From: Sanghuangporus weigelae
Taxonomy: Eukaryota; Basidiomycota; Agaricomycetes; Hymenochaetales; Hymenochaetaceae
Assembly (NCBI GenBank): GCA_033182465.1
Contig: CP137325.1
Location: forward strand, 1,798,001-1,862,000
Direction: 5' to 3'
Length of the DNA stretch: 64,000 nt
The notes under the pieces are model-generated. The model was not told where the DNA came from. It saw only the letters and a list, made by a program, of their open reading frames with translations, and ran no database searches. Positions 1-64,000 of the stretch are shown in pieces. Both the position numbers and the translations under genes were made by a program. The first letter of the stretch is position 1; the number at the start of each line of letters is the position of its first letter.

Positions 1-24
1 CTAGAGCCCTCCAGCAATTTAATA

Positions 25-692
25 CAGGCATTTACTGGTCCTTTGAACACCCAATACAGATCCACTCGTACACAACACCACAAACATTTAAAAAAAAATC
101 TAATTACATATCTGAGTAGTCTGCTATGGAGGCTATATGCTGAAAAATTTTTGAGCTGTAAAATGTGCAGGAAAAATTGAATTGTGCGTGTGAAAAAGGT
201 AGGGTAAATGTCACGAAATTAACTCCTTTGAACAGCTTGTGACATAACTGTCACACTAGCGCATGTATTCGCGAGATGAGATCCGCCCGATTACATAATA
301 ATGTTGATAAGTCTGCCTGTCACGCTTTTCAAGTCACCTTTATTGTATGCCTTATATTAATTCATTGGATAGCTCTTTCGCCACAAAAACTAGGCTGCAT
401 ATACTTACAGTAGTGGAGTACTAATATATCTGCTTTTGAGCCATGCTCAAAGCATGAATGAATAGCAAAATGCATCTGATTCATTGTTTCTCATTGAGTT
501 TCACTGAAATTCAGCAGTAAATAATTTCTCTGTATTTAACGGGTCATAGTAATTTGCTGAAATTTCGCAGCATGACTCATGTGTATTATGTCCACCTATG
601 ATAAAAATTTCAAGTTGCAAATTGGAGGTTCGAGTGAGTAAATGTAGGGTGTTCAAAGGAAGGGTACTGTTTAAAGGACCAGTAAATGCCTG
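25..692. mobile_element. TA-flanked terminal-inverted-repeat element (MITE-like, family A)
   Basis: The left end reads CAGGCATTTACTGGTCC with TTTGAACACCC further in, and the right end is its inverse (GGACCAGTAAATGCCTG), with TA on each outer side (23-24 and 693-694). The right end carries a short insertion (GGGTACTGTTTAA) between the two inverted blocks. No open frame of useful length lies inside, so it looks non-autonomous. TA target duplication and CAG-type ends are typical of Tc1/mariner-like DNA transposons; that assignment is inference. A second member, of about 658 bp once its insertions are removed, is at 47268-61222, which confirms the borders. Confidence 0.8.
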
Positions 693-1710
693 TAAGTAAG
701 AACAATTGACCATTGCTTACTAAATTTCCTTTTGGGGACAAGTTAGTCATACTTTTGCCAAGATGTTTCAATTTTTGTCTTGAAAATCTTCACCCCCACT
801 CAAAATAAACTTTTGCTCAAAGATTAATATAATATTGGACATTCTCTATCTACTACAGGTATTTTCAGAGCGATTTATGCATTTGTGGAGGAAGACTTAA
901 GTCGTGAAATTGTCGTGACTTGACTTGCCGCGACTTACCGCTTTGCACCATAGTAGTACTGATCCTATCTTCCTGCGAGCGTCCTCGGAGTTGGGTATCT
1001 TATATCAACGCAAAATCTGGTTGCATTGCAAAAGGTAACAAATATTGATAGGCAACATCGAAAGAACACAAGGCGAAACGTTTTTGGTCTTCGATTAAGA
1101 AAGGATCACTTCGAGCGAGGCTAATGATTTCGTACGTCATGTACGCATTTTCATACAGGGATTTTTAGAGAGAGAGATTTCCATGAGTTATGTACAATTG
1201 GACGGTCCTGCGTTACACAGAGATGACCTTTGAGCTGAATGAGGAAATCCCATAACTGCTTTTACGGAAAAGCTTTACTTCCAGGTTGAACTGGAAGCTA
1301 GGTATGGCCTGAGATTCTTGCGAGCAAAAGAGCGATCTTAGAGTAAAGATTACATTGAGGATACAGGAAGAAACATCACATAAATGCCGATGGATTCTGT
1401 TAGGGAATTTCGCTACTTATTCCTCTTTTTGTGTAAGAATGTCTACCGTTCTCCATAGACTTGTTCTAGCATTCAAAGTTTTGAAAGGTCGTGCACAGGG
1501 CCAAAGAGAAACTCGTGACAACTTTTCCAGAGACTCGCCTTCGAAAGTTTCGGCTACCTCCATAACACCGAGGGTAAGTTGTACAGTTTACGCAAGCAAA
1601 ATGAAATGTACTGAAGTATGGCGCTGCACAAAAAAAGGACAAAAATAACCCGCAACGTCAGAGCTGGATGACTATGGAGATTCTTACCATCTTGTTCTGA
1701 GCTTTGAGGG
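693..1710. other. Intergenic, no gene seen
   Basis: This is AT-rich sequence with only short open frames, none with a recognisable protein signature. An open stretch at 1355-1573 followed by GTAAGT could be an old exon, but it lacks an ATG and a convincing partner exon. Confidence 0.5.
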
Positions 1711-2070
1711 ATGATCATATCATTCGCTTCAGGTGAACCAAGCTTTAGAAAAGTTCCCATCAGCTCGCACAAATCTCATCCGACGGCCGCTGGTGTATTT
1801 GGTGAACCCCCAGTAATAGCTTACAGAGGAGGCAAATCGCCAAGGCTGTGGAGCATCGTGAATGCAACAGGGGGATTCAACTTTTCTCTTGACAATCGAT
1901 CTTCATGGCTAAAGCTCATTGATAAATTCGATGTTCCAACTCAGGCTCGTCCTTTCTATAAGCAGTACTTGGCGCATCATTCTCAGGGATTCAGATTTTC
2001 AAAGAAACCGGAGAAACTTATAGGGCCGATCATATTATCTAGATTTCGCGAAGTTCTCAACCACTTCTGA
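1711..2070 (+). CDS. Hypothetical ORF or gene remnant, 119 codons
   Basis: An ATG-started open frame of 119 codons ends in TGA. It encodes a soluble, basic and aromatic-rich protein with no family that I recognise. The upstream frame (1355-1573) ends at a GTAAGT and an acceptor-like TTCAG sits at 1728-1732, but splicing there leads into another frame that stops after 27 codons. The region is therefore either a short independent ORF or a broken C-terminal piece of a larger gene. It lies only 15 bp upstream of the DNA element starting at 2085, so the insertion may have cut off its 3' region. Confidence 0.25.
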   Translation: MIISFASGEPSFRKVPISSHKSHPTAAGVFGEPPVIAYRGGKSPRLWSIVNATGGFNFSLDNRSSWLKLIDKFDVPTQARPFYKQYLAHHSQGFRFSKKPEKLIGPIILSRFREVLNHF

Positions 2071-2238
2071 CAACTCGATGGATACTATCATAGAACCCCT
2101 CTTTACAATTCTCGCCTGTAGGCTCAAAATGCCATCTTTTTAGCTCAAAAAAAAAGTCATGTAGTCACAAATGCATTCTTTACAATGCTGTGTGCTCAGA
2201 ATTTTTTTCTGGATTTTTGTTGTTTTGAATTGTGTAGG

Positions 2239-3216
2239 TGTTAGGGAGTAGGCCCGGGGTTACACCGGTTTGATCCTTTTGCCTAAGCAGCGGTGTGTTG
2301 TGCAGAGGTGATCTTATCTACCCACGTCTGGCTGTACCACGCGGTCCCTTACTAGCCTTCTTAGTCGCGGTCCGAGTTATGGATGCTTTCAGGTACGAGG
2401 TAATAGTAAAGCAGATTGGGATTTCCAAGAGGCGTGATAGTACAAAGCACACAGTAATAGCTCGCTGTAGGGCAAGCTTTACACCAGTGTGTTAAGAGGA
2501 TCGAAAGATGGGGAAATGAGGGCCTAATCCTACAACTATTTATGCTCTCAGATATTCCATTTTCCATCCTATTTCTTACTCATCCTGTCTCCACTTTACT
2601 CCACTTTCCTCCACCATTACATCTGTTCCTTTGTCATCCTGCTGCGCTTCGCTCCACTTTGCTCCAATCTTTGTAAGGTCGTCTCCACTATGACAGAATT
2701 CTTTGGAGTTGCTGACTGAGACAATAGAGGTGGTGCTCCGATATGGAATGCTCCACTGTCAGTACTCCATAACGATGTCATTGCCGTCATTGAGTGGCAT
2801 CTTTGCTCTTGGAGCGATGTAGGCTGCTCGGTATGTGATTCTTCGGAATTCATCTCGAGGTCCAGCGAGGGTAAGCATAACTCGCACGTCAGTGTTAAGG
2901 TGTCGGGTCGGTGTAGAGTATGGTCCAAGGCATATCATGAACTGCATAAGCTCTGCTGGTGGGTTCTGCTGGGTTCTGGTGACTAGCCATGCTTTGCCTT
3001 CGTATCGTATATCTCGAATGTAGCGCCATATCCTTCGTTGTATAAGGAGTTGTAATTGCTTGGTTTCCAGGTTCGCATCTCTTGGTAAATAAAGGTTTGC
3101 CTGTATCGTAGATGCTGGACATGGTGTGTGCAACTCCGGTCTATACCATCCAATCATTCTCCAAGTTATCGGGTTCGCAGTTCGAGGGGTCCGAGTTGTG
3201 ATCGTGAGTTCCTCTC
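2239..3216 (-). repeat. Solo LTR, part 1 (reverse orientation), interrupted
   Basis: It begins TGTTAGGGAGTAGG, the inverse of the end of the 1512-bp LTR of the element at 3217-15507. Together with 15508-16046, minus the 5-bp duplication CTCTC, it makes exactly 1512 bp. It therefore is a full solo LTR of the same family, inserted in reverse, flanked by GTAGG duplications. The complete element later jumped into this solo LTR. Several base differences from the intact LTRs are visible (for example in the U3 ORF), so it is older. Its U3 ORF on the minus strand is cut in two. Confidence 0.95.
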
Positions 3217-3566
3217 TGAAAGGATCCGCTCAAAAACTCGCATCAGGATCGACACGATCGACAGATCTACACGATCAGCTTTCCAAACGCGACCGGTAAC
3301 CAAGCCAGCTATCAAAGGCCCAAGCAATCGAGCGGCCTAGGCAACAGTAACCCGTTACCACCCGAGCGCTAGAAGCACCGAAGCGGATACGTAATCCCGC
3401 TAACAGCTAACACCGCCGACCGCCTATTACCGCGGACTACCACTCTAACGCCGCCGACCAAGCAACCAGAGCGACCTCGATCAAAAGAAGCGATCAAACT
3501 TCTTAGAAGTCCAGAAGCACAACTACTAAAGCCTAAACGCTAAAAGGCTAAAGGCTAATAAGGTTT

Positions 3567-4208
3567 ATGGAGACCTCACTGGCATTTCAGCACTGTCAAG
3601 TCTGTGCACGAGTTTACATGGTCCTTTATGAAGTATACTACTTAGTATGCACGGCAACGGTTGGCACGCGTGACTGTCACATTGAAACCGAGCGATATCT
3701 TCAAGATACAATGCATTCCAATCCACCAAACCCAATAGTACCCAAGAAACGAGAGGAACTCACGATCACAACTCGGACCCCTCGAACTGCGAACCCGATA
3801 ACTTGGAGAATGATTGGATGGTATAGACCGGAGTTGCACACACCATGTCCAGCATCTACGATACAAGCAAACCTTTATTTACCGAGAGATGCGAACCTGG
3901 AGACCAAGCAATTACAACTCCTTATACAACGGAGGATATGGCATTACATTCGAGACATACGATATGAAGGCAAAGCATGGCTAGTCACCAGAACCCAGCA
4001 GAACCCGCCAGCAGAGCTTATGCAGTTCATGATATGCCTTGGACCATACTCTACACCAACCCGACACCTTAACACAGACGTGCGAGTTATGCTTACCCTC
4101 GCTGGACCTCGAGATGAATTCCGAAGAATCACATACCGAGCAGCCTACATCGCTCCAAGAGCAAAGATGCCACTCAATGACGGCAATGACATCGTTATGG
4201 AGTACTGA
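3567..4208 (+). CDS. U3-encoded ORF of element 1, copy in 5' LTR (213 aa)
   Basis: This intact ATG-to-stop frame lies wholly inside U3, in the sense direction. The product is soluble, rich in Arg, Pro and Tyr, and has three Cys in the first 30 residues. I recognise no domain. The identical protein is encoded in the 3' LTR (14346-14987), and a split homologue lies in the solo LTR with a few amino acid changes (for example Tyr to His, Asn to Ser, His to Arg), which keep the frame open. Since transcription probably begins downstream of it in the 5' LTR, the copy likely to be in the genomic RNA is the 3' one. Confidence 0.6.
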   Translation: METSLAFQHCQVCARVYMVLYEVYYLVCTATVGTRDCHIETERYLQDTMHSNPPNPIVPKKREELTITTRTPRTANPITWRMIGWYRPELHTPCPASTIQANLYLPRDANLETKQLQLLIQRRIWHYIRDIRYEGKAWLVTRTQQNPPAELMQFMICLGPYSTPTRHLNTDVRVMLTLAGPRDEFRRITYRAAYIAPRAKMPLNDGNDIVMEY

Positions 4209-4422
4209 CAGTGGAGCATTCCATATCGGAGCACCACCTCTATTGTCTCAGTCAGCAACTCCAAAGAATTCTGTCATAGTGGAGACGACCTTACAAAGAT
4301 TGGAGCAAAGTGGAGCGAAGCGCAGCAGGATGACAAAGGAACAGATGTAATGGTGGAGGAAAGTGGAGTAAAGTGGAGACAGGATGAGTAAGAAATAGGA
4401 CGGAAAATGGAATATCTGGGAG

Positions 4423-4431
4423 CATAAATAG
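4423..4431 (+). promoter_or_regulatory. TATA-like box of the LTR promoter
   Basis: CATAAATAG lies about 31 nt upstream of the segment (4458-4469) that is complementary to the primer-binding site, which is the expected start of R. The box is also present in the 3' LTR. Position fits a pol II core promoter, but no expression evidence is available here. Confidence 0.6.
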
Positions 4432-4457
4432 TTGTAGGATTAGGCCCTCATTTCCCC

Positions 4458-4742
4458 ATCTTTCGATCCTCTTAACACACTGGTGTAAAGCTTGCCCTAC
4501 AGCGAGCTATTACTGTGTGCTTTGTACTATCACGCCTCTTGGAAATCCCAATCTGCTTTACTATCACCTCGTATCTGAAAGCATCCATAACTCGAACCGC
4601 GACTAAGAAGGCTAGTAAGGGACCGCGTGGTACAGCCAGACGTGGGTAGATAAGATCACCTTTGCACAACATATCGCTGCTTAGGCAAAAGGATCGAACC
4701 GGTGTAACCCCGGGCCTACTCCCTAACATTGGATCGAAAGAT
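4458..4742 (+). promoter_or_regulatory. Self-priming pair: mRNA 5' end segment and PBS
   Basis: ATCTTTCGATCC at 4458-4469 (predicted 5' end of the RNA) is perfectly complementary to GGATCGAAAGAT at 4731-4742, which begins 2 nt (TT) after the LTR end. This is the geometry of Tf1-type self-priming, where the folded RNA 5' end serves as the reverse-transcription primer in place of a tRNA. I saw no obvious match of the PBS to a tRNA 3' end. The second element of this window (58903-58913 with 59121-59131) has the same arrangement with a different sequence. Confidence 0.75.
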
Positions 4743-5127
4743 CACTCGCTAGTTTTACCACCACCTCTCACGGGCAAGGTTCTTGGCTAGTGTTTTATCG
4801 AGGCGAGGACCGTCGACCTCAAGTCCCTATCGACGTCGCTAGTTTCGAGACTAGTACCCATATCGAATCCTCAGGACAAGTGCACATCCTGGAGAACGAC
4901 AAACCCAATTCACTTAAATCACATATCTACTATCATAACCCCTACAACGACGAAGTGTACCTAATAGCAAAGGCATCTGGTAGCCCTGCAGTTGGGAGCA
5001 CGCAAACAACAACCACGAAAGTAGCAGCAGTCCCTTCCACTATTGCTACATTCGACGAGAAAGGAACTACTTGGTTAACAGCACCAAGGAACAATAACCC
5101 TGAAGCATCAGGCGAGAAACGAAGTTC
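4458..5127 (+). other. ATG-free leader of element 1, with an ATG-less open frame
   Basis: No ATG occurs on the sense strand from the predicted RNA start to the ATG at 5128, about 670 nt. Roughly ten would be expected by chance. Within it a frame is open from 4727 to the TGA at 5129-5131 (about 135 codons) but has no ATG. Its stop overlaps the ATG of the next ORF as ATGA. The simplest reading is a leader kept free of upstream start codons so that scanning ribosomes reach 5128. The open frame could also be translated from a non-AUG codon, with termination-reinitiation at ATGA. Confidence 0.7.
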
Positions 5128-6162
5128 ATGAACCGATCAGGAAACGCCAACAACAGAAGTAACGGTCATCGAACGAACGAACGGGCGAACGATAATCAAA
5201 CGAGGTTCACACCTAGATCCCTCGACGAACGAGTTCAACATCTCACCAACAGGCTACGTAGTCTGGAAAGCGATCACGACATACTATACGCGACAACGAA
5301 CCACAGCATATTGTATCCACCAGTGATCAGAAGGCTACAAGAAAGGGTTGAAAGACTGGAAGAACGAACTGCAAACACGGGGCAGTCAAACAGTCTACCA
5401 ACCGGAGCATACGCGACAGCAGTAGGAGACCGATTCGAAGCACTCGAAACAACTACTCGAAGAATTGGAGCACAGGTAGCAGCTCTAGAGAGATATACTC
5501 TGGAATTGGATCGAGCAGCAGGGGCACTCAATCAACGGGTCATAGACGGAAACGGAGTACTTGACCGAGAGCTCAACGCTATCCGAAACAGGATTACTGC
5601 TCAGGAACAACAACTACAGACAATCGAGACGAGAATCGGAGAGCTTAACAGGACAGCTCTAGATCAACCAAGGATTGTTCAAGACATCCATAACCTGCGA
5701 GAAGCCCTACTCCAACTAGGACAAACAATCGAGTCGAGTCAACGCACCTACGCAGCTATACTCACATCGGTACAGACAACCGAAACTACCTCAAGGAACA
5801 TACTCGAACACGCTCAACGAATTCGAGAAGTAGCTCAGGCAGCACAACGCTGGGAATACTTTCTACCAAGAGAGAGAGCCCAACAGGAACAGAGTTCTGA
5901 CGAATCAGTGTCCTCAGACGAAGAAGCATCACGAAGGCCATTCTTACTCAGAACCCCACCTCGAACGGTTATCATCCAAGTACCAACAGTACCTGCAGTA
6001 CCAGCAAGTGGTTCAGTAGCAACCCAAGCGCCAGAGAATCCACCACCACCATCCTATTCACCACCAGCAGTGCCCATAAGCACTTACGATCATGTCGACA
6101 ACCGACCAGAAGGTGCAAGCACTGGAGCAGCAACTACAGACTCTTCAGACACAACTCTCTAA
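5128..6162 (+). CDS. Coiled-coil ORF upstream of gag, element 1 (344 aa)
   Basis: It opens at the first ATG of the predicted RNA. The protein is Arg/Glu/Gln-rich with long heptad-like stretches (about residues 30-240) suggesting extended coiled coils. An acidic Ser/Glu patch and a Pro-rich tail (about residues 255-325) follow. No CCHC box or enzymatic motif is present. It overlaps gag (ATG 6092) by 71 nt in another frame. The other retrotransposon has a coiled-coil ORF in the same place (56555-58348), so it is a conserved component, perhaps a structural or particle protein; that role is inference. Confidence 0.75.
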   Translation: MNRSGNANNRSNGHRTNERANDNQTRFTPRSLDERVQHLTNRLRSLESDHDILYATTNHSILYPPVIRRLQERVERLEERTANTGQSNSLPTGAYATAVGDRFEALETTTRRIGAQVAALERYTLELDRAAGALNQRVIDGNGVLDRELNAIRNRITAQEQQLQTIETRIGELNRTALDQPRIVQDIHNLREALLQLGQTIESSQRTYAAILTSVQTTETTSRNILEHAQRIREVAQAAQRWEYFLPRERAQQEQSSDESVSSDEEASRRPFLLRTPPRTVIIQVPTVPAVPASGSVATQAPENPPPPSYSPPAVPISTYDHVDNRPEGASTGAATTDSSDTTL

Positions 6163-7180
6163 ACACAGCATCAAGCTTCCGAAGTACTATGGCAAGCGAA
6201 GCGAAGATATTGATCTGTGGATTAGTCGATGTATCTCGAAGCTGGCACAGCATGGAGTCAAGGATGAGGAGGAGATTGCAAAGAGCCTATTTGCGGCCCT
6301 AGAAGGCGACAGCTACGATTGGTTTGCAGAAAAGAATACCCTAACATCATTCGATGCCAATGGGAAACTGAAACCAGTACCTGCGATTATCGCTGCAACA
6401 AATGGAATGTTCGCATCACTCAAGGACATGCTGAACTGGATGAGGATCCGAGCAGGACATCCGATCATTGGAGAACAGGAAGCCCTATTCCAACTACTAT
6501 GCATCCAGCAGAAAGGAGCAAGCATTAGGGCGTACAACGACGAATTCCGACGACTCAAAGCACGAGCACCAGACACGATGGATAAGCAGATGCTCAAGTA
6601 CATCTATGTCAAAGGACTAGACATGTGGGTCAAACGACGAGTCGAATCTGTACAACCCGATGCTTTCGAGAAGAACGACCTCGATGCATGGATGGAATGG
6701 ACAAGCAACCTAGCAAACTCTGATGCCAGGCAAAGGCTCATGGGTAATCAAACATACACCCCAAGATTCAAATCGAACGGACAGTCATCTTTCCGACCAC
6801 CAGTACAAACAACGAAACGAGATCCAGACGCCATGGATGTAGATGCACTCCGAGGCTTGCCGAAGAAGGGAGGCAAATGCTACAACTGTGAAAAGTCAGG
6901 ACATTACGCAAAGGAATGCAAGGCACCAAGGAAGCAAAAGGGTTCTTCCTCTAAGCGGCCGAAGAAGACTAATGGTGTAAAACGGAGGACGATGACAACA
7001 CGAACAATCGATTTCAAGGAAACATGTCCCGATCCACACTGCCGAAGGCCAGTCCACTACGACCATGTAGCATGGGCTAAAGGCGATGAATCAGCAGGAT
7101 GGACTTGCAAGCATGACGAAGAATACCGAAACAACATTCGCAAATCCCTAGCAAGTAAAGAGCAACAGGGAAAAGATTAA
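6092..7180 (+). CDS. gag: Gag of element 1 (362 aa)
   Basis: The first half is a retrotransposon Gag (capsid-like) region with the typical pattern around an LPKYYGKRSEDIDLWI start and a LFQLL...YNDEFRRLK helix block. A CCHC zinc knuckle, CYNCEKSGHYAKEC, lies near residues 262-275 and is followed by a basic tail for RNA binding. A second cluster of Cys/His residues (CPDPHCRRPVH) lies near the C-terminus. The frame ends at TAA 7178-7180, and pol is in the -1 frame with a slippery heptamer just before the stop. The ATG at 6092 lies inside the preceding ORF, so gag needs leaky scanning, reinitiation or another route to be translated. Confidence 0.9.
   Translation: MSTTDQKVQALEQQLQTLQTQLSKHSIKLPKYYGKRSEDIDLWISRCISKLAQHGVKDEEEIAKSLFAALEGDSYDWFAEKNTLTSFDANGKLKPVPAIIAATNGMFASLKDMLNWMRIRAGHPIIGEQEALFQLLCIQQKGASIRAYNDEFRRLKARAPDTMDKQMLKYIYVKGLDMWVKRRVESVQPDAFEKNDLDAWMEWTSNLANSDARQRLMGNQTYTPRFKSNGQSSFRPPVQTTKRDPDAMDVDALRGLPKKGGKCYNCEKSGHYAKECKAPRKQKGSSSKRPKKTNGVKRRTMTTRTIDFKETCPDPHCRRPVHYDHVAWAKGDESAGWTCKHDEEYRNNIRKSLASKEQQGKD
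7168..7174 (+). promoter_or_regulatory. -1 ribosomal frameshift site (G GGA AAA)
   Basis: The gag codons here read GGA AAA GAT TAA, preceded by G, giving the heptamer GGGAAAA in the X XXY YYZ form of a simultaneous-slippage site. A -1 shift enters a frame that is open through 7285 into pol and carries CEC...C residues in between. The stop lies only 6 nt after the heptamer. I did not test for a downstream pseudoknot. Confidence 0.75.
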
Positions 7181-10100
7181 GACCTCCATCGAACGAGACT
7201 GCGCGATGTGAGTGTAACAAGGGTGACGAGAAAGGTTTCAACAACCAGTGTTTCAAACCTCCTGGGTTCAACCCCAGTGAAGCGATGTACAATAAGCGAT
7301 TGCCAATACAAGCATTGCATCCCCGATTACCTATTCGAGTGAAGGTTGGAACAAAGACCCTAGCAGTCAAAGCGTTAATCGATTCCGGAGCTACATGCAG
7401 CACGATACACCCCAACTTGGTACGACACTACAGCCTATTCAAAAAGAGGCTTGATCACCCTCGACCTTTGAATAATGCGGATGGAAGTCCCAACCAAGGA
7501 GGAGCAATCACGCACGAGGTCTACACATTAATTTTTGATGGACCTAAACCGCAGCCACAAACGTTGGCAGTAGCAACCACAGGACAGGATCAAGTGATCC
7601 TAGGAATTGACTATTTGGCCAAAGTCAATCCCGAAATTGATTGGAAGAATCAAGTATGGAATCGGAATGGTAATTCGATACCATTCGAGCTCAACGTCAT
7701 ACGAGCTACCAAGAAGCGAAGGCACAGGAAGCGCAAACGGAAACGGCAAACGAAAGGCAAACCTGACAAGACAAGACCTAGGCATAACACGAAGCAACAG
7801 GCTCAGGACAGAGACAACTATCGACACTCTGGAGCACCAGGAATAATATTTGCGCCAAGGAGAGACAACAACGGACACTCTCACGAAACGAAGCCACAAG
7901 CGAAGCCGGAAACCAGACCAGCAACACCAAGACTGGAACAGGCAAAACAGACGCCAGAAGTGAAGAGTCCGAGCACGGAAAATATACCAGACTCTGCAAC
8001 GAAACAGCCACAACAGGAAACGGCAAACAAGCATCATCGAGATGAGGAGGAAATAAACTACACTCCCAAGCGATGGAAGAAACAGGCACCACAAGGAACG
8101 AGTATAGTGCAACGACGACCAAGGCACATACCGAGACGGATGATCCCAGCACGGCAATTGTACCAGACATCCGAAGGCGAAACAGAAGAGATAACAGGCA
8201 AGCATAGCCTAGACGAACAGGAGGAAATAAATGACTCTCCGAAACGTTGGAAGAAACAACCACCACAGAAGATACATCCACTAAGGCAAAACATGCCGGA
8301 AGATGAAGAACTCTGGCCATCACCAGAAGAAAACCCGGGCATGAAGTATAGGATACGACCACGAAAGACACGGTATCCAGAGAAGCCAGTGGCAGGCATT
8401 ATACGACCGAGGACGGCATCGTTAATGCGAGGAGCTAGTCCCACACCGAAGCGTACAAGATGGGCAGACAACGAAAGCGATATCGAGATGCAAGACGAGC
8501 AGGAGACAACAGAAGACACTCCTATGCACGACATAGAGCCAGAAGACATTGAAAGTCTTAGGACGACCAACCAACCAGCTACCCTTACCAGAAAGGAAGA
8601 GCTCGCTGCAAAGCTAGAGCTAGACATCAATCGAAATTGGTCACCAAGGCAGCAGAACCAAGTCTCACAGCCACTGAACAAAGCGAGTTCAGTATCCCAG
8701 CAGTATTCTCAGCAAAAGGCAGCTGCAGAAGGATTACTAGGAACACAGAAACGAGATTGGCGAAAACTCCTACCAAAGGAAATAGAAGACTACGCAGACG
8801 TCTTTGATCCTGATAAATCGAGAAGGTTACCCAAGCATACAAAATGGGATATGGCGATTAACCTCAAAGAAGGAGTACCATTACCGAAACCAAGGCCTAT
8901 TATCAAGCTCACACGAGAAGAGCAAGCAGCACTCGACGCTTATGTCAAAGAGTTACTTGACAAAGGATGGATTGAAAAGGTTCAACCACACGAACCGTGT
9001 CCGGTAGCAGCACCAGTCTTCTTTGTAGGAAAGAAAGACGGAGGAGCACGAGCAGTAACCGATTACCGAGACATCAACGACACGACAGTATCAGATCCAT
9101 ACCCGATACCGATCATGAGTGTTCTCCCAGAGAAACTGGAGAAAGGAAAATTCTTCTTTACACTCGACATGCGATCAGGTTACAACAACCTGCGAATCCG
9201 AGAAGGAGACGAGTGGAAGGCAGCATTCCGAGTTGGCAATGCAGTCTACAAGCCAAAGGTCATGATGTTTGGAATGAAGAACTCACCTGCAGTATTCCAA
9301 AGATTCATGAATGACAACTTCGAATATTGGCTCAGGACAGAAGAAGCACTCAACTATTTGGACGACCTTATTGGTCAAGCACAAACTGAAGAGGAACATT
9401 GGAAACTCCTCAGGGCAATTCTACAGAAATGCCGAGAGCTCGACATTTACCTCAAAATCGAGAAATGTCACTTCCTCCAAACCCAGCTCGACTACTTGGG
9501 ATTTGTAGTAGGAACGAAAGGCATCCAGATGGATCCTTATAAGCTCAAAGCTATTCACGAATGGCCAGTGCCAAGGACGAAACGACAAGTTCGAAAGTTC
9601 CAAGGATTTTGTAACTTCTACCGAAGATTCATCAGGAACTATGCCGATACATTCGCACCTATTGGCGACCTTATCAAAAAGGATCGCAAGTTCATATGGG
9701 CAGAGGCACAAGATAAGGCATTCGAAAGTATCAAGAAGGCATTCGAAACGGAAGTCGCATTGGCAATGCCAAAGCCAGACAAACCATATACATTGGAAAC
9801 CGATGCATCCGATGTAGCGATTGGTGCAGTCTTACAACAAGAAGACAACCAAGGAGAACTGAGACCTTTAGGTTTCATGTCGAAAACTCTAACGAACACC
9901 CAACGAAACTATCCGACGCATGACAAAGAGATGCTAGCAATCATGGAAGCACTCAAGCATTGGAGACACCTATTGGAGGGAACCAAAGAACCAGTAACAA
10001 TCCGAAGCGATCATGCAAACCTCCGATACTTCATGACAGCTCAGAATCTATCGAGACGTCAAGCAAGATGGGCACTAGAGTTATCACGATATAACTTCAA

Positions 10101-11763
10101 GATTCTCCATTGGCCAGGCAAGAAGAACCAAGCGGACGAGCTATCACGACGATCCGACTATATGCCAGAGGACAAGGACAACTTAGGAGTTACCTTATTA
10201 CCTCCTGATACGATCAAGCAACAAACATTGCGACGCACAGAGATCAACGGTCTATACAAGCTAGAAACTGAAATGGTCACTATCTCTGATCCTATTATCC
10301 GAACGATCAAGAGGAACTACAATACCGAGGAGGCTAAGAAGGAAATTCAGGCGATCAAGCAGAGCAACGGCTACAGTTACAGGAACGGTTTGCACTACGT
10401 AACCAATGCATTATATATCCCGCCGTCCGCCAACCTACGAGCGTTGCTAATCCGAAGGCGCCATGATCACAAACTTGCAGGCCACCCAGGAGCAGAAAAG
10501 ACCATAGAGCTTGTAAAGCGATCATACTATTGGCCGAAGATGGAAGAAATGATCCGAGCATATACCGCAACCTGCGACATATGTCAGCGTGCAAAACCGA
10601 TTCGACAGTTTCGAAATCCGCCGCTCCAACCGTTGGAGGCACCACATCAACCATGGGAAACCATAACCTGTGACCTGATTACCGACTTACCAGTTAGCAA
10701 TGAAGGCTACAGTGCGATACTCGTTATAGTGGACAAACTCACTAAAATGGGGAAGTTCATTCCTTGCCAAGGAATACCCAATGCTAAGCAGTTGGCACGT
10801 TTGTTCCGCCAACATGTCTTCAAATACTACGGGGCCCCTAAACGAGTAATCTCCGACCGAGGTAGCAACTTCACCGCGCAATTCCTCAAGGAGTTCTGCA
10901 GACTCATCGATGTCGATTGGAAAACTAGTACAGCGTATCATCCACAAACCGATGGTCAAACCGAGCGACTAAATCAAGAGCTCGAACAGTACTTACGCTG
11001 CTATGTGTCCTACCGACAAACAGATTGGGCAGAGTACATCGATATAGCAGAATTCGCCTACAACAACAGGAAGCACAGTACTACACATCAGTCACCATTC
11101 TATACACTGTATGGATGGCATCCTCACCTGGACGTTGCGGAGACCGGTGATTCAAACGTCCCAGAAGCAATAAATCACCTAGAGGAGCTTCGACAAGTAC
11201 AGCAAGAAGCCTATAATTCGATTAGGCAAGCGAATGAGGCAATGAAGCTTTATGCAGACCTGCATCGAGGCAAACTGCCAGGGTACAAGCCAGGAGACGA
11301 AGTGTTACTAGACATGAGGAATCTCAGTCGATTGGAACCAACGAAGAAACTTGCAATGAAATGGGCAGGGCCTTATAAAGTCGAGAAGGCAGTCGGACAA
11401 GTGTCATTCAGATTACGCTTACCCGAAACCCTTCCGATCCACCCAGTGTTTCATGCGAGTCTTCTCAGGCCTTACAAACGAAAGGAATACCCTGGAAGAC
11501 CCACTTTGGATGAACCACCACCTATTGAAGTAGAGGGAGAAGCAGAGTACGAAGTGGAGACGATTCATAATACAAGACGTCATCGGAGCAAGGTCCAATA
11601 CCTTATCCAATGGAAAGGATACCAGGAGCGAACATGGGAGCCACTTGACAACCTCAAGAACTCCTATCAAATGATCGAAGCATTCCATAAAAAGTATCCT
11701 CAGGCAATCCAGCCACCGAACCTTAACCAATGGATCGCCGCACGAAAACGAATGAGGCAATAG
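7175..11763 (+). CDS. pol: Pol of element 1: protease, RT, RNase H, integrase, chromodomain
   Basis: The first ATG of the frame is at 7285 (1492 codons from there), but the frame is open from the frameshift site. Seen in order, counted from that ATG: aspartic protease LIDSGAT (Asp33); a charged spacer of about 350 residues with an EEIN..PKRWKKQ repeat twice; reverse transcriptase with YLDD near residue 691; RNase H with ETDAS near 838; integrase zinc-binding H..H..C..C near 1060-1105, then the catalytic Asp, ISDRG and TDGQTERLNQELEQ (DDE) near 1130-1230; and a C-terminal chromodomain (YEVETIHN...YLIQWKGY...TWEP) near 1420-1460. No stop interrupts it. The chromodomain would guide integration to modified histones in related elements. 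Confidence 0.95.
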
Positions 11764-12017
11764 TTGCATCACATGCACTCCACCCGATGGAGCCGCTTAT
11801 GGATCCACAATAGAGACGATGAGTAAGGTCCCCAACGACCTTACCAAGCAATGACATCAATGTGGCACACCAAAGCGAGAGCAGAGATAGAAGAATTAGG
11901 CAAGACATCGCCGACATACCAACAAGATGGTATAAAACATGGAGAACTTCGAGCTGAACGAACAACAACTCGAATCGCAACAGCTCTACTTCACTACAAG
12001 CGAACCACTACTCAGCT

Positions 12018-13016
12018 ATGCCTATCTTCGACGAGCTACATGCATTCTGTCAACCAGAAGATGCACCAGAATGGACATTTACACTCAGGCCACCGACCGA
12101 ACGTTATCAATGGCCACAGCTGTGCAATCGATTCAACGAAGAGAACTACGAAGATGAGATTGTACCCCTATGCCCAGGGAAGTACTTCGATGATCTATTC
12201 GACAAGTGGAACGCAGTCCACCACAACCGAGACGAAATACCCCACCTTATGATGGCGAATCACTCAGACGAGTGGTTATTCAAACTCAGTAACCCTCGAG
12301 ACGCAGCATTACGCCGACTCAATGATGATGCATTTCTAACCTACGCGATCGAACTCGAAACACAAGCATTACATCGAGGCAAGATCGACTTTAGGCACGA
12401 AACGACATACAAGAACATCATGGGCATCTATCATTCGGCAATTCAAATTTGCGCCTACCGACGAGACATGACTACCGCAATTCTTAACCGAATGATGCGA
12501 TGGAGTCACTATCATCCGATGAGCATCGATGCGATGAAGTACATTATATACATAGCCGACCAGACGGGCTTCTATGCATCCCACACCATGCAGTTCATGA
12601 CGGTACTCAACATGACGAAGTATTACGAAGGAACGAGATACCGAACGGTTATTGAAGCGAGGAACTCTACTACGGATGAGGTACCACTCGACAACATCGA
12701 GCACCACGTAGTCGAAGGCAAAGAGGTTAACTACGACCCTCATTACCTTATGGAACTCAACAACCGAGAGGAAGAAGCCAGAGAAAAACTACAGGCTACA
12801 CGACACCCCTTGCTGGAAGATCTGATGATCTCAGTCTACCAGTACCCGAACGAACTCTACCAGCCGGACGAGATGCTTACTATGTCGGAACAGGAGGACA
12901 TGTATATACACTCCGACGATACAGAGTCAAGTGAAGAAGGTGAAAGCAGGGAACTATATACCCCAGCGAACTCGGCCCAGACTACACCTGAGGCTGAAGA
13001 ATCCGAAGATTTGTAA
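12018..13016 (+). CDS. Extra ORF between pol and 3' LTR, element 1 (332 aa)
   Basis: An intact frame begins at ATG 12018 and ends TAA. The protein is acidic, rich in His, Tyr and Met, with a Ser/Glu/Thr-rich acidic tail (last 50 residues). There is no signal peptide or membrane span, so it is not an obvious envelope protein, and I recognise no family. A second ATG frame (from 11939) overlaps its start. Ty3 elements normally have nothing here, except those with env-like genes. Codon choice (A- and C-ending) resembles gag and pol, suggesting long residence in the element. Confidence 0.6.
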   Translation: MPIFDELHAFCQPEDAPEWTFTLRPPTERYQWPQLCNRFNEENYEDEIVPLCPGKYFDDLFDKWNAVHHNRDEIPHLMMANHSDEWLFKLSNPRDAALRRLNDDAFLTYAIELETQALHRGKIDFRHETTYKNIMGIYHSAIQICAYRRDMTTAILNRMMRWSHYHPMSIDAMKYIIYIADQTGFYASHTMQFMTVLNMTKYYEGTRYRTVIEARNSTTDEVPLDNIEHHVVEGKEVNYDPHYLMELNNREEEAREKLQATRHPLLEDLMISVYQYPNELYQPDEMLTMSEQEDMYIHSDDTESSEEGESRELYTPANSAQTTPEAEESEDL

Positions 13017-13555
13017 ACAACTCTTCTTTTATGCAACCCCTTTCCCATATCGTGACCCGACATGGTCAATTATGCATTTCATTCTTACCTTATGGTATTT
13101 ATGGTCACATCCGACCAAATTATGCTTTAGGCACCTCCTTATTTCACGCTTATTCGGTCAACCAGCACAAATGAAGCACTATGCAGAAGTGTCAAAGAAC
13201 CAACAAGGGCCTAGACATTTTGTATATTGCGTCATTGTGCCGGCACCGAATTAGCAGATTATGCATACCCTTTATTATCCTCTATGCAACGGAGAAGCCA
13301 AAAGTTTACGTGAAGTCACTCCCTTGCATTATGCTAGGATGTGCCTTCACGCTAAAAGGCACTCCAATCCCACTTTTTCTTCGAAAAACTCCATTTGGGG
13401 GTTGAAGAGCCGTAGGTAAACACCTGGAACTTCACTCCCAAATTGGTATAAAACTTATTCATTAACGACTTTATGATTTCTTTCTTATCACTTTCAATTG
13501 CGTCATATTCTTTACATGATGCACATTTCATATTCATATCCCTTCCCACCACCCT
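13017..13555. other. Non-coding stretch between the extra ORF and the antisense gene
   Basis: AT-richer than the coding part and without a convincing frame. A 66-codon minus-strand frame (13352-13552) follows the antisense gene but has no supporting feature, so this is probably 3' untranslated sequence for both strands. Confidence 0.5.
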
Positions 13556-13871
13556 TTACAAGTCAATGTCTTCCCAGACACCCTTTTCACGACGTTCCTG
13601 CGAAGCAATACCTGCATTTTCGACGACTGGATCGATAACCTCAACGTCATAACCGAGCGCGAGGTGAACTCGAAGCGCGACAGTAGTAACATCGCGCTGG
13701 AACGATTGCATTTCGAAGTCAGCCTCCTAGAGGATGATTAACAACTCGAAACGGCACAGAGCATGCATCACTTACCTGAGCACGCCTCTTACGCTCCAAA
13801 ATCCAATGATTTATGCCGAAAATCGCGACAATAACGACAAAAACAGTAACAGCAGCGGCGACTTTCGACAT
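13556..13871 (-). CDS. Candidate antisense spliced small membrane protein (88 aa)
   Basis: On the minus strand an ATG at 13871 opens exon 1 (13871-13776, 32 codons). A donor GTAAGT follows CAG at 13775, and an acceptor CTAG closes a 49-nt intron (13775-13727) that contains TTAAT. Exon 2 (13726-13556, 56 codons plus stop) continues in phase 0. The product has one hydrophobic segment near the N-terminus (residues about 4-20, AAAVTVFVVIVAIFG), a basic flank (ERKRR) and an acidic tail. An intron antisense to the genomic RNA would survive retrotransposition. The sense strand is also open in the same codon register here, so coding direction is not proven. Confidence 0.45.
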
Positions 13872-13982
13872 TTTGGAGCAGAGATGATGATGGTTTGATA
13901 GCAAAAATCAACCATCACTAGGCGACCCTTTATCCGAGCTTTCTCACGGATTAGGATGAACATTTCTCCGAAAGTTCATCTT

Positions 13983-13995
13983 AGGGGGGGTGTAG
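13983..13995 (+). promoter_or_regulatory. Polypurine tract of element 1
   Basis: AGGGGGGGTGTAG lies directly before the 3' LTR start (TGAAAGG at 13996). It is the expected plus-strand primer for reverse transcription. Confidence 0.85.
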
Positions 13996-15507
13996 TGAAA
14001 GGATCCGCTCAAAAACTCGCATCAGGATCGACACGATCGACAGATCTACACGATCAGCTTTCCAAACGCGACCGGTAACCAAGCCAGCTATCAAAGGCCC
14101 AAGCAATCGAGCGGCCTAGGCAACAGTAACCCGTTACCACCCGAGCGCTAGAAGCACCGAAGCGGATACGTAATCCCGCTAACAGCTAACACCGCCGACC
14201 GCCTATTACCGCAGACTACCACTCTAACGCCGCCGACCAAGCAACCAGAGCGACCTCGATCAAAAGAAGCGATCAAACTTCTTAGAAGTCCAGAAGCACA
14301 ACTACTAAAGCCTAAACGCTAAAAGGCTAAAGGCTAATAAGGTTTATGGAGACCTCACTGGCATTTCAGCACTGTCAAGTCTGTGCACGAGTTTACATGG
14401 TCCTTTATGAAGTATACTACTTAGTATGCACGGCAACGGTTGGCACGCGTGACTGTCACATTGAAACCGAGCGATATCTTCAAGATACAATGCATTCCAA
14501 TCCACCAAACCCAATAGTACCCAAGAAACGAGAGGAACTCACGATCACAACTCGGACCCCTCGAACTGCGAACCCGATAACTTGGAGAATGATTGGATGG
14601 TATAGACCGGAGTTGCACACACCATGTCCAGCATCTACGATACAAGCAAACCTTTATTTACCGAGAGATGCGAACCTGGAGACCAAGCAATTACAACTCC
14701 TTATACAACGGAGGATATGGCATTACATTCGAGACATACGATATGAAGGCAAAGCATGGCTAGTCACCAGAACCCAGCAGAACCCGCCAGCAGAGCTTAT
14801 GCAGTTCATGATATGCCTTGGACCATACTCTACACCAACCCGACACCTTAACACAGACGTGCGAGTTATGCTTACCCTCGCTGGACCTCGAGATGAATTC
14901 CGAAGAATCACATACCGAGCAGCCTACATCGCTCCAAGAGCAAAGATGCCACTCAATGACGGCAATGACATCGTTATGGAGTACTGACAGTGGAGCATTC
15001 CATATCGGAGCACCACCTCTATTGTCTCAGTCAGCAACTCCAAAGAATTCTGTCATAGTGGAGACGACCTTACAAAGATTGGAGCAAAGTGGAGCGAAGC
15101 GCAGCAGGATGACAAAGGAACAGATGTAATGGTGGAGGAAAGTGGAGTAAAGTGGAGACAGGATGAGTAAGAAATAGGACGGAAAATGGAATATCTGGGA
15201 GCATAAATAGTTGTAGGATTAGGCCCTCATTTCCCCATCTTTCGATCCTCTTAACACACTGGTGTAAAGCTTGCCCTACAGCGAGCTATTACTGTGTGCT
15301 TTGTACTATCACGCCTCTTGGAAATCCCAATCTGCTTTACTATCACCTCGTATCTGAAAGCATCCATAACTCGAACCGCGACTAAGAAGGCTAGTAAGGG
15401 ACCGCGTGGTACAGCCAGACGTGGGTAGATAAGATCACCTTTGCACAACATATCGCTGCTTAGGCAAAAGGATCGAACCGGTGTAACCCCGGGCCTACTC
15501 CCTAACA
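13996..15507 (+). repeat. 3' LTR of element 1
   Basis: It is 1512 bp, the same length as the 5' LTR and nearly identical to it. The duplicated target CTCTC follows at 15508-15512. It carries the U3 ORF and TATA-like box again. Confidence 0.95.
14346..14987 (+). CDS. U3-encoded ORF of element 1, copy in 3' LTR (213 aa)
   Basis: The translated protein is identical to that at 3567-4208. In a genomic RNA that begins in R of the 5' LTR this copy is the last ORF, in the same place as the U3-encoded sag gene of mouse mammary tumour virus; that comparison is positional only. The 350 bp before it in the LTR are also free of ATG. Confidence 0.6.
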   Translation: METSLAFQHCQVCARVYMVLYEVYYLVCTATVGTRDCHIETERYLQDTMHSNPPNPIVPKKREELTITTRTPRTANPITWRMIGWYRPELHTPCPASTIQANLYLPRDANLETKQLQLLIQRRIWHYIRDIRYEGKAWLVTRTQQNPPAELMQFMICLGPYSTPTRHLNTDVRVMLTLAGPRDEFRRITYRAAYIAPRAKMPLNDGNDIVMEY

Positions 15508-16046
15508 CTCTCGTTTCTTGGGTACTATTGGGCTTGGTGGATTGGAATGCATTGTATCCTGAAGGTGTCGCTCGGTTTCGATGTGACAGTCACGCGTACC
15601 AACCGTTGCCGTGCATACTAAGTAGTATACTTCATAAAGGACCATGTAAACTCGTGCACAGACTTGACAGTGCTGAAATGCCAGTGAGGTCTCCATAAAC
15701 CTTATTAGCCTTTAGCCTTTTAGCGTTTAGGCTTTAGTAGTTGTGCTTCTGGACTTCTAAGAAGTTTGATCGCTTCTTTTGATCGAGGTCGCTCTGGTTG
15801 CTTGGTCGGCGGCGTTAGAGTGGTAGTCCGCGGTAATAGGCGGTCGGCGGTGTTAGCTGTTAGCGGGATTACGTATCCGCTTCGGTGCTTCTAGCGCTCG
15901 GGTGGTAACGGGTTACTGTTGCCTAGGCCGCTCGATTGCTTGGGCCTTTGATAGCTGGCTTGGTTACCGGTCGCGTTTGGAAAGCTGATCGTGTAGATCT
16001 GTTGATCGTGTCGATCCTGATGCGAGTTTTTGAGCGGATCCTTTCA
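15508..16046 (-). repeat. Solo LTR, part 2 (reverse orientation)
   Basis: This continues the solo LTR that begins at 2239 and ends with GGATCCTTTCA, the inverse of the LTR start. It begins with the duplicated target CTCTC (15508-15512) shared with 3212-3216, then reads the remaining LTR sequence backwards, including the first 60 or so codons of the U3 ORF on the minus strand. GTAGG follows directly (16047-16051), matching 2234-2238. Excision of an internal region by LTR-LTR recombination is the usual way such solo LTRs arise. Confidence 0.95.
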
Positions 16047-16493
16047 GTAGGGAACCCCTCTTTACAAAATCTGTCACACTGTGTCACAGATTTGACACGC
16101 GCAGTACCTCGGCACAATCACCACTACTTTCTGTCACTTTTGTGTCACCTCCCAACAGACACTCATCAATAATAATTCAGGATAATATACAATCAGTCTA
16201 GAAAAAAAAAATAGACATAAGTCAATGCCAGGAGTGCATACAATTGACCAGAATGATAAAGTACATGTGCAATGAAATTTTTTGAGACAATCTACATTCA
16301 CTAACTAACACATAATTTATAACTTGTGTAATTTAAAATGAAATACTCCACCAATTCCCCTGAAACTTTGCAGAGCACGTTTATATGTGAGAACACACTT
16401 GCATGAATGTTTTGAGTACAATCGGAAATGTGGAAGGTAGAGAAACTGCGATTTGTAAAGAGGGGTAACTTGTAAAGAGGGGTCACACGATAG

Positions 16494-17196
16494 TACAAGA
16501 CGTACTCGTAAATATGATTACCTGTCAGACCATCAGATCAACCATCAAACCCTCTTTATAAAGGGAAGACAGAAGGACTCTTGGCACAGAGATGTATTCG
16601 AATGACGTCTTCGAGGGAGGAGAAACGGAAATGCGCAGGTACAGAGCAATTAGGTCGGGCTCCGTAGACATAGAAACCAGACAACATTAATGGTGTGAGG
16701 AACCAAAAGCTGCGGCACAAAGCAGGCGAAGAGACGACAGCACTGCTCAGAGGCCAGACACCGCCTTTCGGACAATCGAACAGATAATCATGGACGAAAG
16801 TAGCTGAAAGAGACTAGCAGAGATCAGAAGAAAATGCTGATTTTCGATCTTAATTCGGTAAATGGATATGGCCTAACAGGTCGGCTGGTGCCGGGATGCC
16901 GTACAACGGCTGAGACTGCTTGAAGCGCTACGGGTCCACAAAAAGACCCGGGATCCGTTGCTTCGGACAAGTCCCGGCTAGAAAAGGAATAAAAATGTTA
17001 TGTAAAATAAATAAATATAAATTGGCTCCGACCATTCCACATCCTCTTTAGCATCTGGCCTGTTCAGACTGTTCTTGTCTTTTACCCTAACCATCACCTC
17101 CGCCCCTGCCAGCTTCCGCTATCGTCCGCAACGACGGCGGCGACAACGACGACAACCGCAGCTGCAGCGACAAGCAACTCAAAGCATCGACGAACA
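16494..17196. other. Intergenic/promoter region of the MAP kinase gene
   Basis: No open frame of note. A GC-rich stretch near 16860-16980 can fold into short hairpins (for example CGGGTC and GACCCG around a CACAAAAA loop), and a CT-rich tract with ACC/CTCC runs lies just upstream of the ATG, as is common in fungal promoters. I see no tRNA. Confidence 0.5.
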
Positions 17197-18970
<1,774 letters not shown>

Positions 18971-19438
18971 ACCACTAACGACTATTATGTTTTCTTCCGG
19001 CCGAGAACTTTGCCTCAGTAGACATTCCGGGCCGAATGTCGGCCGGTACGACAAACGATTATCATTAATCATACCTTCTGTTAATCCCAGTTATACCACC
19101 CTTGGTCCAAAAATCTTCCGAATCAACCTCTCCCAATCTCATTTCAACGCAAACCATCAAATATGTATTCTTTGTTCTCATGGGGTCTCTGATTTTCTTT
19201 GCGAGTCGATATATTCGTTCAAGTTTGTCCATGACTTATAATGTCTATACTTTGTTGGTTTTTGTTTCTTTTGAAGGTTAAATGAAAAATGTACAATATA
19301 TTTTTATGAGGTTCCATAATAACAATAACAGCAGTGTCGCTTATGTAACGCATTTTACTGGAGATCGACGCAGATCGACGTTGTCTCTTGAGTCTTGTAG
19401 TGACAGCGACCATTGACCACATTCAATCGAGATTCGAA
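18971..19438. other. Intergenic between MAP kinase and DCTN6
   Basis: It holds the MAP kinase 3' untranslated region and the DCTN6 promoter. I see no gene or repeat in it. Confidence 0.6.
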
Positions 19439-20023
19439 ATGCCGCCAATGTAAGTGTATAATATCTTTTACTTTCACTATAAACGTATTCATCATATCAG
19501 AAAGGACAAATATACTATCCACTCGAAGGCAGTTGTTTGCCAGGACGTCGAGCTGAAAGGCGACATCACAATCGGGGCAGGAACGGTGGTTCACCCAAAG
19601 GCCTCTATATTTGCCATCGCGGGCCCTATCATCATCGGTTCAAACAATATTATCGAGGAGAACGCTGTCATCGTCAACCGTCGGCGAGAACCGATGCGAA
19701 TTGGTGACGAGAACTTGATTGAGATTGGAGCGCGCGTTGAATGTCCTGTTATCGGCGACCACAACACGATAAGTACCAAGGCGCGTGTGCATCATACTGT
19801 GCGACTGGGGAGTTACTGCGTGATTGGCGTGAGATGCCTTGTTGCGCTTCCGGAGGACGAATCGATTGAGGATTATACGGTATTATATGGGCCTGAGGCG
19901 GAGAGACGGACGTGGAGTGGCCGAGGAAAGGTGCAGGAGGCGGATTTGAGGAAGAAACACGTTGACTATCTCAAGGAGACGCTACCGAAGTTCAATAGAC
20001 AGAGGAAAGGCGATGCCTCATGA
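19439..20023 (+). CDS. DCTN6: Dynactin subunit 6 (p27), 2 exons (177 aa)
   Basis: Exon 1 is only 11 nt (19439-19449, encoding Met-Pro-Pro and two bases), followed by GTAAGT and an intron to 19500. Exon 2 is 19501-20023. The protein shows the left-handed beta-helix hexapeptide repeats of the dynactin pointed-end subunits: IHSKAVVCQDVELKGDITIG, then VVHPKA, IIIGSNNIIEENAVI, LIEIGARVECPVIGDHNTI. It caps the pointed-end complex of dynactin, the dynein cofactor for nuclear and vesicle movement on microtubules. The family is about 170-190 residues, so it is full length. Dynactin p25 is the alternative, but the total length and internal motifs fit p27 better. Confidence 0.9.
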
Positions 20024-20233
20024 AATCCAATTGACCTTGTCGTTTACATGACATGTAAATAATGAATACTAATCAGGATTCAAGCCATTTGAAAAGTCGT
20101 AACCACGTGATCATTGTCTGTCCTGTTTTTCGTTTTCGAATCCGTCAAAAATCCTTTTACCAGTGACCACAACCATGTCCTGAAGACCATTGCATTCATC
20201 CGAACCTACTTATCACTCTGAGGGCCTGTGATT

Positions 20234-22835
20234 ATGAAGAGGGCTTCTGTTTCCGAGACGCCAGCAATGCAATCTGAGGTATCGCATAAATCGAAGAAGC
20301 TCAAGGCGTCGACTTCGCCTGCTTTACCTGTTGTTAATCCGCTGAACTCAGAATCAAACCAAGAGCAATGGCAGACCGTAGGGAGAAAGGGAAAGGTGGC
20401 TTGTGCGTATTAAGCTGTTCGTAACGAAGCCAGAAATTCTCACAATCTCCAGCATCACTATTAGCAAGACCAGGTTTTGACGCGAGCAACGCCTTCGCTA
20501 GTCTCGTGCAAGCCGAAGACAAAGCAGATGCGGACGGTCAGTGGTCGAAAGTAGAAAGGAGGAAGGCCAGGAAGGCCAAGAAGGCGCGAAAAAATGAGGA
20601 AAAGGCCGAGGTGCGTAATTCAATGCTCCGGATAATCCTCCACCTACTGAAATTTGATCAGTTGTCTCCACCACGCTTTTTCTACGTGAATAGCGAGATC
20701 ACCAAACGAAGAGAAGCAATAACTATAGGTGTGAGGCGACAAATGGATGTATCATATCATGCTGACCTTTCTCGGATAGGACATACGAGACTTGGTCCTT
20801 CATCTACTTGGAGAGGCGGCGCCTCAGCCATGGTTGAAAGTTGAGGTGTGCATGGAGCTTTTCTTCATTGACTCGATCCTTATCCAATTTGCCTAAGAAT
20901 CGACAAGCCATTGCCAAAGTGGTCGTCTTGTTCGTGCCTGGTATTCTGCCTGAACACCTCAATGTAAAGGTCCATGCGGCGAACGCAACGACGAACCCGA
21001 ACATACCTTTGTCCATACCTCTTCCTCCCGATCCGACTCTGTCTGCTCAGGGAAACCCGGTGACTGTGAAAACTTTGTTCGGTGGGACAAAAGAGATCAT
21101 TCCGGACTTGAGAACCAGCGCCATTGTCAAGCTACCTTTTCTTGCCCGGACGTTCAGTCATGCCTGTCCTACACATGCGCCTGGCGATTCATTTCGCATG
21201 CACAGTGTTCTTGGTGCCTTCTTTCAAGGTCCTGTCAGTGCCGAAGAGAAGAAACGACGGACGGTAGCATCGTTGAAAGGTTAGTCTTGCCCTACCGAAA
21301 ACTTTGATTAATTATTAATCCTCGTTCAGCTGGAAAGGAATTCTCCACTGATGATCCCATGCGTTACGTGCTCACGCCTGCGCAAATGCTTGAGAACGAC
21401 TATCCCTTACCATCGTACATGAAAGATGCTTCAGTCGGTCTTGAAGCAGGTTCTGTTTCGGTGACTGAAGATGGATGGGCCGAGACGCCTCGGCCAGTGG
21501 ATGACGAATCGGGTACCGTCGAGGTAATTGCTATAGATTGCGAAATGGTAAGTTACTTCTTAGATAACTTCTTCCTACCTACTGACATGTCTATAATAGT
21601 GCCTGACGGAAGATGGAAAGGAACTAACTCGTATCTGTGCCATCGATTTCAAAAGTGGTAACGTCTTACTCGACCAACTGGTAAAGCCGCCGAAGCCGGT
21701 ACTTGATTACCTCACGAGGCATGTTCATCTTAGCCTCCTTACCTCATGAAATACTGATGCGCAGTTTGAAGATGGTCAGGTATAAAAGAAGAGAGTCTTC
21801 GAGATATTACGGCTACTCTTCAAACTGCACGCGATGAACTTCTCAACCTCCTTTCTTCATCACGCAGTAGAACTGGTAAAACACCTATTTTGCTTGGACA
21901 TTCCTTAGAGTCCGATTTGCGAGCTTTAAAGCTGGCGCATAGTCGGTGTATTGATACCGCGCTACTCTATCATCATCCCCGAGGGCGGCCATTGAAACCG
22001 GGGCTTGCTTGGCTCACCAAGAAGTGGTGTGGGCGAGAGATCCAGAATCGTGGAGAAGGCGGACATGACGCAGAAGAGGATGCGCGGGCTTGTATTGAAC
22101 TCTTGCAGCGAAAGCTCAAGGGAGGACCATCCTTCGGCGAGTACAAATCGACGACGGAATTTGAGAGTATATTCGAGCGATTAAAGCGCTCGATCCGTGG
22201 AAGTCCGTCCGGCGAACCCGGCACTGGTGCGGGCGCAAAACTCAGGACAGCTGTTGTAGATCGTGGAAACCCAGCGACCTGGCATGGTGCAGGAGCGGGA
22301 CGATGCATCGCGTGTACAAACGATGAAGAGGTCGCGCAAGGAATCTTGAAGTGCATGGAGGATAGCGATTTCATTTGGGCGCGATTAAGCGGCCTCGCAG
22401 AGGCGCAAAACTGTGCGTTCTTTTTCTAACTGGTATATGAATACTATCTCATTGATCGATCATTTGGATGTAGGGCTGCAGCAAAAACCTACGGCAGACA
22501 ATCCCACACGGACTGTCACCGAGATGAATGACGTCGCAGCGGATGCTGCACTGAGAACTCTGAATTCGCATCTGATGATTATCCACGCCACTCTTCCGCC
22601 TCGCACCGCCTTCGTCGTGTTCACGGGACATTCTGATCCGCGACCGATGGTTGCGTTGCAAGCTCGTAAGACGGCGTTTGAGAACGCAATACGTGCTCTG
22701 CAGACGAATTCGAACTCGCCGTTGAATGCTGCGAGTGTTCCGGAAGGAGTTCGATGGACAAACGCTGATGCGCGTGACTTGGAGGAGGCTGTAGAACGTG
22801 CGCGTAGAGGCTTGCTTTTCTTGTCCCTGAAGTGA
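20234..22835 (+). CDS. REX1-type RNA exonuclease (DEDDh), 9 exons (727 aa)
   Basis: Exons: 20234-20402, 20453-20610, 20662-20730, 20780-20845, 20898-21279, 21330-21547, 21600-21718, 21772-22412, 22474-22835; phases close exactly. The N-terminus is Lys-rich (nuclear). A region IDIRDLVLHLLGE followed by AKVVVLFVPG is typical of REX1 proteins. The exonuclease domain has VIAIDCEM (DxE, around residue 351), LGHSLESDLRALKLAH...DTALLY (second Asp) and HDAEEDARACIELLQ (His and last Asp). REX1 trims 3' ends of 5S rRNA, tRNAs and 5.8S rRNA precursors. The intron 21719-21771 can only be read with a GC donor (GCATGT), as other choices break the frame at W-S-G-I. An E-box-like CACGTGA lies at 20104-20110 in its promoter. 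Confidence 0.93.
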
Positions 22836-23097
22836 GGAAGGCCGGGGTGTCAGTGGATCAACACTACAGAGCATTCAATACTATTGTTCATAGTCAGTGG
22901 TTCTTCGATAATTCCGTATGAATAAGGCTGCTCCAACTCAGGTCCATTTCTAAACTAAAATAGCAGTTCTATTCGTACTAAATTTATCGCGCGGTGATAA
23001 TTATACGATCCTGGGACGACAAAGACCTTGTGACTTGTTGGCATGAGTAAACTGTTTAGTCTGGATTTCGAACGTTTGTTCCTCCTTCCTGTTCACA

Positions 23098-25460
23098 ATG
23101 AGCTCTATCGAACACGACACTAGCTCTGCCAAGGATGAGGTTGCTACAAAGCAACAAGTTGAATTGACGGAGATTAGGGAAGCAGGCCAAGGTGTCTTAT
23201 CTGGCAATACTGTCGCTGATGGCTCTGAGGTTTCTATGAAGGAGTGGAAGTTGGTTAGAAAGCTCGACAGGCGGATACTCCCTATAATCTGTCTGATGTA
23301 TCTGTTTGCCTGTGCGCGTCTAGGTTTCATATTTTCATGTACCTGCGCCGCTTCGCTGAGCTTTCTCTCGACAGTTTTGGACAGATCCAATGTTGGCAAT
23401 GCGCGCCTGCAAGGTCTGCCCGAAGATGCGCTCCATGGAGACCCAACTGGCAAATTGTATGATTGGGTCTTCTCGGCCTTCTTCTTTTCCTACGTTCGTC
23501 GTTGCTACTCTATCACGATCAAGGACGGTAAACCTGAATTGCTACTGTTTATTTACAGGTGTTGTGTCAAGTTCCCGCCGTCATTGTGTCTAAGCTCTTT
23601 CCTCCTCGTCTTTGGTTGGGAACTGCTGCTCTTGGATGGGGTATTTGCTCAACGCTCATGGTAACCTCTAAAAATGAATATGAGCAACGAATTCTGACAT
23701 TCAAATTTCAGTCGACCGGATTCAATTTTGCAGGTCTATTTGTTGCCCGGATCGGACTTGGTGTCTTTGAGGCCTGCTTTGGTCCTGGAATGCCACTTTA
23801 TTTATGTTCGTCTGTTATCCGAAGCAGGAGCCGATGATTTATAGCGTTTCTTCCAGCATATTTCTACACTAGACATGAACTTGGATTGCGCTTAGCATAC
23901 TTTCAGACGTTTGGAGCTGTGGCCGGTGCTTTTAGCGGACTTGTCGCTTTCGGTATTCAGCATGTTCACGCGAGCGTTGCAAATTGGCGTCTACTATTCA
24001 TAGTTGAGGTGAGACTGTCAAATATTTACGGACACAGCTCGTATATTGATTTTTTTTTTCGCTTTTGACATAGGGGGTACCCTCAGTATTAATGGGTCTC
24101 ATTGCCCTCACTTTCCTGCCTGATAGGCCCGAGATGACCCATTTCTTCAACGAAAAAGAGCGTAAGATTGCGTTTGAGCGAATTAATCGTGCTATCAGCT
24201 CCGACGTTGGATACAAAGTCAAAAAATGTTCGTGTGCCTTGTGCTTGTGAGCACATCACTTAAAACTGTTGGTCGTTCTGAAATATTGCAGCGCATATAT
24301 GGGCGGCTTTGAAGGACTGGCGTGTGAGTGATCGCTTTTTATCTCCCAAGTCATTCATTGCAGAATGCTGAAATGAAGTCTCTGCTAGGTCTACGTTGGC
24401 GGAGTCGTCTTTTTGGGGATCAACTGCGGATTAGCATCGATTTCTGCCTTTCTTCCAACCATCATCAAGTCCTTCGGCTTTAGTACGTACGATGTTTGTA
24501 TAACAGACTTGGAACTTGATTGAACCGATGCGCAGCGAACGCAATTGCTCAATTGCTCACGGTTCCGCCTTACGCAGTCGCAGCGATACTTCTCATGCTT
24601 ACATCATACATCTCCGATAGGATTCAAAATAGAGGACTACCCATGGCTATCGCAAACGCAGTTAGCGCAATTGGATACTTGTGAGCGGTTCAGAAATGAA
24701 TTCTGCTCAGAACTTGACCTTACGCCGAGCGTTCGTCCTTAGGATTCTCCTTCTTGTTCCGACTAATGTGCATGCGCGATACTTTGCTGTGTTCTGTATT
24801 ACTGCTGGAATATTCGTAGCTATTGGGCTCATCATCGCATGGTGTCTGTCGTTTTTCTTTGTTTGGTTCCTGTTGATCACACTGAGTAGTTTCTGCTTAC
24901 CACGTTAGATGCACACAACCTTGGCTCAGAGACGAAGCGTGCAACAGGTATACCGCTTTTCATGGCTATTGGTCAATGCGGGAGTGTCCTTGGCTCGCAT
25001 ATTTTCCCTTCGACTGAAGGCCCTCAATATATGTACGTCTCGCAATGATTATCAACTACCTCATGCTCATCGTTCGTACTCCCGCTGTTCCTTGTATAGA
25101 CGAGGCTTTTCTGGTATGCCTCCATTCTGCCCAGTACCCTCGCGGGACGGTTGAACAACCTCTTTTGCAGTGACGTGTGGTCTCGAGTTTATCGGTGCAA
25201 TCTGCGCTTTCATTCTATCTGTAAATGCCCTTTTTCTTATTTTTGACTCTCGGTGTTTCTATTGCCACTCTATAGATCTCATACATCATGGATAACCGTC
25301 GCCGCGACCACCTGTATGGGAAGCCTGTGCCAGAAGCGACCGTTGATACGAGTGAACTAGCTGACAAGGTATGTATGAGTACGCTTTCCCTTTCCCTTCT
25401 TTTGAAGCTATCCTGAATTTTGCACATTCGCAGGCCCCTATGTTCAGATATGTTCCTTGA
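23098..25460 (+). CDS. MFS transporter, ACS/allantoate-permease type, about 15 exons
   Basis: Exon starts and ends that I could place: 23098-23311, 23375-23493, 23559-23660, 23712-23805, 23857-24008, 24074-24227, 24292-24323, then further short exons from 24389 to the TGA at 25458-25460. The frame is intact throughout. The protein has a cytosolic N-terminus, KLDRRILPIICLMYLFAFLDRSNVGNARL at the first membrane segment, QVPA in the fourth, YTRHELGLRLAYFQTFGAVAGAFSG, LPDRPE in the central loop and NRGLPMAIANA in the second half. This pattern marks the anion:cation symporter family (Dal5, Tna1 and relatives) that imports allantoate, nicotinate or similar organic anions with protons across the plasma membrane. 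The exact substrate cannot be told. A decayed copy follows. Confidence 0.88.
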
Positions 25461-26040
25461 TTTGAAACTTGAAGCTGTGGGTCTGTAAGCGTTCGATTTC
25501 TACATACAAGACATAAGCAAGCAGGAATTGTTGTTGGACAACTGGGAAAGCAAGAATCATCCGTGCATGCGTTTGATGAGGAATTGCACATATACTCTTA
25601 CTGGATGATCAATAGTCCATCGGTTAATCGTTCCATACGAGATGCTTCGTTGAATTCATGAGACCCTCCGATCCATCTCATTGGAACGTCTCGGTGAGTA
25701 AGAATAAGTTCAAAGTCCGACGCTCCCGATTCGAGGACATCTTGAATGTCAGTTATGGCGGCTCGATCTATGTCTTTTAAGCAGCTCGTGTTGTCTTGTG
25801 TCTAAGCGAGCATTACATCTACCTCCAATGGTCGTGAGGTACTACTTCCTATTGATTGGTTATTTTGACCAATCTAGTTTATGGGACTTCAATCCGAGTC
25901 TATCATATCATCTAAACAACTCTCGCCAGTTTGCATTCGGTTCAGCTTCTGCAGCGCTCTGTGTTATTTTCACTACTTTGGACAAGACGAGCTTTGTGAT
26001 CCTCTACAATAAACCATTCAAGCTTTCTTTCCGACTACGA
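25461..26040. other. Intergenic between the two MFS copies
   Basis: Non-coding; only short open frames. It holds the 3' region of the intact transporter and the former promoter of the decayed copy. Confidence 0.55.
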
Positions 26041-27790
26041 TGACTCCTACTGAACTGCCCAGTTACTCTGACAATGATGCGAGCGTCCCAAAGTAGGATC
26101 TGGAAGTCGAGCGGACCAAGGATGCCTATCAAGATAGTTCATCTATTCATTCGACGAAGGATGATTCAGTTAATTGTCTTGAAGAACGCTGGCTCGTTGC
26201 GAAGCTTGACAGACGTATTTTACCCACCGTCTGCTTGATGTATCACTTCTCTTGTACGATTTGACGACCTCTTTATGGGCAGCCAGGTGTACTTATGATC
26301 TAAACTTTTAAACATTCTCTTAGATTTGGATCGCTCAACGTAGGAAATGCTCGCCTTCAAGATCTTGCGGATGATGCTCTCCACAGGAACCCGACGGGCG
26401 TCTTATACGATTGGGGTTTCTCTACCTTCTTCTTTTCCTATATAAGCTCTAGTGTATGCCATCGTCATTCAGTCGTGTTCGTATGAATGGCCAGGTCCTG
26501 TGTCAGGTACTGGCAGTCGTGACATCCAAAGTCTTTCCGGAATATTGCGATTGAACGCACGGATCGTGCAATCAGTGGAGATGTTGTATTCAAGATCAAC
26601 AAAAGCACTTTTGTTCCGCTTGGCTTTTAACGCACAATCTAGTCTCTAGTTCACGTCGGGGCTACTTTGAAAGGCTGGCGCGTATGTGTACACCTTAATT
26701 ACAATAGCTGAAAAGTGCCACTCACATTCAACTCTACTTAGATCTATGTCGATGACGTAGTTTACTTTGACGTCAACTGTGGCTTCGCATCGATTTCTGG
26801 CTTCTTTCCGACAATTATCTTCGGCTTCAATATTTGACAAGTCTTTTATCTAATCCTCAATCCGGCTAACTAAATTCTGGGTTCAGCCAATATCTCAACT
26901 GCTTACCGTTACTCCTTATGCAGTTGCTGGGATTATACTGATCATAATTTTTTTTTATGCCCCCGATCGAGTTCAGAACAGCTGTTTCTTCACGGCAGGG
27001 AAAACATGGTGAATGGGATTGGAAATGTGTACGTGAGATGCTGAATAGTCTATGCTGCTTGTATTCACATATTGGTCCCCAGTATTCTCCTGACCGTTCA
27101 ACCAATCAACATGCACGTTACTTCGCGGTGTTATGCATCACTTCTGTGACATTCGTGTCTATCGGTTTACTAATTGCCTGGTGTTTGTATCCCTTCCACT
27201 GTAGAGCGACAATGATAGTTGAATACGAATCTACTGATTAGATGCTCATAATCTTGGGTCAGAGACAAAGCAGGCCACGGTCATGCCGCTGTTTATGGCA
27301 ATCGCTTTATATGGAAGCATCCTTGGCTCGCATATCTTCCCCTTGACGGAGGCACCTCTTTATGTACGTCATTCAGTAATCCTCTGGTACTCTTTTCTCC
27401 TGGGAGATACAGTGGCAATTTGGCCCTCAGACGGATCTTTGTTGGTGAATGCTGTCTCTGATTCTAATACTTTTCAACAGTATCTGATTCGGAGTTATGG
27501 CCAGTGAGCTGCGCCCTTGATTTTACTTCGGTCCTCGCAGCGTTTATTCTGTCGGCACGTCATCGGTGGCGATCCAATGCTGTATGTTGCAGCTGAAAAC
27601 ATGACAGAGTTCTTATATCCTACCAAATCGCCGTCATTCGGAAAGCCGACACCGGAGGCTAAGGGTAGATATCAGTGAGTTGACTGACAAAGTACGTATC
27701 AGTTGCGTCTTTACCTTCGAACCCATAACTTAAGCAATGTCTTGCGGGCCCTATGTTCAGATATGTTCCGTGAAGAAGTTGCAAAGGAGT
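26041..27790 (+). pseudogene. Decayed tandem copy of the MFS transporter
   Basis: It starts with an ATG and a short N-terminus that stops in TAG after 18 codons, then WLVAKLDRRILPTVCLMYHFS, LDRSNVGNARLQDL, NPTGVLYDWGFSTFFFSY and, much later, ARYFAVLCITSVTFVSIGLLIAW and LGSETKQATVMPLFMAIALYGSILGSHIFP. These are clear paralogues of exons at 23260-25020. The segment between membrane helices 4 and 6 is missing and frames are broken in several places. It ends near a remnant of the C-terminus (GPYVQIC) at about 27750-27770. It is a tandem duplicate that lost function. Confidence 0.88.
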
Positions 27791-28115
27791 CCATCGTGTT
27801 GACTTCAAGCAAGGGGAGCAACGATAGCGGAAAGAGTTTAATATTTTGTTCCGTCCGGCCCGGAAATCCGCTGATCGGAGCTTTGCCAAAAATAGTCCAC
27901 GGCTACAGACGACCGAATGCCGAACGGAAGCTTTGAACAGACCATGAAACGGAGAATGCGGAAGACGATGCTTGCTAAATACTTGTACGTACAGACGGTC
28001 AGTTCATAGTAGACAACATCTCTCCGCCTCCTTTCCGATATTCAGAGCTACCTCTATAGCGGACAACCTCTCGTCACAAACAACCAAAAAAATCAAATAC
28101 AATCGTCCAGGACGC
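27791..28115. other. Promoter region of the JEN-type transporter
   Basis: Non-coding, with no distinct motif seen besides scattered CA-rich runs before the ATG at 28116. Confidence 0.5.
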
Positions 28116-29821
28116 ATGGCGCCATACTTCATCCGGAATCTCATACCTCAAAGAAACAAGGGCGAAGATGAGCCCCGGTGCACCCTCTTCCAGGCTCTTG
28201 CTTCTCTCACCCCTGTCCAGGTCCTCCAAATTTTCTGCGGGTGGCTTGCGTGGACGAGTGACGCCATTGGCTTCTTCACTGTTTCTCTGAGTATCACTGC
28301 CCTTGAAGAAAAGTTCGATAGGTCAACCCATGACATCGTGAGCCTCGCATGACACCATAAAGAAATCATTCAATCCCTGTGTTGAAGTAGGACTCTACTA
28401 ATGTGAAATGATAGACAACAAGTATTACGCTCACTCTTCTATTGCGACCCGCCGGCGCCATCATCTTTGGTATTCTGTCTGACCGATACGGACGTCGATG
28501 GCCACTTGTGGTCAACCTTCTACTTCTTGCCGCCTTCCAACTCGGCTCCGGCTTCGTCGAGACCTTTCGGCAATTTCTAGCCGTTCGTTCTATGTTCGGT
28601 AAGTAAGAAAAGCTATAACGAAGCACACAAACCATAATTGACCATCTACTGTACATAGGTATATGTATGGGTGGGGTCTGGGGTCTCGCAGCTGCGACAG
28701 GCTTAGAGAACTTGCCCGTAGAGGCTCGCGGTTTCATTTCCGGTGTTCTCCAACAGGGTTATGCAGTTGGCTACCTTATCGCTGCTGTCATAAACCTTGA
28801 GCTTGTTCCGGATGTGCCAGCCGGCTGGCGAGCACTTTCCTGGACCGCGGCTGGCATCATTGCAGCTGCCGCCGCGGTACGTGCTATCACACCAGAGTCT
28901 GAGTTCTTCCTGCGGGCCAAGGCAGAACGTCGTTCCGCGGACACGAAGAACAAAACGCGTGTATTCTTGCGCGAGACAAAGAAGATGTTATATCGCCACT
29001 GGATACTTTGCATCTATGCCGTCTTGCTCATGGCCGGATTCAATTTCCTCTCTCACGGAAGCCAGGATATCTATCCGACATACCTTGAAGACTCAAAGAA
29101 CTTCTCTTCTTATAAAGCCACCACAGCGACCATCATCAGCAATGTTGGTGCAGTAGTCGGAGGAAGTCTAGCCGGATATATCAGTCAGTACATTGGTCGA
29201 CGCCTCGCTATTGTGATCTTCGTGCTGCTCGTCGGAGCTTTTATACCTCTCTGGATATTGCCTGACAGCTTCAGCGGGCTGTCAGCAGGGGCATTCTGCC
29301 TCCAGTTCGGCGTTCAGGGCGCATGGGGCGTTATACCGATCTTTCTCTCGGAGATCTCGCCGCCTGCGTTCCGTGGTACCTTCCCAGGCGTTGCATATCA
29401 GCTTGGTAATATGATATCGTCAGCCTCGGCGCAAATCGAAGCTAGTGCGTATTTTCTTTCGCATTTTTCCTCGCTATAAGGAAACCGTTTAATACGCCTT
29501 ATTTATACAGCTGGCGGTAATAACATGCGAACTACAATCATCGTCGATGGTGCGCCAACAGATGTACCCGACTATGCAAAAGTTCAGGGTATTTTTGTCG
29601 GTGTCGTCGCGGCCTTCGTCGTATGTATCACTATTGTCGGTCCGGAGCAGCATGGCGCGCACTTCGAGCGTGCCAAGGCAGCTTTTGAAGAGGGCGCAAG
29701 CGAGTATACAGAGCGTAGGGATACCGCACGCTCAGTGAAAGACAAGGACAAGCGTGTGCCACAGACTAGACGCGAGAGTACGGCACGTACGAGTACAAGT
29801 GATCGAACTGAGAAGGTTTGA
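28116..29821 (+). CDS. JEN-type carboxylate/proton symporter, 4 exons (500 aa)
   Basis: Exons: 28116-28337, 28415-28598, 28659-29444, 29511-29821; phases close exactly. It is a 12-helix MFS protein. The signature of the JEN family, NxxSHxSQDxxxT, is present as NFLSHGSQDIYPT (about codons 28.4 kb plus 0.6 kb, near 29040-29078). Other MFS marks are GILSDRYGRRWPL after helix 2 and SEISPPAFRGTFPG in the second half. JEN1 proteins bring lactate, pyruvate and, in JEN2, dicarboxylates into the cell with protons. The C-terminal tail is basic and Ser/Thr-rich, as expected for a plasma-membrane transporter that is regulated by phosphorylation and endocytosis. The gene converges with the kinase gene on the other strand. 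Confidence 0.93.
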
Positions 29822-30104
29822 TATTACCTCATATTTACCCGCGATCACGACCCTCTGGACCAGAAAAAACTGTACTTTTTTTCGTTTTTCCCTGATACAT
29901 CCCTAGCACCGCTTCGTAACCAACAGAGATATACTCTTGACAATCATTTAGGGCGCACGACAGGACGTTACAAAAGGACAAAATAACCAGAATGCATGCT
30001 TGCTAAATTAGAAAATCGCAACTTTGTTCCAGGCCCTTGCCGTTGCCAAGGCGATCGACGGGCACCAATAAGGACCCACAAAATCAAGTCTGTAAAAAAA
30101 TCAT

Positions 30105-31768
30105 TCAATCTGCGATGGAATCGAGGAACGATAGACTGTATTTCTCTCCGTTTGGGACCTCGCTATCATCGCAAACCTCCGATTCATTGTCGTAGAAATA
30201 ACTCCGCAGAATGCGAGTTCCGTGGTTCTCAATCTCCTTCTCAAATTCAATAAGGATGGTATCAATGGTGGCACGATCCTTCGGTTCGTGGGCCCAGCAA
30301 CGTTCGCACATTTCCCAAAGAATCGCTTTCACCGTATTGCGCAACGGAGACTGATTATGAAAGGGCTGCGAAATGGAAGGTAGCTGGCCTGATAGAATAG
30401 CTGAAAGAACTTGAAGTTCCGCAAGGTGTCTGTAAGGCCGCTGCCTATCTAGCAGCTCCTATATTTATTGTTTCCAATCAGATTTGTTAAAATGAATTAG
30501 TTTGACAGTCACATACGTAGACAGTCATTCCAAAAGCCCATACGTCAGTCTCTTTTGTATGGCATACCGCCACCTGCCCACCAGATGCAGGTGCCGCAAG
30601 GAGCTCATAAGCCAAGTAACGGAAAGTGCCTCTGATTCCGGAACTCATGTTTGCAAGGCTGCGGCTAGCTGCCAGCATTCGCGAACAGCCAAAATCACAG
30701 ATGCGCGCATCAAGAGATGTGGACAGAAGAACGTTATCCTGAAATTTTGATTCATGTATAAGAGTCTGCATATCTGATGTAACATGTGCTCACGGATTTT
30801 AGGTCCGAATGAACAATGTTTTGCCGGTGCAAGTACTGAATTCCACGAGCAATGCCACGGACCTTTCGGTATTCGGTGAGATAAGTGTAGTCTCACGCAA
30901 AGATAATTGAAAATTTCACTAAACGTGTCGGATTAAAGTCTGGTTTATCTTTGAGATAATTCCAGGCAGATCCTACAGACATCCATTGAGAGACAAGTGT
31001 CGGGAATCCTGTCTGTCCGTCAAATGCGTATCCCATCAGTGGAAGGATATTGACGTGCTGCAGTTTGGACCACACGTATATCTCCTTTTCAAATAGCTAC
31101 AAAGCTGGCATTACTAACGGCGCGTCAGACATACGAAAAGGAGGTCTACGGACAAGAGTTATATCCTCTCTGAGATAGAATCGGAGTCTTTTCATGGACA
31201 GCTGGACCCTTCTACCGTCTGGAAGGTTACAATGTGCTTTGCATATGTCGCCATAAGCACCTCCGTTAACCACATCGTTGTTGTTGAAAGTGACATAAGC
31301 CGAGAGGTCGAGATGTTTGAGTTCTGCAAGTATACAGGGAGTAACATCTCTAAGTGGGTCTTTTTTTTCTGCCTCTTTCTCCTCGTCGCTAGGATCTGCT
31401 TCCCCTGTGGCTGTCTTTTATAGTGGCAGAAGTATAATTTGGTGTTGAGCCATGTAATTCGCTTACATCGTTGTGTGCACATTCATCCCCAGACTTTAGA
31501 CAGGAGTCACAGCTTTCATTGACGCGGGACGCGAATCGTTGTAAGCACTGTCCCGAGCTCAGTGCCTATTTGCTTATGATGAAGCAATACATACCTTGCG
31601 CTTGAGCTTTCTGCACGGTTCGCAAAGTCTATCAATGAATCCGATGGAACCCTTACCTCTTTCGCCCTTGGCTGGTCCCACGAACGTTGGTTTAGTAAGT
31701 ACGCCCCTGCCCTTTACGCCGGGATGAGGCTTTGCTTTAACGAGTGTTGGTTTTGTGCGTGCGCCCAT
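30105..31768 (-). CDS. Protein kinase with a Cys-rich N-terminus
   Basis: Read on the minus strand from the ATG at 31768. Exon 1 (31768-31595) ends LCEPCRKLKRK before GTATGT. Exon 2 (31565-31467) adds CDSCLKSGDECAHND. Together they resemble an irregular zinc-cluster (CxxCRxxKxK) region. The kinase part follows: glycine-rich NGGAYGDI and SMKRL (ATP lysine), then KLQHVNILPLMGYA, IARGIQYLH, HSDLKSDNVLL (Asp loop, with Ser replacing Arg of HRD), CDFGCSR, a YLAYELL segment in place of APE, DVWAFGMTVYELL and CWAHEPKDRATID. This looks like the expanded TKL-like kinases of agaricomycetes. The acceptor of the intron after exon 2 is uncertain because the nearest AGs give the wrong phase. Its promoter is shared head to head with the G3BP-like gene. 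Confidence 0.75.
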
Positions 31769-32161
31769 TTGCGAAGCAGTAAGCACTAGTAACGCTTCAA
31801 GTTTTATCTGTCATACTATGTAGTACTATGTACGTGTACGTAAAGATTTTCCAGACCAGAGGCTGTTCAAATCCACGTGACCTGATGAGGCGGAGATTTA
31901 AAAAAATGTGGACGGCGATCAGCGGCATGAGTGGGTCGCGTCGAGTCGTCGCTGTCGTCGCCTTCGTCTCTCCCACCGTCCTCGCCGTCTCCTCGACCGC
32001 GTCCTCGACTTGCTCGCCGTTGTCAGCGCTTGCTGTGGCCTTACTGCTCTTAAATCTGCTTCTAATCATCGTCTAGACTTTTGCTTTCTCTGTCGGTCTC
32101 GTATTCAGTGCGCTTACGCATTTCGTCATCTTACATTTTTTTCATTCTTCACAGGTGCATA
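31769..32161. promoter_or_regulatory. Divergent promoter between kinase and G3BP-like gene
   Basis: The 393-bp region separates two start codons pointing away from each other. CACGTGAC lies at 31874-31881, near the middle. CG-rich repeats of GTCGTCGC occur on the G3BP side. The same CACGTGA core is seen upstream of REX1 and COQ3. Confidence 0.5.
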
Positions 32162-33779
32162 ATGTCTGCCAACTCTGCATCTCCCGCCCCTACTTCAAAC
32201 CCCACTTCAACTAGCAACGTTCATCAAAATGTCGTCCCGTCCGAGGTCGGCTGGCAATTTGTTCCACAATATTATACTTTCGTAAATAAACAGCCGAATC
32301 GCCTCCACTGTTTCTACACCAAAAATTCTACCTTCATCCACGGTACGGAGGGTGAAGATGGTCGTCCATGTTATGGGCAGCTTGTACGTGGCTTGCTATG
32401 GTGCAAGGATCTTGGAAAGTTGCTGACGTATCTATCTTTAGGAAATCCACCAGAAGATTTTGTCCATTGGCTTCCACGACTGCAAAGTCTTCATTCACAG
32501 TGTGGATGCGCAGGCCTCTGCAAATAATGGCATCATAGTCCAGGTTATTGGCGAGATGTCTAATCGCGATGAACCCTGGCGTAAATTTGTCCAGACATTT
32601 TTCTTGGCGGAGCAGCCAAATGGCTACTACGTCCTCAACGACATCTTCCGCTTCCTTAAGGAAGAGACCGTTGAGGACGATGAAATTGGCACGGCTGGAG
32701 AACCACAGCCAGAACCTACTCCCGCTGCGCCTATCCACATCGAGCCGGAGCCTCTTGTGACAAATATTTCTGTGCCCACGGTGCCTACTCCCGCGCCTCT
32801 CCCGCCAGCACCTGAACCCGCACCTGTTCAGGAGCCGGTGCGCGAAGCAACGCCAGAGCCTGAGTCAGTTCCGGCGCCCGCGCCCGTCTCCGTCGAGGAG
32901 CCTCCTAGGCCTCAGCCTAATGGGCTACACCACCCGGAGCCGAAAAAGGAGCCAGAGCCTGTTGTCGAGCCTCTGGCTCCGCAGGAACCTGTTCGTGAGC
33001 CGACTCCGCCCCCGGCTCCTGCTCCTGCTCCGGTGCAGAAATCTCCATCTCCCGCCGCCGCTGTGCCTGTTTCCCAGGTTCCTGCTCCTGCTTCGATCCA
33101 ACCGCAACCGCAGCAACAGCAGGCGCCACAACAGCAGGCGCCACATCCTACTCAACCCCCCGCTCCGAAGACGTGGGCTAATCTTGCAGCAGCTGACTCT
33201 AAGAAGTGGGGCTCCGCTGTTGCTCAGGAGTCTCGTGGTGTAACTGTTGAGGCTGCACCGGTGCAACACCCGCCTCCGCGCAGCAGTACTAACACTCCCG
33301 TTTCTGGCTCAGCGGCTGGTGGTTCTCGCGCTGTCTCTGGTGAAAAGAATGTCCGAACCTCTAACCAAGGGCAACAGGCGCCAGCTGCTGCTTCTGCCCA
33401 AGTTTTCGTCAAGGGACTGGTCGATCCTATGCGGAATGAGGATCTGGAGAACTTGCTCGCTCAATTCGGCAAGATCAAGAACATTGAGTTTGTTCGAAGC
33501 AGTGGATGTGCGTTCGTAGAATACGAAGACGTGAAGAATGCTCAGCGGGCAATCAGTGCGAGCCTCAATAAAAACCAAGGTGGAGAGGGCGGCATTTTCT
33601 TCAAGAGATCTGATAACGACGAGAGGATGCGCGTTTATGTCGAGACAAGGAAAGAGAGGGGTGAGCGGCCTCCACCGCGTGGACGTGGTGGTGTTCCGCC
33701 GCAGAGCAACCGTGGAGGTAACTTTAGAGGACGTGGTCGCGTGCGCGGTGTTCCTGCTTCCGCCGGCAAGCCGACTTAG
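32162..33779 (+). CDS. G3BP-like NTF2/RRM/RGG RNA-binding protein, 2 exons (519 aa)
   Basis: Exons are 32162-32383 and 32442-33779. The N-terminus (about residues 30-160) is an NTF2-like domain (VGWQFVPQYYTFVNKQP, FYTKNSTFIHG, IHQKILSIGFHDCKV, FFLAEQPNGYYVLNDIFRF). A long Pro/Glu/Val-rich, probably disordered linker follows, then an RRM (QVFVKGLVDPM, GCAFVEYED) and a C-terminal RGG-type tail (GRGGVPPQSNRGGNFRGRGR). This domain order is that of G3BP, with yeast Bre5 and fission yeast Nxt3 as relatives. These bind mRNA, act in stress granules and serve as cofactor of the Ubp3 deubiquitinase. Expression level is likely high, as codons end mostly in C or T. Confidence 0.93.
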
Positions 33780-35563
33780 TCGACTTAAAACGAGATGTTT
33801 AACTGGGACTTTTTCCTCATTCAGATGCGGTGCGACGTTTATCGTTTTACGTAACTGTCCGATTTTTATACAGCTTTCTTTTACTTTCTTTGCCGACTTT
33901 TAACCTTTCTTTATCAACCTTGCGTGCTTTTTTCGGTGTTGATATTGCACTGTTGTTTTGTGTTCCCTGGCTTTCTTAATTGTCCTTTGCCGCACACATT
34001 GCTATCTATTCCACCACCACCACTGCATCCTTTTCTCATCCTGTCATACCACACCATCCACTCCATCTCCTTATGTGTTATATCACTGCACGACTACCCT
34101 GCAGACGCCATCATCCCATACTCTGCCCGATCGCTTACCAATCGTTCGGTTATGGATCCACCAAGCATCTTGAATTGCTGCTGTTATAGGTGTATGCTTT
34201 TCATTGTTTCTCCTGTAGCTGAATACATATGATGTTTGCTTTGCATTATTCTGTCTGGATCTGGACCTGACTTGACGATCAGTCATGATCAGTGCAGGTG
34301 ACCGTGAGAAGCCTTGCTCGAAGTCCGAAGCGTAATCCAGTCTTGTTTATGTTTTTATGTATATTTCCTCAAAATCTAACGGGAGTTGCTTCGCTTCAAG
34401 ATTTCCCACAACAGCTTGACTATCTGGCACCTATGGAATAGAACGAATGGGAATTAAGGTTTTCAACAGTGATCTGCTTGTCCTGGAGGTGTAGCTGCGC
34501 CCTCCGTTGGGTCGTAATTAGACTCTTGCATCTCTCTCCCCTCCTTACATGCATCCAACACAAAATATGATTATTGAAGAGAGGCTGTCCGCTCCTGCGC
34601 TAGTCTAGCTTTTCCGTGCTTTTGATGTTGACTTTGAACTTCTCGGTGCTAGCGTCAATAGCAGGTCCAATCCTTCTCCTTATCGTCTCGGTAACTCTCC
34701 GATACCGATGGTAAACTGTTCGTGACGATGTATCTTGTCTTCTAGTGTGTGTTCATTAGAAGACCTGATCATGTTAGCCCTTTGTTTGTTTGTCGATTTG
34801 TTTGGGCTCTCCCTGTTTGGAGCTCTCTGTCCGCTGTCAAGCTTATAGGTTATGTTTCATTTCGCGAGGCGCTCCCCATTATAACGTGTTGATCGACGGG
34901 AAGGCAGATTAAACTTCAACATCCAGAGACATCCACCCCTTCGTAGGGCGTGGTATTTCGCTCGTGGCCGCATTCCACGCCTATCAATGTCCTTTCGTGA
35001 CTGCCGGGTCTTGGCGCCTAAGCACTCAAAAAACTACGAGAACGCATATCTTCTATCAGTTTTATCTACTCCAAGGCGTTTTGCAAGTGTCCAGCTGATT
35101 TCCTTCAACCTAATGACTTTGAAACGCATACCTTGTCGAAGCTCGACTTTGTGGGTATCCTCATTTCCAATTGGTCGCATGAACCGGAATCTGGCGCGTG
35201 TACGATGCTATAAATCGACTTCTACTTGCTCCTGTCTCGAGTATCTGAGTTACCGAGATTCTGTTCTCCTTGATTATCTTTGGTGATCGCTTCGAGTGGG
35301 CTACTTTGCGGCCTCATTGAGTCAAGCTGGGTTTATCCGCTGAAGTTTCAGGTTTCAGAAAGAGCTTCCTTCGTTCGAGTTCTTCGCTTCTCTGTTTAGC
35401 GGAATGCTGAATCCAAAATCAGTCAGCAGATAATTGAAAAATACAATAGTCGATTGTGCAATATGGAGAGACGTGATCGTTTGGTTAAATTCGTGTACAG
35501 GTGTAAAGTTACAGAATGTCCTGCTTCATAACGCATCGTGAGGTTCTCAAACGTGCAGCAGTA
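33780..35563. other. 3' region and intergenic, no gene seen
   Basis: About 1.8 kb of T-rich and mixed sequence follow the G3BP-like gene. Several short frames exist (33924-34232, 34987-35286) but none shows a family signature, and their composition is that of untranslated sequence. Both flanking genes end toward this stretch. Confidence 0.5.
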
Positions 35564-36695
35564 TCACATAACGATGCAATCATTTTTCTTCTTCATTTCT
35601 GCATATGGATCTGTTTGACCACCGTCTTGGTTAGGTACGTCCCCTTCAACCTTGGGGGTCGGCGCCTTTTCCGCGGCCTGTCCGATACTCTCCGCTTCCT
35701 GACGTTCCTCGAATGTACTCCGTCTCTCCAGGTCCTCTGCATCAATCTCCTCGATCTTCGCCTCGACATGTTCGCTGACTTCCTCTTGAATGTCTTCTGG
35801 CATGGCGCGGAGAATCTTCCCAAGTCCGAGAGAAGCAAGGCGTAGGAGAGCATCGGCATGCGGTATTCCGCGCGTGCGTGCAAAACCAGAGACACCGGTA
35901 ATGACTACTGGGTGCTTTAAGCCATTGTCGAGAAGAACGAGTGCATCGCGGCCGTGTCTTTTGAGAGTGCGCTTGAGCTCCGGGTCATGTGCGAGCTTGT
36001 TCAAGTTGAACTGGGGTGCTTTCGAAGAAGCCTTGCCTTTGTCCCCGTCTTTCGTAGGGGAGAGTTGCGAGAGCTTGTCCAGGGAGGTTGTTACAACTAA
36101 AACAGCATTCTCACTGAACAAAGCGTCAGTAAAAAAATCAATAATCTAATAAGCAAATTGTATACCCAGCCGCTTTGATAACTTCGGCTGTCCTTTCCGC
36201 AATCTGCCGTCCACCTTCTCCACTGCCCCTCAGTTTCTCGTCAATAATAACGACAACGTCCTTTCCGCTCGTAGAGACCGCCTGCCTGACTTCTTCAGCA
36301 GCGCTGACAAGGTTCTTGCGTCCCTTGTTGAATTGTGTTCCGACCTTCTTGTTGGGAAGAACTGCTTCGCCCATGAGCCAAAGAGGGGACATGCCTATCC
36401 AGGTTTGAGCGTAGGCAGAGAAGAAACGTCGAGCGGGAAGACGATTGTCCTTTGATAAGGCTCGCTTGAAAAGTCCAGTACCGGTTGAGGGAGCCGAGGA
36501 TTCTGGCGCATTACCTAGTTCGCCGTCCATGAGTGCGTTAGACTTTGAGTCATTAATATTGGCGTAAGCTCCTGGCATCCTTTCTTGCGCTACCGGATGT
36601 TGAGGCGATGGTGACGGTGGATGTTTGTTGTCCATCGACTGAGAAGTTGTTGTGGACTCTGGTCCAGCGATATGCTTGTCTGCTGTACTCGTCAT
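35564..36695 (-). CDS. CaaX-box protein of unknown function, 2 exons (359 aa)
   Basis: Read on the minus strand, exon 1 is 36695-36166 and exon 2 is 36113-35564; the total is exactly 360 codons. The N-terminus is Ser/Pro-rich and probably disordered. The middle part (GKDVVVIIDEKLRGSGEGGRQ then ENAVLVVTTSLDKL) alternates beta-like hydrophobic runs and helices, and the C-terminal third is acidic. The last four residues are Cys-Ile-Val-Met, a good farnesylation signal, preceded by a Lys run, so the protein should be anchored to a membrane. I recognise no enzymatic motif. Its promoter lies head to head with the DUF6534 gene at 37676. Confidence 0.75.
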
Positions 36696-37675
36696 GGTTG
36701 CGTTGCGGTTAGGTTAGAGTCGAGAAATTAATATTAATATTACTATTACATTACAATTGGAGTGAGGAAAGGAGCAGTAGTGATGATGTCATCCACCGCG
36801 TTATGTTTAGAGCAGTCACGTTATAGGCACGTGGAAGAGGAAAATATTCTTCTCCGCACAACGCCTGAGAAAGCAACGGGAACTCTTCCCAACCACGATC
36901 AGTACGGGAACCCTTCGCGTTCGTAGCTTCCATACTTTATGTCGTTGCTCTGATTTCTCGTGTTTCTCATGAACTAGTCGTCTGAGGATTCATCCAACGG
37001 GAACGGCCATAGAGAGGCACATTGAGAAGTTCATGAATGCCTAACCCTTGTTGAATGAAACTTTGCAGCGATGCAACAGCGAGCTCACGCTATTTGGAGA
37101 ATGACGGTGCGAGTAGACGTAGCGATGTGATCGCAAGGTCCTCTTCCATGCTGTTCTCATCCCTTGCCTATCGGAGTCCTACTTGATTTCAAGTCGGCCC
37201 GGATCGTCAATGATCTGCGTCTCTTATTTGTGGATAAATTTACCTGGTCTTCTGTGGCAAACTTTGAAGAGCTTCCACTCCAATCATTGTCGTATTCGGA
37301 ATGGTTTTCGCACATAACTAGCTCTTGAAACCAGCCACAGATTACCTTATTCGGTCTGATCTGGTCCGTTTTACTCTAACCATTCCCGATTGGCTATCTT
37401 TATCCCATCCCTTGGGCTGATTTCATCTTTTTTTCAATTTTCATCAGGGATTGAAGAAGACGGCTGCTGTGTTTCGTATGTAACAGACGGCGAATAACCC
37501 CAAAATGAGCTGGGTTCCCTCCTTGTGGTGTGATCATCTATCGGCGTTAAGTGTAGCATGCTTAGACCCGTCCTGCTGGGCCCCTGTTTGGAATCCACGG
37601 CCGCTCGTATATATTTCACTACGTCTTGTCAAGCCTCCTGTCCGTCTCCTTTACCTCTGCCTTATCCCCGGAAAC
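36696..37675. other. Divergent intergenic region
   Basis: This 980-bp region lies between the CaaX gene and the DUF6534 gene. Short AT-rich runs (taatattaatattactatt near 36730) occur next to the CaaX start; otherwise I see nothing distinct. Confidence 0.5.
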
Positions 37676-39486
37676 ATGGATCTATCCAGTACTTTTGGTG
37701 TCATTTACTGGGGTAAGTAATTTTGCTATATCGGAGCCTTTGGCTATCGACAACGACTTTGCCTCCAGGATTCATTATTGCTACCGCGTCAGTATTCCGA
37801 GCTATTGAAAACATACCTCTGGCTGAGTCCTCTTTCAACGGCTTTGCTTCAGTCTTTTCGGGATCTCCGTCGTTCAAGGATATTTTTTCTTCCTTGGGAA
37901 CAAGGACTCCTGGAAATTAAGATTATTTGTAGGTGATTCTCTCCCCGGGCAAATAAGCTCCTCCCTCTAATCGGCCTCGATCAGGTTGCTTTGATGCTGT
38001 TGGTTTCAATGCGTTTCGGTTGATTGTCTAGCTTGACTTAATCCCCTTTACTAGGCTGCTAGACCTATCGACAACAGCGCTTTCCTCAGAAGCATTACAC
38101 TATTACCTTGTGAGACTCCTTCCTTTTCCTGTTCAGACGCACGATCGATAAACGACGTAATCAAACAGGTAGTTAACTTCGGCAATCCACTGGCATTATT
38201 ATACATGATTAAGCACGTCTGTCGCTTAGGGAAGAAGGGTTACGAATGACCTTGCACTCTCCTAGACCCTACGTGGCCGAATACGCCATCACGTTGATCA
38301 TTATTTTCTTGTTTGTCCCGCCATGCTTCTCTAGATATGTTTAGGTGAGACCTAACATACCGCATCCTAGGTCACAAACCTTTTACATGTGGCAGATTTA
38401 TGCAGGTATGATCTCACCAGATCTTTATTTTTCCTTTTAATGGCGACGATAGTCAATAGGACTGCATGGATACCTCTTTTGATTGTAAGTAACTGGGTTA
38501 TCTCCAACCCATACCCATTCTGAAGAGACAAAGTTCTTGCTTGCGACCTGCTCGCTGAGTGGGGGCATCGGTGCGTTCCACTTGTTCCAATAATGACAAT
38601 AAATGGCTAATAATTTCCTATCGTCAACAGCTCTTACGGTCGAACTGTTTAAAGTGGGCTTGCTGATAAAAAATCTTTCTGACTCAACGATAATGGTAAG
38701 CTAAACGTATCATAAGTCATTGTGTTGCTAACAGATTTCCCTGTGTAGATATGTCTGAGTATTGCGACATCATTCGCGGCTGCTTGCGATATTGTATCAA
38801 CCGCGGCGATGTGTTATTATCTTGCATTTCGTCGCTCTGCGTACAAAGAGTGAGAATGTCTCATTCTTGCCCTAGACAACATCGCTGATCTGCGTCGCAC
38901 ATCGTTCCCGACGGAAGGACGAATACTCTTCTTAAAATGCTCCTTTTCCTCGCTGTAAATCGAGGAGTCTTAGTCGCAGTCGCGCAAGTTGGACACCTCG
39001 CGCTTTTCGTTGCATTTCCATCGCGAGCCTACTGGTAATCCCGTCGTCCCCGCTTGTGAAAGGAGGAACTAATTTCGCACTACACAGGATGCCTTTCCAT
39101 CTGAGCTTGAGCAAGTTGCATGTAAACACACTATGTGAGCACGACCCATCTCTTTCCGCATGAGTTGCGCTGATTCGTCTTTGAAGTGGCAATGTCAGAC
39201 AAATTTCGTTTTCGTCGAGTATCTTCTTTCTGATGTTTCCTGGTATCGTAGGCTCAACTCGCGGACGACCCTCCGTACAAGAAATAATGCCACGAGGCTC
39301 GAAATATCGACGAACTTTGCATCCATCGGGGAGAATTCGCCTAACTCTCCTAGTCCACGCACGCCATATTCCAAGAGACAAAGTGGTGGAGTTGGGACCT
39401 TTGAACTCCTTGACTTTCCGAAAGACATGGTGTGGGATTCGTTGCCTTTTCTCTTAGGCTTGTTTCCTGACGGAGTACCTTATTAG
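37676..39486 (+). CDS. DUF6534-type multi-pass membrane protein
   Basis: The ATG at 37676 begins MDLSSTFGVIYWG before GTAAGT. Then exons encode GFIIATA, LFGISVVQGYFFFLGNKD (from about 37853), VALM plus LLDLSTTALSSEALHYYL, VNFGNPLALLYMIK, an ALTVELFKVGLL block, ICLSIATSFAAACDIVSTAA, YLAFRRSAYK, then TNTLLKMLLFLAVNRGVLVA and PSRAYW, MPFHLSLSKLHVNTL and a hydrophilic tail from LNSRTTLR to the stop at 39486. This series is the usual order of the mushroom DUF6534 family, which has about seven membrane segments and a final SKLYVNSLLATLNAR block. Function of the family is not known. All exons but the last join cleanly; the last junction (near 39128-39251) did not close in phase by eye. A relative is at 61975. 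Confidence 0.7.
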
Positions 39487-40067
39487 CGACGGCCAAGTGT
39501 GATCTTCTCGAACATGCGCAAACCTCCTCCAGGCATCGAGGAGGAGGTCGAATGTATCGATGTGGAAGAAGCCGTACTCAGAAAGCCTATATCAATTCTT
39601 CACACTGGTGAAGGGGAACCAATAACGTTTGCATGATTGACTCCAGACGTGTTGCGGCGTAACAACAGATTGGCACTATGAATGAGCAACAGCAAATATA
39701 GCCTTTCTTGAATCTTTCTCTATAACAATGTCACTTCTGCCCCAAATTATGCTAGACTACTTATGTTTATGACTTTTGGTGCTGTTCTTGTATACAATAC
39801 AATTCAAGGGTCGGAAGATGAATCATATATTAAATATGTAAATGACCTCGTTTTTCACATATTCGTTTTGGATGTCATGTCTACCATATACTTGTTATTG
39901 CGTGCTGAAAATAATGAGATAAGAGTCTTTTGGGGACGTTAGTTCTTCCCTTAGATGGCAAAATGTCCGAGTGTGAATCGCTGAATTCAAGCTCCGCCGG
40001 TGCGTCGCGAGTCCCATTCACGTGACTGACTTACATGATTTTCGCTCCCGCTTCTTGATTTTACACC
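39487..40067. other. Intergenic upstream of COQ3
   Basis: No gene seen. CACGTGAC at 40019-40026 is about 45 bp upstream of the COQ3 start codon. Confidence 0.6.
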
Positions 40068-41190
40068 ATGTCCGCAAAGGTGAATTCCATTGTCTCTTCG
40101 CTCGGTTGAAATTACTCATCGTCAGTACTTCGCATTTTTTATAAGAGGCTTGGTGGACAACTCTTTCGGTGTTCGACGGTCAGGAGAAAGCCGGACGTTT
40201 GGCGCGTATCACGCGTATGTAGACGACAACTCTCGATAACATCTTCAACGTCTTCCGTCAATGAAGAAGAAATAAATTTCTTTTCCCGACTCTCTTCTCA
40301 GTGGTGGGATGAGACTGGCGAGTTCGGTCTACTGCACAAGATGAACCCGATACGGGTGAAGTTCATACGGGAAAAGATGCTTGAGGTAGCACGTGACGAC
40401 GGACTCGACGACGAGGAAGGTGCCGGTACGAAGAATGCACGGATTCTATCCGGGCTTGACGTTCTTGATGTTGGGTGCGGAGGAGGGTTGCTATCGGAGG
40501 TAAGAACCCTCGCCTTGCGTTTTATTTTCCTGACCTCACGACCATGGAAGAGTCTCACACGTCTTGGAGCGAGGACGTTAGGCGTTGATGCATCTGCTTC
40601 AAACATCGCTATTGCTTCTCTGCATGCATCTCAGGACTGTGCTTTACAGAACTCAACTCTGTCTTATCGGAACGCAACAGCAGAAGACCTAGTCAAGGAA
40701 ACGCCCCGATATGATGTTGTGTGCTCCATGGAAGTTATAGAACATGTTGATAACCCAGCTGCCTTCCTCCGGTCGTGTGCTACGCTAGTCAAGGTATGGT
40801 GCTTGATCTCATTGTCGATTATTTGACTGAGTGCGATATCAGCCCGGTGGTCATCTCTTTCTTTCTACGGTCTCGCGCACTCCGCTAGCGTACCTCCTGA
40901 CAATCTTTGCTGCGGAAAAAGTCCTCCGGCTTGTCGAGCCTGGTACTCACACCTACGAAAAATACGTAAAGCCTACTGAGCTTCTTGGTTTCTTCAGAAG
41001 CCCAGCGGGAGAGTCCAAGCGGCCGTGGATTACGAATATGTACGATGGAATAGCACCGCGGCGCGAAGCAGAGGTGCGTGGTATTATGTATCTGCCTTGG
41101 AAAGGCACCTGGGAACTGGCTCCACGGGGTGCATTTGGATCCACGGAATGCAATTATCTGTTCTGGGTCCGAAAGCCAATGTCGCCCTGA
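40068..41190 (+). CDS. COQ3: Ubiquinone biosynthesis O-methyltransferase, 4 exons (318 aa)
   Basis: Exons: 40068-40079, 40146-40499, 40551-40793, 40843-41190; phases close exactly. The N-terminus is Arg/Ser-rich without acids (a mitochondrial targeting peptide). The methyltransferase has FFSRLSSQWWDETGEFGLLHKMNPIR, typical of UbiG/Coq3, the SAM site VLDVGCGGGLLSE, GVDAS, VVCSMEVIEHVDNP, PGGHLFLSTVSRT and EKYVKPTEL. COQ3 carries out both O-methylation steps of coenzyme Q synthesis at the matrix side of the inner membrane in the Q-biosynthetic complex. Length fits the family. Exon 1 holds only four codons. Confidence 0.96.
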
Positions 41191-41585
41191 TGCCGGCTCG
41201 TCCAACTGTCGACTTCATGAGGTCCGTTTGTATCCTTCGATTCCGCTGGAGAGATAGGCAGGGATTTTAGCCTTTGAAAAGTTAGCATCATTCCTGATTG
41301 ACCGATCAGACGATGTCACTGTGGCTAAGCACTTCATAGTCACTTGAGCTCATTTTTGGTACCTCTTATATAGTGAGTCCTATTGTTTACTTCCGAAGTT
41401 CTCTGGTTTCTGATTAATACATATAGAAACGGTTTCAATCAATAATGAAATACAACATAACAAGTCCTGATTATTTGCTGTTCGGAAGTACGCGGTTCCG
41501 GATGTTTGTCTGGTCTACCATTGCATACCGGCATGAGTTTGAGCGTGAGGAAGGTTGCACTTGGGGAAAATACTTTTCTCCCTGA
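41191..41585. other. Intergenic, no gene seen
   Basis: It is AT-rich 3' sequence of COQ3; no conserved feature seen. Confidence 0.5.
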
Positions 41586-43626
41586 ATGCCTTCCCCGCGG
41601 GCTTTGACTTTACCGTGCCGACACGGTAAGCGAGTACAGACGCTTTATCTCTTCGCTGTCAAGGTCTTTGTCTCCTATACAAATTTATTGGGATATGCTA
41701 GTAATTCTATACAGAATGGCGAACTGACCATGACAAGTCCACGCGAAGCTCATGACAAGGTTGAAAAGTCGCCTCGCAAACATCTCAAGAGTTCACAAAT
41801 GATTTCCGCGTTTCAACTTCGTGATTACTTCCCGGAGGGGCCAGCACCTAAGCAAAACGAGATAGACGTGGTTGTTGTGCCGAAATCCAATACGTCGACT
41901 TTATCATTCAGATATACTTTTCTCGACTATCGCCAGTCTGGGATCGCATTACAACGAGTCTCAGTCCTCACCCGACCGTCTTGAAGATTTCCTCCGCTCG
42001 AGAAATCTGCCCGAGAACCGTCGTCGAGACGACGTCCACCTCGACCCATCTGTATGATACGACGGTATTGGATTTAAAGGAAGATGACGTTTCTTTCACT
42101 CTACGCAAATTTGAGACAATGTCATAATCCATTGTTCACGACTTGTTTGATCGGGTCCTGCCAACGCATCCGGTTACCAGCAGAACAAAACTTGAAATGG
42201 CTTGTGCGTTCGCGAACTATCATGACGAACTTATTGCTCAGACACCTCTTGATCATGAACCAAGTGTCGGGCAGGGAACTCTCAAAATACTGGAGATATG
42301 TATTACTTGTTCGGGTTGACATCGGAGATGCAAAACAAAGCAGTAGAACAAACGTGTGAACGTACGGATGGATTCGGTTGCTCATCGTGTCGGAGGCGAT
42401 CTCATCGTAAAAGACAAAAGCCCGACAGTTTCGCAAAGTTCTGCAATGATAACGAAGTAGACACTTGTTGCCGGGAACAATTTCTTGAAATCAGACTGAT
42501 GGAATATGGTTTTCGGGCTATCTTCTTCAGGGTATGTCAGGCATTCGGTAGCACTCGCAAGATTGTCTGATACATTTTTCAGCTGACGGCATACATGATT
42601 AGCGAAAAGCTGCGTAGGGGATTAATGAACTGTAGGCAGAAGATGCGGATCGTGCAGATCGAATATAAAATAAGCCGTCCGTATGCGATCATTTCAGAAG
42701 CGATTCATCCATCCAGATTCTCCCTCGCCATCCTCAGCTTACTCTCTTATCTGTTACATGCTGTTAACATGCGAAAGCTCAGTCCCCTTTTTTTATGGAA
42801 TCAAAGTGTCCGTTCCGGCGTCACCGCCAATCACACGGCTCGACCGTCCTCGCCCACCAATTCGAAGCCAGAAGTCTCTGCTTACCCACCATGCCGCTTC
42901 AGAAGTCATATCTAGTGTAAGCGCGGCCTCGAGACAGGATGTACAAGCTATATCGATCCCCATGATATATAGGTAGTAGTATTATATATGACTGCAGGGG
43001 CAGGCAGGTTTCTCGTCGATATTTCGATGATGCGTATGGATAAGCTACAGATCCTGATCCTTGTCGGTTGCAATCGGACTGCGGATGTCTACATTAATAA
43101 GTTACTAGATGCCGGCAGCTTCGGACATGTCTTTTTGGGCGACTTATTTGTTGGTGAACAACATTACGGCCTCGTAATCGTAAAATTTGCCATCATGGGT
43201 TCGGAAGAGCACCTCGCTACTGAGGCTAGAGCATACACAATGCTCTCTGCCCTGCGTGATGTCGGTGTGCCTATATATTACGGTTACCTCAGTGGCCAGA
43301 ATGCTAGCACCCCGTACTCGTGCATTTTGATCGATTTCTGTGGTCTTCCTTTAGAATCATTCGAAAACTTGTCGCTACTATAAAGGTGCGTAACGCTGAT
43401 CCTCCAAATCAGCCTGCTATACTGACATTCTTTGTAAAGAATGGAGATCTTCCGAGTTATGCGGCAAATGCATCGAGCAGGTGTCATGCATGATGATGTC
43501 TCTCCGATGAATGTTTTGCAGAGGAACTCGAGTCTTCGTGTAATGGATTTCTCTGTTGCGAACATGGGTCATGAATGCCTGGGCGTGGACGCTTGTCAAG
43601 AGTTGATCGATATTCAACCGAGTTGA
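41586..43626 (+). pseudogene. Decayed protein-kinase-like gene
   Basis: The best parts are a first open piece with a Lys/Ser-rich N-terminus and SAFQLRDYFPEGPAP (41730-41980), a middle piece encoding MACAFANYHDELIAQTPLD (about 42200-42260) and a kinase-like end. In the last, LLDAGSFGHVFLGDL resembles the glycine loop (about 43100), CILIDFCGLPL the hinge, MRQMHRAGVMHDDVSPMNVL the catalytic loop (HDD in place of HRD, about 43455-43515) and VMDFSVA the DFG. Stops and frame changes separate the parts: TAA at 43381-43383 lies just before the only plausible splice donor. A living gene with introns that I could not place is the alternative. Confidence 0.5.
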
Positions 43627-43759
43627 AACTCGCTCCTCTTCACGTTATGCACGTCCGTTCTTCCACTATGGTCTTTCTGCCAAGATGCATGATTTGGGAT
43701 TGTTGTTTTTGCTCTGTTCACTTTCCTAATCCTGCAACATGGCTCATTACAGGGACGTG

Positions 43760-43867
43760 ATTTTCGGCTCACCTGTACCTCGAAACACAAAGTAAATCAT
43801 ATACTTGACCGTTGAGATATGATTTACTTTGTATTTTGAGATACGGTACGGGCGGGGCCGAAAATTG
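43760..43867. repeat. Small foldback repeat, about 108 bp
   Basis: The ends TTTTCGGC and GCCGAAAA are inverted, and the centre has a perfect 15-bp stem (CAAAGTAAATCATAT at 43788-43802 against 43817-43831) around a 14-nt loop. Between these the arms pair imperfectly. It may be a tiny MITE or a structured transcript end of the decayed kinase gene. A TCACGTGAC palindrome lies at 43875-43883 directly after it. Confidence 0.55.
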
Positions 43868-44246
43868 CAAAACATCACGTGACTCAAGACTTTGTACAGT
43901 GCGTAAGTAGCTGGCAAGGTCCACATTGCCGTGCAACACTTTTTTTAGGCGGAGATGGAATAATTACTACTTTTAGCAGCCCTCATGGACTCTGAGTTAC
44001 CAGCTTCTTTCATTATGCCAATTCGAATTTATTTCTCCCAGATCGAGACTAGGCTTACTCCCGAGATGTTAGGCTATAGAATCTACTTTCAATTTCAAAA
44101 AAATACTGTGTATTGAGGGAGATATGATTTTTTCAAACATTTTCAATGCATTTGTTACCCTCTGTACTCGCGACAGCACCTGCATAGATCATGTGTTTGG
44201 CTTTTTCTACTGTGTGAAGCATACATCTTCCTGCCCAACTTCTTTA

Positions 44247-45331
44247 CAGCTAGTTGCAAAATTGTTGGGAATCACGTGATTTCACCACTTTTCTTGCCAT
44301 GAGAGCCTCAAAACACAGATAAAATCATATCTCACCCAAATCTCAACGGTTTCACATCATCTAAGTTGCTAAATTCATCTTTTCGAAAGGGCTTTCGTTT
44401 AGGAAAAACTACCGAGAAAATAGAGCAAAACATGACCCCAAAATGGCGAAAATCTCGTTTTTTGCCTCTTTCTTGCATGTGCATTTTTTTCTGTGATCCC
44501 TGCTGGTCCAGCACCTCCCCAAAGCTATCCAGAATGATAATATGATTATAAAATGAATTTACAGACTGAGTTTGAGTTGAATTGTGTACCAGAATGTGCT
44601 GCTTTGAGCCATGTCTAAATCACTCAAAACTCATCATTTCCCCCCAGCCTCCCAGGCTCCAGGAAAAATTCTTACAGGCCAGATTCATGCATGTAAATTC
44701 ATTTTAGGTGTAATAGACTAGGTTTGTGCACTAGCTAGGGCCTCAGCATCCACTAGTGAGCTGGCCTAAACATGAGATTCTGGTTGTATGCATCATTTTA
44801 GACAGCATCTTCCCAGCTCACCAGTGGATGCTGAGGCCCTAGCTAGTGCACAAACCTAGTCTATTACACCTAAAATGAATTTACATGCATGAATCTGGCC
44901 TGTAAGAATTTTTCCTGGAGCCTGGGAGGCTAGGGGGAAATAATGAGTTTTGAGTGATTCAGGCATGGCTCAAAGCAGCACATTCTGGTACACAATTCAA
45001 CTCAAACTCAGTCTGTAAATTCATTTTATAATCATATTTTCATTCTGGATGGCTTTGGGGAGGTGCTGGACCAGCAGGGATCACAGAAAAAAATGCACAT
45101 GCAAGGAAAAGGCAAAAAAACGATAGTTTCGCCATTTTGGGGTCATGTTTTGCTCTATCTTCTTGATAGTTTTTCCTAAACGAAAGCCCTTTCGAAAAGA
45201 TGAATTTAGAAACTTAGATGATGTGAAACCGTTGAGATTTGGGTGAGATATGATTTTATCTGTGTTTTGAGGCTCTCATGGTGAGAAAAGTAGTGAAATC
45301 ACGTAATTGCCAACTATTTTGCAACTAGCTG
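44247..45331. mobile_element. Foldback MITE with 500-bp arms (family B), copy 1
   Basis: The 1085-bp element begins CAGCTAGTTGCAAAA and ends with the inverse, with TA on both outer sides (44245-44246, 45332-45333). Practically the whole element is one palindrome: arms of about 510 bp with a short middle at about 44770-44815. No protein is encoded. The TA duplication and CAG ends suggest mobilisation by a Tc1/mariner transposase (inference). Read-through RNA would form a long perfect hairpin. A second copy is at 47533-60825. Confidence 0.9.
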
Positions 45332-45626
45332 TAACTTGAGATTGCATATCACCTAAGATATACCAAAATTCTCAAGTAATTCACCTCATGCTTGACCAAT
45401 TTTTGACTAAAATTTAAAAAAATTTGACCAAAATTAAGATTTGTTTCTTGGTTACAACATAGAGTACTTTATTTTGCTGAAGGTGCTCTGCAGAGTGCAC
45501 CTTTATGCATTAATAAGCACCTCCAAAAACCGATAACTAAGCGAGCTTGCGTCGATCACCGGCACGACTCAGCAGAGCCATATGAGTTCTTCACTGAACC
45601 ATTAGGATTGCTGGTCCCCAGTAGTA
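45332..45626. other. AT-rich spacer between two DNA elements
   Basis: No gene seen. A small palindrome AAGGTGC TCTGCAGA GTGCACCTT lies near 45480-45504. Confidence 0.5.
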
Positions 45627-45844
45627 AGGTAGGGAAAGTATAAACTCGACTAGCTGTAACGCGCTGTCAAGTAGTTTTTGTAATTGAGGATATTTATACA
45701 AATAGACCCAATCAATATACTACTTCTGAGTCAACTGGATTGTTTATGCAATTGGGTAGTTTTCCCAGTTGTTTGTTATAAAGCAAGAGTGGTCTAAGTA
45801 ATAAGATGGCTACCTGATAAATGTATTGGTTTCTGAAAGATAGT

Positions 45845-46140
45845 ACTAAGCTCAAGACTGTTCTTGATTACTATACACTGAATAACTAAGACTCTGTGTC
45901 CTAATTCTGACTTATGTCTCTGTAAACAAACTGAATTACACTAAGCTCAAGTTGGTTCTTGATCACTTAATGCACTGATTAGCTAAGACTCTGTGTCCTA
46001 GCTCTGACTTGTTATACACACAAAGGTGCTTCTGAGAGTGAGCGATGTAGCTGATATGATAGTACTTGACTGAAATTCTCTTTTTTTTTTTACTGAAATT
46101 CTTTTTTTTTTTAACTGAAAATTTTTTTTTTTAACAGAGC
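45845..46140. repeat. Imperfect tandem repeats and poly-T runs
   Basis: A unit of about 100 bp is repeated: AAGCTCAAG, GTTCTTGAT and AAGACTCTGTGTCCTA occur in the same order near 45850-45905 and 45950-46005. From about 46075 a shorter unit, ACTGAAATTCT plus a T-run, is repeated three times to about 46135. Neither encodes protein. The two repeats lie in the left half of the family D element. Confidence 0.65.
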
Positions 46141-47265
46141 CCAAAGGCTGCCCTTTTATAATTTACAGGCTGTGGCTATGCTACAAATGAGTCATAAATA
46201 GTTTCTACACTAGACTATATAAGATATCAATTTATCTCCTTATGTATTAGGTCTTGTTACTTATATGTACTAATAACAAATAAATATAACTCCTTCTACT
46301 ACTAGTCATCTCAGTTCAGAATCTTCTAGAATGTCCAAAGATAAAGTGTTCTAGAATGTTCTGGTCTATTCTAGTCCATTCCTGACTAATGCACACTAAT
46401 TATAACTCATATCTCCTTATAGTTAGTTCCATTACTACTCTCAATTGGACTGTATCTATGGAGTAGACTAACTTAATCAGTGCTTGTTATTTGCTATGGG
46501 TATTAACTCAGTCTTCTGAATCTCTCCATCCTTGGCATGCACCCTAAAACCTTTGCTTTATCTGACATGTTCTGCTTCTTTTGATCAGGCACCTTTTTCA
46601 TTCATTTATTGTACACCTTGGCATGTCTAGCAGTCTGATAAGAACCCATCAGTAAGCGGAATTATACAATACGCTCTTTATCATGCATCTTTGTCTCATG
46701 AAAAATATTCTGAATCTATGTCTTCTCTTCAAGCATCTTTTGATGTTTTGCTGCATGTCTTGTTCTCGTAAAACTCATAAGCCCATAAGGTAGTTATTCA
46801 TTTCTAACTTCATAGATGATCACTTATAGTGTCATATATAGAATCTGGGTCAATCAAAGTACCTCTGTGAAAGTTGAATAGGTTGCATGGTTCTTTGATG
46901 GTTATCACGTTATTTCTAGAATTGTTTGGTAAGCCCATACATTCTTTACTGTACAAGCAGGTTTCATTCATACATCATTAGACATATCAAATTCGACAAT
47001 TTTGAAGAGGAATGGTGTTATGATGAGTGTTAGAGCATTTTGTAGTATTCATGAACTGTCATGTATTGTCACGAATTATATCTGTTAGTAATGAGATGTG
47101 ACCGCTATTAGTTATTATATAATACATTTATGGCCTGACAGTGTGTCACGTGATCCTGACCTTCCTCATTTGGCACAACAACACAACTCTTTAATTCTGC
47201 CTCCCACACCTCAGAAGCATATATTTGTCCTGCATATATATCTTTGAATTGTAAATATCTACAGA
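46141..47265. other. AT-rich interior of the family D element
   Basis: About 1.1 kb with no coding sequence seen. Runs of TCTAGAATGTTCTGG and ACTCATATCTCC-like words suggest an old transposon body. Confidence 0.4.
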
Positions 47266-48252
47266 TACAGTCATTTACCGGTCCGTTGAACACCCAATAC
47301 AGATGCACTCACCTAGCTCACCACACAGCTGATTATATATTTCAAGTATATATTCTGATAGCCCTTGACGAGGGCAATATTCTCTATTTTTTTTAAGCTG
47401 TGAATTGTACAGGAGAAATTATTATTGATAAAAGAAAAAAGATGCAAGAATGTCACAAAAACTGCTCCTTTGAACACCGTGTGACATTAGAGTTTACCAT
47501 CACGGTGCTAGCTCTCGGGTATGACAATATTACAGCTAGTTGCAAAATTGTTGGCAATCACGTGATTTCACCACTTTTCTCGCCATGAGAGCCTCAAAAC
47601 ACAGATAAAATCATATCTCACCCAAATCTCAACGGTTTCACATCATCTAAGTTGCTAAATTCATCTTTTCGAAAGGGCTTTCATTTTGGAAAAACGATCA
47701 AGAAAATAGAGCAAAACATGACCCCAAAATGGCAAAAATCTCGTTTTTTTGCCTCTTCCTTGCATGTGCATTTTTTTCTGTGATCTCTGCTGGTCCAGCA
47801 CCTCCCCAAAGCTATCCAGAATGATAATATGACTATAAAATGAATTTACAGACTGAGTTTGAGTTGAATTGTATACCAGAATGTGCTGCTTTGAGGCATA
47901 TCTGAATCACTCAAAACTCATTATTTCCCCCTAGCCTCCAAGGCTCCAGGAAAAATTCTTACAGGCCAGATTCATGCATGTAAATTCATTTTAGGTGTAA
48001 TAGACTAGGTTTGTGCACTAGCTAGGTCCTTAGCATCCACTGGTGAGCTGGGAAGATGCTGTCTAAAATGATGCATACAACCAGAATCACTTGTTCAGCC
48101 CAGCTCACCAGTGGATGCTAAGGACCTAGCTAGTGCACAAACCTAGTCTATTACACCTAAAATGAATTTACATGCATGAATCTGGCCTGTAAGAATTTTT
48201 CCTGGAGCCTTGGAGGCTAGGGGGAAATAATGAGTTTTGAGTGATTCAGATA

Positions 48253-49791
48253 TGTTAGGACCAGTGTTTTTAGACGAGGTGGTCAGTCTAAGCGTACCGG
48301 AACAAGTCCCTGCTTATTCCTTCTGATGATAATTGATTGGAGACGGAACGAAGGTTATAGATGTACTACTTTAGAAGCGAGCGATAGGCTCAAGCTTGAC
48401 CTCAGTAGTGGAACAGGGTTTCAATCAAAGGGTACAGTTTTCAATTGAGAGTACAAAATAATTTTGCTGAGGGACAATGCCCCGCTCAGCTGGCCCTTAA
48501 ATAACCTATTTACTAAATAGTACCGACTACCTATTACTACCGACTACAGCCTTGCTATTGGTCTAGACAATATGTTTTCTCTGACACCAGTACTCTACTC
48601 TGGTGCCAACACCGATACTTTCCTCTAGTGTTGAATCACAATACTTCTACCATATTAGGAGGGTTTGTTTGAGTCCTACTACCCCGATGCTTCGAGAAGC
48701 TTCTTCCGTGCTTCCTCCGATCTACAATCGTTATCACATGTTAATCTCTCCTTATCTTTACCCCGCGATCCTTCTCCGTTCCCAGACGGGTTCACATGAT
48801 AGTTGCCAAGCTATCGCTTCTCTGGCGCTCCGTTCCCGGGCCGAGCTTCTGCCGCTTAATCCTCGATCATGGGGGAGATAGTGATATCAGGGTTAGAGAT
48901 CGGCAGAGCTTGCCGATCTTCTCCCGGCGAATGAGTGTACTCCGCTACACTCCTTCTGTGCCTCGCCGCGACTTCGATGTCCGATAGTTGTAGTCCTGGG
49001 CCCGTGGTTAGCCGTAGCCTCTGTCCAAGGTGCTCGCGGCCATTCCACTCATCAACTGTAATTACCCCTGGCTCTGACGCTCGCCAAGCCTGCATTAAGC
49101 GTTCTATCGCTTCTTCCGTAAGATGTTCAATGTCCGAAGGTGGCCGCTTGTAAACTGGCCAATCCACTTCCACTGCCGTGTGACTGCACAAGGTCTGGTG
49201 CCGATGCTGATTGATCCAAGCTCGCACGCCGACCTTCAATGCATAGACATCCCTATCGCTAAGCCATATGGATACCTCATGGTCGTATGCACTCATTCCG
49301 TGGTTCGGTAATGGTTGGTCTTCTGTTCTTTCCGAGGGTCCGGGCTTATGCCGAATCTTGACATCGGCTGCTTCCCTTGACACTAACCGTTCCGTGAAGT
49401 TCTTCATGAGCCATTCCGCAAGTACCCAGCTTCGTTGGTAGGCCAAGTAACAATTGGCGCACACCAAGCTCTCATGTACAAATCTTCTAGTTGCACCACG
49501 CCGATAATGTCTTCGTTGCAGGAGTTCCGTATACCTTGCGACATTCCTTTCTTCCATCGCCGCCAGACTGCGTTCCGGCGGTGGAGTATGTCCAATGTGC
49601 ATATTAGTTAGTCCTAATTGCAAACCATTAGAGTCCTCCGTGTCTTCTCCAGACGATCCGTGGTTTGCTACTCTTGAGTCGCCACCACTGTTCTGCCGAA
49701 GTAGCCTTTCGAAATAGTCTTGATTTGGCATCGCAACTCGGTGTGTAAAATTTAGCCCACGCCGTATTAGATAACCACAATTTTCGTAAGA
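48253..49791 (-). repeat. 3' LTR of element 2
   Basis: It is 1539 bp and almost identical to 58916-60454. Its first two bases on the minus strand are TC in place of TG. It carries the U3 ORF and the TATA-like and R sequences again. Confidence 0.95.
48856..49731 (-). CDS. U3-encoded ORF of element 2, copy in 3' LTR (291 aa)
   Basis: The intact frame starts 60 nt into the LTR, at its first ATG. The protein is basic in the middle, with a CANCYLAY segment and many Arg/His, and an acidic end. There are no membrane spans and no recognised family. It shows no obvious likeness to the 213-aa U3 protein of element 1. In the genomic RNA this copy would be the last ORF. Confidence 0.6.
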   Translation of the reverse strand: MPNQDYFERLLRQNSGGDSRVANHGSSGEDTEDSNGLQLGLTNMHIGHTPPPERSLAAMEERNVARYTELLQRRHYRRGATRRFVHESLVCANCYLAYQRSWVLAEWLMKNFTERLVSREAADVKIRHKPGPSERTEDQPLPNHGMSAYDHEVSIWLSDRDVYALKVGVRAWINQHRHQTLCSHTAVEVDWPVYKRPPSDIEHLTEEAIERLMQAWRASEPGVITVDEWNGREHLGQRLRLTTGPGLQLSDIEVAARHRRSVAEYTHSPGEDRQALPISNPDITISPMIED

Positions 49792-49802
49792 TTCCTCCTC
49801 CT
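49792..49802 (-). promoter_or_regulatory. Polypurine tract of element 2
   Basis: On the minus strand AGGAGGAGGAA lies directly before the 3' LTR, as needed for plus-strand priming. Confidence 0.85.
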
Positions 49803-50029
49803 AAGATCCACTTCGGACTGCAAGGAGAGTGTGGATCCAATTAATTGTGGTAGCCATAATCTTGCTGTTTCGTTTGGTTCCTTACCGGGCCTCGATTCCG
49901 TGTCGGCCTCCAACATACTAGCTGCTTCCAAACAGGCTAGGATATAGTTACTGGATATATCATATCCTTCCAGCATCAATTTCTGACGCTAGGGATAGTT
50001 TAACGACGTGTCCGGGTCGTACTTCTTCT

Positions 50030-53000
50030 CTAAGCCTCACTGACCTCGCTATCCGTCGAGTCAGCATGATACCAATCGTTATAGGAGAGTCCTTCCTCTA
50101 GTCCTTCCATCCTATCGTATCTTCGTATAGGTAAAGCGTTTGCTCGGGTGAATGGCCGTTTAGCAGCTCTCCAATGATGCTTGTGCCATTCTGGATAGGC
50201 AAAATCTCGTTGCTTTATACCTGTCTTGTTGTCGTATTTCCTTCGTTGTCTAGTTCTCTGCAGCACCTTTCTCCCATAAAGCGTGCTCAGGTAATAGTCG
50301 TCCGCTCTGCGTACATCCAGGAGTCTCTGCGCCAAAGCGACAATTCCTGCAACCTTCTTTCTAAAGGGAAGGTTCACGGCGTCCGGCCAACCGTTCCTTT
50401 CGTGATACTCTCGCAATTTTTCGGGGGCGTTGCGTAGCCCTTCTACAGGTTCCCAGGTATTTTCCTCTTCGGGGTAGCCGAGCCATTTAACCTGGTATTC
50501 CCATGTGTTGTGCCGTTTCCTCATGTCCCGAATTACTTCTACTTCGTATTCGGCTTCTCCAGCAATGACTTCTGGTGGTGGTCTTGTTCGTTGTGTCGGA
50601 TCTTTTCGTTCTCGATAGGGAATTAATAGTCCTGCGTAAAACACCGGGTGGATCCTTAGTTCCTTTGGAAGGTCCAGCTCGTAGTTGACTGGCCCATGCT
50701 TCGCGACGATCTTGTAAGGTCCAATATTTCTGTCACCTAATTTCCTAGTAGGGACTAATAGTGTTAGATTTCGGCCATCTAACATGACCTTATCTCCGAT
50801 CTCGAATTCCGGCATCGGGCCTCGGTGTTTATCTGCAAACTTCTTCATTGCATCTCGTGCTTTAGTAAGTGCTTCCAACGCTTCTTGTTGATGCTTCATC
50901 CGCATTGCCACATAGTCTTGAGTACCTTGGATCGGAAGCTTAAATCCTACTTCCGGCTGAAACCCATAAACCATTTCAAACGGTGACTTCCCAGTACTTG
51001 AGTGACTTCGACTGTTATAGGCAAATTCCGCCATAGGAAGATGTTCGTCCCAATCATCCTGTTGCAGACTGGAATAGCATCTTAGCAGCTGTTCCATTTC
51101 CTGGTTCACTCGTTCCGTTTGTCCGTCTGTTTGTGGATGATATGCCGTACTAAGCTTCGTTTCGATTCCAAGGGCCTGGTTCACTTGTTCGGTAAACCGG
51201 CTTGCAAACTGCGGTCCCCTGTCGCTAATTACTGTTTTTGGGGTTCCAACCTTGCTGTAGACATGTTTGATCATCATGTCAGCAGTGGTTTTCGAGTTTG
51301 CATTTACAGTGGTAGGTATAAATGTTCCCATTTTTGAGAACCGATCTACTACCACTAGTATTGCATTGTTTCCTTTGCTCGTAGTTGGAAGTCCGGTGAC
51401 GTAGTCCATAGTAATTTCTTCATAGGGCCGATTCATTACTGGCAGCGGTTGTAAAGGCGGTTGCGTCTTTCCTCGTCTTGCCTTCGTCCGTTGGCACGTA
51501 TCGCAAGTGCGCACATATTCTTCGACCCATTCCCTCATCTTTGGCCACCATACTCTTCGTTCCAGTTTCGTGATAGTCTTGTCTATCCCCGGGTGTCCTG
51601 CTGCTGAAGCGTCATGGCACTGTCGTACTAATTCTCGTTTAATTTCATCAACTGGTGGGATTACCAATTTTCCATCCCTCCACCAGTATCCTTCTTCGAA
51701 AGTCCCGATTTCTTGCTCCTTGGACTTTTCGTATCCTGCTCGAATCTTTTCTCCCAGTTCCGAACCTCCTGTAATTTCAAACACCCGTATAGTGCGCACG
51801 GGCAGTTCTTGGTTCCGGAACAGCTCTGGGGGAAGTAGGACTTGTTCTGGTACATCTTCAACGCCTTGTTCGTAGTCAGGCCGTCGTGACAGTGCATCCG
51901 CTCTTGAATTCTTGGTTCCTGGTCGATACTCGATTCTGAATCGAAATCTGCTGAGAAAAGTAGCCCATCTCGCCTGGCGTCCACTGAGTTTTCTAGCTCC
52001 CATGAAATACCGGAGGTTTGCCTGATCACTAATTACCCGAATTTCATGTTTAGCTCCTTCCAAGTGGTGTCGCCAATTGCTCAAAGCTTTGACAATTGCC
52101 AGCAATTCCTTGTCCATTACTGGGTAGTTGTTCTCGGCGTCTCGATAGGTATTCGACCAATATCCAATAGGATGCAAAATTCCATCGTCACTTTCTTGCG
52201 AGAGCACTGCTCCCATCGCAAAGTTAGATGCATCTGTTTCCAGTACAAATTGTTTCTCGTGATCGGGTCGTACAAGCATAGGTGCAGATGTGAAGGCTTC
52301 CTTCAACTTGACGAAGCCTTCTCGTTGACGATCTCCCCAAGTAAATGTCTTCTTGCCAGACATGAGTTCCGTTAGCGGCCTAGCGATCTTGGCGAAGCCT
52401 TCGATAAATTTTCGGTAGAAGTTCGCAAAACCAATGAACTTTCGAATGTCTCGCTTGCTTGACAAATCTGGCCATTCTTGAACTGCTTTTACCTTGTAGG
52501 GATCCATCTGCATGCCCGATTGGTTAACAACAAATCCTAGATAGTCGAGCTCCTGTTTGGCAAAGTAGCACTTCTCTGGCTTGCAAAAGAAGTCTGCTTT
52601 CCTTAACCTGCGCAATACTTCTGCTAGCAGGTCCCAGTGTTCCTGTTTTGTTTCCGCATAGATAATAATGTCATCTAGATAAATGAGTATGCCCTGCCCA
52701 ATCATGTCCTGAAAGAGCTCGTTCATTGCACGTTGGAATACCGCAGGTGCATTCATTAGTCCAAACTGCATTACCAGCGGCTGGTAAACCCCCATGTGAG
52801 TTCTGAAGGCGGCATACTTTTCATGCCCTGGATGGATTCGCACATTGTTATACCCGCTTCGTAAATCCAGTGTAGAAAACCATTTCGCATGAGCCAAATC
52901 GTCCGGTAGCATATGTAATAGAGGCATTGGCTGGTGATCCGGTATGACCACCGCATTCAATCCTCTGTAGTCGATTACGATACGATACTCCGGTTTGCCA

Positions 53001-55330
53001 TCCTTTCCTAGTGTTTTCTTGGCTATAACGAATACTGGTGCACAAGTGCTTGCTTTTTCGTTGGCAGGGACGTTGTTCCCTACAACACGAATCCATCCTT
53101 TCTTCAGGTCATCGTGAATCCATTCTTCGACCGCTCGTTTCTCGGCAGGAGCGAGTGGATATACTGGTCCGGGTTTGGGTAGCTCTGCATTGGGTAGCAG
53201 TTCTATCTTCATATCCCATTGGCTCGAGTTAGGTAGCCGTCTAGCAGCATCCTTGTCAAACCTATCCCGGAAATCCCAGATTTCTTTTGGAAGAATATCT
53301 TCGAGGGTTTGTGTTCCTGCATGGTCTGCCATCCTTTCGTCGAGTGCTTTCTCCTGAGCATACTTTTGAGCTATGCTGTTGTATTTGAGGAGTCGTTCCC
53401 TTCGTGATGCGACTTGTCGCTGCTCTAGTCGGCGAATCCAGGTAGAAGGCTTGGGTAGCGCTTCTAATCGAGAGCCGTCCTCCACCCGCATCGAAGTGGT
53501 GGGCTTATGCGATCCTAGGTTACCCTTGAACACCGTTTCGGATCCAGCTTTTCTCTCTAGCACTTTTCCTTTCACCCTTTCGTGCGGCTGCTTAACCGAG
53601 TCAACAGGCGGAAGCCATTGGCGACTCTTTTGCCCCTGCGAGAGCTTCTGCTCTATCGCGGCATATCTAATTGACCTGCTACCTTTACCGTTTGTTTTCC
53701 CTGTCGGAGCAGGGCCCTGCATTTTGGCTTCTCGCCATGGTCTTCGCGGGCGCACTTGAGCTCCCAAAGCCAGCCTACTTGATGCTTGCGGCGTACTGTC
53801 TTCGGCTCTGTGCCGGAATGGGACTACCCTCCCTTTGGGGTGGACCATTTCTCCAGGCCTTAGTCTACCCTTGAACGACGTCTTGGGTCTGGTCGCTCCC
53901 TTTTCTCTCGAAGTGGGAGATCTCGCTAGGTGGCCGAACCTAGTGCGCTGCAGAGCATTAGTTCTCTGAGGCTCCCGACCCCGCATACTCCTGCTAGTAC
54001 GCTTGTTTCGTGTGGTGAAACTAACCGACTGCTTCTGCACTGCCAGGGTTGAGTCATTTTCTCCCTCGTGCATGGATGGAGGAGTCCACTCCACCCTAAT
54101 ACTCCTTATTACAGGGTTCGAATCGGTACCACTTCCCCCACTGCGTTGTCTTCGAACTCGTAGCGGATCAGAGGCATAGTGCCCTGGCTTTCCTGCCTTT
54201 GGTGGCACGCTCGGCCTCTTTCCTTTCTTCGTATCCGATCCTTCTGAGTCGACAGACATTTGCCCTTGAATCTCGGCTTGCACTCTTGCTTGTGCCTCGT
54301 GTGTCGTGGTTGAAGTTTCCTCTTGTCGTGCGGCATTCTTCTTGATCTCCTGCAGCTGTAAATGCGCTCCGTACATGCTTCCATACCATTGGTAGAGCAT
54401 TTCTGAGTCGGACCCTTTGTCTATGTCCCTCATCATCGCATTATACACTGCTTGATCTGCCTCTTCTAGGGAGTTAAAATCGAAAAATTCCCTACGGTCA
54501 AGGGTTATCCTGTGTATGTCATCCTTCGTATAGAATTGCCATTTTCCGACTTCCTTGTGGAGGACGGATTTGGATTCTGGATGCATGTCGCTTAGAAACA
54601 CTATTGGTGGTTCGATTTCGGTTTTCTCCATTGGTACTCCTTCTGGTGGTAGATTCGCGGGTTCCTCGACTTCTTCCTCACTTTCGGTGTAGTGTCCTGA
54701 ATCCATATCGCTGTGGTAGTAGACCCTAGTTTCCCATTCTTCTTCCCGTTCGTCTTCTGCGTCCCTTCCCCAATTCTGGGGAGCGTATTTGGGAACCTTT
54801 CGCCATCGTTTGCGCTTCCTGGTTCGTCTCGAGGCAATAGTTAGTTCGATCATACGCAGACGTGCCGTACCATTGAAGTTAACTTCTTTGCTTCCTTTGC
54901 TGAGCGTTCCTTTGGTCCAATCGATGGTTGGCTTATACTGTTCAAGCCAATCATTCCCTATGAGAAACTTGTCTTCATGAGTGTCTACCACGGCGATGTC
55001 CATTAAACCTCTAGTAATCCCTGTATCCACTATTGCTCGAACATTCCGAGTCCATCCACCATGATTAATCGATCCATCGGCATTCCGGATGGTATAGTTA
55101 CCTTCCGCCGGCACTGTTTTTAGTCCTAGGCTCTGTACCACCGTTGGACTAATAGTAGTGATTGCGGATCCGGAGTCAATCATAGCCGAGAGATTAACCT
55201 TTCTCTGTCCCTGAATGACGTCAATGGGTATAGTGGGATGGTTGGAATTTGGTCTAGCAATAGTCCATCGGCGCTTTACTTCCTTTGAGCCCTTGTCAGT
55301 ACCCGATGGTGACTGACTGCTCTTTAAAAA
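50030..55330 (-). CDS. pol: Pol of element 2: protease, RT, RNase H, integrase, chromodomain
   Basis: The first ATG of the frame is at 55183 (1717 codons from there) and lies within the protease (AMIDSGSAIT), so the true product begins upstream, by -1 shift from gag near 55325. Seen in order: protease; a charged, Arg-rich spacer of about 480 residues; RT with YLDDIIIYAE; RNase H with ETDASNFAMGAVL; integrase with the zinc-binding H..H..C..C, TMDYVTGLP, ISDRGPQF and TDGQTERVNQEMEQ (DDE); and a chromodomain (YEVEVIRDMRKRHN..YQVKWLGYPEEENTWEP). About 110 residues follow the chromodomain, Arg/Tyr-rich and ending acidic, more than in most chromoviruses. No internal stop. Confidence 0.95.
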   Translation of the reverse strand, partial: FLKSSQSPSGTDKGSKEVKRRWTIARPNSNHPTIPIDVIQGQRKVNLSAMIDSGSAITTISPTVVQSLGLKTVPAEGNYTIRNADGSINHGGWTRNVRAIVDTGITRGLMDIAVVDTHEDKFLIGNDWLEQYKPTIDWTKGTLSKGSKEVNFNGTARLRMIELTIASRRTRKRKRWRKVPKYAPQNWGRDAEDEREEEWETRVYYHSDMDSGHYTESEEEVEEPANLPPEGVPMEKTEIEPPIVFLSDMHPESKSVLHKEVGKWQFYTKDDIHRITLDRREFFDFNSLEEADQAVYNAMMRDIDKGSDSEMLYQWYGSMYGAHLQLQEIKKNAARQEETSTTTHEAQARVQAEIQGQMSVDSEGSDTKKGKRPSVPPKAGKPGHYASDPLRVRRQRSGGSGTDSNPVIRSIRVEWTPPSMHEGENDSTLAVQKQSVSFTTRNKRTSRSMRGREPQRTNALQRTRFGHLARSPTSREKGATRPKTSFKGRLRPGEMVHPKGRVVPFRHRAEDSTPQASSRLALGAQVRPRRPWREAKMQGPAPTGKTNGKGSRSIRYAAIEQKLSQGQKSRQWLPPVDSVKQPHERVKGKVLERKAGSETVFKGNLGSHKPTTSMRVEDGSRLEALPKPSTWIRRLEQRQVASRRERLLKYNSIAQKYAQEKALDERMADHAGTQTLEDILPKEIWDFRDRFDKDAARRLPNSSQWDMKIELLPNAELPKPGPVYPLAPAEKRAVEEWIHDDLKKGWIRVVGNNVPANEKASTCAPVFVIAKKTLGKDGKPEYRIVIDYRGLNAVVIPDHQPMPLLHMLPDDLAHAKWFSTLDLRSGYNNVRIHPGHEKYAAFRTHMGVYQPLVMQFGLMNAPAVFQRAMNELFQDMIGQGILIYLDDIIIYAETKQEHWDLLAEVLRRLRKADFFCKPEKCYFAKQELDYLGFVVNQSGMQMDPYKVKAVQEWPDLSSKRDIRKFIGFANFYRKFIEGFAKIARPLTELMSGKKTFTWGDRQREGFVKLKEAFTSAPMLVRPDHEKQFVLETDASNFAMGAVLSQESDDGILHPIGYWSNTYRDAENNYPVMDKELLAIVKALSNWRHHLEGAKHEIRVISDQANLRYFMGARKLSGRQARWATFLSRFRFRIEYRPGTKNSRADALSRRPDYEQGVEDVPEQVLLPPELFRNQELPVRTIRVFEITGGSELGEKIRAGYEKSKEQEIGTFEEGYWWRDGKLVIPPVDEIKRELVRQCHDASAAGHPGIDKTITKLERRVWWPKMREWVEEYVRTCDTCQRTKARRGKTQPPLQPLPVMNRPYEEITMDYVTGLPTTSKGNNAILVVVDRFSKMGTFIPTTVNANSKTTADMMIKHVYSKVGTPKTVISDRGPQFASRFTEQVNQALGIETKLSTAYHPQTDGQTERVNQEMEQLLRCYSSLQQDDWDEHLPMAEFAYNSRSHSSTGKSPFEMVYGFQPEVGFKLPIQGTQDYVAMRMKHQQEALEALTKARDAMKKFADKHRGPMPEFEIGDKVMLDGRNLTLLVPTRKLGDRNIGPYKIVAKHGPVNYELDLPKELRIHPVFYAGLLIPYRERKDPTQRTRPPPEVIAGEAEYEVEVIRDMRKRHNTWEYQVKWLGYPEEENTWEPVEGLRNAPEKLREYHERNGWPDAVNLPFRKKVAGIVALAQRLLDVRRADDYYLSTLYGRKVLQRTRQRRKYDNKTGIKQRDFAYPEWHKHHWRAAKRPFTRANALPIRRYDRMEGLEEGLSYNDWYHADSTDSEVSEA

Positions 55331-55334
55331 TCCT
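55324..55334 (-). promoter_or_regulatory. Probable gag-pol -1 frame change point, element 2
   Basis: On the minus strand GGATTTTTAAAG spans the gag stop. Gag reads GAT TTT TAA; pol reads GGA TTT TTA AAG and stays open. Slippage on the T-run directly at the stop codon would fuse the two. Less certain than the GGGAAAA of element 1. Confidence 0.5.
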
Positions 55335-56352
55335 CCTCGGAATCCTCCTCGAGGGTGTGCGAAGCCCGTTCCTTCCGCCTTGGTAACTTCGCCCGTTTGT
55401 CCAGTAATTCTTCCATTTCGGAATCGCTATCAATCCCAACTTCCCGGCGTTTTAGGAAGCGGCCAGTCTTGCCAGATCGTTTCTTTTGCACCCGTCTCTT
55501 GTAGTTGGTTCGGTGTCCACGGCTTCCCTGTTGTTCTCGCCCTACATTGTTGCAGTCCCGTGCAAAATGACCTGTTTTGCCGCATACCCAGCATGCCCCG
55601 GAATTTTCCCCTCGGGACCCCCTAGTAAAGCGCCTAGACATATCAATGTCCATAGGCTCACCCTGAAACTCAGCTGGATGACGAGCTTCAGGGGGCACCG
55701 GCGTGTACGATACCGCCTGTCCGTCTTTAAACATAGGGGTATACTTCTTATTACTGCCAATTACTTTGGCTGCTATTAGACTGTCCTCCAGATTTTTCGC
55801 GTTATCCTGCCATTGGGTCAGGTCCCAATTAGGGTGTTCCGTATTTGTAAGGAGTGCCTTTAGGATGGTCTGGTTCAGTCCACGTTTGAACTCGTAAACC
55901 AGTGCTTGTCCATTGTAATGCTTTGGTAGTCTCATCCTGATGTCGTTGAAGGCCCTACTATACAGCTTTACCCGCGCCCGTTCCTGATAAATCGTTCGTA
56001 TGTTTCGCTCGGCCTCTTCTTCTAGTCCGAAAATGCCATTGTGGTTGAGCGCTAATTCGTTCCATAGATCTGTCTCGGTGTCCCATCCACCCTTTTGGTC
56101 AATAATCCAATTATTCGTGACCGGTTCTTGCTTCCAGGTGGAGACTAGTCGATTCCTATTCACAGCCCATTTGCCGTTAACCCAAGTCTGAGCTTGTCCT
56201 CGTAAACATTCCAAAATGATCTTAACCCGTTTTTCTGGATTGTCGGGATGTTTCTCGTTCAACCGACTGATCATTTGATTCTGAAAGTTTTCAAGCGACT
56301 CATATGGGTTTCCCTTAAACAAAGGGTACTTCATGATATCTTTGTTAGACAT
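55324..56352 (-). CDS. gag: Gag of element 2
   Basis: The first ATG is at 56352 (the open frame extends 24 nt further). Features: an FKGNPYESLENFQNQM start of the capsid-like region, the helix block ERARVKLYSRAFNDIRMRLP, a CCHC knuckle CWVCGKTGHFARDC and a basic tail. The frame ends GAG GAT TTT TAA, and pol is in the -1 frame that crosses this point. A run of five T followed by three A could act as a slip site, but it is not a canonical heptamer. The ATG is 203 nt downstream of the preceding ORF stop. Confidence 0.9.
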   Translation of the reverse strand: MSNKDIMKYPLFKGNPYESLENFQNQMISRLNEKHPDNPEKRVKIILECLRGQAQTWVNGKWAVNRNRLVSTWKQEPVTNNWIIDQKGGWDTETDLWNELALNHNGIFGLEEEAERNIRTIYQERARVKLYSRAFNDIRMRLPKHYNGQALVYEFKRGLNQTILKALLTNTEHPNWDLTQWQDNAKNLEDSLIAAKVIGSNKKYTPMFKDGQAVSYTPVPPEARHPAEFQGEPMDIDMSRRFTRGSRGENSGACWVCGKTGHFARDCNNVGREQQGSRGHRTNYKRRVQKKRSGKTGRFLKRREVGIDSDSEMEELLDKRAKLPRRKERASHTLEEDSEEDF

Positions 56353-56554
56353 ATTGATCTGGACGAATGCAACCAAAAATTTGTGAGTATCACTCTCATT
56401 CAGCGCATTTAATAATACATGGTTAAGTAGTTAACTATCCAGCGAGTTCCACCTCCGCTTTCCAGCTAACCACCTTACCCTTCCTGCCCGGTCGGTTCTT
56501 GGGCGTCTTCCTTATCTTGGCGAGCTCTCCGCTCTGAGCCAAGGCCTATCTCCT

Positions 56555-58348
56555 TTATTCCCGAGCTTCAACTCTCTCCTCGCCACTCTCATGCTCTTCG
56601 CTTTCCTCTTCCGTTTCCCAGTCGTCGTTATTCGATGTGAGATAATCGTAGTCGCTTGTATACGGAAATATACCAATATCGGGACCTCGTACCCAAACCA
56701 CCCGTGTCATGTTCGCTACCCCCTGCACCGGTTCTCCCACTACCACTGTGGTAGACTCCGGCCGTGGAGGGCAGCTACTAGGACGCAAGATAGGATCATA
56801 AATGAATTCTGATTCTGGGGAATACTCACTCGCTGCCTGAAGCCTTTCCTCCCTTTCCCCAATTGTCTGGGCGCTAGGGGTTGGAGTTCCAGGTGGCGAG
56901 TTTTCATGAGGGCCTTGGAGTCCATTCCGTTCGAAACGATATCCGTTTGCCCCAAGTCGTTGGGGGCGAACCTCGACTAACACTCCTTCTTCGTTCCACA
57001 TCAGCTCAGGAAATGCTTCTCCTCCGAGCTCTGGGTTTCGCCAGCCATCTCCCGTAGGCCACGGTCGATTTTCCGTGGGTATTACCTCCCTCAGCAGTTC
57101 TTCGGCTTGCTGGTCAAGGTCTTCTGTCTGGCTGGCGGTGGAAACATAGTCCTCGAGTTCCTCACTATCGAGCTGGGCGACGACTGACTGTTCTTCCAGT
57201 ACTTCCTCTTGTTCTAGCGTTTGCGGGGGTCCTGTTTCGGTTTGATCGTTTGCCTGGCGTTGTCCTGCATCTTGGAGATATTCGTCGATCAACCGTGCAA
57301 TACGTGGCCTGCCTTCTCCATGTATTGGAATGAGAGGTGGTGGCATGTCGTCGGAGTCAGCTGTTAAGGTTGCGAAGCGACTAAACAGCTGTCCTCTCCC
57401 GGCGAGTGGTGATTCTGGGGAAACCCTTCCTTCACGTCTTGTTTCTCGCATTCGGTAGGACTGCCTAGACCGGATCGTTTGCTGGATTCGACGAATACCT
57501 TCGGTAATGGAGTAGTGGCTCGCGGTTTCTTCTTCGGCGTTGCTGATTCGCGCTCGGGTAGCTTCGACTTGCTCGATCAGATAGGCGACCTGCGTATGAA
57601 GCTGCAGGAAGTCTACCCCACAAAGTCGGACGATCTCTTGTTGGGCATTGACGAGTTGTTGAGTCATGGCTGATTGACTGCCATTAGCCGTCGCCGTTAT
57701 TGCACCAAGAAGTCGTCCTTGCAAAAGTCCAAAGGCGAAGTTCAGCCTTGTGTCCTGCATCGTGGTGACTCGATCTGTCTGCTCGTTGATCGTCGTTACC
57801 ATTCCCTCCAGGGTGTGTTCGAGGGTGTGGTGTAGGAATTCTCCCAGAGTCTGTCCTTCTACTGTGATGTGTTCGGAAAATTCTGAACCCATGTCATAGA
57901 GTCGAGAGACAGTAGCGGTGAGAGTTCGCATGGACCGATCAAGGCTTGTAAGTCGGAGATCGAGGCTGATGATGGAATTCCGTAGTCGGGCGAGAGCTTC
58001 GTCAGCATTCCCGTTAGTGCCGACCATTCGATCCAGGCGTCCATGTAGACCGTCGAGTCGTTCTCGGATGCGGTCCAAAACGGATTCCAGGTGTTCTCCA
58101 GCTCCGTGCTGAGGTACCGCCAGTCGTTGAGCGTAGAGTAAAACTCTCCGACCGGTTTGACGGAGTGAGGACATTCCTTGGATGATTTCCCGTTCCAGCC
58201 AGACCCGTACCGTTGCAAGGCCGTGAAGTACGCCTCCTCTACCTCCGCATTGTTGAGTAAAGACGTATACCAGGGAAGAAAACCAGAGGACGCTTGATGC
58301 AATCCAGAAACTAGTCCAACAAGCTTGCCACAGTTCCATCGGTGACAT
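56555..58348 (-). CDS. Coiled-coil ORF upstream of gag, element 2 (597 aa)
   Basis: It opens at the first ATG of the predicted RNA (58348). The N-terminus has a hydrophobic stretch (WTSFWIASSVLWFSSLVYVF, about residues 12-31) that could be a membrane anchor. Then come long heptad-rich segments (LDRIRERLDGLHGRLDRM and so on) to about residue 290, an acidic Gln/Glu-rich part, and a C-terminal part rich in Pro, Trp and acidic residues. No enzyme motif. It is the positional counterpart of the 344-aa ORF of element 1. It overlaps an ATG-less frame at its start. Confidence 0.7.
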   Translation of the reverse strand: MSPMELWQACWTSFWIASSVLWFSSLVYVFTQQCGGRGGVLHGLATVRVWLEREIIQGMSSLRQTGRRVLLYAQRLAVPQHGAGEHLESVLDRIRERLDGLHGRLDRMVGTNGNADEALARLRNSIISLDLRLTSLDRSMRTLTATVSRLYDMGSEFSEHITVEGQTLGEFLHHTLEHTLEGMVTTINEQTDRVTTMQDTRLNFAFGLLQGRLLGAITATANGSQSAMTQQLVNAQQEIVRLCGVDFLQLHTQVAYLIEQVEATRARISNAEEETASHYSITEGIRRIQQTIRSRQSYRMRETRREGRVSPESPLAGRGQLFSRFATLTADSDDMPPPLIPIHGEGRPRIARLIDEYLQDAGQRQANDQTETGPPQTLEQEEVLEEQSVVAQLDSEELEDYVSTASQTEDLDQQAEELLREVIPTENRPWPTGDGWRNPELGGEAFPELMWNEEGVLVEVRPQRLGANGYRFERNGLQGPHENSPPGTPTPSAQTIGEREERLQAASEYSPESEFIYDPILRPSSCPPRPESTTVVVGEPVQGVANMTRVVWVRGPDIGIFPYTSDYDYLTSNNDDWETEEESEEHESGEERVEARE

Positions 58349-58793
58349 AGTTGTTTCGCGAATGAGTAGTTGCCTCGGTAGACCAGTGCTAGTACTTGGT
58401 GTAGGAAGTGTCCGTGTTCCAAGAGGGTGTATTCGAAAGCTTTATATTGTTGGGTGAGAGCGTACAATTCTTTTTCTTCAGGTGTTTGTCCTCGCAGTAC
58501 TTCCCAATTGACTTTACTGCCGTCTAGCAGTTTGTCTACCTGCTGACACAGGAATCTTCTCCCAACCCCTTCTTGTTGGGCGGCGGCAAATTGAAGCTCC
58601 AGGGCGGATAGTATAACCGACCTGTAGGGTTCTGGTATAGGGGTTGTTAAATCCTTCTTACCTCGATAGAAGTTAAGCGTGCGAAAGGCGACAGTTAACT
58701 CTTCTTCGAAGCTTCGAAGGGCTTGAACGAATCCCTTGTGTACTTGATAAGCCTGCTTGAGCTGTTGTCGCCACGCTGGCGTGTGTCAGTCTC
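57859..58793 (-). CDS. ATG-less open frame in the leader of element 2 (about 310 codons)
   Basis: Stop-to-stop frame between the PBS and the coiled-coil ORF. It has no ATG in the first 145 codons. The first part reads like a real protein (for example FVQALRSFEEELTVAFRTL, VDKLLDGSKVNWEVLRGQ, LLEHGHFLHQVLALVYRG), less so after the overlap with the coiled-coil ORF begins at 58348. It could be started at a non-AUG codon, be joined by splicing to the U3 ORF, or switch frames into the next ORF. Element 1 has a shorter counterpart at 4727-5131. Confidence 0.45.
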
Positions 58794-59131
58794 AATGTGT
58801 CACAGGCACAAGAAGAGAACCCTCCTGAGGCAGAGCAATACTTACTGATCGTTAGTGGGTATTTGCACTACGAAACAGCAAGATTGGTTACCCCAAGATT
58901 GGAGCAAAATTATAATGTTAGGACCAGTGTTTTTAGACGAGGTGGTCAGTCTAAGCGTACCGGAACAAGTCCCTGCTTATTCCTTCTGATGATAATTGAT
59001 TGGAGACGGAACGAAGGTTATAGATGTACTACTTTAGAAGCGAGCGATAGGCTCAAGCTTGACCTCAGTAGTGGAACAGGGTTTCAATCAAAGGGTACAG
59101 TTTTCGATTGAGAGTACAAAATAATTTTGCT
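58349..59131 (-). other. ATG-free leader of element 2
   Basis: On the minus strand no ATG occurs from the predicted RNA start (59131) to 58349, and in fact none back to about 59313. That is about 780 nt of RNA where roughly twelve would be expected by chance. The same feature is present in element 1. Confidence 0.75.
58903..59131 (-). promoter_or_regulatory. Self-priming pair: PBS and mRNA 5' end segment
   Basis: On the minus strand ATAATTTTGCT (58913-58903) begins 2 nt (TT) after the LTR end and is complementary to AGCAAAATTAT (59131-59121), which lies about 31 nt downstream of the TATA-like box. It is the same geometry as in element 1, including the TT spacer, with a different sequence. 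Confidence 0.75.
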
Positions 59132-59158
59132 GAGGGACAATGCCCCGCTCAGCTGGCC

Positions 59159-59167
59159 CTTAAATAA
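59159..59167 (-). promoter_or_regulatory. TATA-like box of element 2
   Basis: TTATTTAAG on the minus strand, about 31 nt upstream of the predicted R start at 59131. Distance fits a core promoter. Confidence 0.55.
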
Positions 59168-59518
59168 CCTATTTACTAAATAGTACCGACTACCTATTAC
59201 TACCGACTACAGCCTTGCTATTGGTCTAGACAATATGTTTTCTCTGACACCAGTACTCTACTCTGGTGCCAACACCGATACTTTCCTCTAGTGTTGAATC
59301 ACAATACTTCTACCATATTAGGAGGGTTTGTTTGAGTCCTACTACCCCGATGCTTCGAGAAGCTTCTTCCGTGCTTCCTCCGATCTACAATCGTTATCAC
59401 ATGTTAATCTCTCCTTATCTTTACCCCGCGATCCTTCTCCGTTCCCAGACGGGTTCACATGATAGTTGCCAAGCTATCGCTTCTCTGGCGCTCCGTTCCC
59501 GGGCCGAGCTTCTGCCGC

Positions 59519-60394
59519 TTAATCCTCGATCATGGGGGAGATAGTGATATCAGGGTTAGAGATCGGCAGAGCTTGCCGATCTTCTCCCGGCGAATGAGTG
59601 TACTCCGCTACACTCCTTCTGTGCCTCGCCGCGACTTCGATGTCCGATAGTTGTAGTCCTGGGCCCGTGGTTAGCCGTAGCCTCTGTCCAAGGTGCTCGC
59701 GGCCATTCCACTCATCAACTGTAATTACCCCTGGCTCTGACGCTCGCCAAGCCTGCATTAAGCGTTCTATCGCTTCTTCCGTAAGATGTTCAATGTCCGA
59801 AGGTGGCCGCTTGTAAACTGGCCAATCCACTTCCACTGCCGTGTGACTGCACAAGGTCTGGTGCCGATGCTGATTGATCCAAGCTCGCACGCCGACCTTC
59901 AATGCATAGACATCCCTATCGCTAAGCCATATGGATACCTCATGGTCGTATGCACTCATTCCGTGGTTCGGTAATGGTTGGTCTTCTGTTCTTTCCGAGG
60001 GTCCGGGCTTATGCCGAATCTTGACATCGGCTGCTTCCCTTGACACTAACCGTTCCGTGAAGTTCTTCATGAGCCATTCCGCAAGTACCCAGCTTCGTTG
60101 GTAGGCCAAGTAACAATTGGCGCACACCAAGCTCTCATGTACAAATCTTCTAGTTGCACCACGCCGATAATGTCTTCGTTGCAGGAGTTCCGTATACCTT
60201 GCGACATTCCTTTCTTCCATCGCCGCCAGACTGCGTTCCGGCGGTGGAGTATGTCCAATGTGCATATTAGTTAGTCCTAATTGCAAACCATTAGAGTCCT
60301 CCGTGTCTTCTCCAGACGATCCGTGGTTTGCTACTCTTGAGTCGCCACCACTGTTCTGCCGAAGTAGCCTTTCGAAATAGTCTTGATTTGGCAT
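59519..60394 (-). CDS. U3-encoded ORF of element 2, copy in 5' LTR (291 aa)
   Basis: Protein identical to that of 48856-49731. Starts at the first ATG of the LTR and stops about 360 nt upstream of the TATA-like box, so it is unlikely to be in RNAs that begin at R of this LTR. Confidence 0.6.
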   Translation of the reverse strand: MPNQDYFERLLRQNSGGDSRVANHGSSGEDTEDSNGLQLGLTNMHIGHTPPPERSLAAMEERNVARYTELLQRRHYRRGATRRFVHESLVCANCYLAYQRSWVLAEWLMKNFTERLVSREAADVKIRHKPGPSERTEDQPLPNHGMSAYDHEVSIWLSDRDVYALKVGVRAWINQHRHQTLCSHTAVEVDWPVYKRPPSDIEHLTEEAIERLMQAWRASEPGVITVDEWNGREHLGQRLRLTTGPGLQLSDIEVAARHRRSVAEYTHSPGEDRQALPISNPDITISPMIED

Positions 60395-61224
60395 CGCAAC
60401 TCGGTGTGTAAAATTTAGCCCACGCCGTATTAGATAACCACAATTTTCGTAACAAGATATGCCTCAAAGCAGCACATTCTGGTATACAATTCAACTCAAA
60501 CTCAGTCTATAAATTCATTTTATAGTCATATTATCATTCTGGATAGCTTTGGGGAGGTGCTGGACCAGCAGGGATCACAGAAAAAAATGCACATGCAAGG
60601 AAGAGGCAAAAAAACGAGATTTTCATCATTTTGGGGTCATGTTTTGCTCTATTTTCTTGATCGTTTTTCCAAAACGAAAGCCCTTTCGAAAAGATGAATT
60701 TAGCAACTTAGATGATGTGAAACCGTTGAGATTTGGGTGAGATATGATTTTATCTGTGTTTTGAGGCTCTCATGGCGAGAAAAGTGGTGAAATCACGTGA
60801 TTACCAACAATTTTGCAACTAGCTGTAATACAACCGCTGATCTTAGCATGTTCCCATTTGTCACACTTTCTATTTATTTCCCCTACATTAATTTGCAGAG
60901 TTGTTGTTTTCTCTTCAAACTTTGCACAGACACACCCATGATGATACTTTAGTGATATGTGCAGCTATCTTCTATATAAATTGGCCAGAACAAGCTCAAG
61001 AGCAATTGTTGCAAGTTAAACTCAACCAAATACAACCAAATTAGCCAGTGCACAATTTCTCTACACTGAACGCATCACTCAAATTTTCTGAAATTTGATA
61101 TTATCATTGGTACATATTCTCTGCATCAGTGTGATTTTTTTCGTGACAAGGGAAGAAGAATTGAGGGAGGAAATTCAAGTGTTCAAAGGAACAATACTGT
61201 TTAAAGGACCAGTAAATGACTGTA

Positions 61225-61974
61225 TATGTTTTTAAATTTCAAAAAATTTTCAAAAATACTAAGATTTGGCTGACCAATTAAGGAAACAAGTTTTTTTGTA
61301 CCAAATGGCTCAGGATTCATTTTCCACCATCCTGGCGAAGTTTCAGAAATTTTTGAAATTTTGACCTCTGGACTTTTGCCGCGTCCCGGAAAACTCTGAG
61401 TGACTAATACTGCCTATATATAGTAATTTTATGCTTAGTTAACCGTTATTAGTAAGAGTCATTTCTTATGGTGCTTGGAACTCAGCATAGACTTGCTTAA
61501 ACATCATAAAAAGCATTCTATCATACATTAAGACACATTGGTAGACAAATGCTATGATATTTTGGTGTTCAACAAGTACCAGGATATCTGACCTCGAGAT
61601 TTTTGCCGCTAGGGTCCTTCCTAATTAGGCTAAATCAAGGACTTTCAGGGTCATCAGTCACATGTGACAGCTAGTCGAGTTTATACTTTCCCTACCTTAC
61701 ACGAGCAAGGTTCAAGTGAGACAATATATGAGACATCCGAGTCAGTTGGTGATCGGTTCTCGCCGTTTCCTTGACGCCTTATTGGAGGGGTTGTTCCCAA
61801 AAGGTCCCCGAGTTTCGGCTACGGGAACACCTTTCGATAGAGAAATTTCTTTTTTCCCTAGTCTGAGTTATCGGAACCAAAGGATGTATTATATACTTGA
61901 CTCGGCTGTTCATGCTTTTCCGCTCCCTCGACAACGCTCAGTCAGGACGAGGACGAGTCGTCCATCCACTTACC
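61225..61974. other. Right remnant of element D and upstream region of the second DUF6534 gene
   Basis: Up to 61697 this is transposon sequence. From 61700 on there is a 111-codon open frame (61716-62051) in another frame than the gene start at 61975; I consider it chance. Confidence 0.5.
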
Positions 61975-63822
61975 ATGAATACTCTGTCCGGCACAGGAGA
62001 ATCAGCCATAAATTTTATGTATTGGGGTATGTCTTGCATAAGAATCATTAGATGTGGTCTGACTCGTCCGCTTAGGCTTCGTTCTGGCTACTGTGTATGT
62101 TTCAGTTATTCTACTCTACTGTGCTAGCGTACGAATCACGCATTCACTGGTATCCAGATTATTAGGTGTCACGGTCATTCAAACTTTCATCTATTTTAAA
62201 AATTATGACGACAAGGCACCATTGAAATTCCTGGTATCAACATTGATGTGAGTGCACACGACAACCTGTCTGGATGATGTATACTTATTTTTTCTCACTT
62301 AGCACTTTGGATATCCTTTCATCTGCTCTGATGGCTCACGTCATATTCTACTACATGGTATGGTACCTGCGGTCTGCATCCACGCATCCATGTCAAATGT
62401 GGGAGTCTGACACCTGTAGAAGATCGAGAACTACGGAAACAGCAATTCATTATCAAGTTCTCCGCCTGGGTACGTTGACAGAAGTGTCGGAGTTATCCGA
62501 CGTCACTGAACTGGTAGCCATTCAATTCAGGACTTTCTCAGCCGAATGGCTCGCGACGGCGATTGTAGCCTTCCTGTAAACCTTCGCTTCACATCGGCCG
62601 TTTCTAAGCGAATCTCATTCGTTGCGTGTTTTTAGGACTCAGATATTTTATGCTTCGCAAATCTACAAGTGTGAGCCTTATCTCTAATCCATTGAAATGC
62701 ACCCTCACTAAACCGGCTTAGTACGAACACATTCACACCGATGCATCGTACCTTTTGTGGCAATGGTGAGAGCGAACCGATATCATTCGAAGACAAAACT
62801 CATGAATCGTCTGAATCCGTTTAGGTTTTCTTTTCTCTTTTCGCGTTTCGTGAGTATACCATTTGTGTGGAGGTATAATGCAGTGTCTGAATAGTACTTT
62901 TCTAGTCTCGAACGTCGGCGAGTTTCTACTGACATTCCATGCTTCTCCCTCGATGACCTTTGCTTCATGTTTAGTTGCGACGATTCTCATAATGATCCTG
63001 AATTATTCCAAAGCAGTCTTTAGTATTACCATTCTCAAGGTGCCTAGATTCGTTGCTTTTCGCGATGTGTTTTCCAACCCACGAATTTCCAGTCTTTCAC
63101 GAGCATTGGCAATTCCTTTGCTGCAACGAGTGATATCATAGCATGCTACGCACTCTGTTTCTTCCTCGCATCTCACAGGACAGATATCGGACGGTAATTC
63201 ATCTCTTCTTGCTCCACTCTGGGCGGGGTCTGACCTGGATTGGATCATATATGTTAGGAACCGCATTACTCTAGTCGACACTCTCATATTCTATACGGTC
63301 AACCGGGGCATCCTTTTCTGCGTCGCTCAGCTGGGTAATATGATCGCATATATCTTAGCCCCAACGATGCTGTATTGGTGCGTTTCTTAAGTGTGTTGTC
63401 ATGCTTTATCATTGGCCTGATTGGATGATGTTGATTGATAGGGTACCTTTCCATCTCTGTCTCAGCAAGTTATACGTCAATTCTCTGCGTAGGTCTCCCA
63501 AGCTACTGGTCACGTATATGATGCTAATAGTTTGCACAGTGGCTCTGTAAGAATATCTGTCTGCACTATAACGCGCATATCTCAATCTGCATCTGTCAGT
63601 CTTAACTCACGTCACTCATTACGCGGAGCTGCGCAAGACGTCAGCAGAATGGACTTTCGCATTGATCCTGCGCCTACTATACCACTCGCTGTGCAGAAAA
63701 CCCGATCGTCGTTCATTAGACCTATCGATTTGCGACGCCTGGAAGATAATGGTACTGTAACTGAGATCAAGGTGGGCGATGATTTGTATTCGGAGCCACT
63801 GAGTGCGACTGACTGTGTATGA
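61975..63822 (+). CDS. Second DUF6534-type membrane protein gene, possibly impaired
   Basis: The ATG at 61975 begins MNTLSGTGESAINFMYWG before GTATGT, matching the start of the gene at 37676. Then LLGVTVIQTFIYFKNYDDKAPLKFL, TLDILSSALMAHVIFYYM, TQIFYASQIYK, a long block DTLIFYTVNRGILFCVAQLGNM (about 63270-63340), LYW, VPFHLCLSKLYVNSL and a tail from SVSLNSRHSLRG to the TGA at 63820-63822. The order is that of the DUF6534 family. The middle (62380-62990) has several stops that I could not remove with introns, for example a TGA after SNVGV, so parts may be decayed. Confidence 0.55.
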
Positions 63823-64000
63823 GCAGTTCAATCCGGCAACGGTAAAGGTGGAGAGGAGGCCCATGTCACGATAAAAAAATCCTTGATTTCCAGGATCTCG
63901 ACAGCAGTCACTTCTGACGGTGATACATCGCATCTTAGGTTTACCTCTCGACATCCATGTCATGGGTAGACTACAGACCGGGAATGGACATGGGGATGCG
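63823..64000. other. 3' region, no gene seen
   Basis: Short downstream sequence of the DUF6534-type gene; nothing distinct. Confidence 0.4.

What the first reader, a model, noticed from the sequence alone, without database searches (positions are those of the whole stretch)
3217..60454. Two families, one blueprint: a lineage of coding-LTR, self-priming chromoviruses
Both elements combine long LTRs with a U3 ORF, a self-priming PBS after TT, an ATG-free leader, a coiled-coil ORF as first cistron, gag second, pol by -1 shift, a very long protease-RT spacer and a terminal chromodomain. I do not know a named group with all of these.
Basis: inference. Interest (0 to 1): 0.85.

Follow-up and report, generated by a model that had tools for sequence, protein, structure and literature searches.

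The report
Mushroom retrotransposons with genes inside LTRs
Two jumping genes of a wood-decay mushroom are close cousins from one branch of the chromovirus family, and they share an unusual plan: each carries a real, conserved gene inside its long repeated ends and a front stretch almost free of start codons that seems to steer which protein is made.

Summary
Both elements are real and young. E1 (+, 3217-15507) and E2 (-, 60454-48253) lie in a genome whose assembly statistics fit Sanghuangporus weigelae. Their pols form one clade of 11 sequences (100/100) with E1 and E2 in sister subclades, so the central claim, one lineage, holds, with corrections.

Self-priming, the -1 gag-pol frame and the chromodomain are not diagnostic; an unrelated chromovirus in the genome also has a self-priming site. 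The unusual traits are: (1) a U3 gene under purifying selection, found in four Sanghuangporus species; E2's is homologous to that of a third family, E5, while the link to E1's is only suggestive; (2) an extra gene before gag; (3) a 5' stretch almost without ATG; (4) a protease-RT distance of 548-713 residues against a median of 280.

Corrections: part of E2's "ATG-free leader" is a coding frame (ORF0) without an ATG start. In E1 the only ATG between predicted RNA start and gag is ORF1's weak start, as in rice tungro bacilliform virus leaky scanning; E2's gag cannot be reached that way. E1 has a 3' gene that E2 lacks. My searches found no published group with this layout: a new variant of a known kind.

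The parts
3217..4728 (+). E1 5' LTR, 1512 bp (TGAAAG..CTAACA)
   Evidence: 1 mismatch to the 3' LTR
13996..15507 (+). E1 3' LTR, 1512 bp
3567..4208 (+). E1 U3 ORF, 213 aa, CxxC..HxxC (second copy 14346-14987)
   Evidence: dN/dS 0.21 vs diverged copy L070 and 0.11 vs L069; homologues of 212-213 aa with the same start Met in S. baumii, S. vaninii, S. weigelae
4424..4430 (+). E1 TATA-like box
   Evidence: kept in L073 and L070
4458..4469 (+). E1 predicted RNA 5' end (R start), complementary to the PBS
4731..4742 (+). E1 self-priming PBS (12 nt) after TT
   Evidence: 0 of 2000 shuffles
4736..5131 (+). E1 open frame without ATG whose TGA overlaps ORF1's ATG; coding NOT supported
   Evidence: 131 codons without stop but 8 of 22 unique substitutions synonymous, P 0.28
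5128..6162 (+). E1 ORF1, 344 aa, coiled-coil-like; its start is the only ATG between predicted RNA start and gag, T at -3
   Evidence: dN/dS 0.19-0.20 vs L073, 0.53 in a 117-codon match to L072; heptad score
6092..7180 (+). E1 gag, 362 aa, weak gag match + CCHC zinc knuckle
7168..7174 (+). E1 slippery heptamer G_GGA_AAA in gag frame
7159..11763 (+). E1 pol frame: protease, long spacer (548 residues from protease motif to RT), RT, RNase H, integrase, SH3_Tf2-1, chromodomain
11958..13016 (+). E1 3' ORF, 352 codons between stops, no Pfam family at E 0.1
   Evidence: dN/dS 0.17 vs L065; 111 genomic matches
58916..60454 (-). E2 5' LTR, 1539 bp (TGTTACG..CTAACA)
48253..49791 (-). E2 3' LTR
   Evidence: 2 mismatches to the 5' LTR
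59519..60394 (-). E2 U3 ORF, 291 aa, CxxC..HxxxC (second copy 48856-49731)
   Evidence: dN/dS 0.15-0.32 vs four copies; S. sanghuang and S. vaninii homologues; homologous to E5 U3 ORF (0 of 400 shuffles)
59121..59131 (-). E2 predicted RNA 5' end, complementary to the PBS
58903..58913 (-). E2 self-priming PBS (11 nt) after TT
57859..58785 (-). E2 ORF0, 308 codons, no ATG in any frame from the predicted RNA start down to 58349; non-AUG start inferred
   Evidence: synonymous/other vs L071 27/19 in the overlap with ORF1 (P 1.4e-5) and 19/20 upstream (P 0.008); 11/2 among 8 E2 copies (P 4.7e-5)
56555..58348 (-). E2 ORF1, 597 aa from its first ATG; protein-level constraint seen from about 57862 on
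55324..56352 (-). E2 gag, 342 aa
50030..55426 (-). E2 pol frame, 713 residues from protease motif to RT, chromodomain about 120 residues before the end; -1 to gag, T_TTT_TAA at the gag stop

Best explanation
E1 and E2 are two families of one well-separated lineage of mushroom chromoviruses (Ty3/gypsy with chromodomain) that has turned its long LTRs and its 5' region into coding space. Cycle: transcription starts at a TATA-driven site near the end of the LTR, and the first 11-12 nt of the RNA fold back on the PBS two bases after the LTR and prime minus-strand synthesis (inferred from sequence). Ribosomes scan a 5' region purged of ATGs. In E1 some start at ORF1's single weak ATG and the rest reach gag's better-placed ATG (leaky scanning, inferred). 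In E2 a first gene, ORF0, is read from a non-AUG codon (coding shown by substitution pattern, start inferred), ORF1 from the first ATG, and gag by another route, most likely a spliced RNA (inferred, weakest step). Pol follows by -1 frameshift (frame shown, slip inferred). The U3 gene makes a small protein with a conserved CxxC...HxxC or HxxxC pair, probably zinc-binding, most likely expressed as a 3' accessory gene from a subgenomic RNA, as nef or sag are in retroviruses (recalled); its role is probably regulatory (inference).
For: One clade. U3 gene: dN/dS 0.11-0.33 for E1, E2 and E5 against pol controls of 0.12-0.22 in three stretches of 79-493 codons; cross-species homologues, E1's of constant length and start; E2-E5 homology. 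ATG purge: 1 in 1634 nt (E1, 12.8 expected) and 0 in 783 nt (E2, 6.8 expected), ATG being the most depleted of 64 triplets, 0 of 1500 simulations as low in each; old copies have regained ATGs. ORF0. PBS, RNA start and TATA. Long spacers in the clade.
Against: No RNA or protein data. E1 and E2 U3 proteins do not match each other (264 of 400 shuffles score as high). The E1-E5 link is only suggestive (E 0.022; 4 of 400 shuffles). E2's gag lies behind 30 ATGs, so the two families do not share one gag mechanism. E1's leader frame shows no coding signal. U3 homologues were found in Sanghuangporus only (7 of 7 hits), so the gene is not shown for the other clade members. Two of the eight other clade rows with a measurable or missing spacer value are only moderately long (P0012 356, P0016 367) and four could not be measured. 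One 54-codon piece of pol gave dN/dS 1.55.
Confidence: 0.72

Rival explanations
1. The two families are sisters in pol, but the coding LTR, extra 5' ORFs and ATG purge arose separately in each (convergence in one host genus).
For: ORF1 and U3 proteins of E1 and E2 do not match; gag access differs; the 3' ORF is seen only in E1.
Against: Same order and position of the parts; both U3 proteins carry CxxC and HxxC or HxxxC in one (forced) multiple alignment, and low-confidence models give the same order helix, four strands, helix after CxxC; E5 links to E2 strongly and to E1 weakly.
Confidence: 0.3
2. The ATG purge serves the RNA (genome packaging or a structured leader) rather than translation.
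For: dS is low in the ORF0-only part (0.22) against 0.48-0.63 in windows of the ORF1-only part of E2.
Against: ATG stands out among 64 triplets (CGT and TGA are next in E1); in E1 the purge runs through ORF1 and ends at gag's ATG, gag itself having 35 ATGs against 24.9 expected.
Confidence: 0.12
3. The U3 ORF is a chance open frame in the LTR.
For: The 150 E1 copies scored (of 430 candidates) are 98-100% identical, so their intact frame proves little.
Against: dN/dS 0.21 at dS 0.83 (E1) and 0.15 at dS 1.1 (E2); conserved start and length across species; homology to E5.
Confidence: 0.02

Closest known systems
Fungal chromoviruses, Tf1/sushi and Tcn1-type self-priming group
   Same: Pol order, chromodomain, self-priming PBS (self-priming of Tf1/Sushi and of most Tcn1 elements: PMC6317226 passages)
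   Different: The majority of full-length fungal elements surveyed have one or two ORFs (PMC2864245 section 5); its Figure 3 legend names an additional ORF of unknown function. I saw no LTR gene and no ATG-purged 5' region described there; its supplementary tables were not seen.
Plant Ogre/Tat/Athila elements, and Retrosat2 of rice
   Same: Extra ORFs (most OTA elements, PMC6317226 passages); Retrosat2 has LTRs over 3.2 kb and an ORF0 (PMC3485330 abstract)
   Different: Ogre, Tat and Athila are classed as non-chromoviruses in PMC6317226; the class of Retrosat2 and the place of its ORF0 were not checked. No LTR-internal gene mentioned in what I saw
Rice tungro bacilliform virus (Caulimoviridae)
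   Same: ORF I starts at AUU, ORFs I and II lack internal AUGs, and ORF III is reached by leaky scanning over 900 nt (PMC5902531 passage)
   Different: A pararetrovirus; works like, not a member
MMTV sag and other U3 or 3' accessory genes of retroviruses
   Same: An accessory protein gene in U3, hence in both LTRs (sag as a gene of MMTV: PMC4667437, start of abstract in a listing; its U3 location is recalled)
   Different: No sequence relation was looked for

Membership tests
Chromovirus (chromodomain Ty3/gypsy) | Pol order PR-RT-RNase H-IN with C-terminal chromodomain | tested here: met
   Ty3 Gag-Pol is the best solved relative of E1 pol (7q5b)
Chromovirus (chromodomain Ty3/gypsy) | RT-IN tree position among chromodomain elements | tested here: met
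   rows from other fungi, algae, plants and vertebrates; no named reference element (Tf1, sushi, Tcn1) was in the tree
Tf1/sushi self-priming group | PBS next to the LTR complementary to the RNA 5' end | tested here: met
   (sequence only; RNA start not measured)
Tf1/sushi self-priming group | Phylogenetic grouping with Tf1 or sushi proper | not tested
   no Tf1 or sushi sequence was in the tree
Tcn1, MarY1, Laccy, Puccy and other named fungal clades (PMC2864245) | RT/IN grouping with the named clade | not tested
Plant Ogre/Tat lineage | Non-chromovirus pol without chromodomain | tested here: not met
   chromodomain present
Works like RTBV leaky scanning | ATG-free stretch with weak or non-AUG first starts, then the gag-pol start | tested here: inconclusive
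   E1 fits; E2 only up to ORF1; no translation data

The most novel reading that the evidence does not exclude
A previously undescribed chromovirus lineage of mushrooms in which every LTR, even a solo one, carries one conserved zinc-binding accessory gene family, and in which the 5' region is a compressed polycistron with a long gene started without AUG and gag reached by leaky scanning, convergent with plant pararetroviruses.
Probability: 0.4. Interest if true: 0.8.

Novelty: new variant of a known kind. Interest (0 to 1): 0.6.

Why it matters
LTRs are usually taken to be regulatory. Here they hold a gene under purifying selection in three families (E1, E2, E5), so solo LTRs may leave expressed genes behind, and LTR length would partly reflect coding load. 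The 5' region offers a testable case of polycistronic translation control in a retrotransposon, and the lineage gives a compact set of relatives for asking how LTR elements gain accessory genes.
Full report
What is there. The window belongs to a 33.87-Mb, 13-contig genome. Contig sizes of 4,491,666 and 2,774,212 fit the longest contig (4.49 Mb) and N50 (2.77 Mb) given for the 13-contig, 33.96-Mb assembly of Sanghuangporus weigelae (PMC10803629 passages); in the passages seen, that paper gives LTR elements only as repeat numbers and percentages. E1 (plus strand) has LTRs at 3217-4728 and 13996-15507, E2 (minus) at 60454-58916 and 49791-48253, with 1 and 2 mismatches. E1 sits in a reverse-oriented solo LTR of its own family (2239-3216 and 15508-16055).

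One lineage. E1 and E2 pols share 43% identity over 1094 columns, gags 27% over 308. Trees of the RT-RNase H-integrase part used the listed database hits of both pols (the best 120 of 3108 and of 2901). Of these 196 proteins 193 entered, 3 (P0019, P0132, P0141) aligning over too few residues; with E1, E2 and E3 that makes 196 rows. E1, E2 and 9 others form one clade (SH-aLRT 100). A second tree of 47 chosen rows with a mixture model gives that clade 100/100, with subclades E2 + S. sanghuang + three unnamed rows (100/99) and E1 + three S. baumii rows + two unnamed rows (100/100). A third chromovirus of the genome, E3 (L063), lies elsewhere; it has LTRs of about 454 bp and a distance of 211 residues from protease motif to RT.

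Trait by trait. Spacer: the distance was measurable in 125 other sequences, clade members and E3 included (median 280; 5-95% range 232-379); E1 548, E2 713. Values over 400 in others were P0019, P0020, P0022, P0011 and P0132, which belong to the clade by tree or by 69% (P0019 to E1) and 91% (P0132 to E2) identity, and P0134, a giant Puccinia gene model. Two clade rows are shorter, P0016 (367) and P0012 (356), and four (P0013, P0014, P0027, P0131) had no motif found. Self-priming: both PBSs follow TT; E3 also has an 11-nt match, after one T, so self-priming is not special to this clade. Frameshift: pol is -1 to gag in both; E1 has in-frame G_GGA_AAA, E2 only a T run at the gag stop.

The U3 gene. 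E1's U3 ORF (213 aa) gives dN/dS 0.21 against L070 (dS 0.83), 0.11 against L069 and 0.13 in a 31-codon piece; E2's (291 aa) gives 0.15, 0.32, 0.19 and 0.21 against L074, L075, L076 and L066; E5's gives 0.12-0.26 in five comparisons and 0.33 in a 54-codon piece. Pol controls give 0.16, 0.22 and 0.12 (493, 79 and 411 codons) and 1.55 in a 54-codon piece; gag gives 0.12-0.19. The copies are decayed, so part of their changes came after selection ended. A profile search returned 7 proteins at E 0.01, all from Sanghuangporus, among 5873 candidates. E1-type proteins from S. baumii, S. vaninii and S. weigelae keep the start Met and a length of 212-213 aa; E2-type ones come from S. sanghuang and S. vaninii. 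In the genome, 63 of 113 matches of the E2 U3 ORF are near full length at 94% or more, 62 of these without a stop, and 7 further matches at 21-23% lie in another repeat. That repeat is E5, a 1.5-kb LTR for which I identified no interior. E2 and E5 proteins are homologous (hhalign 1.8e-5; 0 of 400 shuffles). E1-E5 is suggestive (0.022; 4 of 400) and E1-E2 not detectable (0.47; 264 of 400). A joint alignment of 11 keeps C15, C18, H96 and C99 of E1 invariant, but that alignment was forced. Models from separate alignments, of low confidence, give the same order of main elements: helix, four strands, helix.

The 5' region. From predicted RNA start to gag's ATG, E1 has one ATG in 1634 nt (12.8 expected), the start of ORF1 with T at -3; gag's ATG has A at -3. 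E2 has none in 783 nt (6.8 expected); simulations gave P 0.001 and 0 of 1500. The old E1 copy L073 has 10 ATGs in this stretch, ORF1's own included; 6 of the 9 new ones stand where E1 has ACG. L073, L078 and L079 have 5 each in a 500-nt stretch, ORF1's own included. In E2 the frame 58785-57862 behaves as coding: against the old copy L071, synonymous versus other changes are 19/20 upstream of ORF1's ATG (P 0.008) and 27/19 in the overlap (P 1.4e-5), while the ORF1 frame there has 12/34; among 8 E2 copies, one being the window copy itself, it is 11/2 (P 4.7e-5). These P values were not corrected for testing three frames, and in the leader upstream of ORF0 one of three frames reached P 0.05 against L071. 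The first 40 codons of ORF0 hold only two near-cognate starts, both ACG. ORF1 itself is constrained: 0.19 in E1 against L073 (0.53 in a 117-codon match to L072) and 0.29 in E2. E2 ORF1 has 26 ATGs inside it, so gag cannot be reached by leaky scanning there; a splice-acceptor-like YAG before gag's ATG is kept in L071, weak evidence for a spliced RNA.

Novelty. Literature searches of the open-access library brought no element with this layout among the listings; most subscription papers are not in it. PMC2864245 was seen as passages and section 5; PMC3248453, PMC10803629, PMC5902531 and PMC6317226 as passages; PMC3485330 as abstract and outline; the rest as listings.

Noticed in passing
44244-45334 and 47530-48254 + 60455-60830: A 1.09-kb repeat that is nearly palindromic (the copy in L064 is 91.8% identical to its own reverse complement); E2 is inserted in one copy.
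   Followed up: no
G000:C6:1181493-1214483: E1 U3 ORFs (4) and pols (3) recur at exactly 10,779-bp spacing, the length of one LTR plus interior, as in tandem arrays that share LTRs.
   Followed up: no
L066:3137-4635: E5, a 1.5-kb LTR family with a 249-codon ORF, inserted in an old E2-like element; in three places its two ends lie about 1.1-1.5 kb apart with other sequence between.
   Followed up: partly
11958-13016: E1 has a 352-codon ORF after pol, under purifying selection (0.17), no Pfam family; a relative at about 51% identity lies in L065.
   Followed up: partly
L063:2278-10000: E3, a chromovirus with LTRs of about 454 bp, also has an 11-nt self-priming match.
   Followed up: partly
58259-58348: The first 30 residues of E2 ORF1 look like a membrane-spanning helix (read by eye, not tested).
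   Followed up: no
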